Assembly (NCBI GenBank): GCA_022729705.1 | Contig: DZAX01000021.1 | Span: forward strand, 1-35,773 | Length of the DNA stretch: 35,773 bases | Reading direction: 5' to 3' | Source of the DNA: Helicobacter cetorum | GTDB taxonomy: Bacteria > Campylobacterota > Campylobacteria > Campylobacterales > UBA6016 | In this document: piece by piece, positions 1 to 35,773 of the stretch | How the letters are laid out: the number at the start of each line of letters is the position of its first letter | How positions within the stretch are numbered: position 1 is the first letter of the stretch | Made by a program: the position numbers and the translations under genes | The notes under the pieces: model-generated | Databases searched by the model: none | Told to the model about the DNA's origin: nothing | Seen by the model: the letters and a program-made list of their open reading frames with translations, nothing else

Positions 1-70
1 ATATCTCTACTTTGAAAAAGAATAGTATACCTGTCTTGTCGGGATTGAGAGACGCCTTAGGAGGTAGGGC

Positions 71-376
71 TTATATGCCTGTTGGGGTTGGGTGGTGAAT
101 GGTTACAAAAAAATTATCTTTTAGAGGTCTGCCATTGATGGTATCGTCCAGTGTATTTAGCTTTTCTCTCATATATTTAATGATAGTAATAGAGAATGCA
201 AGAGTATCGACATCCACGCTCATCGCATTAACAAAACACCCCTCCAAAAAAGCCGTCTTCCCTATATTATTCTTCCCCCCTACAAGATTGACTCTTTTGA
301 GGTTATCGACTCTAAAATTTTTAAAACACTTAAAATCAACTAGCTCAATATATTCTAAAAAACTATTTTTTGTCAT
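71..376 (-). pseudogene. N-terminal part of an AAA-type ATP-binding protein (AAA_15/OLD-like), ends early
   Basis: The 101-residue product starts at an ATG overlapping the last codons of ccoS. It opens with an IELVDFKCFKNF-type first strand and a Walker A loop GGKNNIGKT, as in the AAA_15/AAA_21 ATPases that often sit in defence or SMC-like contexts. Family members usually run to about 350-450 residues, so Walker B and the signature motif are missing here. The frame meets a TAA at 71-73 and then stays open in the same frame to the window edge, so this may be a nonsense-interrupted gene, a decayed copy or a genuinely short remnant. A longer in-frame start inside ccoS exists, but the homology begins at the chosen ATG. 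The family call is good; the function is unknown. Confidence 0.55.
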
Positions 377-587
377 AATCCTTTTTCTCCTCCGCCTTAT
401 CATCCTTTCTTTTATCCCGCCTAGCTGCGTCCCTAAGCTCCTCTTCATCATCGAAAAGCAACCCGTGTGAAAACTTTTTCTCATCGTCAAACTGCCCAGT
501 CTTAAGCCCCCAAATAAAGCCAAGCACGCCAAGGCCACCCAAGATTAACGAACCAAATAGCATCAGTGAAAGTATATTGTCATCCAT
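363..587 (-). CDS. ccoS: cbb3-type cytochrome oxidase assembly protein CcoS
   Basis: A 74-residue protein with one N-terminal membrane helix (about residues 4-27) followed by the CcoS signature FIWGLKTGQFDD and a charged tail rich in Lys, Asp and Glu. CcoS is needed to mature the cbb3-type terminal oxidase, probably at the cofactor-insertion step, and acts in the inner membrane. It lies downstream of ccoI on the same strand, which is the usual ccoI-ccoS pairing. A 105-base spacer between them holds a class II hairpin element. Length and motif fit the family well. Confidence 0.9.
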   Translation of the reverse strand: MDDNILSLMLFGSLILGGLGVLGFIWGLKTGQFDDEKKFSHGLLFDDEEELRDAARRDKRKDDKAEEKKDYDKK

Positions 588-611
588 TGTTATAACCCTT
601 TTTTATTTCAT

Positions 612-690
612 ATTACGCATGGACGAGCAAAGCCCGTCCATGCTACGCTAGGCGCTAAGCCGCTGAAGCTAGCCGCGTGAAGCGGCAGAA
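612..690. repeat. Class II composite hairpin element, copy 1 (ccoI-ccoS spacer)
   Basis: It contains two hairpins. At 617-643 a 9-bp stem GCATGGACG/CGTCCATGC closes an AGCAAAGC-type loop. At about 673-685 CCGC/GCGG closes a GTGAA loop. The arrangement matches 18791-18868, where both stems have different bases but still pair. The element begins two bases past the ccoI stop codon in the transcribed direction. There is no T-run after the stems, so it is not a classic intrinsic terminator. Confidence 0.75.
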
Positions 691-692
691 TT

Positions 693-3086
693 TTATGTTT
701 TGTAGCTTTTTATCTTCGTTGAATTTGCCACGACCAAAAGAGAGCTAAGCGACATCGATATAGCCGCAACAAGAGGGATAACAAAGCCCGACATTGCAAG
801 CGGTATAGTTATCGTGTTGTAGACTATGGAGATGGCTATGTTTTGCTTGATTGTGCCGTATGTTTTTCGTCCCAAAAAGATTGCGTCTCCTAGCTCTGGA
901 AGTGAATTTTTGAGTAGGATGATGTCGCTTGTTTGTAGGTTTATCTCCGCTCCCGACGCCATTGCTACGCCTATATCGGCTCTTGCAAGCGCTAATGAGT
1001 CGTTGATGCCGTCCCCCGCCATTATCACTACGTTTTTATTTTTTTGCGCTGAGCTTATGAAGTCTAGTTTTTCTTGTGGAGTCATTTTTGATTTGTACTC
1101 CTCTATGCCTAGCTGCGTGGCTACCGTTGCGGCGGCTTTTTCGTTGTCGCCTGTGAGCATTACCACTTTTAACCCGTGCGCTTTGACTTTTTGTATTGTC
1201 TCTTTTGCACCCGCTTTTATCTTATCTTCTAGCTCAAAAATAGCTTTTAGCTCACCTTCTTCGGCGTATCCAAACACTGTTTTTTGGCTCTCAAAGTCGC
1301 ATTTTACGCCGTGTTCGGCTAGGTACTCTAAGTTTCCGCCTACAATTTGTTTGCCATCACTCATCGCTTCAAGCCCTTTTGAGCGTATCTCTTTTACGCC
1401 CTCTATTTTTCGCGGCGGCGTATCCAAAAACGCTACTATCGCCTCGGAGACCGGATGCCTTGACGAAGCCGCCAACGCCGCCAACACTCCCTTATCATAG
1501 CTTGCAAACTCTTGTGTTGACACGACTTTTGGTTTTCCCTCTGTGAGTGTGCCTGTCTTATCCACGACCAGCATATCCGCTTTAGCGATAGTCTCAAGAA
1601 ACGATGAGGATTTGAATATCGCGCCCTTTTTTGCCGCTGCGTAAAGCCCTATGACGGAGGCTATCGGCGTAGCCAGCGCCAATGCGCATGGGCAGGCGAT
1701 GATGATGACCGATACACAAGTCACAAGAGCCGCCTCAAACCCCGCCCCCGCCGCATAAAACCAATACAAAAACGTAAAAAGAGAGAGCGTAAGGATAGTA
1801 ACCGAAAAATATCTGGATAGATTGTTTGCGACGCTCTCTATCTTTGGCTTTTTCTCCAAAGACTCTGAGAGTAGGCGTACGATTTCTGAAAAGCTAGAGT
1901 GTTTTGCGTCTTTTGTCACCCTGTATCTTATGATGCCGTCAAGGTTTTTTGAGCCGCTTGTGATTTTGGCGTCAAGCCTTTTTAATACAGGCTCCGCCTC
2001 GCCGCTAAGCGTGGATTCATCAAAGCTCGCCTCGCCGCTTATAAGTTCTCCATCAAGCGCCGCGACGTCTCCGGCTCTCATCTCTATCACGTCGCCGACA
2101 ACCACGCTATCGACTGTCACAAACTCTATCACGCCGTCTTTTATCACCGCCACTTCCGTTGGGATGATAGACGAGATTTTATCCAGCGTATCGACCGCTT
2201 GCTTTTTGGATAACGTCTCCAAAAACTTGCCGACAAGCACAAACGTCACAATCATTGTCACCGAATCAAAATACGCCTCTCCGATATGAGAGAGTGAAGC
2301 GTAGATAGAGTATCCATATGTGAGCGTAGCCCCTGTGGCAACCAGCGTATCCATCGTCACAAAGCCATGCCTAGCCGCCCCAAAAGCGCCTTTATAAAAT
2401 ACGCTTCCCGAATAAAAAAGCGTAATCGAAGCCAAAATAAACTCAGCCAAATACAAAATATCTTTGTGCCCCTGCTCTATACCCGTAAAATATCCGGCGT
2501 AAAGAGCCACGGCTATCCACATGATATTCATCGTGGCAAATATTCCGACCACCATTTTGGTGTAGCTAGAGCGTCTTAGCTTGTTGGCTCCCTCTTCTTG
2601 CATTCTCGCATCATATGGTGTTGCGTCATAGCCTATGGATCTTATGCGGTCTATGATGTTTGAGAGCTTGATTTTGTCATCATCCCAGACTATGCGGGCT
2701 TTGTTGTTTGTGAAGTTGATATACGCCTCCGCTACGCCCTCGGCTCTTGTGATTATCTTTTCGTTTAGCCAGACGCAAGCGGCGCAGTGAATCCCCTCTA
2801 TGATAAGCGAAATCTCTTTTGTTCCGTCCTCTTTTATTGTCACATACTTCTTTTGAAACCCTTCGTAATCAAACCTTGACGAATCCTCAAGCAGATGTTT
2901 TGGAGGTTCAAGCGTAGAGCGTCCAAGCTTGTCATAAAAGCTATTTAGCCCCTCGCCATCAAGCAGATGATACACGCCCTGACACCCTTTGCAGCAAAAA
3001 AAGAGCTCTTTATCTCCATCTTTTTGGATTATCATCTCATTTTTTTCAAACTCCAAGCGACAATGCGAACAAGCGATTTTTGACAA
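693..3086 (-). CDS. ccoI: Heavy-metal P1B-type ATPase CcoI/FixI for cbb3 oxidase assembly
   Basis: A 797-residue copper-type P-ATPase. The N-terminus has the FixI/CcoI cysteine pattern (C6xxC9, then a CCxGC cluster near 31-35), followed by an HMA domain with C101AAC104. Eight membrane helices are expected. The CPC ion-site motif is at 465-467, the phosphorylation site DKTGTLTEGK has Asp509, and TGDN and GDGINDS hinge motifs follow. This subfamily moves copper across the inner membrane for the CuB site of cbb3 oxidase rather than for resistance; ccoS downstream supports that role. It is probably the first gene of the ccoI-ccoS transcript, with a TATAAT box upstream at 3208-3213. Confidence 0.93.
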   Translation of the reverse strand: MSKIACSHCRLEFEKNEMIIQKDGDKELFFCCKGCQGVYHLLDGEGLNSFYDKLGRSTLEPPKHLLEDSSRFDYEGFQKKYVTIKEDGTKEISLIIEGIHCAACVWLNEKIITRAEGVAEAYINFTNNKARIVWDDDKIKLSNIIDRIRSIGYDATPYDARMQEEGANKLRRSSYTKMVVGIFATMNIMWIAVALYAGYFTGIEQGHKDILYLAEFILASITLFYSGSVFYKGAFGAARHGFVTMDTLVATGATLTYGYSIYASLSHIGEAYFDSVTMIVTFVLVGKFLETLSKKQAVDTLDKISSIIPTEVAVIKDGVIEFVTVDSVVVGDVIEMRAGDVAALDGELISGEASFDESTLSGEAEPVLKRLDAKITSGSKNLDGIIRYRVTKDAKHSSFSEIVRLLSESLEKKPKIESVANNLSRYFSVTILTLSLFTFLYWFYAAGAGFEAALVTCVSVIIIACPCALALATPIASVIGLYAAAKKGAIFKSSSFLETIAKADMLVVDKTGTLTEGKPKVVSTQEFASYDKGVLAALAASSRHPVSEAIVAFLDTPPRKIEGVKEIRSKGLEAMSDGKQIVGGNLEYLAEHGVKCDFESQKTVFGYAEEGELKAIFELEDKIKAGAKETIQKVKAHGLKVVMLTGDNEKAAATVATQLGIEEYKSKMTPQEKLDFISSAQKNKNVVIMAGDGINDSLALARADIGVAMASGAEINLQTSDIILLKNSLPELGDAIFLGRKTYGTIKQNIAISIVYNTITIPLAMSGFVIPLVAAISMSLSSLLVVANSTKIKSYKT

Positions 3087-3207
3087 TTTATAAAACCTTG
3101 CAAATTATTTTTTTTGATTTTAGCTAAAGAAGCGTTAAGCAGGGCGAGGAGTTACAAATTATTAGCAATTTATATATGCAATCTATGCACTTTGATGTGT
3201 GCAAGAA

Positions 3208-3213
3208 ATTATA
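3208..3213 (-). promoter_or_regulatory. Candidate -10 box for ccoI-ccoS
   Basis: TATAAT on the minus strand, preceded by GGT, about 120 bases before the ccoI start codon in the spacer after the RMD1-family gene. No convincing -35 is visible, which is common in Campylobacterota vegetative promoters. Confidence 0.45.
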
Positions 3214-3253
3214 ACCCTCTCTCTTTTTGGCATTTGACAACTATAATTCTCGC

Positions 3254-4018
3254 TTATGTCGTCATCTTATAAAGCCCCATAAATATCTCAAAAGCGATTA
3301 GCCAGATAATTATCCACTCCAAAAATTCGCTTTTTTTGTGATTTAGTATATCAGTCAAAAATGCTACGTCGTCTTTTAGCAGGCTTAGCTTAAACTCTAC
3401 CACCTCAAAACGCTCTTTTAACTCAAAAAATATAGATAACTCATTGTATATTCTTTCGGCGCTCTCATCATCCCATAGAATATTCGGTTTATCAAGAAGG
3501 TGTAGATCCACTACTATCTCATGTCTTAAAAGAGCAAGTGAATTTGCCAAGGTAAATAGTGTTTTGCGTTTTCCGAAATAGCCGATTGCTTTTTGGGTAA
3601 ATAGCTTTTTACTGGCGGCGAGCTTACTATCTAAAGACGCTTCGTATTTTTCAAGCCCAACGCTTTGGGAGACTATGAGAGCTGTGACAAAGAGTTGTGG
3701 ATCGCTTTTGGAGTTTAGTATTAGTTTGTCATTTGTTATTTTAAAACTTTGCGTAAGCTCCAGATTCTCTTCTATTTTGTAGTCTTGATAGATGTGTCCG
3801 AGTTTTATTTTTTCAGATAGCGGCTGTATAAAGAGTTCTATTTGCGGCTTTGTAAACCCTAAAAAAGATATACACCCAAAAGAGGTCAAAAATATGTATT
3901 TGTCGTCAAGTTTTGCGTAATATGCTTTTTCAAGAGCCCTTGCAAAGTTGACGCCCAAAAAGCGTCGCATATCGTCTATTGTGGGCGCTTTCTCCAAATG
4001 ATATGAGTAGAGTTCCAA
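3254..4018 (-). CDS. RMD1/DUF155 family membrane-anchored protein
   Basis: A 254-residue protein resembling the RMD1/DUF155 family (yeast Rmd1/Rmd8, mitochondrial RMND1): a globular N-terminal two-thirds, a helical stretch with ALIVSQSVGLEKYE, and one C-terminal membrane segment (about 228-250, rich in Ile and Trp). The biochemical role in bacteria is unknown. I chose the TTG start at 4016-4018 because a strong AGGAGG lies seven bases upstream and no better ATG is nearby. It follows the amidase by only 10 bases and should be co-transcribed with it. Confidence 0.75.
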   Translation of the reverse strand: MELYSYHLEKAPTIDDMRRFLGVNFARALEKAYYAKLDDKYIFLTSFGCISFLGFTKPQIELFIQPLSEKIKLGHIYQDYKIEENLELTQSFKITNDKLILNSKSDPQLFVTALIVSQSVGLEKYEASLDSKLAASKKLFTQKAIGYFGKRKTLFTLANSLALLRHEIVVDLHLLDKPNILWDDESAERIYNELSIFFELKERFEVVEFKLSLLKDDVAFLTDILNHKKSEFLEWIIIWLIAFEIFMGLYKMTT

Positions 4019-4028
4019 AGAGAGCCTC

Positions 4029-5183
4029 CTAGTTGTTTTGAAAATATATCTCTATACCTTCCATTATGCCTTTTACTAAGAGCGCCTTATAGTACTCCTC
4101 TTGCAACCTTTCAAGCTCCAACCCGTTGGTCAAGTAGCCAAGCTCCACAAGAACAGCCGGCATTTGCGCACCGACTAGCACCCAAAAAGGAGCCTCTTTT
4201 ACGCCGCCGTCAACTGTGTCTTTATACTTGCTCCTAGTATAGCTAAGTAGTCCTCTTTGAATATCTATTGCAAGTTTATTTGAAGCGATTATCTTTTCGT
4301 GATTTAAAAAATTTAAAAATGTCTGCTTGCTAAAAGCGTCCATCATTGCCACTCCATTCTCTTTTTCCGCCGCTTTTTTTGCCCTCTCGCTACGCGCCGG
4401 AGACAAAAAGTAGGTTTCTATGCCTTGAATAGAGCGTTTTGTATCTATTGCATTTGCGTGAATCGAGATAAAAAGATCAGCATTTTTTTTATTTGCAAAG
4501 TCGGTGCGATCTCTAAGTTCTATAAAAGTATCATTTTCTCTTGTGAGGTAAACGGTATATCCCTTTTTTTCAAGCATTTCAAAAAGCATTTGGGACACTT
4601 TTAGCACAATACTTTTTTCCATAACATCACCATCGCCTATAGCGCCGGAGTCTTTGCCGCCGTGTCCGGGGTCTATAACCACTCTTTTTTTCTTAGAGCC
4701 TACATGATGGTTGATGGTTGTTTTATTCTCTTCTTTTTTTAGCCCCTCGTCTCTTGAAGGGCTCTTTTCAGACTCCGATTTTTTTGTGCTCTTTTCGCCC
4801 ACGCTCTCTTTTGTCGGTTCGCCAATTAGTTTTACGCCCGTAAACCCATTGCCTTCAATAATAGAAAAATTCGCTTTCTTATCGGCTACAATAACCACCC
4901 TCACTGTATCTTTATCAAATTGGGCTACTTTTATTTCAGGAAAAGAGGAGTTTTTGGAGCCTACAAACGGTACCGCCAGTTTTGCCTCAAAATCCGCATA
5001 AAAGCGTTGTTTACTCTTATCTTGATGGGGTATGCTATATTGTTTTGGGGTACTCAAAAGAGGTTTAGAGAGTTTAAGAGTGACGCCACTCTCTTTTATG
5101 CCTACATCTGTAATCTCTGGTAAAGAGGCGGCAAAAAGCGGCACAAGGAAGATAAAAAGGAGAAGAAAAGCTCTAGTTATCAT
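4029..5183 (-). CDS. amiC: N-acetylmuramoyl-L-alanine amidase, AmiC-like (Amidase_3)
   Basis: A 384-residue exported amidase that cuts the bond between N-acetylmuramic acid and the stem peptide, for daughter-cell separation and wall turnover. A signal peptide is visible (residues 1-19, hydrophobic LLLFIFLVPLFAA). A beta-rich AMIN-like region follows at about 20-120, then a Lys/Glu/Ser-rich linker at about 122-165, then the catalytic domain. Zinc ligands are His174 (DPGHGG), Glu189 and His242 (SIHANA); the catalytic Glu347 lies in LVELGYLTN. The start overlaps the end of the flavoprotein gene upstream by 11 bases, so translation is probably coupled. The gene symbol is by resemblance only. Confidence 0.88.
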   Translation of the reverse strand: MITRAFLLLFIFLVPLFAASLPEITDVGIKESGVTLKLSKPLLSTPKQYSIPHQDKSKQRFYADFEAKLAVPFVGSKNSSFPEIKVAQFDKDTVRVVIVADKKANFSIIEGNGFTGVKLIGEPTKESVGEKSTKKSESEKSPSRDEGLKKEENKTTINHHVGSKKKRVVIDPGHGGKDSGAIGDGDVMEKSIVLKVSQMLFEMLEKKGYTVYLTRENDTFIELRDRTDFANKKNADLFISIHANAIDTKRSIQGIETYFLSPARSERAKKAAEKENGVAMMDAFSKQTFLNFLNHEKIIASNKLAIDIQRGLLSYTRSKYKDTVDGGVKEAPFWVLVGAQMPAVLVELGYLTNGLELERLQEEYYKALLVKGIMEGIEIYFQNN

Positions 5184-6267
5184 CCTGTGTCAGTTCTTCC
5201 ATGAGCTCCTTTACGCTCACTATTTTGTCAATACGATAACCGTTTGAGCCTGAAAAATAAAGCCCGAGTCTTGCATCTCCCATAGCGGCGTCGGAGAGTC
5301 TATCGGCGATACAATATCCAACCGCTTTTGCCTCTACGCCTTGATGACATGGGGCTACGCAGTTTGATATACATTTGACCTCAGGAGCCTCTTTTGCCTC
5401 AACAAGTCTCAAAAGCTCGGTTCGCACGCCTCTTGCCGGATAACCTACCGGAGATTTTATCAGTATAATATCCTCTTCTTTGGCTCCAATCAAAATATCT
5501 TTAAACACTTGCGGGGCGTCGCACTCGTATGTTCCGATAAACCTAGTGCCCATCTGAACGCCGGCGGCGCCCATATCTATAAACTTTCCAATATCATTAG
5601 CGTCCCAAATACCGCCTGCGGCTATTACGGGAATATTTCCCCATTTTTTTGCCTCTTCTATGACCTCGGGCACAAGATTTTCAAGCTGATACTCATCTTT
5701 ATAGCAATCTTCAAACTGCACCCCCTGATGTCCGCCCGATAGCGGGCCTTCCACTATAACAGCGTCCGGTATTCGCTTATATCTACCTTCCCATCTTTTG
5801 TTTAGGATGCGGAGGGCTTTTGCGCTAGAGACTATCGGCACAAGAGCGATGTCTGGATACCCCTCTGTAAACTCAGGCATATTTGTAGGCAACCCTGCAC
5901 CAGTTATGATGATGTCGGCTCCAGCTTCGCATGAGTCTCTAACAACCTTGCCATAGTCGTTGATAGCATATAACACATTCACTCCGACCGGAGCGTCGCC
6001 GCATATTTTGCGAGCGTTTTTTACTATCTCTGCCAAAGCTTCTTTGGAGTAAAAGCTCTCCGCTCCAAAGGGTCTATTAAAGCTAAGCTTATGCGCAAAC
6101 TCTTTGTTTTGATAGTATCCCGTGCCGACAGAGCTAATAACGCCAAGTCCACCCTCTGCGCTTACGCACCCCGCAAGCTTATCCCAGCTAACACCAACAC
6201 CCATTCCGCCTTGAACGATGGGAATTTTTATCTCGTGCTTACCTATTTTTAGCGGCAGAAGACTCAT
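5173..6267 (-). CDS. FMN-dependent nitronate monooxygenase / FabK-like flavoprotein
   Basis: A 364-residue TIM-barrel flavoprotein of the nitronate monooxygenase (2-nitropropane dioxygenase)/FabK family. Visible features are the N-terminal [12 protein letters not shown] flavin segment, the [11 protein letters not shown] loop, [11 protein letters not shown], the phosphate-binding AAGGI and GVQMGTRF segments. Near the C-terminus is a cluster of four cysteines, CISNCVAPC followed by GYC. The substrate cannot be told from sequence: nitronate oxidation and enoyl-ACP reduction share this fold. The start overlaps the tyrS stop as ATGA, placing it in the pyrH-to-RMD1 run. Confidence 0.8.
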
Positions 6268-7469
6268 TTTATCACCTTAAGTTTTGCAAATTTTCTTTTT
6301 CCGACCTGTATGATATACTCGCCAACGCTCAAAATAGTTTTTATATCGATACACTTTTCACTGTTTATCTTGACGCTTCCAGCTTCCAAAGCTCGTCTTG
6401 CTTCAGAGTTTGACGCGGCTACAGCGGACTCCCTCATAGCGTCTAAGAGTCCAATACCCTCTTTTAGCTCAAATTCAGCCATATCGCTTGGTAGTTCATT
6501 TTTTGAGAATACGTTGTCAAACTCCTCTTTCGCTTTTAGCGCCGCCTCGCTTCCTTGGTATCTAGCCGTAATCTCTAGCGCAAGCCCCTCTTTTACCTTT
6601 TTTGGGTGTTTGGAGCCGTCTTTTACGCCCTCTTCAAGCTCTTTTATCTGCCCAAGCGATTTTGAGCTTAGCAAATAATAGTATTTCCACATCAGTTCAT
6701 CGGAGACGCTAAGGATTTTGGCGTAAATATCTTTTGGCTCTTCATTGATTCCAACATAGTTACCTAGAGATTTACTCATCTTTTGTATGCCGTCCAAGCC
6801 CTCCAAAATCGGCATCATAAGCACGGCTTGCTCTTTACAAGCGCCGTAACTCGCTTGCAGATGTCTACCCATCAAAAGGTTAAATTTTTGGTCAGAACCG
6901 CCAATCTCAATATCGCTTTTAAGGTGCACACTATCAAACCCTTGAAACAGCGGGTATAAAAACTCATAGATAGAGATAGGGGAACCGCTTTTAAAACGCT
7001 TTTCAAAATCGTCTCTTTCAAGCATTCTAGCCACAGTCTGACGACTTGCGAGCTCCACCATCTCAAAGGAGCTAAGAGTTCCAAGCCACTCGGAGTTAAA
7101 AACAACCGTCGTTTTTGCGGGGTCTAGGACTTTGAATACCTGAGTTTTATAGCTCTCAGAGTTTGCCAAAACATCTTCTTTTGTGAGCTTCTTTCTAGTC
7201 TCACTCTTACCGGTAGGGTCGCCTATCATCGCCGTAAAATCGCCGATAAGAAAGAGTATCTCTGCACCAAACTTTTGAAAAGTAGCGAGCTTGTTTAAAA
7301 GCACGGTATGCCCAAGATGCAAATCGGGAGCAGTTGGGTCAAATCCAGCTTTTACGGTGTATGTCTTGCCGTTTTCTATATAGTTTTTTAGATGGGCGGC
7401 TATTTTTTGTTCGTCTATAATCTCAAAAGAGCCTCTTTGTATCTCTGATAGCGCTTCTTCAAAATTCAT
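6264..7469 (-). CDS. tyrS: Tyrosyl-tRNA synthetase
   Basis: A 401-residue class I synthetase that charges tRNA-Tyr. It has the HIGH-type motif HLGHT near residue 51, a KMSKS motif, and a C-terminal S4 RNA-binding domain (last 60 residues or so, with GSVKINSEK and [10 protein letters not shown]). The tyrosine pocket segment [13 protein letters not shown] is intact. Length fits the bacterial TyrS group with an S4 domain. It starts inside the last codons of spoT (ATGA-type overlap) and ends overlapping the flavoprotein start. Confidence 0.95.
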
Positions 7470-9619
7470 TGATTTTCCTTGTATGCGTCGTCGCTGAAAG
7501 CAAAGTCTATAAGTTTAAAATTTTTGCCGATTTTATCTTTTATGCTCTTAAAATCGTGCTTTATCTCTATCTCTGCGGTGCAGTATTCGGTGAACGCTTT
7601 GGTTTTTCCAATCTCCAAAGCGACGATATTTATATCGTGTTTTGCCAAAAACAAAACAAAACTCGCCAAAGCTCCCTTATGGTTTTCGAGAGCCACAACA
7701 ACCCTAAAGGTTCTAATCTCAGACTTGCTCCACTCCGCATAAAGCATTGGCTGATGCGCGGCTATCAACTCATCGGCGTGAGAGCACAACTTATGATGTA
7801 TTGTAGCCCTGCCTTTGTGGAAAAAAGCTACGATGTCATCCCACTTTTTTGGATGACAACAAACGTCAAAACTAAGCTCTGTTATGGGTTTGTTTGAATA
7901 AAAATCAAAATGGTCAAAGTGGTATTTTTTGATTTTTATCCCCATAATTCTCGTAAACAAAGAGCGAGATTTGAGGCTTGACTCCTCTTTTATTTTTTTG
8001 ACAAACTCTTGATAATACGCTTTATCTCTTGGGATTTTGTATATCACTTGAGAATATTTTGTATCATCTAGCCAACTTCTAAGCTCATAATAATCAAATC
8101 CAAACGTATGCGCCAAAATATTTTTGGCGACGCGTCTGTCAAGCTCTTTTAGCTTTAGAGCGCATAGTCCGCGTATCGAGTGTTTTGCCCTTGAGGTTTT
8201 GACGTTATCAATCCAGGTACATCTTGCTTGAGGTTTGCTATCGGTGATAATATTGCATATATCGCCGCTGTTTAGAGTATGAATTAGCGGGACTTTGACG
8301 TTGTTTACATACGCCTCTTTTGCTTTATGCCCAACCTCGGTATGAACGGCGTAAGCAAAATCTAGCACGGTGGCGCCGACCGGAAGCGTAAAAAGTTCGC
8401 CTTTTGGAGAGTAGACCACAATATCTTCGCTTATTAGGTCATTTTTTGCAAACTCATAAAACTCCATAGCTGTGTCGCCGTGAAACTCAAAGTTTTTTAG
8501 CCATTTTGTGCCGCTAAGAGTCGGGGATACGCCGGATTTATAGTTTGAGTGAGCCGCAAATCCAAATTCCGCTATCTCATCCATCTCGTATGAGCGTATT
8601 TGCGCCTCAAATATCGTATTGTCATAAAAAAGCGTCGTATGTATCGTCTGATACCCATTCTCTTTGGGAATAGCTACATAGTCTTTAAACCTTCCAACGA
8701 GAGGCTTAAAATTTGTATGCAGTAGTCCAAGTGCTTTATAGCACGCTTCAGTATCTGAGACTATGATACGAAGAGCCAACAAATCAAGAACTTCGTCTAG
8801 GCTCACACCTTTGCGTTGCATTTTTTGATATATAGAGAAGTAGTGTTTTACTCTTGATTTAACAAAAAAGGAGCTTTCATCCATTCCATTTTTGATAAGC
8901 AACTCTCTAATTTTTGTGGTTGCTGCGGTTAGTTTTGCTTCTATAACGGCGCTATTTTTTTGCATATACTCATCTATTTTTACATAATCATCCGCAAAGA
9001 GAATTTTAAAAGATAGATCTTCTATATAGTTTTTTAGTTTGCTAATACCGAGTTTATAGGCTATTGGGGCGTATACGACAAGACTTTCCTCGGCAATTCG
9101 CCTCTGTTTTTTTGGCTCCAAAGCGTCAAGAGTCAAAAGATTATGGAGTCTATCTGAAAGTTTTATGACAAGCACTCTTGGGTCATCTATAGCGGAACTT
9201 AACATTTTTCTAAACGATAAAGCGGCTTTTAGTAGTTTTTCGTCCATATAAGAGGGTGGAAGCTCATGCTCTCTTATCTCATCAATCTTTGTAAGCCCGT
9301 CGACAAGCTCCGCGACGCTCGCACCAAACCTAGCGGCTACTTCTGTTTTTTCAAAACCGGTATCTTCTACTACATCGTGCAAAAGAGCGGCTTTTATCAT
9401 ATCCTCAGAGCCGCCAAAATGCGACACGATAGAGGCTACAAGTATCGGATGAACGGCGTAATCTTCGCCGCTTTTTCTGACCTGCCCCTTATGTGCCTCT
9501 ATGCAAAAGTGTATCGTCTCTTTGATATTATCCGAATAAACGGAGGTCTTTTGCAATAAAAACAGAGTCGCAACTTCAATAGTTTTAATGCCGCTAACAA
9601 TAGAGATTAGTTCTTGCAA
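7466..9619 (-). CDS. spoT: Bifunctional (p)ppGpp synthetase/hydrolase, Rel/SpoT type
   Basis: A 717-residue stringent-response enzyme. The hydrolase domain has the HD motif H81-D82 in LLHDVVEDT and [10 protein letters not shown]. The synthetase domain follows with [19 protein letters not shown] and EAQIRS. A TGS domain ([20 protein letters not shown]) and a C-terminal ACT domain come next. With both catalytic motifs intact it can probably make and degrade (p)ppGpp. Translation starts at TTG (9617-9619); an in-frame TAG lies two codons upstream, so no earlier start exists. Only a weak, closely spaced AGGA precedes it. The rpoZ-spoT adjacency is the same as in E. coli. Confidence 0.95.
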
Positions 9620-9632
9620 ATCCTATTTCTTT

Positions 9633-9836
9633 TTAATATTTTATAATTTTTATTAGACCTTCGCTTATCTCTCTAAGCGCTATATCAACCGGTCTTACTT
9701 TTTTTATATCCAAATCCAAAAGCGGTTTTGCACCCTTAAATAGCTCGTCAACTCTTTTATTTACCGCAACGCTAAGTAGGTATCTATCGCCGTCCGAATA
9801 CTCCAATGCTTTTGCGTTTATCTCTTCCATTCTCAT
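9633..9836 (-). CDS. rpoZ: RNA polymerase omega subunit
   Basis: A 67-residue omega subunit with the expected core: an N-terminal EEINAKAL helix, DRYLLSVAVNKRVDEL, and the PVDIALREISEG segment near the end. Omega helps assemble RNA polymerase and forms part of a ppGpp site in other bacteria. The Shine-Dalgarno AAAAGGA for the ATG at 9836 lies in the last codons of pyrH. An alternative ATG two codons on (MEEIN) cannot be excluded. It sits four bases after pyrH and 13 bases before spoT. Confidence 0.9.
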   Translation of the reverse strand: MRMEEINAKALEYSDGDRYLLSVAVNKRVDELFKGAKPLLDLDIKKVRPVDIALREISEGLIKIIKY

Positions 9837-9840
9837 ACTG

Positions 9841-10590
<750 letters not shown>

Positions 10591-10606
10591 CTAAAGTTTT
10601 AGGTGT

Positions 10607-10612
10607 ATTATA
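10607..10612 (-). promoter_or_regulatory. Candidate -10 box for the pyrH-rpoZ-spoT run
   Basis: TATAAT on the minus strand about 25 bases before the GTG start of pyrH. The matching -35 region falls at the edge of the GC-rich hairpin at 10633-10648. Confidence 0.5.
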
Positions 10613-10632
10613 TAAAAAATAGGCTTTAATCA

Positions 10633-10648
10633 CCGCCGCTAAGGCGGC
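10633..10648. repeat. Solitary GCCGCC-type hairpin (module E of class II elements)
   Basis: CCGCC/GGCGG stem closing GCTAA, between divergent pyrH and the TSUP gene. It resembles the CCGCCAAAGGCGG hairpin of the class II copy at 18851-18863, and outer ATCAC/GTGAT bases could extend it. It may be an isolated module of the dispersed family. Confidence 0.45.
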
Positions 10649-10671
10649 ATTGTTTGTGTGATTTTTTAATA

Positions 10672-10698
10672 TGGAGGCAGAGGATTGAACCCTTCGGA
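10672..10698 (-). other. Degenerate tRNA/tmRNA 3'-end-like fragment
   Basis: On the minus strand, GGGTTCAATCC followed by a CCTCCA end resembles a T-arm and acceptor 3' strand, but the T-arm consensus is one base short, one stem pair is lost and no matching 5' acceptor GGAGG lies within about 100 bases upstream. It could be an att-site relic or chance. The palindrome GCGACTAGTCGC at 10718-10729 lies next to it. Confidence 0.25.
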
Positions 10699-10777
10699 TA
10701 AACATAAAATTCTAAGAGCGACTAGTCGCAAGAGCCCTCTGATTAAAATCTAGCGTTTAGTTTTTGCGCCAAATGGA

Positions 10778-10783
10778 TATAAT
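10778..10783 (+). promoter_or_regulatory. Candidate -10 box for the TSUP permease and uvrA
   Basis: TATAAT on the plus strand, 25 bases before the ATG at 10809. An AGAAAGGA ribosome-binding site lies four bases before the start codon. No clear -35 is present. Confidence 0.5.
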
Positions 10784-10808
10784 GAACACCTTTTTTAGAA
10801 AGGAATAA

Positions 10809-11552
10809 ATGGATATTTTTTTGGTGACGACCGGATTTTTTGCCGGACTACTTAGCGGATTTTTTGGCGTGGGCGGAGGTACTGTGACGGTTCCTATGCT
10901 TGTTTTTTTGGGGCTTGGACTCAAAGAGGCTATCGCTATTTCAGCTATGCAAATGAGCTTTAGTTCTCTGTTTGGCTCATATATCAACTATAAAAATTCT
11001 GTTTTTGACTTTAAAGCGGCGATACCTTTTTTGCTTGGCGGCGCTTTTGGCGGCGTAATGGGCGCTTATTTTGCAGGTGTTGCTGATGAGAAGACGCTTG
11101 CTCTTATACTACTTTCGTTTATGATTTTTACAATAATCAAGCTTTTTTTATCCCCCGCCAAACGGGAAGCCTCTGAGGAGGCGAATAATCCGCCGCTTTT
11201 TTTTGCGATAGGTCTTATTATCGGCGCCTTTGGCTCCTCTGTCGGCATTGGCGGCGCTCTTCTTTTGGCTCCCGTACTTGTCGGGTTTTTGGGGTTTGGG
11301 CTCAAAAAGGCTATTGGAATTACGCTTTTTTATGTTATTTCGACGAGTATTTTTGCGGCGATTAGTTTTTACATATCCGGTGCGCTTGACGTGACAAAAG
11401 GACTTCAGGTTGCTATCGCCGCAGTTTTTGGCGTCTATCTTGGTATTTATATGGCGCAAAAGACGGACGCAAAAAAACATAAAGGGTTAATGCTTGCCCT
11501 CTATCTGCTTATTACCGCTTCGTTGATTTTTGAGTTTTTTTGGGAGAGATGA
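10809..11552 (+). CDS. TSUP (TauE/SafE) family sulfite/organic-anion permease
   Basis: A 247-residue integral membrane protein with about eight hydrophobic segments in two repeats. The first half carries GLLSGFFGVGGGTVTVPMLV and the second GAFGSSVGIGGALLLAPVLV, the paired Gly-rich signature of the TSUP/TauE family. Members export sulfite, sulfoacetate or related anions; the actual substrate here is unknown. The final codons overlap the start of uvrA, so the two are co-transcribed although functionally unrelated. Confidence 0.85.
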   Translation: MDIFLVTTGFFAGLLSGFFGVGGGTVTVPMLVFLGLGLKEAIAISAMQMSFSSLFGSYINYKNSVFDFKAAIPFLLGGAFGGVMGAYFAGVADEKTLALILLSFMIFTIIKLFLSPAKREASEEANNPPLFFAIGLIIGAFGSSVGIGGALLLAPVLVGFLGFGLKKAIGITLFYVISTSIFAAISFYISGALDVTKGLQVAIAAVFGVYLGIYMAQKTDAKKHKGLMLALYLLITASLIFEFFWER

Positions 11553-14377
11553 TGGATAAGATAAGAGTTTTTGGGGCTAGAGAGAATAATCTAAAAAATA
11601 TAAATATAGAGATACCAAAAAACAAGCTTGTAGTCTTCACCGGATTGAGCGGTAGCGGCAAGTCCACACTAGCTTTTGACACGCTTTACGCCGAGGGGCA
11701 GAGACGATATATTGAGAGCTTAAGCAGCTATGCCAGACAGTTTTTGGATAGAGTCGGCAAGCCTGATGTAGACAAGATAGAGGGGCTAACTCCGGCGATA
11801 GCGATAGATCAGAAAACCACAAGCAAAAACCCGCGTTCAACGGTCGGTACGATAACGGAGATATACGACTACCTAAGGCTTCTTTATGCTAGAGTCGGCG
11901 TACAGCACTGCCATCTATGCAGTCAAGTCATCAGCTCCATGAGCGCATCAGACATCATCGGCGAAGTTCTCAAACTTCCAAAAGAGGCGAAAATCATGAT
12001 TCTCTCGCCAATAGTCAACGAAAAAAAAGGAACCTTTGTAGACGAGCTTGAAAGGGTGCGGCAAAAAGGGTTTGTAAGGGTGCAGATAGACGGAGTACTC
12101 GCAAGACTTGACGAGGAGATTACCCTAGCCAAAACCAAAAAACATACGATAAAACTCGTAATAGATAGAGTGAGCGCCGATGAAGAGAACAAAGCACGTA
12201 TAGCCGACGCAGTGGAAAAAGCGCTAAAAGAGAGCTATGGAGTCGTGGAGATAGAGATTACAAACGCAAAAGAGTTGGAGCTAGAAAATCACCACCTGCT
12301 TTTTAGTGAGCATTCGGCGTGTTTTGATTGTAAGATCTCTTTTGAGCCGCTTGAGCCGTTAAGCTTCTCTTTCAACTCCATCAAAGGTGCGTGTCAGCAT
12401 TGCGACGGGCTTGGGATTAGGCATACGATTGATATGGAAAAAATCATTGATACGGAGCTTAGTATTGACGATGGCGCCGTAAAGGTAATGTACGGTTTTA
12501 ACAAAGGCTACTACGCAAGCTTACTAAAAGCTCTTTGCGACGCCGAGAAGATACCGACAAACAAACCTTTTTGCGAGCTGGAAGAGTATCAAAAAAAAGC
12601 GATACTAAACGGTAGCGGCACAGAAGTGGCGGTAAAATTCAAAAACTACGACGTAAATAGAAAGTGGCAAGGGGTCGTCAAATACGCTTATGATATTCTA
12701 AAAGACGACAAAGATTTTGAAAACTATATGACGGAAAAAAAGTGCGAAACGTGCGGCGGCAATAGACTAAGGGCGGACTCTCTCGCCGTTCGCGTAGCCG
12801 GACTTGGAATCGCCGATATGATTAATATGCCGATAGATAAGCTGTATGAGGTGTTTGAGAGTAGCGATTTTGACAATCCAAAATCGAAGTTTTTGTATCT
12901 AAGCGAGCAGGGTCAAAAGGTGGCTTATCCGATACTCAAAGAGATAAAAGAGAGACTATTTTTTCTCTACGATGTGGGGCTTGGGTATCTCTCTTTGGGG
13001 CGAAATGCAAAGACTATCAGTGGCGGAGAAGCACAACGAATCCGTATCGCCTCGCAGATAGGCAGCGGGCTTACGGGTGTGATGTACGTCATCGACGAGC
13101 CTAGTATCGGACTGCATGAGAGAGACACGATGAAGCTTATCAGGACGCTTAGGAGCTTGCAACAAAAGGGCAACTCTGTGATAGTCGTGGAGCATGACAA
13201 AAAGACTATCGAGCAGGCTGATTATATACTAGATATTGGTCCGGGAGCCGGAAAATTTGGCGGCGAGGTGGTGTTTGCGGGGACTCTTAGCGAGCTTTTG
13301 GTCTCCGGCACACAGACTTCACAGTATCTAAACGGCGAAAAAAAGATAGAGTATTACCATAGAAGACCGCAAGAGCTGTTTATTGAGATAAATGGGGTAA
13401 ACCTAAACAATATCGAAAATCTAAGCGTCAAAATACCGCTAAAAAACCTTGTCTGCATCACGGGCGTATCGGGAAGCGGCAAAAGCTCGCTTATCATCCA
13501 AACGCTTCTACCGGTGGCAAGAGAGCTACTCAACAACGCAAGAAAAGTGCAAAAAATAGCGGGCGTGGAGATAAAGGGATTGGAGCGTCTGGATAAGGTA
13601 ATCTATCTTGACCAAAGCCCGATAGGCAGAACCCCAAGGTCAAATCCAGCCACATATACAGGGGTGATGGACGACATCCGAAATATCTTTACAGAGACCA
13701 AAGAGGCGAAGATAAGAGGATATGGTCCCGGACGCTTCAGCTTTAACGTCAAAGGCGGTAGGTGCGAGAAGTGTCAAGGCGAGGGCGAAATCAAAATAGA
13801 GATGCACTTTTTGCCCGACATCATGGTCAAATGCGACGCTTGCAAGGGTACTAGATACAACGAGCAGACGCTAGAAATAGAGTTTAAAAGTAAAAATATC
13901 TCTGAGGTGCTTGCGATGAGCGTAGAGGAGGCGATAGAGTTTTTCAAAGTGGTGCCAAGAATTTATCAAAAACTAAAAACGCTTCAAGACGTGGGGCTAG
14001 GCTACATCACGCTAGGACAAAACGCCGTAACGCTCTCGGGGGGCGAAGCGCAACGTATCAAAGTCTCAAAAGAGCTAAGCCGCAAAGACACGGGAAAAAC
14101 GCTATATATTTTGGACGAACCGACAACGGGCTTGCACTTTGCCGACATCGATAGACTAACGGGCGTGCTTCATAGGCTTGTGGAGCTAGAAAACTCCGTG
14201 GTGGTGATAGAACACAATCTGGATGTAATCAAAAATGCAGACTATGTCATCGACATGGGACCAGAGGGCGGCAACGGCGGCGGGCAGGTCGTGGCGCAGG
14301 GAAGTCCCGAAGAGGTGGCAAAAAACGGCATAGGGCATACGGCTTACTTTTTGGCGGAGGAGCTTGGGATAAAATGA
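11552..14377 (+). CDS. uvrA: Excinuclease ABC subunit A
   Basis: A 941-residue DNA-damage recognition ATPase of nucleotide excision repair. The first Walker A GLSGSGKST is at about 31-39, followed by the UvrB-binding region and cysteine pairs CHLC, CFDC, CQHC and CETC. Two ABC signatures (ISGGEAQRI and LSGGEAQRI), a second Walker A GVSGSGKSS and the C-terminal zinc module CEKC...CDAC are present. I chose the second of two tandem ATGs because GGGAG then lies five bases upstream; 11549 is an equal alternative. It overlaps the TSUP gene stop. Confidence 0.95.
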   Translation: MDKIRVFGARENNLKNINIEIPKNKLVVFTGLSGSGKSTLAFDTLYAEGQRRYIESLSSYARQFLDRVGKPDVDKIEGLTPAIAIDQKTTSKNPRSTVGTITEIYDYLRLLYARVGVQHCHLCSQVISSMSASDIIGEVLKLPKEAKIMILSPIVNEKKGTFVDELERVRQKGFVRVQIDGVLARLDEEITLAKTKKHTIKLVIDRVSADEENKARIADAVEKALKESYGVVEIEITNAKELELENHHLLFSEHSACFDCKISFEPLEPLSFSFNSIKGACQHCDGLGIRHTIDMEKIIDTELSIDDGAVKVMYGFNKGYYASLLKALCDAEKIPTNKPFCELEEYQKKAILNGSGTEVAVKFKNYDVNRKWQGVVKYAYDILKDDKDFENYMTEKKCETCGGNRLRADSLAVRVAGLGIADMINMPIDKLYEVFESSDFDNPKSKFLYLSEQGQKVAYPILKEIKERLFFLYDVGLGYLSLGRNAKTISGGEAQRIRIASQIGSGLTGVMYVIDEPSIGLHERDTMKLIRTLRSLQQKGNSVIVVEHDKKTIEQADYILDIGPGAGKFGGEVVFAGTLSELLVSGTQTSQYLNGEKKIEYYHRRPQELFIEINGVNLNNIENLSVKIPLKNLVCITGVSGSGKSSLIIQTLLPVARELLNNARKVQKIAGVEIKGLERLDKVIYLDQSPIGRTPRSNPATYTGVMDDIRNIFTETKEAKIRGYGPGRFSFNVKGGRCEKCQGEGEIKIEMHFLPDIMVKCDACKGTRYNEQTLEIEFKSKNISEVLAMSVEEAIEFFKVVPRIYQKLKTLQDVGLGYITLGQNAVTLSGGEAQRIKVSKELSRKDTGKTLYILDEPTTGLHFADIDRLTGVLHRLVELENSVVVIEHNLDVIKNADYVIDMGPEGGNGGGQVVAQGSPEEVAKNGIGHTAYFLAEELGIK

Positions 14378-14708
14378 TGTAAAGTGGCTTGAAAATAAGA
14401 CAAACGAGTCTTATGCGGGGGGCTAAAAGAAGCAAAATAATCCGCATAATCCGCTGAGAAAAGTTTTTTAAATCTTTAAATAGCTGGGAAAAGAGAGGGG
14501 TTGGGGTTGTGCGGTGGTGTCATAAAACCTAAAACAGCGGCAAAATGGTCTAACGCTCCAAAACTCAGAGCTAAAAGAGGGTGCCACAAAACCAAACTGC
14601 CATGCGACAAGCACTATCGTAAAAAGCTTTTTTATCTTTACGCCAAGAGTGAAAAAACCAAAACCGCAAAAATAAGCGATAAAATAGAAAGAAAAATAAA
14701 CTTTGAAA
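14378..14708. other. 331-base gap between uvrA and the glucokinase gene
   Basis: It holds a hairpin (TTATGCGG at 14411-14418 pairing with CCGCATAA at 14442-14449, 23-base loop, no T-run) and the broken small membrane-protein frame described separately. Nothing else is supported; the plus-strand open frame here is basic and has no convincing start or homology. Confidence 0.5.
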
Positions 14709-14712
14709 TCAT
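14468..14712 (-). pseudogene. Broken small membrane-protein frame overlapping the glucokinase stop
   Basis: An ATG overlaps the glucokinase TGA as ATGA, the typical coupling of a downstream operon gene. The first frame gives 24 hydrophobic residues (MISKFIFLSILSLIFAV, then LVFSLLA) and stops at 14638. A one-base shift within the GGTTTTTTC run near 14654 continues with KIKKLFTIVLVAWQFGFVAPSF and stays open to TAA at 14468, giving a protein of about 80 residues with two hydrophobic segments. It may be a frameshifted gene, a sequencing error in the T-run, or a true 24-residue membrane peptide. I recognise no family. Confidence 0.3.
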
Positions 14713-15524
14713 AAAGCCAGTAGTTTAGCCCCGTCTAGCGAACCATTTTCTAGGTTTGAAAGTCTAATTTCGCACATATCGGCGCTTTTTTTAAACGCGT
14801 TTTTTTGGACATACTCTTTTATATCATCTATCATCCACTCATTTGCCAGCGTTATCCCGCCGCCTATGACCAGTAGTTTTGGATTTAGCATCGTGATGAT
14901 AAGAGCCGCCGCATACCCCACCCCATCTACAAACTCTTTTACTATATTTGCGCCCGCTTCGCTTTCTAACAACTCATTTAGCGTATGACAATCAAGCCCG
15001 ACCATCTTAGCCTTTTTTGCAAGCCCGCTTCCTGAGGCGCTAAGTTCAAGACAGTTATCCTTGCCACAACCGCATAGCTCACCCGTCGCAAAATACGGTA
15101 TATGCCCTATCTCGCCCGCTATATTGGCGTAGCCGCCCACAAGCCGCCCATCGTTCATGTAGGCGCTTCCAATACCTGTACCGACATACAAAACACTAAT
15201 ATTTTGCTCGTTGTGATACGCCGATTCCGCCAAAAGGGCGCATTTGAGGTCGTTTTGGACAAATATCTTTTTGGAGTCGCCAAAATAAGCTCCCAAATCA
15301 AGCTCTTTTGCTTTTATATTTGGAGCCGAAACAATACGATTATCTACCGTTTGCCCCGCAAAGGAGATTCCCACTCGACAGATATGAGGAAAAACCCTAA
15401 AAAGCTCTTCAAGTTCGACCACAATATCTATATCACTACTCGGTTTTGAAAAAGCTACAATCTCCTCGCCTTCCACAACACACCTAAAATTTGTACCGCC
15501 CCAATCTATATAAGCTATGCTCAT
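14709..15524 (-). CDS. glk: ROK-family glucokinase
   Basis: A 271-residue sugar kinase of the ROK family, expected to make glucose 6-phosphate from glucose and ATP. The N-terminal phosphate loop DWGGTNFR, catalytic Asp92 in QNDLKCALLAE, the VGTGIGSA segment, His141 in GEIGHIP and the zinc cysteines C151, C153 and C158 (CGCGKDNCLE) are all visible. Sugar specificity cannot be read directly; the glucan/glycolysis neighbourhood favours glucose released by the GH57 enzymes. TTTAGGAGC precedes the ATG. A class I hairpin element separates it from galT. Confidence 0.85.
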   Translation of the reverse strand: MSIAYIDWGGTNFRCVVEGEEIVAFSKPSSDIDIVVELEELFRVFPHICRVGISFAGQTVDNRIVSAPNIKAKELDLGAYFGDSKKIFVQNDLKCALLAESAYHNEQNISVLYVGTGIGSAYMNDGRLVGGYANIAGEIGHIPYFATGELCGCGKDNCLELSASGSGLAKKAKMVGLDCHTLNELLESEAGANIVKEFVDGVGYAAALIITMLNPKLLVIGGGITLANEWMIDDIKEYVQKNAFKKSADMCEIRLSNLENGSLDGAKLLAL

Positions 15525-15586
15525 AATTCGTAGCTCCTAAACCAAACACTTTTTTGCAACGATTCATACATACAAACCAAAACCCT

Positions 15587-15671
15587 CCCCCGCATTTATG
15601 CGGGTAACTTCAGGGGGTGCAGGGACATTTATGTCCTTGCCGCTAAAGACGGGCTTTGCCCGTCTTTAGCG
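15587..15671. repeat. Class I composite hairpin element (A-C-D) at the galT 3' end
   Basis: Module A: CCCGCAT/ATGCGGG at 15589-15604. Module C: GGACAT/ATGTCC at 15623-15636. Module D: a perfect 14-bp stem with TTT loop, 15641-15671, starting CGCTAAAGAC. The galT stop codon (15666-15668) lies inside the D stem. Module B is absent. Confidence 0.85.
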
Positions 15672-16709
15672 TGTAACATCATGTGCAACATCCAACAACC
15701 TCAAAAACTTAGCGCACTCCTCTGGAGCCACGCTATTTATATAGACTCCGCTAAAAAGTTCAAATCCGCCAATCACCGGAATTCTAGGCGCTATCTCTAT
15801 ATGCCACCCATAAAATTCATCTAACTTGTAATAAAAATTTGGCGTTAGCGCATCCCTTTTTGGCGGTGTCGTCTTCAAAAATATGTTATAAGATACGTCT
15901 TTTAGCGCCATACTAATACGCTTTACAGTCGATAACAAAATCCGCGAAAGCTCCAAAAGTGAATCGTCATTTAGCGTTGTAAAGTCCCTGCCGCCCTCTT
16001 TTAACGCCACAATACTCTCAAAAGGCCAAAAAGAAGCGTAAGGGCAGTATGAGACAAAATGGTCGCTCTCCTCTATTATTCTTGTTTTTGTTCTTAACTC
16101 GCTTTTTACTGTATCTCTAAACAAAGAGCGTGAAGTTGACTCAAAATATTTTCTACTCTGCTCTATCTCGGTCAATATATTTTTTGGAATAAACGGCATA
16201 CCGATAATCTGCGTATGCGGGTGAGATATGCTAGCCCCCGCAAGAGCTCCTTGATTTTTAAAAACGGAGACGTACTTAATTCGCGTGTCTTTTTGCAAAT
16301 CAGACACTCTGTCTCTAGCGCTTTTAAGCACCAAAGCAACCTCTTCGGCACTAAGCTCTTGAAACTTCGATGGAAACTTTGGGGTATCTATAATAATCTC
16401 GTGAGCGCCAAAACCATCCATACGCTCGTATGCGCCGTCAAAGTCAGACACTGGATTTTTCTCTATATCAAGAGCGTTGTATTTATTTGGCACAACTCTT
16501 ACTTTCCACCCCGGAGAGTCTTTTTTTGAGCCATAGCCTCTTATCGCATATATCTCCGATGGAGTCTTGTGTTCATTGCCGTACACAAAAGGCGACTCCA
16601 CGTCATATGCCTCAGCAGAGGAGAGCTCAAAATCAGATGGTCTGCGCACCCTGTTTGGAGAGATAATCACCCAATTGTCTTTTAGTTTGTTGTATCTATA
16701 GTGAGACAA
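15666..16709 (-). CDS. galT: Galactose-1-phosphate uridylyltransferase family protein
   Basis: A 347-residue HIT-superfamily nucleotidyltransferase. The active-site motif SHPHTQ has His163, His165 and Gln167, and GAHEIIIDTP (His103) and CPYASFWPFE are conserved. The usual zinc pair CPFC near residue 40 is replaced: Ser39 and Val42 stand where cysteines are expected. No galE or galK is near, so its job may be glucose-1-phosphate/nucleotide-sugar exchange or ADP-glucose phosphorolysis, as for plant GalT-like enzymes; this is inference. It starts at TTG (16707-16709) with AAGGAT from the end of the GH57 gene as ribosome-binding site. Its stop codon lies in a hairpin element. Confidence 0.85.
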   Translation of the reverse strand: MSHYRYNKLKDNWVIISPNRVRRPSDFELSSAEAYDVESPFVYGNEHKTPSEIYAIRGYGSKKDSPGWKVRVVPNKYNALDIEKNPVSDFDGAYERMDGFGAHEIIIDTPKFPSKFQELSAEEVALVLKSARDRVSDLQKDTRIKYVSVFKNQGALAGASISHPHTQIIGMPFIPKNILTEIEQSRKYFESTSRSLFRDTVKSELRTKTRIIEESDHFVSYCPYASFWPFESIVALKEGGRDFTTLNDDSLLELSRILLSTVKRISMALKDVSYNIFLKTTPPKRDALTPNFYYKLDEFYGWHIEIAPRIPVIGGFELFSGVYINSVAPEECAKFLRLLDVAHDVTR

Positions 16710-16710
16710 T

Positions 16711-18762
16711 TTACATATCCTTTATGCAAAGTTTGCCGGCAAAAACAGACTCTTTTGTAAAGTTTTTGTAAAACGCTATCGATACGCCCTGCGCGCACAC
16801 CTCGGCACCTTTTTCATTTTGGCTTACCGTGTTGGTTGGGACAACTATGACGGAGTAGCTATCTTGTAGTTCAAATAAAATCTCTTTTTTATATACGGAG
16901 TCTTTGATGGATAGAGAGCTAACATCGCTTAGTTCCAACGCTTTTGCTCCAAAGAGGGTGCCATTTATCATCAGCGCTTCATAGTCGCAAAAGTGCAGGT
17001 TAAACTCTTCTGCAAAAATAAACTTTATATTGCCGGCATAGTCGTCATGGTCGCAAATAGAGATTTCAAACTCCAAAGCGTCTTTTGTGATAGTAAACTC
17101 TTTTGATACGGTCGCCGCTATCTTAAAATCACCAATATATATGCCGCCGTCTCTCTCAAAATCAGCTCCCCCTTCATCAGAACCCATCAGTGTAAACGGT
17201 TGATTTGCAAAGTCCCCATACTCCCTAAAAGAGCACTCAAAAAAGCTTGACGCGCAAAAATAGTCATCTGTGATATGCTCTATAAACGAGTTTTTTTGAT
17301 ACCAGTCGTAAAATAGATTCTCTTTTATAACCTCGGCACCCTCTAGGCTAATATCGTGAATAGTGTCTATTCCCTCATCCGTCGCCTCTTTTTTGGCTCC
17401 GCTCTCGCTTGCAAAAAACTTTGTGTGATACGCCTCTTGACGTCTTGTAAGGGTGTTTTGATAGTTAAAAAGAGCATCAAAAGAGCTAAAATCACTCATC
17501 TGCGCACCGTTTTTCTCTTCAAAAACAACCATAAAAGCGTCGTTTTTAAGTCTTGCTTCCATGTATCCGTCAAAGTTTTCATCGCTTATCTCAACGCTTT
17601 TTTTGACGCCAATCTTTTTTTCACACGCTATAATGTGTTTGTAGCAGTTGTCTCTAAGATTTGGCAGATATACGCCGCCAAATACGCCGTGCCACAAAGC
17701 GTCGTTTGCCTCTGTTTTTAAAAGAGCTTCGTCAAACTCCGCATTGTTTGCCGCTTTTGCGAGCTTTGAGAGACGGATTGTTTTTTTGTGGATTCTATTT
17801 GACTCTTCGTATTTACTAAAAAAGTTTTTCCAAATACCGCCTTTTACAAACTTATCGGCGTTTACCCCGCCAAATGCCGCAGCTGTGCGATGTTTTACGC
17901 ACTCTATCAAGGATGCGTCATGCGGATTAAGAGACCACTCGCCCATCTCATAGTACGAAACCCCAGGTAAATAAGCGAGTCCCAAAGGTTTTACCGCGTC
18001 AAAATATTCGCTAAAATGCAACGCCTCTATTTTTTCAGAATCCTTTACGCCATCCAAAAACTCTCTTAACCACCCTTTTTCATACACCCACTCGTATGTG
18101 TTTGGCCATAATCCAAATTTTTCACCGTCATCAAAGATAATAGCCGCTTTGTCGATTCTCGCCTCAGACTCAAGCTCGGCTATCGCCGTAGACGCTTTTT
18201 TAAACGGCATTAGATAACGAAGCTGTTTTGAGATAGGAAACACCCCAAGCTTCTCTCCGCCCTCTTCTGTAAAATAATATCCGTTTAGTGAGTTTTCATC
18301 ATATCCAGCGGCTATAAAGTGGTAATCATCGGTGATAATATACTCAATTCCCTGCTCGCAAAGGCTAGCCACAATAGATTCGCTCCAAACCCTCTCGGTT
18401 AGCCATAATCCTCTAGGTTTTGCGCCAAAGTTGACAAACAAAAAGTCGTTCATTTTTTTGATTTGCAACGCCCTATCTCTTGGGGGTATAGCCGCCAAAA
18501 TAGGCTCATAAAATCCACCTGAAAAAAACTCAATCATTCCCTTGTCGTAGCATGATTTTATCAGTGAAAAAAGCTTTTTATCATTGTTTTTTATAAACTC
18601 AAAAAGCCAACCGCTAATATGAAGCGAAAATTTAAACCAATCATCATTTTTTACCGTCTCAAAAAACGGCTTATAGCTCTTTTCTATCGCCTCATAGACA
18701 ACTTTATCAAAATTGTCTATCGGCTGATGAGAGTGAAGACCCAGTAGTAGTTTTGTTTTCAT
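16711..18762 (-). CDS. GH57 4-alpha-glucanotransferase-like enzyme
   Basis: A 683-residue family 57 enzyme resembling the Thermococcus litoralis 4-alpha-glucanotransferase (about 660 residues). The HSHQP motif lies at 10-14 and the nucleophile Glu123 is in WLTERVW. The acid pair is in FDDGEKFGLWP (Asp211/Asp212). DUF1925/DUF1926-type beta domains fill the C-terminal half. It likely disproportionates maltodextrins so that the phosphorylase-like protein and glucokinase can use them. No signal peptide is seen, so it should be cytoplasmic. It is two bases from galT and translationally coupled to it. A class II element lies directly upstream. Confidence 0.88.
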   Translation of the reverse strand: MKTKLLLGLHSHQPIDNFDKVVYEAIEKSYKPFFETVKNDDWFKFSLHISGWLFEFIKNNDKKLFSLIKSCYDKGMIEFFSGGFYEPILAAIPPRDRALQIKKMNDFLFVNFGAKPRGLWLTERVWSESIVASLCEQGIEYIITDDYHFIAAGYDENSLNGYYFTEEGGEKLGVFPISKQLRYLMPFKKASTAIAELESEARIDKAAIIFDDGEKFGLWPNTYEWVYEKGWLREFLDGVKDSEKIEALHFSEYFDAVKPLGLAYLPGVSYYEMGEWSLNPHDASLIECVKHRTAAAFGGVNADKFVKGGIWKNFFSKYEESNRIHKKTIRLSKLAKAANNAEFDEALLKTEANDALWHGVFGGVYLPNLRDNCYKHIIACEKKIGVKKSVEISDENFDGYMEARLKNDAFMVVFEEKNGAQMSDFSSFDALFNYQNTLTRRQEAYHTKFFASESGAKKEATDEGIDTIHDISLEGAEVIKENLFYDWYQKNSFIEHITDDYFCASSFFECSFREYGDFANQPFTLMGSDEGGADFERDGGIYIGDFKIAATVSKEFTITKDALEFEISICDHDDYAGNIKFIFAEEFNLHFCDYEALMINGTLFGAKALELSDVSSLSIKDSVYKKEILFELQDSYSVIVVPTNTVSQNEKGAEVCAQGVSIAFYKNFTKESVFAGKLCIKDM

Positions 18763-18790
18763 AACTTTCGCCTTGTTTTTTTATCATATT

Positions 18791-18868
18791 TTACGCATCG
18801 ACGAACAAAGTCCGTCGATGCTACGCTAGCCGCTATGGCACTAAAGCTAGCCGCCAAAGGCGGCAGAG
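18791..18868. repeat. Class II composite hairpin element, copy 2
   Basis: Hairpin GCATCGACG/CGTCGATGC at 18795-18821 and hairpin CCGCC-AAA-GGCGG at 18851-18863, in the same order and spacing as 612-690. Differences in the stems are matched on the opposite strand (for example G-C to C-G at the fifth pair). It lies just upstream of the GH57 start at 18762. Confidence 0.75.
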
Positions 18869-18907
18869 TTTTTACTAATTTCACAAAAAAGAGCTACTCC
18901 CAAAACT

Positions 18908-19026
18908 CTCCCGCATTCATGCGGGTAGCTAGAGCCACCCATCGCCTGTCGGCGATGGGACCCAGCGGAGGGTGCAGGGACATTTATGTCCTTGCCGCTT
19001 TAAGCGAGCTTTGCTCGCTTAAAGCG
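18908..19026. repeat. Class I composite hairpin element (A-B-C-D) between two GH57 genes
   Basis: A: CCCGCAT/ATGCGGG, 18910-18925. B: CCCATCGCC/GGCGATGGG, 18938-18959. C: GGACAT/ATGTCC, 18978-18991. D: a perfect 14-bp stem with TTT loop at 18996-19026 (CGCTTTAAGCGAGC arm). D ends eight bases before the stop codon of the GH57 gene at 19035. Together with the class II copy it fills this spacer. Confidence 0.88.
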
Positions 19027-19034
19027 TGTTAATG

Positions 19035-21149
19035 TCATATATACCAATCTTCCAAAAACTTCTCATTTACTTCCAGTTGCAATGAACCATAAAGCGGGGC
19101 TTTTTCTATCACTTTACCGCTTTTTTGTATCTCAAACGAAGCCTCAAGCAGCTTGTCACATCCGCATTCAAGACATGATTTTGGCAAAGATAGCTCAAAC
19201 ACCTCGCCTACGCTTGACTGCGTATATCCGCCAATACCCGCTTCCACGCAATCCATTTTATATTTTTTTGATGAAAAAGGAACTTTTATTTTTATCGCCT
19301 TTGAGCTCACAAGTTCTACGCACAAATCATATCCGCTATCAATCAACTCCGCAAATTTTCCGCTAATTGCAAAATATATGTTCTCCTCATCAAACCCCCA
19401 ATACAACTTTTCAAAATGAAATCCACTAGAGTCCATAGCTGAAAACTCAGTGTCAAGGTCAACGCTTCCAGCGCCAAGCCACTCATAAAAATCCGTCATT
19501 TTGCCGTCAATTATAGGAGCTATGTAATTTTTTGGCTTTTGTTTTACTTTTGGAGCTTTTGTTTTGTTGATAGACTCAAAAAGTCTAGCCGGTGGCGCTT
19601 TGCCTATAATTCTAAAAACATTTAGAAGATGTTTTCGAAACAATTCGTCAAATTCGTTTGCCTGTGGGGTATAGTGATCGTCTCCATACCACCAAAACCA
19701 ATCCGAACCCTCAGCCACCATAAGCTCTTTTTGCGCGACTTTTAACGAAGCGGCGTCTAGCGCCCCTTTTACCTCGTCAAAAGCGATTTTTGTTTCTGAC
19801 AAAAGCTCCCACGCCCTGTTTTTTTCCTCATGCCCCATCCATGTCGAAAATGTGCCGTATATCCAGCTTCCCGGTTTTATAGTCTCAATCCGTGAAGATT
19901 CGATATGTTTTGCGGCAAACACTTCGCTAAATGTAAGCGTCTCGCACCAATCTAGCTTTTCAAGCTCCATATAAAGCGTCTCAAAAAAATCTTTTGCGTT
20001 ATGCTCATAATACTCCCAAGCGTTTTCACCGTCAAGAATAATAGGCACAACCGCTTCAAAACCGATAGAGTGATAAAGCTCTTTTAGTCTGCCTATAAAA
20101 TCAGCCACGGACTCTTTTGCGTCTTTGCCTGAATATGTGAAGCCCACAAGGTCACTAATAGCCTTATCACGAAATAAAACGCCGATAGTATTCTCTTTTC
20201 CAACCGTATATCTTTTATAAATATCAAATCTATATCTAGACTCCAAGCTCTTAAAAAGCACGTCTTCATCGGCGCCAACATACTTAACGCCGGCTTTTGA
20301 TAGTAGCTCCAACACCTCTTTGCTCACAGAACCCTCTGAGGGCCAAAAAGTGTTTGGTTTTTTGCCAAAAGTCTCCTCATATTTCGCAATAGACATCTCC
20401 ACATGCACAAGAGCGTCGGAGCGAAAATTTGCAAATATCTTTGGTGTTTGGGCGTTTCTATCCGCCTCTTTTGCGGCGTTTTTGTCTAGTAAAAGCGGAA
20501 GTATCGGGTGATAAAACGGTGTAGTAGCGACTTCTATTTTGCCCTCGTCTTGAAGCTTTTTGTAAAACGGTATTATCTTCCCGAGAAATGCAAAAAGCTC
20601 GGCAAACAGCTCAGCTTTATCAAACTCTGAAAAGTTTTGGGCTTTTTTGATTAGATTTTGAACGATTGTAGAGTTTTCCCTTAGCGCATTAGAACACCAA
20701 GAGAGTAAAAACAAAACCTCTAAATCCAAAATTTCATCAGAGCCGATAGAGTCCGCAAAGCTCTGCGTATCTTTGTACGACGTCTTTTTGGCGTGCAACT
20801 GTCTATATCTTGCAAGCGGATGTATCATTGTTTTTAGATTGGCAAAAAAAAGCGTCTCACAAAGAGAGAGCTTCTCTTTTGGCGTCAAAAGAGAGACCTC
20901 TTTTTTGACGCTAGATAAAAAACTATCGTTTATAAACCCTTTTTCATACTCTTCAAGCTGTTCTATTAGCGAGGGAACAAGATTAAAGGTCGCCTTTATG
21001 CTCTTAAACTTGGACAGATAGTAAGGCAACTCATAGTAGTCCTTAATGGCGTGCAAAAAAACCCACGGCATTTTGTACTCATTTTGCATATCGTCTTTGT
21101 AATAAGGCTGGTGCATATGCCACAAAAATGCTAAGCGAATTTTTTTCAT
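19035..21149 (-). CDS. GH57 alpha-amylase/amylopullulanase-like enzyme
   Basis: A 704-residue family 57 glycoside hydrolase of the amylopullulanase-like branch. HMHQPYY is at 11-17, Glu272 is in FWPSEGSVS and Asp373 in ILDGENAWEYY, the two predicted catalytic acids. The last 150 residues form a beta-rich, carbohydrate-binding-like domain. It probably debranches or hydrolyses stored alpha-glucan in the cytoplasm; no signal peptide is seen. I start at ATG 21147-21149 rather than seven codons earlier: AGAGG lies just upstream, and the first residues then match the family (MKKIRLAFLWHMHQP). It follows the nucleotidyltransferase fusion by two bases. Confidence 0.85.
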   Translation of the reverse strand: MKKIRLAFLWHMHQPYYKDDMQNEYKMPWVFLHAIKDYYELPYYLSKFKSIKATFNLVPSLIEQLEEYEKGFINDSFLSSVKKEVSLLTPKEKLSLCETLFFANLKTMIHPLARYRQLHAKKTSYKDTQSFADSIGSDEILDLEVLFLLSWCSNALRENSTIVQNLIKKAQNFSEFDKAELFAELFAFLGKIIPFYKKLQDEGKIEVATTPFYHPILPLLLDKNAAKEADRNAQTPKIFANFRSDALVHVEMSIAKYEETFGKKPNTFWPSEGSVSKEVLELLSKAGVKYVGADEDVLFKSLESRYRFDIYKRYTVGKENTIGVLFRDKAISDLVGFTYSGKDAKESVADFIGRLKELYHSIGFEAVVPIILDGENAWEYYEHNAKDFFETLYMELEKLDWCETLTFSEVFAAKHIESSRIETIKPGSWIYGTFSTWMGHEEKNRAWELLSETKIAFDEVKGALDAASLKVAQKELMVAEGSDWFWWYGDDHYTPQANEFDELFRKHLLNVFRIIGKAPPARLFESINKTKAPKVKQKPKNYIAPIIDGKMTDFYEWLGAGSVDLDTEFSAMDSSGFHFEKLYWGFDEENIYFAISGKFAELIDSGYDLCVELVSSKAIKIKVPFSSKKYKMDCVEAGIGGYTQSSVGEVFELSLPKSCLECGCDKLLEASFEIQKSGKVIEKAPLYGSLQLEVNEKFLEDWYI

Positions 21150-21151
21150 AG

Positions 21152-23653
21152 TTACGCCTCTTTCGACCATTCTATAATCTTACCTGCAAACTCGTTGAAT
21201 ATAGCTTCTCCATCGCTAGCCTCTGCGGCTTGAACGTAGATATTTAGATGATCTGAATGTTGATCTGGAAGCATTAAAATCCAATCATTTTTCTTTATCA
21301 TAATCTTGACGCCATCCACAAAAGACGCCTCTTTACCCACAGACGCTTCCATAAACTTACGCATCATTTTACCTTTAAGATTTGAGGCGCACGGCACTTT
21401 TTCGTAGTGAAAATAAAAAGATGTTAGTGAATCTTTAATCTCTTGAAGCGATTTGTTAGAGCCTGAGAGCATCTCAAGAATTTTGATACTCGCAAAAATA
21501 GCGTCGTTGCTATACGCAAACTCACCAAACGCAAAATTACCGCTTAGGTTTGCTATAAGGTCATACTCTTTGAGTTTATTCGCCTTTGCGCCACTTAGCT
21601 TGCCTCTTTCGATAGTTAGATTTTCAAATTCATTATCCAAAAAGTCTGGAGCACTTACAGGAAGGTAAACTTTTGATTTTTGATTTTTTGAGTTCATATC
21701 AAATAGTTTCAGCACCGTCAAAAGTTGCATTCGCGAGTCAAGAAGCTCTCCCGCGTCGGTAATCATCTCCAGCTTCTGACCGTTAGGGTATATGATATAC
21801 GCCATATTCATGCCAAGGTGTTTTACTATTTTTGACAAATCCTCTCTAGCTTTTTCTATTAGAGCCGGAAGTCTATTTAATTTTTTATCGTCTGCGTATG
21901 CGTTTAGTATGATATTGTCCACATTTAGAGAGGTCAAAATCTCAGGATATATATCAGAGGTTGAACCAAATAGTAAGTCAAGTGCTACTTTTGGTTTTTT
22001 GACTTTTATCGCGTCCGTGTTAAGCGCTTTTAACACCGCTTTTTTATATTTTTCTTTTAGGTTTGCTTTTTCACTTACCTGACCTATTTCGTCAAAGTTT
22101 ACCCGTCTAAAACTCTCTCTAAAAAACACTCTTTCGCAACTTTTTTCCGTATCGGTGTCTATATGCAGACCTTCGTGCGTAAAAAACAAAATCTCAGTAT
22201 TTTGCTGATTTACAACAGATTGCCTAAAGTGTACGCCCGCCACTACGTCTTTTGCCTCTTTTATGCCAAATCTTGCTATGTTTGACGGGGTAATATGTAT
22301 ATCCACAACATTAACGCCGGAAGAGAGTAGTCCTGAGAAAAACGCCCTTTTTAGCATTTGTGAAGATTTGTGATAGTCTCTTGAAAGATACACTTTACTT
22401 CCAACTGGAAGTAAAGAGCCAAACGACTCCGCAAGCTTAATAGCCATTTCACATGAGAGTTCTACGTTTGTTCTGCCGCTTACTACGCCGCCCTCGAAAA
22501 TTGAGTTTTTGTATTTGTTGCCCCAAACTATGTTGTTGCTTACAATACTAGCGGATTCTACTATTTTATCAGGCCATACCGTCACGTCGTTTTCAAACGA
22601 TACAGAATCGCCTATCTCGCACCCCTCGGCAAGTATAAGCCCTTTTGTTACTTTCACTTTTTTACCTATTTTGTTTTTTGAGCAGATAACGCTATTGTGA
22701 ACTCCGCATTTCTCGCCAATTTCTATCTCATCCCATATAGCGCTATCTTCCAAAACGCTGTTTTTACCGACTATAGTTTTATCGCCCACAACGCAATTGT
22801 CTAGCTTTACGCCATCCTCGATAACGCTGTTTTTACCGACTACAACTATCCCCTCTATCGAAGCCGACTCAGATACTTTGGCTCCCTCTTCAATATAAAG
22901 CGTACCGGTATTTCGCTCTATTTTTTCACCTCTAATACTAAGAGCGACTTTGCCGCTTAGCAGGTCTTTTTGGACTTCTCTATAGCTCTCAGGATTGCCG
23001 ACGTCTCTCCAATAACCCCTAACAGAGCACGCCCAAAGAGTAACTCCCGCTTTCATCAAAGATGGAAACAAATCTTTTCCAAAGTCATAGTTGGTGCTTT
23101 CCGGAATATGCTCTAAAATGCTCGGGTGCAAAATATATATACCCGTGTTTATCGTGTCAGAAAACACCTCACCCCAGCTCGGCTTCTCCAAAAATCTCTG
23201 TATTTTACCCTCAGGCGACGATATAACTACGCCAAACTGCAACGGATCGGCAACAGGGGTTAAAGTGATGGTAAGAAGTGACTCTTTTTTCTTATGGAAC
23301 GCTATAATCTCGTTTAAATCAAAGTCAGTCACAAGGTCGCCGCTTACGACGATAAACTCTTCGTCCAAAAATTTTTCAGCGCACTTAACCGCTCCTGCTG
23401 TGCCGTAATCATTATCGGGAAGCATATACTCTATATTTACGCCAAACTCACTTCCGTCTTTAAAGTAATCTTTGATAACTTCTGGTTTAAAGTATAATAA
23501 GATAACAATATCTTTAATTCCAGCGTCTCTCACTTTTTCAATGATGTGTTGCATCATTGGTCTATTTAAAATTGGGAGCATCGGCTTTGGTACAGAGTGT
23601 GTAAGTGGTTGTATCCTCGTTCCAAATCCGCCCGCCATTACTACCGCTTTCAT
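21152..23653 (-). CDS. Sugar-phosphate nucleotidyltransferase fused to a degenerate phosphohexomutase domain
   Basis: An 833-residue three-part protein. Residues 1-235 are a nucleotidyltransferase (MAGGFGTRIQPLT, KPMLPI, SGDLVTDFD). Residues about 250-380 are a left-handed beta-helix of hexapeptide repeats. Residues about 385-833 are a phosphoglucomutase/phosphomannomutase-like domain. This last part lacks the TASHNP phosphoserine loop (AGVHFRQS at 472-479 instead), the DGDGDR metal loop (YPNGQK near 622-627) and the C-terminal RPSGTEP loop (LPDQHSD). Similar fusions in cyanobacteria and other phyla are annotated as mannose-1-phosphate guanylyltransferases. The nucleotide and sugar cannot be read here; the locus suggests glucose 1-phosphate. 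A promoter precedes it. Confidence 0.82.
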   Translation of the reverse strand: MKAVVMAGGFGTRIQPLTHSVPKPMLPILNRPMMQHIIEKVRDAGIKDIVILLYFKPEVIKDYFKDGSEFGVNIEYMLPDNDYGTAGAVKCAEKFLDEEFIVVSGDLVTDFDLNEIIAFHKKKESLLTITLTPVADPLQFGVVISSPEGKIQRFLEKPSWGEVFSDTINTGIYILHPSILEHIPESTNYDFGKDLFPSLMKAGVTLWACSVRGYWRDVGNPESYREVQKDLLSGKVALSIRGEKIERNTGTLYIEEGAKVSESASIEGIVVVGKNSVIEDGVKLDNCVVGDKTIVGKNSVLEDSAIWDEIEIGEKCGVHNSVICSKNKIGKKVKVTKGLILAEGCEIGDSVSFENDVTVWPDKIVESASIVSNNIVWGNKYKNSIFEGGVVSGRTNVELSCEMAIKLAESFGSLLPVGSKVYLSRDYHKSSQMLKRAFFSGLLSSGVNVVDIHITPSNIARFGIKEAKDVVAGVHFRQSVVNQQNTEILFFTHEGLHIDTDTEKSCERVFFRESFRRVNFDEIGQVSEKANLKEKYKKAVLKALNTDAIKVKKPKVALDLLFGSTSDIYPEILTSLNVDNIILNAYADDKKLNRLPALIEKAREDLSKIVKHLGMNMAYIIYPNGQKLEMITDAGELLDSRMQLLTVLKLFDMNSKNQKSKVYLPVSAPDFLDNEFENLTIERGKLSGAKANKLKEYDLIANLSGNFAFGEFAYSNDAIFASIKILEMLSGSNKSLQEIKDSLTSFYFHYEKVPCASNLKGKMMRKFMEASVGKEASFVDGVKIMIKKNDWILMLPDQHSDHLNIYVQAAEASDGEAIFNEFAGKIIEWSKEA

Positions 23654-23679
23654 TAATCCCCTTTGTGTTTCATTTGTAC

Positions 23680-23709
23680 TTTATAGTGGCACTTTTTAAC
23701 TGAATTCAA
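23680..23709 (-). promoter_or_regulatory. Candidate sigma-70 promoter for the nucleotidyltransferase-GH57 pair
   Basis: On the minus strand, TTGAAT (23704-23709) is followed after 18 bases by TATAAA (23680-23685), with a purine-rich AAAGGGG ribosome-binding site before the ATG. It is the best-formed promoter in the window and splits this pair from the gap-to-second-pyruvate-kinase run. Confidence 0.6.
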
Positions 23710-23757
23710 CATTAAAAACACAATAAAAACAGAGCTTTCACAACACTTTTATAATTA

Positions 23758-25563
23758 TTATACGTTCCAAATATCACAACGCCCGAGAAGTAGCCTATTT
23801 TTCTTAAACATGGTGTGCATTCGCTCTAAAATAAACTCTAATTTTTTTATAGTATTAAGCGCAAAAGCACCTTTATTTAACATTACACAATCAGCTCTTT
23901 GGGCAAAAGCGGCATCCGTTATTTCAGCGCGACTTGGCAGATTGTTTTTCATCTGATTTTCAAGCACCTGTGTTGCAAATATGACGGGCGTATGTGCCGC
24001 CTCGCAAAGATCTAGTATCTCCTCTTGCAAAAACGACATATTTTCAAACTCTACTTCAATAGCAAGATCGCCGCGAGCCAACATAATCGCACTAAATTTG
24101 TGAAACATCAACGCCTCTAAGATAAAGGGTAGATTTTTAACCGCCGTTTTTGTCTCAATCTTTGCCACAATCGCCAAATGTTCTTTATTTTTGGCTTTCA
24201 AAAGCTCCCTTAAGGTCTCTATATCGTTTGCGTTTTGAGCAAAAGAGACGCCTATAATATCTGCAAACTGCACCACTGAGTCTAAATTCTTTATATCCTC
24301 TTCGGTAATCGCATTTACCGATATTTGGCTATCTGGAAAATTAACCCCTTTTTCCTCTTTTAGCGTCTCTCCGCCGGCTTTTACATTGATAACTTGACAA
24401 AGCAGTCCGCTTTCTCTCTTCTCTGTGACCGTGAGAGCAATTTTGCCGTCGTCTATATAGACTTTGTCGCCGACTTTAGCGTCTTTTACAAACTCTTTTT
24501 GCGTGCAATATATTGCGGCCGGCTCTATCGTCTCACCCATTTCATCCGCTATTCTTTCATGCCCCTCCATCTCCTCAAGCGACAAAAATAGCATATCCTC
24601 ATCGTGAAGTCTGATGGTTTGAGTAACGTCCGGCAAATTTAGTATTTTGCTTGAAATGATATTTTTTTTACTATCTATGCAAATTAGCGTATCTTCGTCC
24701 ACCTTTGTCTTTTTGCTAAGTTCGCAGACAATAAACCCTTTTTCGATAGATATTACGTTAAGCGTTCTGTGTTTATCATCAGCCGTGGCAATCAAAAGCT
24801 CTTTTGCTTTTTTTGCTTTTTTGTAAAACTCTTCATCGACCTCAAATCTATACGCATCAATCGGAACCTTAACAAAACTCTCTTCATCAGTTTGTCTCGC
24901 TAAGTAAACCTTGCTTTGCGGCTCAAGCTTTAGTGCAGCTTTTACTTTTTTAATTTGTCCGGTTCTTATTTTTGGTCCCGCCAAATCGACATATATTTTT
25001 AATTTGTTTTGCGGGTGGAGATTTTGGTTGAGGGAGGCTATTTTGTTTGCCATTATCTCCCATTCAACGGCGCTGTCATGAGCCGTATTAATACGAAACA
25101 CTCCAACTCCGGCGTTTGCAAACTCCTCTATCATTGATGTATCAAGCGCCGCCTCAGATGGAAGAGTCAACATTATTTTTGTAGTAGAACGTTTTTTTAG
25201 TTTTGGCTCGCCGCCAAATATCGCCGCGCGAATCGCCGCTATCTCCTCGGCTTCGTCTATCAAAAGAGCACCGTCGCTAACGGCTTCATAAGAAACATTT
25301 TGACACTTTGATAAAATCTCTATTATCAAATCAAGAGAATTAAGTATGTGCGCCTGAGAGCGCCCCAAAGAAGAGAGCCCCATCTTAGTGAGCTCTTCTT
25401 GCAAGGAGGTGTTGTCTTTTTGTCTCAATCTTAGATATTGACGCATATTTGTAAGGCTTTTTTGATTTACACACCCTTCATTTTGAGGCTCTATATCCGC
25501 CGTAAAATCTCTAAGCTCTCGAACCTCTTCTAGTATATTGAACGCATTTTTTGACGTTGGCAA
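23758..25563 (-). CDS. Second, non-canonical pyruvate kinase-like protein
   Basis: A 601-residue pyruvate-kinase-fold protein. A helical extension of about 120 residues (with LRLRQKDN and GLSSLGRSQAHIL) precedes the barrel, and the usual C-terminal regulatory domain is missing. Retained elements are FRINTAH, VDLAGPKIRTG, AKIETKTAVKNL and MLARGDLAIEVE; the canonical TATQMLES and MLSxET segments have become FATQVLEN and MLNKGAFAL. Similar long, N-extended proteins occur in other proteobacteria and are annotated as pyruvate kinase; whether they make pyruvate is uncertain. It starts at TTG with AAGAGGA upstream, 12 bases after the acetyl-CoA synthetase gene. It may be a regulator or a variant enzyme working beside the normal enzyme at 32291. 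Confidence 0.8.
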   Translation of the reverse strand: MPTSKNAFNILEEVRELRDFTADIEPQNEGCVNQKSLTNMRQYLRLRQKDNTSLQEELTKMGLSSLGRSQAHILNSLDLIIEILSKCQNVSYEAVSDGALLIDEAEEIAAIRAAIFGGEPKLKKRSTTKIMLTLPSEAALDTSMIEEFANAGVGVFRINTAHDSAVEWEIMANKIASLNQNLHPQNKLKIYVDLAGPKIRTGQIKKVKAALKLEPQSKVYLARQTDEESFVKVPIDAYRFEVDEEFYKKAKKAKELLIATADDKHRTLNVISIEKGFIVCELSKKTKVDEDTLICIDSKKNIISSKILNLPDVTQTIRLHDEDMLFLSLEEMEGHERIADEMGETIEPAAIYCTQKEFVKDAKVGDKVYIDDGKIALTVTEKRESGLLCQVINVKAGGETLKEEKGVNFPDSQISVNAITEEDIKNLDSVVQFADIIGVSFAQNANDIETLRELLKAKNKEHLAIVAKIETKTAVKNLPFILEALMFHKFSAIMLARGDLAIEVEFENMSFLQEEILDLCEAAHTPVIFATQVLENQMKNNLPSRAEITDAAFAQRADCVMLNKGAFALNTIKKLEFILERMHTMFKKNRLLLGRCDIWNV

Positions 25564-25575
25564 CCTGTTGTCCTC

Positions 25576-27504
25576 TTAAAGAAATGATGTAGCCGATTGC
25601 AATGTTTTAAAAAACAGTCTCTGTCTAGCCCTAAGGTATGATTTTGCCTCGTCCATCTCGTGACCGCCCAGAAGAATTGGGTATATCTTTTTACCCCAGT
25701 TTCTTTCGCATAGTTTTGCGATATTAAGCGCGTCGGTCATATATTGCGGCGTAATAAGTAGGTATATAAGGTCTACACCCTCAAATTTTGTCACAACCTC
25801 AAGCGTTTTTTCATATCTATCGGCCATGGCGTCGCCGATAATATCCACAGGATTATTTCTTGACCAGTTTGATGGCAATATATCGTCAAGCGCTTTTAGC
25901 TCTTCGTCGTTTAGGGCGTATAGTTTTCTGCCGTGGTCTACGATGTAATCAGTTAGTATTGTAGCCGGACCGCCCGCATTTGTAACGACAAGAATATTGT
26001 TTACTTCGTTTAGAGGGTTTAATAAAAGAGCCTCTATATTATCCTCTATCTTTGCGCCGACAGACTCTATAAGTCCCTTAAACATATCGTAGTTGCCGCT
26101 TAGGTTGCCTGTGTGCGAAAAAGCCGCTTTTTTACTCTCAGCCGATTTTCCCGTTTTAAAGATATACACTTTTTTCTTACTATTTCTAAGCGCTTTTAAA
26201 AACTCTTTACCGTTTTGAATACCCTCGGCGTAGATGGAGATGTATTTGCACGCCTCTTCTTCGTTTAGCATATTGACCATTTCGGCAAAATCAAGGTCAA
26301 CCATATTTCCGCAAGAAACAAGATGCGAAAAGCCGACTCCCGCATCGTATGCTTTGTCCATCAATGCAGACAGCACGGCGCCCGATTGAGATAGCAACGC
26401 CAACTCCCCGCTTTTTAATCCGCCTATTCCAAATGTTAGGTTTAGGTTTTTTGAACCCTCCATGTAACCAAGACAATTTGGTCCTATCGCGCTAAAATTG
26501 TGCTCTTTTGCAAGCTGCGCAATAATCTCTTCCGAATCGTAATCACCAACCTCTTTAAAGCCGGCTGAGATAATAATAAGGTTTTTGATATTTTTTTTGA
26601 TTAGCTCTTTTGTGATGTCTACAACAAATTTTGAAGGTATCGTGATAACAGCCGTGTCAATATCGCCCTCTATCTCCGCAACACTTGCAAAAAGCGGCTT
26701 ACCAAACAGTTCTCCGCCTTTTGAGTTCACAAAAAGCATATCACCGCCATAACTCAGGGAGTTTTTGGCTATAGCGTAACCAACTTTTGTAGGGTCTGAG
26801 GATGCGCCGATAAGAGCCACTCTATCGTTTTTAAAGAAGTTTGGTCTATTTTGTCTAAGTTTTTTTTCTTCTTTTGGCTCGCCTCTTTTTATTCTTGCGT
26901 CTACTATTTTTAAACCATCGTTTGTGATAAGCGCCGGATTAAAGTCAAGCTCTATAATATCAGGATTTGCTTTTGCAAAGTTTTGGATAGAGCGGACAAA
27001 ATCTACCGCCATATCTATACCGTATTCAAAGCCTCTAAAACCGTCAAACACTTTTGATATTTTGGTAAGCCTAATAGCTCTTTTTATCTCTTCGTCATCT
27101 GCGTAAATATCGATAAAACAAACGTCTTTGTACATCTCAAGAAAAACGCCGCCTTTACCAAATACTATGGTTTTGCCAAAAATATCATCGTCCACAAGTC
27201 CTGCGTACACCTCAAGCCCACTTAACATCTCAACCACGATAAATTTATCGCTATCATCAAGCGTAACGCCTTTTGCGGCTATATTTGCGATTATCTCGTC
27301 TTTGGCTTTTAATAGAGCTTCGTTGGAACTGATATTTAGCTTAACAGCTCCAAATTCGCTTTTATGAACCACTTTTTCAGACTCTATCTTTATAACGACA
27401 GGAAAAAAATCTACGCTTGGAGTCTCGTTTAACCCAAAAGAGGCAAACTTTGGGGTAGGCATATCGTAGCTTGTAAGCATTGAGTATATTTGCGATTCAG
27501 TCAT
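25576..27504 (-). CDS. Acetyl/acyl-CoA synthetase, ADP (NDP)-forming, beta-alpha domain order
   Basis: A 642-residue member of the NDP-forming acyl-CoA synthetase superfamily, which converts acyl-CoA, ADP and phosphate to acid, CoA and ATP. The ATP-grasp part comes first (about 1-215, HKSEFGAV at 47-54, VFGKGGVFLE). Then come the CoA-binding Rossmann domain (VALIGASSDPTKVGYA near 229) and the ligase domains with phospho-accepting His464 in AFSHTGNLSG. I chose the ATG at 27502-27504, with AAGGAAG upstream, over an earlier ATG inside the preceding gene. Lying in a glycolytic run, it could produce acetate and ATP from pyruvate-derived acetyl-CoA, as in fermenting archaea. Confidence 0.88.
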   Translation of the reverse strand: MTESQIYSMLTSYDMPTPKFASFGLNETPSVDFFPVVIKIESEKVVHKSEFGAVKLNISSNEALLKAKDEIIANIAAKGVTLDDSDKFIVVEMLSGLEVYAGLVDDDIFGKTIVFGKGGVFLEMYKDVCFIDIYADDEEIKRAIRLTKISKVFDGFRGFEYGIDMAVDFVRSIQNFAKANPDIIELDFNPALITNDGLKIVDARIKRGEPKEEKKLRQNRPNFFKNDRVALIGASSDPTKVGYAIAKNSLSYGGDMLFVNSKGGELFGKPLFASVAEIEGDIDTAVITIPSKFVVDITKELIKKNIKNLIIISAGFKEVGDYDSEEIIAQLAKEHNFSAIGPNCLGYMEGSKNLNLTFGIGGLKSGELALLSQSGAVLSALMDKAYDAGVGFSHLVSCGNMVDLDFAEMVNMLNEEEACKYISIYAEGIQNGKEFLKALRNSKKKVYIFKTGKSAESKKAAFSHTGNLSGNYDMFKGLIESVGAKIEDNIEALLLNPLNEVNNILVVTNAGGPATILTDYIVDHGRKLYALNDEELKALDDILPSNWSRNNPVDIIGDAMADRYEKTLEVVTKFEGVDLIYLLITPQYMTDALNIAKLCERNWGKKIYPILLGGHEMDEAKSYLRARQRLFFKTLQSATSFL

Positions 27505-27515
27505 TATATCTTCCT

Positions 27516-28718
27516 TTATTTGTTGCAAGATTTGAGAAGAGCTTTTTTGCATTTGTGAGTTAGAGGCCATTTATACATCAGGCTAACCGCTTTTTTTGCA
27601 AAAAATCCAAGTAGTCCGCTAAGTCTGATGCCATACACTACACCAACCGTAAAGTAACCGCCCAAAGCCACAAGCATTCCTGGTAAACCAAACTCTATTT
27701 TTTTAAGCTCTTTACCGTGTTTTAGAGCCACTATATTATAAGCCGCCACATCTGCGCCAAACTCAGCCACCATAGCGGTTGGAGCCAGCGTCTCACCTTT
27801 TGTGTTGACAACCTCGGCGCAATCGCCGATTGCAAAGATATTAGAAAAACCTTTTACTCTAGAAAATTCGTCAATTTTTAGTTGCCCTCTTGGGTTAAAC
27901 TCAAAACCTTCGCCTTCTATTTTTCTAACCTCTACGCCGCCCGTCCAAATCATAAAGTTCATATTTATCGTTTTACCGCTTCCCAAATGAACCTTGTTCT
28001 CTTGTACTTCTAATATCTTATCGCCGGTTATAATATTTACGCCAAGCTCTTCCAGTCTTTTTTTGGACTTTCGTACAAGATAACGGTCAATTCCGGGTAA
28101 AATAGTCTCTGAGGCTTCAATCAGATGCACGGCGACTCCGCCGCACGCATAACCGCCGACCGCAAAGAACTTGCTCGAATACTCCGCCATCGCCGCCGCA
28201 ACCTCCACACCAGAGAGTCCGGCTCCGCCTATTACTATATTAAAGTTTGGGTTTAGCTCGCATACGCCCTCAGACTCTACTTGTTTGTATATAGCCTGTT
28301 CAAATTTTTGCTTAAACTCAAAAGCTCTTTTTAGGCTCTTGACCCCGTGCGAATGCTCGGCAAGCCCCTTTATAAAGCTAGGAAAATACGTCCTTGAGCC
28401 TATCGCTATCACAAGATAGTCATAATAAAGCTCTTCGTCAAAATTTGTTATAAGCTTATTTTCACCGAGCTCGACTCTTACAATTTTGCGTTGCAAAAAA
28501 GTAACATTTGTCTCTCTTTCAAAAAATAGCGTCACAAGACTAACACTGATGTCTGTTGTTGTGGTTTTATTAGCTATATAGTCATATACGTCCGTTTGCA
28601 GATAGTGATAAGGTCTTGCGTCTACAACGGTAACTTCTAAATCCTTATTTTTTGCAAGAGTCTGAGCTGCCCTTATGCCGCCGTATCCAGATCCAGCGAT
28701 AATTACTTTTTTCAACAT
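27516..28718 (-). CDS. NADH dehydrogenase type II-like FAD/NAD(P) oxidoreductase
   Basis: A 400-residue two-dinucleotide-fold flavoprotein: FAD loop IAGSGYGGIRAA at the N-terminus, a middle IGGAGLSGVEVAAAMAEY NAD-binding loop, and FAIGDCAEV for FAD ribityl contact. A hydrophobic/basic C-terminus (LLGFFAKKAVSLMYKWPL) probably attaches it to the membrane. This fits NDH-2 (NADH:quinone oxidoreductase); the active-site cysteine pattern of sulfide:quinone reductases is not obvious. In this operon it could reoxidise NADH from the GAPDH step. It starts four bases after pfkA ends. Confidence 0.78.
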   Translation of the reverse strand: MLKKVIIAGSGYGGIRAAQTLAKNKDLEVTVVDARPYHYLQTDVYDYIANKTTTTDISVSLVTLFFERETNVTFLQRKIVRVELGENKLITNFDEELYYDYLVIAIGSRTYFPSFIKGLAEHSHGVKSLKRAFEFKQKFEQAIYKQVESEGVCELNPNFNIVIGGAGLSGVEVAAAMAEYSSKFFAVGGYACGGVAVHLIEASETILPGIDRYLVRKSKKRLEELGVNIITGDKILEVQENKVHLGSGKTINMNFMIWTGGVEVRKIEGEGFEFNPRGQLKIDEFSRVKGFSNIFAIGDCAEVVNTKGETLAPTAMVAEFGADVAAYNIVALKHGKELKKIEFGLPGMLVALGGYFTVGVVYGIRLSGLLGFFAKKAVSLMYKWPLTHKCKKALLKSCNK

Positions 28719-28721
28719 TGT

Positions 28722-29684
28722 CTAGCCTAGTAGTTTTGTGGCTAATTTGAGCAGATCCGGCTTTATCTGATATTTTTGAGAGTTTATATAGTCTATACTC
28801 ACAAAATCAAACTTTGAATCTCTGGATATTATGACGTTTTTATCATCTGGTTTTAGCATCAGCTTATCTATGGCGAGTCTCGCAAATTCAAAAGCCATCA
28901 ATCTATCAAAAACGCTTGGGCTTCCACCTCTTTGTATATGCCCAATCGTACTTGCTCTTGAGTCCATACCTATCTCTGTTTTAAACCATTCGCATACTTC
29001 GTCGGTTCTACCGCTTCCCTCTGCTACTATAGCCAAAATATAGCTTCTACCCTCTTTTATCTCTTTTTTAAATCTCGTTTTTAGCGTTTCTAAATTTGTT
29101 TGCATCTCAGGGATAATAACCATCTCCGCTCCGCTTGTAAGAGCCGATACAAGGGCCAAATAACCGCAATCTCTTCCCATTGTCTCAATCACAAACGCTC
29201 TTTTAAAGCTAGCCGCCGTATCTCTAATGTCATCTATTGACTCTCTAATGACATTTAGAGCCGTATCCACGCCAAGGCAGTAGTCGGTGCCAAATATATC
29301 GTTGTCTATCGTAGTTGGTATACCGACAAAATTTATCCCAAAATCGTGATAAAACTGTCTCATAGCGCGAAATGAGCCGTCGCCGCCAAGTACTACAAGC
29401 TTGTTAATATCTTTGGCTTTTAGATTTTCATACGCCGTCTTTCTATGCTCTATTTCAAAAAAACGTTTTGAGCGAGACGAACGAATCACCGTCCCACCTC
29501 TATGGATAATGCCGCCCACTCTCTCGTGCGTAGCCTCTTTGATGTCTCCGTCTATAAGCCCCTCAAGTCCGTCATAAATGAGATACGACTTAAGCCCAAG
29601 TTCAAAGCCGTACTCAACGAACTGCTTTATGGCCGGATTCATACCTGCGGCGTCGCCGCCCGAACACATTATGGCTATTGACAT
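28722..29684 (-). CDS. pfkA: ATP-dependent 6-phosphofructokinase
   Basis: A 320-residue PfkA, which phosphorylates fructose 6-phosphate to the 1,6-bisphosphate. The nucleotide loop GGDGS (100-104) has Gly103, and TTIDND (124-129) has catalytic Asp127. Both point to ATP rather than pyrophosphate as donor (pyrophosphate enzymes typically have GGDDS and PKTIDND). The first loop is SGGDAAGMN, with Ala13 where Pro is common. ETMGRDCGYLAL and HIQRGGSPS are intact. Many Campylobacterota lack this step, so it is the marker of a working glycolytic direction. RBS GGGGAT lies before the ATG. Confidence 0.93.
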   Translation of the reverse strand: MSIAIMCSGGDAAGMNPAIKQFVEYGFELGLKSYLIYDGLEGLIDGDIKEATHERVGGIIHRGGTVIRSSRSKRFFEIEHRKTAYENLKAKDINKLVVLGGDGSFRAMRQFYHDFGINFVGIPTTIDNDIFGTDYCLGVDTALNVIRESIDDIRDTAASFKRAFVIETMGRDCGYLALVSALTSGAEMVIIPEMQTNLETLKTRFKKEIKEGRSYILAIVAEGSGRTDEVCEWFKTEIGMDSRASTIGHIQRGGSPSVFDRLMAFEFARLAIDKLMLKPDDKNVIISRDSKFDFVSIDYINSQKYQIKPDLLKLATKLLG

Positions 29685-29693
29685 ATATATCCC

Positions 29694-30962
29694 CTATTGT
29701 TTATTATTCAATTTCTCATAAAGCTTTACTTTGCCAAACTCTACGCCCGGTTGGTCGTATGTGTTTATACCAAAACGAGCTCCAGCCAACGCCGTCAAAA
29801 GTTCAAAGTAAAAAATCAACGCTCCAATACTCTCTTCATTTAAGGAGTCAAGCTCTATTACGTCTACTTTTACGCCTCTTTCAACAAGCGTCTCCAATGT
29901 CGCGTCACACTGTGAATTTAAAAGTTCGGAAAAAGGAAGCTCATTTACAAAATCTGTTTTTTCTAGATTTTTCAAGCTAACGCTTGGTATTTTTGAGTTA
30001 TTTTTGAAGTTTTTTACCCTTACAAAAGTAACCGTTTTATTTTTTGGCCCCTCTATGATAAGCTGTAGAAACGAGTGTTGGTCAACAGAACCGATAAGGC
30101 CTATTGGAGTAAGCCCAACGCTTTTGCCCTCGGCATCTATTTTACCAAGACTCTCAGCCCAAAGCTGAATATACCAAGCCGTTAGTTTTTCAAGAGAGCT
30201 TGAGTATGAAAAAAGCACGTTTATAGGAAAAACTTCATAGTTATCTGCGTAATATGCAGCTTTTCGTATCATATCTTTTTCATTGCCGTCAAAAAAACTT
30301 TTTTTGAGTTTTGCGGCGCCAAGTAGTAACTTTCTAATATCATAACCCAAAATCGCAAGAGGAAGGAGACCCACGGCGCTAAGAACTGAAAATCTACCTC
30401 CAACGTTTGGAGCTATATAAAATCGCTCCAACGAAAGATCTGCGCCAAAACTATCAAGCGGCGACCCCTCATCCGTTACAAGCAAAAATCTTTTTTTGAG
30501 TTTTGGATCTTCTTGTCCGTCAAAAAACTTATGGATTACAAGCTTTGCAAGACTCGTAGTCTCTACAGTTGAGCCTGATTTTGAAATCATAATAAATATT
30601 GTGTCTTTAGTGCTAACGCCTTCAAGCGACGAATTTATCTCATTTGGATCGCAATTTTCCAAAAAGATTAGCTTTGTATCATTTCTATTTTTGGTGTGTT
30701 TTAGCGCCGTGTCTATCGCTTTTGTACCAAGAGAGGAGCCGCCTATGCCCAATACGACAAGATTTTTTATCTTGCCTTTATAGACGGCGTTGTTTGTCAG
30801 GATAAATCTATATATTTTATCCATAGTGTCGCCGGAGCTGGTCGGAAGAGCATAAAAGCCAATTTTAGCCTGCTCCTCTTTGATTTTGCCCAAAAGATTG
30901 TCTACAACCTCGTCTGAAACTTTCATCTCAACGTCTTCAAATAAGAGCCTGCTAGAAATCAT
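29694..30962 (-). CDS. pgi: Glucose-6-phosphate isomerase
   Basis: A 422-residue sugar isomerase converting glucose 6-phosphate and fructose 6-phosphate. The phosphate-binding loop SKSGSTVET, GRFSVLSAVGLLP, EGKSVGLTPIG and the DQHSFLQLIIEGP segment with catalytic residues are present. It is shorter than the E. coli enzyme (about 550) but within the range of compact bacterial forms. It begins one base after the gap stop codon; the ribosome-binding GGGGGAT comes from the end of gap. Confidence 0.93.
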   Translation of the reverse strand: MISSRLLFEDVEMKVSDEVVDNLLGKIKEEQAKIGFYALPTSSGDTMDKIYRFILTNNAVYKGKIKNLVVLGIGGSSLGTKAIDTALKHTKNRNDTKLIFLENCDPNEINSSLEGVSTKDTIFIMISKSGSTVETTSLAKLVIHKFFDGQEDPKLKKRFLLVTDEGSPLDSFGADLSLERFYIAPNVGGRFSVLSAVGLLPLAILGYDIRKLLLGAAKLKKSFFDGNEKDMIRKAAYYADNYEVFPINVLFSYSSSLEKLTAWYIQLWAESLGKIDAEGKSVGLTPIGLIGSVDQHSFLQLIIEGPKNKTVTFVRVKNFKNNSKIPSVSLKNLEKTDFVNELPFSELLNSQCDATLETLVERGVKVDVIELDSLNEESIGALIFYFELLTALAGARFGINTYDQPGVEFGKVKLYEKLNNKQ

Positions 30963-30963
30963 T

Positions 30964-31959
30964 TTATCCCCCTATATATTTTGCCATATCGACGAGTCTA
31001 GATGTGTAACCCCATTCGTTGTCATACCAAGCGACCACTTTTACCATATCGCCGTCAACTACCTGTGTAGAATCAGGCACAAAAATCGCACTAAAAGTAG
31101 AACCGATAAAATCAGATGAGACTCTCATATCTTCGTCATATTCTACAAGACCTTTGTAGCCGTTTTGTGACGCTTCTTTAAAAATTGCGTTAATTTCATC
31201 TTTCGTAACGCTTCTTTTTAGGAGGCAGCTCATATCCACAATAGATACGTCAGGAGTTGGAACCCTTAGTGAGTAACCGTTTAGTTTGCCGTTTAACTCA
31301 GGGATTACTTTGCCGATAGCTTTTGCGGCTCCGGTACTTGTAGGTATGATATTAATAGCCGCCGCTCTCGCCCTTCTTTTGTCTTTTGGGTGCTTGACGT
31401 CTAAGATATTTTGGTCGTTTGTATAGCTATGCACAGTCGTCATAATCCCTTTTTGGATACCTACTGCATCGTGGAGTATTTTTGTGATTGAACCTAGGCA
31501 ATTGGTTGTACAAGAAGCGTTGGAGATGATGGTCTCACCTCTGTACTCTTGATGATTTACGCCGTATACGTAAGTCGGGGTGTCGTCTTTTGCGGGAGCC
31601 GACATCAATACTTTTTTTACACCGCCTTTTATGTGTGCAAGAGCCAAATCCATTGAGAGAATAGCTCCCGTGCACTCTATGACAAGTTCTGCGCCGCAAG
31701 AGCCAAAATCTACGTTTTTCGGATCCCTGTCTGAAAATATTTTAACTGTGTCTTTACCTATCTGAAAAGTTTTGTCGTCTATAAGTTTTACGCTATCAAA
31801 TACGCCGTGCACAGAGTCATATTTTAATAAATATTCAAGCATATCAGGCTTCATTGTCGCATTTACCGCTACAAGCTCTATGTCGCTTCTTGCGGCTATT
31901 ATTCTTGCCGCTATCATTCCTATTCTTCCAAAACCATTGATTGCTACTTTTAATGCCAT
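30964..31959 (-). CDS. gap: Glyceraldehyde-3-phosphate dehydrogenase (type I)
   Basis: A 331-residue NAD(P)-dependent enzyme forming 1,3-bisphosphoglycerate. INGFGRIG opens the Rossmann fold; catalytic Cys150 is in SNASCTTNC, and HSYTNDQ, RARAAAINIIPTSTGAAKA and WYDNEWGY are intact. After the second strand the sequence reads AVNAT, with Ala34 where NAD-specific enzymes carry Asp, a pattern of GapB-type enzymes that accept NADP. It is the first gene of a six-gene glycolytic run, with TAGGAG before the ATG and a TATGAT box about 40 bases upstream. Confidence 0.95.
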   Translation of the reverse strand: MALKVAINGFGRIGMIAARIIAARSDIELVAVNATMKPDMLEYLLKYDSVHGVFDSVKLIDDKTFQIGKDTVKIFSDRDPKNVDFGSCGAELVIECTGAILSMDLALAHIKGGVKKVLMSAPAKDDTPTYVYGVNHQEYRGETIISNASCTTNCLGSITKILHDAVGIQKGIMTTVHSYTNDQNILDVKHPKDKRRARAAAINIIPTSTGAAKAIGKVIPELNGKLNGYSLRVPTPDVSIVDMSCLLKRSVTKDEINAIFKEASQNGYKGLVEYDEDMRVSSDFIGSTFSAIFVPDSTQVVDGDMVKVVAWYDNEWGYTSRLVDMAKYIGG

Positions 31960-31995
31960 ACTACACTCCTATTTTTCAAGTTATGCCCTAATAGT

Positions 31996-32001
31996 ATCAT
32001 A
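31996..32001 (-). promoter_or_regulatory. Candidate -10 box for the gap-pgi-pfkA run
   Basis: TATGAT on the minus strand about 40 bases before the gap ATG. The -35 region is not clear. Confidence 0.4.
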
Positions 32002-32042
32002 TTTAAATCTTTTGAGGAACACTAATATCCATTTTATTCTCA

Positions 32043-32065
32043 CATTTTGGGCAAAGCCCAAAATG
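32043..32065. repeat. Solitary hairpin with GGGCAAAGCCC core
   Basis: Perfect 10-bp stem CATTTTGGGC/GCCCAAAATG with AAA loop upstream of the gap promoter. The GGGC-AAA-GCCC core equals that of the D modules of class I and II elements, read on the opposite strand to class I, but with a new outer stem. Confidence 0.6.
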
Positions 32066-32164
32066 AGGTCTTCAACGCAAGAGCTCACGCAACTAGTCGC
32101 TTTCACGCTACGCAAGATACGTTTTTATTGCCTATCTTAAGCGCTTGCTTATAAAACCTTTACT

Positions 32165-32282
32165 CTCCCGCATTTATGCGGGTAGCTAGAGCCACCCATA
32201 GCCTGGCCGGCGATGGGACCCGGCGGGGGTTGTAGGGACATTCATGTCCCTGCCGCCAAGACGGGCTTCGCCCGTCTTGGCG
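32165..32282. repeat. Class I composite hairpin element (A-B-C-D) at the pyk 3' end
   Basis: A: CCCGCAT/ATGCGGG, 32167-32182. B: CCCATAGCC/GGCGATGGG, 32195-32217, one mispair. C: GGGACAT/ATGTCCC, 32235-32250. D: a perfect 13-bp stem with TTC loop, 32254-32282 (CGCCAAGACGGGC arm). It ends eight bases before the pyk stop codon. Confidence 0.88.
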
Positions 32283-32290
32283 CATAACAT

Positions 32291-33727
32291 TTAGTATATA
32301 TTACAAACCGTTTTTGCGTGCTGTATATCGGACGCTCTCATCACCCTGATAAGATTTGTGGTGCCTTGTTGTCCTGTTGGGTAACCTATTGTTACGATAT
32401 ATGTGCCGCTCTCGCTCATCACTCCAAGTTCAAGCGCCCTCATTGTAAATTCGCACAGCATTCTATCGGTACTCTCGTGCTCGCTTAACACAAATAGCGG
32501 CTTAACACCCCACACAATAGCGAGTCTTCTAAAAACCTCTATCGAATGAACAGGAACCAAAATTTCAGGCTTTGGTCTGTATTTTGAGAGACTTCTTGCG
32601 CTTCCGCCGCTTCTTGTAAAGGCTATAAGCGCATCAGGCTCCAAATCCTCAGCCATTCTATTTGCAGCTATCGCTATCGCTTCGTCTGGATTGTGGATTT
32701 TGTCCAAGTTTCTATAAAAAGGATAGATTTTTTCAATTTCACAAATTGTCTCGTTTAGAGCTTTTATCGCCTCTATTGGGTATTTGCCCACAGTAGTCTC
32801 ATCGGAGAGCATAACCGCATCCGTACCATCCAAAACGGCATTTGCTATATCGCTCACCTCTGCTCGCGTCGGGTATGGCGAGGCTATCATCGAGGTTAGC
32901 ATTTGCGTGGCGGTTATCACAGGGATACCTTTGCGATTTGCGGCGTTTATTATCTCTTTTTGCGCCGTAGGCACTTTTGAGAGTCCAAGTTCAACGCCAA
33001 GATCCCCTCTTGCAACCATAAGTCCATCGGCCGCCTCAACTATTGTCGCTAGGTTATTAACAGCTTCCGATTTTTCTATTTTTGCAAATATCGGGCAGTT
33101 ACCGCCAAATCCGGCTACAATTTTTTTTGCCTCTTCTATGTCTTCACGCGATTTGATAAACGATACAGCCATCATATCAACGCCTATTTTTACGCCAAAT
33201 TCCATATCTTTTATATCTTTTTCAGTTATCGCCGAAATTGGAAGATTAGCGTTTGGAAAGTTGACCCCTTTTTTGCTCGTCAAATCACCGCCGATTACTA
33301 TTTTTGTTTTTACAACGCCGTTTGAGTTGTCAAAAACTTCGCATCTGATACAGCCGTCGGCTAGATATATAAGGTCTCCGCTTTTTAGAGATGGGAGAAT
33401 ATGCGGGTGGTTAATTGTAACGCCGTGTTTATCGTCAAAACCCGGTTTTTCATAAAAGCTAAGCGTATCGTCAGGCTCAAGCACCATAACACCGTCAACC
33501 TCTCCAACTCTAATTTTTGGTCCCGATATGTCTTGCAACACCGCTACACACGCACCAAGCTTATCGGCCACTTTACGAACTTTTAGTAAATTCGCACCGT
33601 GATACTCATGCGTAGAGTGCGAAAAGTTAAATCTAAAAACATTTACACCAGCAAGAATCAGCTTTTCAATCATCTCCTCAGAATCTGTCGCAGGACCAAC
33701 CGTCGCAACTATTTTTGTTTTTCTCAT
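32291..33727 (-). CDS. pyk: Pyruvate kinase
   Basis: A 478-residue canonical pyruvate kinase making pyruvate and ATP from phosphoenolpyruvate and ADP. FRFNFSH, QDISGPKIRVG, FAKIEKSEAVNNL, VARGDLGVELG, TATQMLTSM and MLSDETTVGKYP are all intact, and the C-terminal regulatory domain (about 350-478) is complete. This contrasts with the N-extended homologue at 23758. AAGGAAA precedes the ATG, and two overlapping TATGAT boxes (33768-33778) may drive it. It lies between two class I hairpin elements and so may be transcribed on its own. Confidence 0.95.
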   Translation of the reverse strand: MRKTKIVATVGPATDSEEMIEKLILAGVNVFRFNFSHSTHEYHGANLLKVRKVADKLGACVAVLQDISGPKIRVGEVDGVMVLEPDDTLSFYEKPGFDDKHGVTINHPHILPSLKSGDLIYLADGCIRCEVFDNSNGVVKTKIVIGGDLTSKKGVNFPNANLPISAITEKDIKDMEFGVKIGVDMMAVSFIKSREDIEEAKKIVAGFGGNCPIFAKIEKSEAVNNLATIVEAADGLMVARGDLGVELGLSKVPTAQKEIINAANRKGIPVITATQMLTSMIASPYPTRAEVSDIANAVLDGTDAVMLSDETTVGKYPIEAIKALNETICEIEKIYPFYRNLDKIHNPDEAIAIAANRMAEDLEPDALIAFTRSGGSARSLSKYRPKPEILVPVHSIEVFRRLAIVWGVKPLFVLSEHESTDRMLCEFTMRALELGVMSESGTYIVTIGYPTGQQGTTNLIRVMRASDIQHAKTVCNIY

Positions 33728-33767
33728 CAGTTATTTCCTTATATTTTGAACTTTTCAAACAATAGAA

Positions 33768-33778
33768 ATCATATCATA
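33768..33778 (-). promoter_or_regulatory. Candidate double -10 box for pyk
   Basis: Two overlapping TATGAT sequences on the minus strand, 41-51 bases before the pyk start codon and next to the class I element at 33792. No clear -35. Confidence 0.4.
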
Positions 33779-33791
33779 ATGTAAAATCACT

Positions 33792-33945
33792 CTCCCGCAT
33801 TCATGCGGGTAGCTTTAGGGGGTCGCAAGGGACATTTATGTCCTTTGCCGCTAACGGGAGCTTTGCTCGTGTTAGCGTGTAACATTTGAAATTTTGTAGG
33901 GACATTTATGTCTCTGCTGCTAGTGCGGGCTTCGCCCGTACTAGC
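33792..33945. repeat. Class I composite hairpin element with tandem C-D units at the GT35 gene 3' end
   Basis: A: CCCGCAT/ATGCGGG, 33794-33809. First C: 33830-33843; first D: 33849-33877 (one G-T and one G-G pair). Second C: 33898-33915 (one G-T); second D: 33919-33945 (12-bp stem, TTC loop, one G-T). The phosphorylase stop codon TAG (33941-33943) lies in the second D stem. The C-D unit has been duplicated here and module B is absent. Confidence 0.85.
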
Positions 33946-35587
33946 AATTGTATTTATATAACTTCTCATAATACTCATTCGCCATTCTACCGGTATCAAA
34001 TACCGGCGCAATATCAGTCATAGAGTTTTTAACAATCGTAAGCCACTTATCGTGTTCGTCATAATAAGTTGGTATTATCTCAGTTTCAAGAATATTTAAA
34101 AGATTGAAAGCGTCCTCTTCATCTTGGCTAACAATATCTTTGTCGCCATCTTGAAATATCGTATAGCAGTTTTCACCATGCTTTTGAAATTCAAGGTGCC
34201 AACCGTCGTTTATAGAGAAGTTAATAGCTCCATTCATGGCGGCGCTCATACCGCTAGTTCCAGACGCTTCTCTTGTAACCCTTGGTGTGTTTAGCCAAAT
34301 ATCGGCGCCTTTTTTTAGCATATTTGAAAGACTAATCTCATATCTCACCAAAACGGCGCATCTTTTTAATTTGTCGGTCGTATACACAAGCTCGTTAAAG
34401 AGTTTTATAGCGCTGCCGTCGGCTGGATGCGGCTTACCAGCCCAGATAACCTGTATCGGTCTATCTTTTCTAGTTACAAGCTCATAAAACTTCTCCCAGT
34501 TTCTCTTGATTAACCCGGCTCTCTTATACTCCGCAAATCTTCTTGACCACACAATAGTCAAAATTTCAGGGTCAAACATCTTGCCTGTTTGATCCGCAAC
34601 CTCGTCAAATAATTTTCTTTTTAGGTGTTTTTTTCTAGCCAAAAGCCCGTATTCATCGTATTCATCGTATGCATTTTGCAAAGGCTTGTCCGCCCAAAAC
34701 TTCTTATTTTGCGCATTTGTGATGTAAATTATCGGACATCTGCCCTCACAACTTTCCCACATCTTATTTGCTACGTCGCCGTGAAGTTTTGAAACGGCGT
34801 TAGCTATTTTGGATAGTTTTAGAGCGCCCATAGTAAGCGAAAATCTGCCGCCGTTGTGTCCTATTATTTTTTTAACATCATCCATGCTTACGCCGTTAAA
34901 AAACCCCATTCTGTGGAGTAAGTGGCAATCATGATCTTCATTTCCAGCCGCCTCCGGAGTGTGCGTTGTAAATACCATTCTCTTTTTTACTTCTTCAACG
35001 TCGTTAAACTTGGAGTATAGATGAAACGCTACAGGAAGAGCGTGCCCCTCGTTCATGTGGTAAATTTCCGGCGTTACATTCGCCTCTTCCAAAACTTTGG
35101 CTCCGCCAATTCCAAGCACAATCTCTTGTGCGATTCTAGTCTCTTCTTGCGCTTCGTAGAGCTTATGCGTAATTGTTCTAGCTAGATAGTCGTTTTCTGG
35201 TATATCAGTCGTAAGAAGATAAACAGGAACAGTGCCGAATATCTCTTCTCTCAATAGATAGGCTTTTACAAAAACATCGGCGCCGCTTATTTTCACCTTT
35301 ACTATAATGCCCGTTTCCTCTAAAAATGAGTATGATTTACGTCTATAAATAACATTCATAGAGTTATCTTCGTTTCTAGTCTGATCGTAGTAGCCAAAGC
35401 TCCACAAGATACCAATACCCACAACCTTTTGTCTCAAATCATGGGCGCTTCGCATGTGCGAACCGGCCAAAAACCCAAGACCTCCCGAATATATTTTTAG
35501 AGCTTGATGGATTGCAAACTCCATAGAAAAATATGCTACTTTTTTGGAATATTTTGGGTCTATGCTAGCGTGATGTAGATTTTCCAT
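33941..35587 (-). CDS. GT35 alpha-glucan phosphorylase-like protein lacking the PLP lysine
   Basis: A 548-residue short-type alpha-glucan phosphorylase homologue (GT35), which normally releases glucose 1-phosphate from glucan ends. YFSMEFAIH, YSGGLGFLAG, MNEGHA, TTHTPEAAGNE, RRFAEYKR and AGKPHPADG are recognisable. In the cofactor motif, EASGTSGMS, residue Ser448 occupies the position of the lysine that binds pyridoxal phosphate (EASGTxxMK in known phosphorylases), and AGSH (Ser43) replaces the usual AGDH. It is therefore either a variant enzyme or not a phosphorylase. It starts the glucan/glycolysis locus; RBS AAGG lies before ATG, and its stop codon is in a hairpin element. Confidence 0.85.
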   Translation of the reverse strand: MENLHHASIDPKYSKKVAYFSMEFAIHQALKIYSGGLGFLAGSHMRSAHDLRQKVVGIGILWSFGYYDQTRNEDNSMNVIYRRKSYSFLEETGIIVKVKISGADVFVKAYLLREEIFGTVPVYLLTTDIPENDYLARTITHKLYEAQEETRIAQEIVLGIGGAKVLEEANVTPEIYHMNEGHALPVAFHLYSKFNDVEEVKKRMVFTTHTPEAAGNEDHDCHLLHRMGFFNGVSMDDVKKIIGHNGGRFSLTMGALKLSKIANAVSKLHGDVANKMWESCEGRCPIIYITNAQNKKFWADKPLQNAYDEYDEYGLLARKKHLKRKLFDEVADQTGKMFDPEILTIVWSRRFAEYKRAGLIKRNWEKFYELVTRKDRPIQVIWAGKPHPADGSAIKLFNELVYTTDKLKRCAVLVRYEISLSNMLKKGADIWLNTPRVTREASGTSGMSAAMNGAINFSINDGWHLEFQKHGENCYTIFQDGDKDIVSQDEEDAFNLLNILETEIIPTYYDEHDKWLTIVKNSMTDIAPVFDTGRMANEYYEKLYKYNC

Positions 35588-35718
35588 TTTGAACCTTAAG
35601 TGGATTTAAGAAGTTTAAACTCTCCTTTAAGCAAGTTTACACACCATTTGATTAAAAGACAATCCAAAGAAAGTTAGTACGGCTTATTTATCCGCCCAAA
35701 GAGAGCTGATTTGATTAA

Positions 35719-35755
35719 TTGTCCAGTTTCACCACGTTATAGTTGCCTAGTTTCA
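35719..35755. repeat. Short direct repeat near the right edge
   Basis: TTGTCCAGTTTCA (35719-35731) and TTGCCTAGTTTCA (35743-35755) are direct repeats differing at two bases, 24 bases apart. Repeated ends like this occur in IS21-type elements, but no transposase is in the window. Confidence 0.3.
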
Positions 35756-35773
35756 TAAATACAAGCAATAGAC

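Follow-up and report, generated by a model that had tools for sequence, protein, structure and literature searches.

A MITE family with a conserved, structured interior in sulfur-oxidising Campylobacterota

Hairpin clusters in the window and the spread of the family

The window, that is, the whole stretch of 35,773 nucleotides that was analysed, contains four clusters of hairpins in the order A-(B)-C-D. The initial annotation had reported these clusters, and all four were recovered, with their hairpins at the reported positions, as matches to a covariance model built from 13 copies. The boundaries drawn there did not hold, as the true element is larger and its right end runs on to ...GYRTAACATCA(G), a terminal inverted repeat whose matching left end lies approximately 20-46 nt before A in intact relatives. 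The B hairpin was present as described, although the B at 32195-32217 carries one mismatch (CCCATAGCC/GGCGATGGG). The D arms were complementary at 14 of 14 positions at both 15641-15671 and 18996-19026. The features are as follows.

15586-15682, plus strand: copy 1 (A, core, C, D and right terminal repeat, without B); cmsearch 88.8 bits, sequence
15589-15604, plus strand: copy 1 hairpin A, CCCGCAT-TT-ATGCGGG; sequence
15619-15640, plus strand: copy 1 hairpin C, GCAGGGACAT-TT-ATGTCCTTGC; sequence, predicted fold
15641-15671, plus strand: copy 1 hairpin D, 14-bp perfect arms and 3-nt loop; arm pairing, predicted fold
15670-15681, plus strand: copy 1 right terminal inverted repeat CGTGTAACATCA, counterpart of the CTGAYNTTACGCAC ends in intact relatives; sequence
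18907-19037, plus strand: copy 2 (A, B, C, D and right end); sequence, fold, cmsearch match at 18935-19037
18910-18925, plus strand: copy 2 hairpin A; sequence
18938-18959, plus strand: copy 2 optional hairpin B, CCCATCGCC/GGCGATGGG; sequence
18996-19026, plus strand: copy 2 hairpin D, 14-bp perfect arms; arm pairing
32164-32293, plus strand: copy 3 (A, B with one mismatch, C, D and right end); sequence, fold, cmsearch match at 32192-32293
33791-33888, plus strand: copy 4 (A, core, C, D and right end); sequence, fold, cmsearch
33889-33945, plus strand: partial second C-D unit 3' of copy 4, with AGGGACATTTATGTC repeated; sequence
607-689, minus strand: divergent copy of a related subfamily (A hairpin, TAGCTTCAG, D and TAATAT end, with C replaced); cmsearch E 2.3e-9, sequence
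18783-18867, minus strand: divergent copy of the same subfamily as 607-689, with its A end toward copy 2; cmsearch E 1.6e-8, sequence

The optional B hairpin was present in 14 of the copies counted among loci of the same genome, and a GTAG is located 3' of hairpin A. Inverted pairs of elements with facing A ends, each pair thus bounded on both sides by a right-type inverted repeat, were observed at 18783-19037 of the window and at five further loci (L009, L028, L361, L378 and L408). Another dispersed repeat, TTCTCACATTTTGGGCAAAGCCCAAAATGAGGTCTTCA... with a CTCGCG-rich stretch after it, lies at 32040-32105 of the window and often stands just before hairpin A, as it does to the left of A in L027, L358, L366, L381 and L353; it could form a composite unit with the element.

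The genome-wide search proposed in the initial annotation gave at least 148 places in the genome of the window, with E-values from 5e-27, and the clusters are therefore a dispersed family rather than a few unrelated hairpins. Among the matches listed, the C motif GGGACATTNATGTCC had 79 exact sites in this 2.19-Mb genome, while a reversed control pattern had none, a frequency far beyond chance. Across the order, 65 of the 299 genomes and 23 of the 81 genera contained model matches with E below 1e-4. In the GTDB contig collection, at least 119 stretches matched an exact 23-base core pattern, which matched none of the viral contigs. Every named record among the matches listed belonged to Campylobacterota (Sulfurimonas, Sulfuricurvum, Sulfurovum, Sulfurospirillum and unclassified relatives). 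The elements are a large family of small non-coding mobile elements spread among sulfur-oxidising members of this phylum. Strand bias relative to replication looked weak in a count by eye of 66 matches in one complete genome (G005). The literature searched, mainly open-access papers, contained no description of the repeat family.

Covariation of the stems and orientation to host genes

The interior of the element consists of the A hairpin, an unpaired AGCTTTAGGGGG, the C and D hairpins, and the optional B. D arms had been described as unlike between copies and yet paired, and this was borne out quantitatively: in 99 copies drawn from many genera, aligned to the structure although most of the loci had been found by the exact core pattern and not by pairing, 97.4% of stem cells were paired and 21 of 24 stem pairs had changed on both sides. 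The covariation score of the same copies was 0.447, compared with 0.158 after shuffling and at most 0.077 when partners were slid, so that the proposed covariation check gave a strong signal across genera. Predicted folds were far more stable than those of shuffled sequences (z -4.6 to -7.8). On the A-first strand, G-T pairs exceeded A-C pairs by 53:20 without the dominant D pair and by 69:18 in the genome of the window, counts that ignore shared ancestry and come from a model whose detection tolerates G-T. This excess suggests that the A-first strand is probably under selection to fold in single-stranded form, whether RNA or DNA.

The compensatory changes could also have arisen by mutation instead of selection, through correction of the palindromes by template switching and without any function of a folded strand. 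Such a process would fit the near-perfect palindromes formed by the arms and the way in which D pairs within one genome switch between TA, GC, AT and CG with few intermediates. However, it would be expected to erase the G-T wobble pair near the D loop, which is conserved (68/98), and both the excess of G-T over A-C on one strand and the conservation of the unpaired AGCTTTAGGGGG speak against it, so we regard this origin as rather unlikely.

The initial annotation had further stated that all elements share one orientation relative to transcription, with D adjoining the stop codon of the upstream gene, and had suggested that they might stabilise transcript ends, act as processing sites or divide the locus into units. 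Both positional statements were correct for the four copies in the window, but not for the family, which is oriented at random: same-strand flanks divided 28 vs 22 in the genome of the window (p=0.48) and 42 vs 51 in a set drawn mostly from other genera. The family therefore lacks the fixed orientation to flanking genes expected of a host 3' UTR element and shows no orientation bias by which it could partition a locus into transcript units. Genes that extend into the D end commonly have their stop codon 3-4 bases within the element, and D adjoins stop codons because the terminal repeat reads TGATGTTAC and itself supplies TGA. As had been claimed, a T-run was absent from all four copies, both right after D on the plus strand and after A on the minus strand, which differs from an intrinsic terminator. 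Rfam gave nothing over the gathering cut-off in the window, with only chance-level matches in two copies. A role as host cis-regulatory RNA, whether as 3'-end stabilisers, terminators or RNase processing sites for the flanking genes, would agree with the stable folds, the covarying stems and the position of D against stop codons, but we consider it improbable given the random orientation, the dispersed and mobile copies, the missing T-run and Rfam match, and a stop adjacency that the TGA of the terminal repeat explains.

Intact elements in other genera and the candidate transposase

Outside the genus of the window, the intact unit measures approximately 117-143 bp (paired ends lay about 117 or 143 bp apart) and carries 14-bp terminal inverted repeats, e.g. 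CTGACCTTACGCAC ... GTGCGTAAGGTCAG. Over all copies, the element ranges from about 95 to 145 bp and carries no transposase gene. The paired ends were often bordered by exact 7- or 8-bp duplications (TGATTTAA, TAGATAA, TTAAATAA and TGAATCA), and in these genera 28 7-mers were common to the left and right flanks, compared with a mean of 14.7 and a maximum of 23 after shuffling. A search with joined flanks identified one exact empty site: genome G029 reads AGAT-TGAATAA-[118 bp]-TGAATAA-CTTAGG, while its congener G108 reads AGAT-TAAATAA-CTTAGG. The empty site indicates insertion of a transposon and identifies the family as a MITE.

A different MITE of approximately 258-267 bp has the same 14-bp ends (L107, L110, L112 and L116, in G029 and G222; L110 with the 8-bp duplication TTAAATAA), suggesting that one transposase probably serves several unrelated MITEs. 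Another pair of ends in G029 (C6), 2,990 bp apart, was rejected as a transposon, as it encloses ordinary genes, and no transposase was found with the solo inverted repeats of G222.

The candidate source of the transposase is an autonomous IS of 1111 bp (L290), with ends CTGACCTTACGCAA and CTGACCTTACGCAC, which codes for a 353-aa transposase scoring 333 bits, over the cut-off of 250, with the NCBIfam model NF049921 (IS701 family). The route to it led from an ISPepr1-like relative through a protein search, in which it was a weak match. A relative (L297) has CTGACCTTACGCAC at both ends and lies in a genome, G189, that also holds a MITE copy (L055) with this same end sequence. The IS701-like ends and the MITE ends match at 14 of 14 positions. 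Genomes with IS701-like genes, assigned by sorting the matches by hand, more often contained the MITE (7/14 vs 58/285, p=0.016). An internally deleted IS copy (L301) is flanked by a TTAATAA duplication, while none was seen around the two IS copies that are full-length and have intact ends; in the genome of the window, a 66%-identical transposase fragment remains. Judged from these sequence features, an IS701-like transposase probably moves the MITE in trans. This group agrees with the IS701 family in its transposase, but the duplication here is 7-8 bp and the IS 1.1 kb, whereas IS701 members usually duplicate 4 bp (PMC2266710).

Mobilisation by ISPepr1-like IS4 elements would account for the length of the duplications, since the ISPepr1 subgroup of IS4 duplicates 7-8 bp (PMC2266710), and this subgroup also shares AT-rich targets and CT ends resembling those of the MITE. 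These elements are common in the order (33/299), with ends CTNAACTTTCGCAC that resemble MITE ends and with 7-bp duplications of their own. Their ends differ from the MITE ends by two to four mismatches, compared with the complete 14/14 match of the IS701-like ends, the inverted repeat of ISPepr1 reading TTTCGCAC where the MITE has TTACGCAC, and we therefore give this source little credence. A search of 23 carrier genomes with Pfam DDE_Tnp_1 gave a truncated ISPepr1-like relative as the only IS with MITE-like ends, and the PDB held no sequence relative of the ISPepr1-like transposase. Full-length ISPepr1-like IS4 elements of approximately 1.5 kb, several with 7-bp duplications, were found at L254, L256, L262 and L281; such elements occur widely in Campylobacterota, and some complete genomes have multiple copies.

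That the elements are REP-like, i.e. short palindromes moved as single-stranded DNA by a Y1 (RAYT) tyrosine transposase, had been offered as an option with a check for such genes. In its favour are their hairpins, intergenic sites and copy number, the fold's strand polarity, and the likeness of the D core GGGCTTTGCCC to the GGGCTTTAGCCC palindromes at the C72 RAYT; the genome also has three Y1_Tnp genes, of which two are RAYT-like. However, the element flanks none of the three Y1 loci, whose own flanking repeats differ, and inverted repeats with target duplications are not products of Y1 transposition, which mostly refutes this reading for the intact copies and makes it very improbable overall. 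REP/RAYT palindromes of the GTAG and CGTC families, for which Sulfurovum is listed among the carriers, are likewise numerous and intergenic (PMC3733652), but each is a single palindrome of 20-40 bp tagged GTAG or CGTC, while the present element has three to four hairpins, terminal inverted repeats and target duplications. One RAYT-like gene (L043:1381-2103, G000:C72) lies beside a type I restriction specificity gene and has GGGGCTTTAGCCCC-like palindromes both within its reading frame and at either end of it; the second (L042:1360-2400, G000:C17) is bordered by repeated GGGTGTCAGGCACTCTTTTATG.

Taken together, short length, absence of a transposase gene, high copy number, inverted repeats, target duplications together with an empty site, and an autonomous IS that shares these ends bear out the suggestion of a mobile, MITE-like unit, so that the initial annotation was confirmed in part in its observations and partly supported in its interpretation. 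We estimate a probability of approximately 0.8 that these are MITE copies which an IS701-like DDE transposase moves in trans and whose interior is a cassette of covarying stems.

The left-truncated subfamily and the role of the interior

Inverted repeats and target duplications characterise the copies of other genera, but most copies in the genome of the window have lost the left repeat. Here the conserved unit starts sharply at TCTCCCGC, and the left linker was found in 20 of 92 copies, compared with 4 of 92 in the control. Flank-shared 7-mers were at chance (10 vs 8.6), and searches with fixed and free offsets detected no target duplications above chance in this genome. With the left repeat lost and the flanking 7-mers at chance, these copies may not be ordinary MITE insertions. 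The left-truncated subfamily still numbers approximately 100 or more copies, and the retention of right end and interior alongside loss of the left end is more than old decay by itself can explain; the amplified subfamily is either now immobile or moves in some other way. Tandem C-D arrays with a spacing of about 67-87 bp (L011, at G000:C16:15915-16110; L353, on G000:C41; and L021, at the end of G000:C22) indicate that the right half is capable of multiplying in situ.

In the mechanism that we propose, an intact MITE of approximately 117-143 bp with 14-bp ends and no transposase of its own would be acted on in trans by the DDE transposase of the 1.1-kb IS with the same ends, and its insertion would duplicate 7-8 bp of AT-rich target. 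The cassette between the ends, made up of hairpin A, the single-stranded AGCTTTAGGGGG, hairpins C and D and the optional B, would fold on the A-first strand, as RNA or single-stranded DNA, as the G-T excess suggests. The random orientation to host genes makes a role of the cassette for the element itself more likely than one for a host operon; the cassette may act in mobility, in replication-associated single strands or in taming the element's own transcript. More tentatively, and with less than even confidence, we suggest that the MITE carries its own strand-specific RNA or single-stranded DNA module (A, AGCTTTAGGGGG, C and D), selected across genera and aiding its spread or tolerance, and that in the genome of the window this module, without the left repeat, reached more than 100 copies by a route other than two-ended transposition.

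The closest working analogues are the BOX and RUP repeats of Streptococcus pneumoniae and MITEs in general. BOX and RUP are also small, interspersed, intergenic repeats with predicted RNA structure, and BOX is modular with an optional middle module, boxB, of which B appears to be the counterpart (PMC3049150); no sequence relation was seen, and the present family differs in its empty site, its autonomous IS with identical ends and its conservation across many genera. With bacterial MITEs (PMC10969869) it shares short length, non-coding sequence, inverted repeats, target duplications, AT-rich intergenic insertion, an IS with matching ends and stable transcript folds. In those elements usually only the ends are stressed, whereas the present family has kept three or four separate internal hairpins, with compensatory changes, and a single-stranded motif in many genera.

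The family is a new one among MITEs, with an unusual interior whose structure is deeply conserved. MITEs are normally viewed as two ends around dispensable filler, while in this family the filler is the most conserved part: across 23 genera it has three hairpins that show compensatory changes, and a single-stranded motif that hardly varies. The family can thus serve to test whether RNA or single-stranded DNA structures under selection are part of mobile elements themselves. For Campylobacterota, which include many uncultured sulfur oxidisers, it provides an abundant repeat family and a candidate transposase that are useful for annotation and for the study of genome plasticity.

Follow-up and report, generated by a model that had tools for sequence, protein, structure and literature searches.

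A clade of GT35 glucan phosphorylase homologues without the cofactor lysine, a candidate PLP-independent alpha-glucan phosphorylase

According to reviews, every phosphorylase has pyridoxal phosphate (PLP) bound to one particular lysine (PMC12267944), and the GT35 members characterised are without exception phosphorylases (PMC8950772). In GT35 enzymes it is the phosphate of PLP that does the chemistry (PMC9081730), and an SNi-like front-side scheme with phosphate as the proton donor has been put forward for GT4 and GT35 (PMC8950772). It has also been proposed that PLP replaced a nucleoside monophosphate in the ancestral GT35 enzyme (PMC11046441). A GT35 glycogen phosphorylase from M. maripaludis was reported to be PLP-independent (Gonzalez-Ordenes et al. 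2024, cited in PMC12267944). Among the open papers covered by our literature search, none described a bacterial Lys-less GT35 clade.

A GT35 protein with serine at the cofactor position

The protein studied here is a Lys-less GT35/TIGR02094 protein of 548 aa, encoded on the minus strand at 33941..35587 of the window, that is, the whole 35,773-nucleotide stretch of DNA that was analysed. The NCBIfam profile search gave a TIGR02094 match of 472 bits, over the curated cut-off of 191.7, and Pfam a PF00343 match of 63 bits. The models for canonical GlgP (TIGR02093, 60 bits) and for GT5 glycogen synthase (TIGR02095, 37 bits) stayed under their cut-offs of 552.9 and 328 bits, respectively. The AF2 model of the protein (pLDDT 91.3, pTM 0.90) has the GT-B phosphorylase fold, with TM 0.91 to 20yr and 0.89 to 9l6i, and its best fold match was the glycogen phosphorylase of Segatella copri (TM 0.9).

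The PLP lysine of the EASGTxxMK motif is absent from this protein. Sequence reading gives EASGTSGMS at residues 440-448 (34244..34270, minus strand), with Glu440 and Thr444 kept and Ser448 at the lysine position, encoded by AGC on the minus strand at 34244..34246 (GCT on the plus strand). When EASGTSGMS was aligned by phmmer with EASGTSGEK of the S. copri structure 9l6i, Ser448 stood opposite the PLP lysine. A sequence-only reading had pointed out this serine as well as Ser43 of AGSH (35459..35461, minus strand), and we found both to be correct: the codon and the 9l6i alignment agree on the first, and position 43 is S in 125/125 relatives, D in 79/79 Lys-type TIGR02094 proteins and C in 5/5 canonical GlgP proteins.

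Distribution, origin and active site of the Lys-less clade

A first relative search used peptide patterns that left out residue 448 and gave 80 loci, 54-86% identical, all of them with Ser, Thr or Ala at the site and none with Lys. A second search, an unbiased one for all TIGR02094 family members of Campylobacterota, Bacteroidota and Verrucomicrobiota, found both Lys-less and Lys-type proteins. The TIGR02094 proteins of about 550 aa that were read were without the lysine and all had AGS; the Lys-type proteins read (longer, or 578-708 aa) all had the lysine, with AGD wherever the motif was located. These sequences were brought together in a residue alignment of 209 proteins, comprising 125 Lys-less, 79 other TIGR02094 and 5 canonical GlgP proteins. 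Site 448 was Thr in 73, Ser in 48 and Ala in 4 of the Lys-less relatives, and Lys in 79/79 and 5/5 of the other two groups, respectively. The alignment with TIGR02094 members that the sequence-only reading had suggested therefore places Ser, Thr or Ala in 125/125 relatives and Lys in 84/84 others. TIGR02094 was matched by 58/58 aligned clade members. Plasmid-borne members from Pontibacter actiniarum and Runella rosea have Thr at the site; Lys was read there in the Lys-type examples taken from another five phyla. On the Runella rosea plasmid, a gene of the pyridoxamine 5'-phosphate oxidase family follows the Lys-less GT35 gene (L289:9642-10082), which may be coincidence.

Two maximum-likelihood trees set the Lys-less proteins, which come from Campylobacterota, Bacteroidota and Verrucomicrobiota, on one side of a branch with a long stem. 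The branch had an SH-aLRT of 100 in the first tree and bootstrap/SH-aLRT of 100/100 under the mixture model; the backbone within TIGR02094 was poorly supported, and the sister group of the clade is not nameable from these trees. As canonical GlgP and Lys-type TIGR02094 proteins both retain the lysine, the simplest account of the sequences is a single loss in the common ancestor of the clade. The suggestion that the window protein belongs to a PLP-independent GT35 subfamily holds as far as a distinct Lys-less clade is concerned (125/125 vs 0/84, support 100/100), while absence of the cofactor is likely and is something that we infer.

Seven residues were identical in all 209 proteins: His209, Asn291, Arg350, Lys355, Lys385, Glu440 and Thr444. 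By motif, we take these to be the equivalents of rabbit phosphorylase His377, Asn484, Arg569, Lys574, Lys608, Glu672 and Thr676, with their roles assigned from established knowledge of the rabbit enzyme. On this motif equivalence the residues of the glucose and phosphate sites (rabbit His377, Asn484, Arg569, Lys574 and Glu672) are invariant throughout the clade. His209 (34961..34963; 125/125, 79/79 and 5/5 in the three groups) and Asn291 (34715..34717) belong to the glucose site, and Arg350 and Lys355, the invariant ends of R-F-A-E-Y-K (34523..34540), to the phosphate site, all on the minus strand. Besides the loss of Lys at 448, the clade has its own invariant changes, namely Ser43, Trp62, Gln293, Pro386, Glu417, Ser421 and Lys425. 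Glu417, Ser421 and Lys425, each found in 125/125 clade members and rare or absent elsewhere among the 209 proteins, are spaced at i, i+4 and i+8 in residues 417-425 (34313..34339, minus strand), a segment after the rabbit Tyr648 equivalent that is helical in the AF2 model. The matching helix face of rabbit phosphorylase contacts PLP, and from these contacts the Glu417-Ser421-Lys425 face would be expected to line the PLP pocket. To judge from the residue pattern, the pocket appears rebuilt as opposed to merely broken.

Gene neighbourhood and other glycogen genes

In the window, the Lys-less gene heads a run of genes on one strand (minus): pyruvate kinase, the next gene downstream (32291..33727), GAPDH (30964..31959) and glucose-6-phosphate isomerase (29694..30962), all named from sequence and kept in order in the nearest relative (L004), then 6-phosphofructokinase (28722..29684; profile matches) and further glycolytic and glucan genes. 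Downstream on the same strand are a sugar nucleotidyltransferase fused to a phosphohexomutase (21152..23653; profile matches), a GH57 enzyme (19035..21170; PF03065, 205 bits), a GH57 enzyme of the 4-alpha-glucanotransferase/alpha-amylase type (16711..18762; PF09095, PF03065, PF09094), a GalT-like hexose-1-phosphate nucleotidylyltransferase (15666..16709; TIGR00209, 122 bits, over cut-off) and a ROK-family sugar kinase, probably a glucokinase (14709..15524; PF00480, with TIGR00744 below cut-off). The same run holds a second, unusual pyruvate-kinase-like protein (23758-25563, minus strand), for which the closest model, PRK14725, scored below its cut-off.

Among the 58 Campylobacterota loci with enough flank, 49 had at least one glycogen gene within 10 kb of the Lys-less gene and 39 had at least three. 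The neighbours were GlgA, a GH57 or GH13 branching enzyme, a GH57 glucanotransferase, the GalT-like protein, the nucleotidyltransferase-mutase, Pgm and glucose-6-phosphate isomerase (PGI). At one locus (L283), a Lys-type enzyme, Pgm, PGI, the Lys-less protein, the nucleotidyltransferase-mutase, two GH57 enzymes and GalT follow in series on one strand. The operon survey of Bacteroidota and Verrucomicrobiota loci found no neighbour common to them. Three further observations were made on gene order. In many glycogen operons, the GH57 branching enzyme gene is separated from the Lys-less GT35 gene (or from GalT) by the gene of a small DUF4912 protein (L040:11661-12314, L027:12465-13142 and about 20 other loci). 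A protein of about 1060 aa that combines a GH15 domain with the C-terminal domain of phosphorylase b kinase (KPBB_C), and so is related to phosphorylase kinase alpha/beta, adjoins the Lys-less gene and is followed by glucokinase (L037:11648-14827, plus strand; also L039, L065 and L070). Finally, L008 and L024, titled Desulfosporosinus and Helicobacter pylori, have a gene order nearly identical to that of the Arcobacteraceae locus L009, and their titles look wrong.

In the source genome of the window, contig C10 carries the gene of a canonical GlgP of 823 aa with EASGTGNMK (L003/L122), and contig C22 a GlgA gene. The tetranucleotide composition of C10 matches that of the window (r = 0.98), which opposes a contaminant origin of the GlgP-bearing contig. 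With this lysine-containing GlgP in the same genome, the proposal that glucan breakdown here would depend on the GH57 enzymes and glucokinase fails. The occurrence of another Lys GlgP alongside the Lys-less protein, a point raised by the sequence-only reading, differed between phyla: a canonical Lys GlgP was found in the source genome and a Lys-type TIGR02094 protein in 8 Campylobacterota genomes, but a Lys GT35 of any kind in 0/19 Bacteroidota and 0/16 Verrucomicrobiota genomes.

In Campylobacterota, the Lys-less protein occurred in 20/150 genomes, 8 of which also had a Lys-type TIGR02094 protein. Seen from the other side, 8/10 genomes with a Lys-type TIGR02094 protein also had the Lys-less one, and this positive association weakened the idea that the clade replaces GlgP everywhere. 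Among the 37 genomes first found, an additional long Lys-type GT35 protein, with its Lys read, was clearly present in one. GlgA was found in 19/20 Campylobacterota genomes with the Lys-less protein, the exception being G053. In that genome the Lys-less gene (L102, G053:C1:456702-458231) is interrupted by in-frame stops and frame changes, and its glycogen pathway is in parallel decay.

The 148 Bacteroidota genomes, counted by score class with residues read in the fetched members, fell without overlap into 19 with the Lys-less protein, 80 with Lys-type TIGR02094 and 28 with a canonical-type match only, so that a Lys GT35 was present in 0/19 genomes with the Lys-less protein vs 108/129 without it (the Fisher tests ignore kinship). 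The 145 Verrucomicrobiota genomes, counted in the same way and with the same limit on the tests, showed 16 with the Lys-less protein and 127 with another GT35, again without overlap, and a Lys GT35 in 0/16 genomes with the Lys-less protein (the Akkermansia group) vs 127/129 without it. GT5 GlgA was found in 0/16 genomes of the Akkermansia group, and GT3 and GlgC were absent in those tested; G184, G354, G429, G438 and their relatives have neither a GT5 GlgA nor a Lys GT35. A divergent GlgB-like GH13 protein, which scored about 280 bits and so stayed below its model cut-off, was present in the two Akkermansia-group genomes scanned by model. Many Bacteroidota possess a GT5 or GT3 enzyme or the genes of a trehalose-to-glucan route, and Pontibacter has GlgB, TreS-maltokinase, TreY and TreZ, with full GT5, GT3 and GlgC absent.

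Candidate functions and comparison with known systems

We tentatively favour the reading that the clade is a PLP-independent alpha-glucan phosphorylase in which the lysine was lost once and the pocket was rebuilt; we infer phosphorolysis, the absence of PLP and the role of the rebuilt pocket. It was ranked first because both the glucose site and the phosphate site are preserved and because, in most genomes, it is the Lys-less protein that fills the phosphorylase slot. The protein would bind the non-reducing-end glucose of an alpha-1,4-glucan together with a phosphate. Inorganic phosphate, positioned by Arg350, Lys355 and the GGLG loop, would attack C1 on the face of the leaving chain and would itself give the proton, as has been proposed for the GT4 trehalose phosphorylases, which are PLP-free. 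Glu417, Ser421, Lys425 and Thr/Ser448, in the former PLP pocket, may partly stand in for the PLP phosphate, and the glucose-1-phosphate produced would pass to the products of the adjacent mutase and glycolysis genes. By analogy, the M. maripaludis enzyme may serve as a precedent. The earlier statement that the standard phosphorolysis mechanism should fail without the Schiff base was too strong, since the catalytic work falls to the phosphate of PLP (PMC9081730) and a PLP-independent phosphorylase has been reported from M. maripaludis. Two observations count against the phosphorylase reading. The 8 Campylobacterota genomes with both Lys-type and Lys-less proteins, in the same operon in L283, hint at different jobs, and in the Akkermansia group, with no recognised glycogen synthase, a pure phosphorylase would be left with no nameable endogenous source of substrate.

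The same observations bear on the main rival, a possible but rather unlikely reading, that the protein is a nucleotide-sugar-dependent alpha-glucan glucosyltransferase with the nucleoside part of NDP-glucose in the vacated PLP site. It would fit a protein in which the phosphate and glucose residues are kept, the lysine is gone and the pocket is polar, including the invariant Glu417; one that shares an operon with a Lys-type phosphorylase in L283; and one that is the sole alpha-1,4-glucan synthase candidate in the Akkermansia group, where GT5 is lacking (0/16) and the GlgB-like protein is present. The proto-GT35 proposal, with PLP replacing a nucleoside monophosphate (PMC11046441), points the same way, as does the reported inhibition of the M. 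maripaludis enzyme by ADP-Glc, UDP-Glc and ADP. On the other hand, nearly all Campylobacterota with the Lys-less protein already have GlgA, which leaves no obvious need for a second synthase, and many Bacteroidota already have their own glucan-forming GT5, GT3 or trehalose route. Single-sequence matches to TIGR02095 were found for 31/58 Lys-less vs 14/36 Lys-type proteins, but profile-profile comparison to GlgA placed the Lys-less clade (E 9e-4) no closer than the Lys-type proteins (8e-5), and a special GlgA-likeness of the clade was dropped. An unlikely further form would have the whole clade in its three phyla, and with it the only GT35 that the Akkermansia group has, swap PLP for a nucleotide and turn a phosphorylase into an NDP-glucose-dependent alpha-glucan synthase. 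If true, evolution would here have run the origin proposed for glycogen phosphorylase in reverse.

It is improbable that a B6 cofactor is still used, whether held with no Schiff base or by a different lysine, for instance the clade-specific Lys425 or Lys31. Reduced phosphorylase without the Schiff base is known to be active, and Lys425, invariant (125/125) and specific to the clade, lies one helical turn from the position of a PLP-contacting residue of the rabbit enzyme. PLP in GT35 acts through its phosphate (PMC9081730), which would also agree with retention. Against it, two positions close to where the cofactor would sit have changed along with the lysine (Asp43 to Ser, and the R649 equivalent to Glu), a pattern that fits a different ligand, and the negative charge of Glu next to the phosphate of PLP would be unfavourable. 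That the protein is a catalytically dead relative with a glucan-binding or regulatory role is doubtful at best: a lost cofactor lysine is a typical mark of a pseudoenzyme, in some genomes an intact Lys-type enzyme is found alongside, and the GH15-KPBB_C protein, which is phosphorylase-kinase-like, adjoins in a few genomes, but all mappable glucose- and phosphate-binding residues are invariant over three phyla, making a merely regulatory role less likely, and the protein is the sole GT35 in most genomes that carry it. That Ser448 reflects a sequencing error, a pseudogene or a contaminating contig was rejected as practically negligible, with no supporting point found, because the same residue class runs through 125 proteins from independent assemblies and because the nearest relative, L004, from an independently assembled genome, also has Ser at the site (86% identity over the match, 77% DNA identity), keeps the gene order and gives a dN of 0.089 with saturated dS, indicating purifying selection.

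The whole evidence base for the clade is comparative. Given a Lys-less clade this large and conserved, the name 'alpha-glucan phosphorylase' that automatic annotation assigns stands unproven in many genomes, those of the Akkermansia group among them. The clade also opens two questions to test: to what extent phosphorolysis truly depends on PLP, and whether PLP and a nucleotide can replace each other in the GT35 fold.

Among known systems, GT5 glycogen synthase GlgA has the GT-B fold in common with the clade and sits in the same operon in many Campylobacterota, but its sequence similarity is only remote. GT4 trehalose phosphorylase is likewise a retaining GT-B phosphorylase with an SNi-like mechanism (PMC8950772), but its family and substrate are different and the analogy is one of mechanism only. 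The M. maripaludis phosphorylase, a GT35 member reported without a need for PLP, is archaeal, and its likeness to the clade lies in this reported property. The canonical glycogen and maltodextrin phosphorylases (TIGR02093; rabbit GP, E. coli MalP, GlgP) share the GT35 catalytic core, but they are of 800 aa or more, have the PLP lysine and are 16-19% identical to the Lys-less protein in fold alignments. Closest are the Lys-type TIGR02094 phosphorylases (S. copri GP 9l6i; bacterial forms of 702-742 aa and of 578-708 aa), which share with the clade the fold (TM 0.9), the profile (E 2e-125), the glucose and phosphate residues and the EASGTSGM motif. From these the Lys-less clade differs by Lys448 to Thr/Ser/Ala, Asp43 to Ser, a rebuilt helix 417-425, TNG to TNA and GKA to GKP, and, compared with the 700-aa forms, the Lys-less protein is missing an N-terminal extension of about 100 residues.
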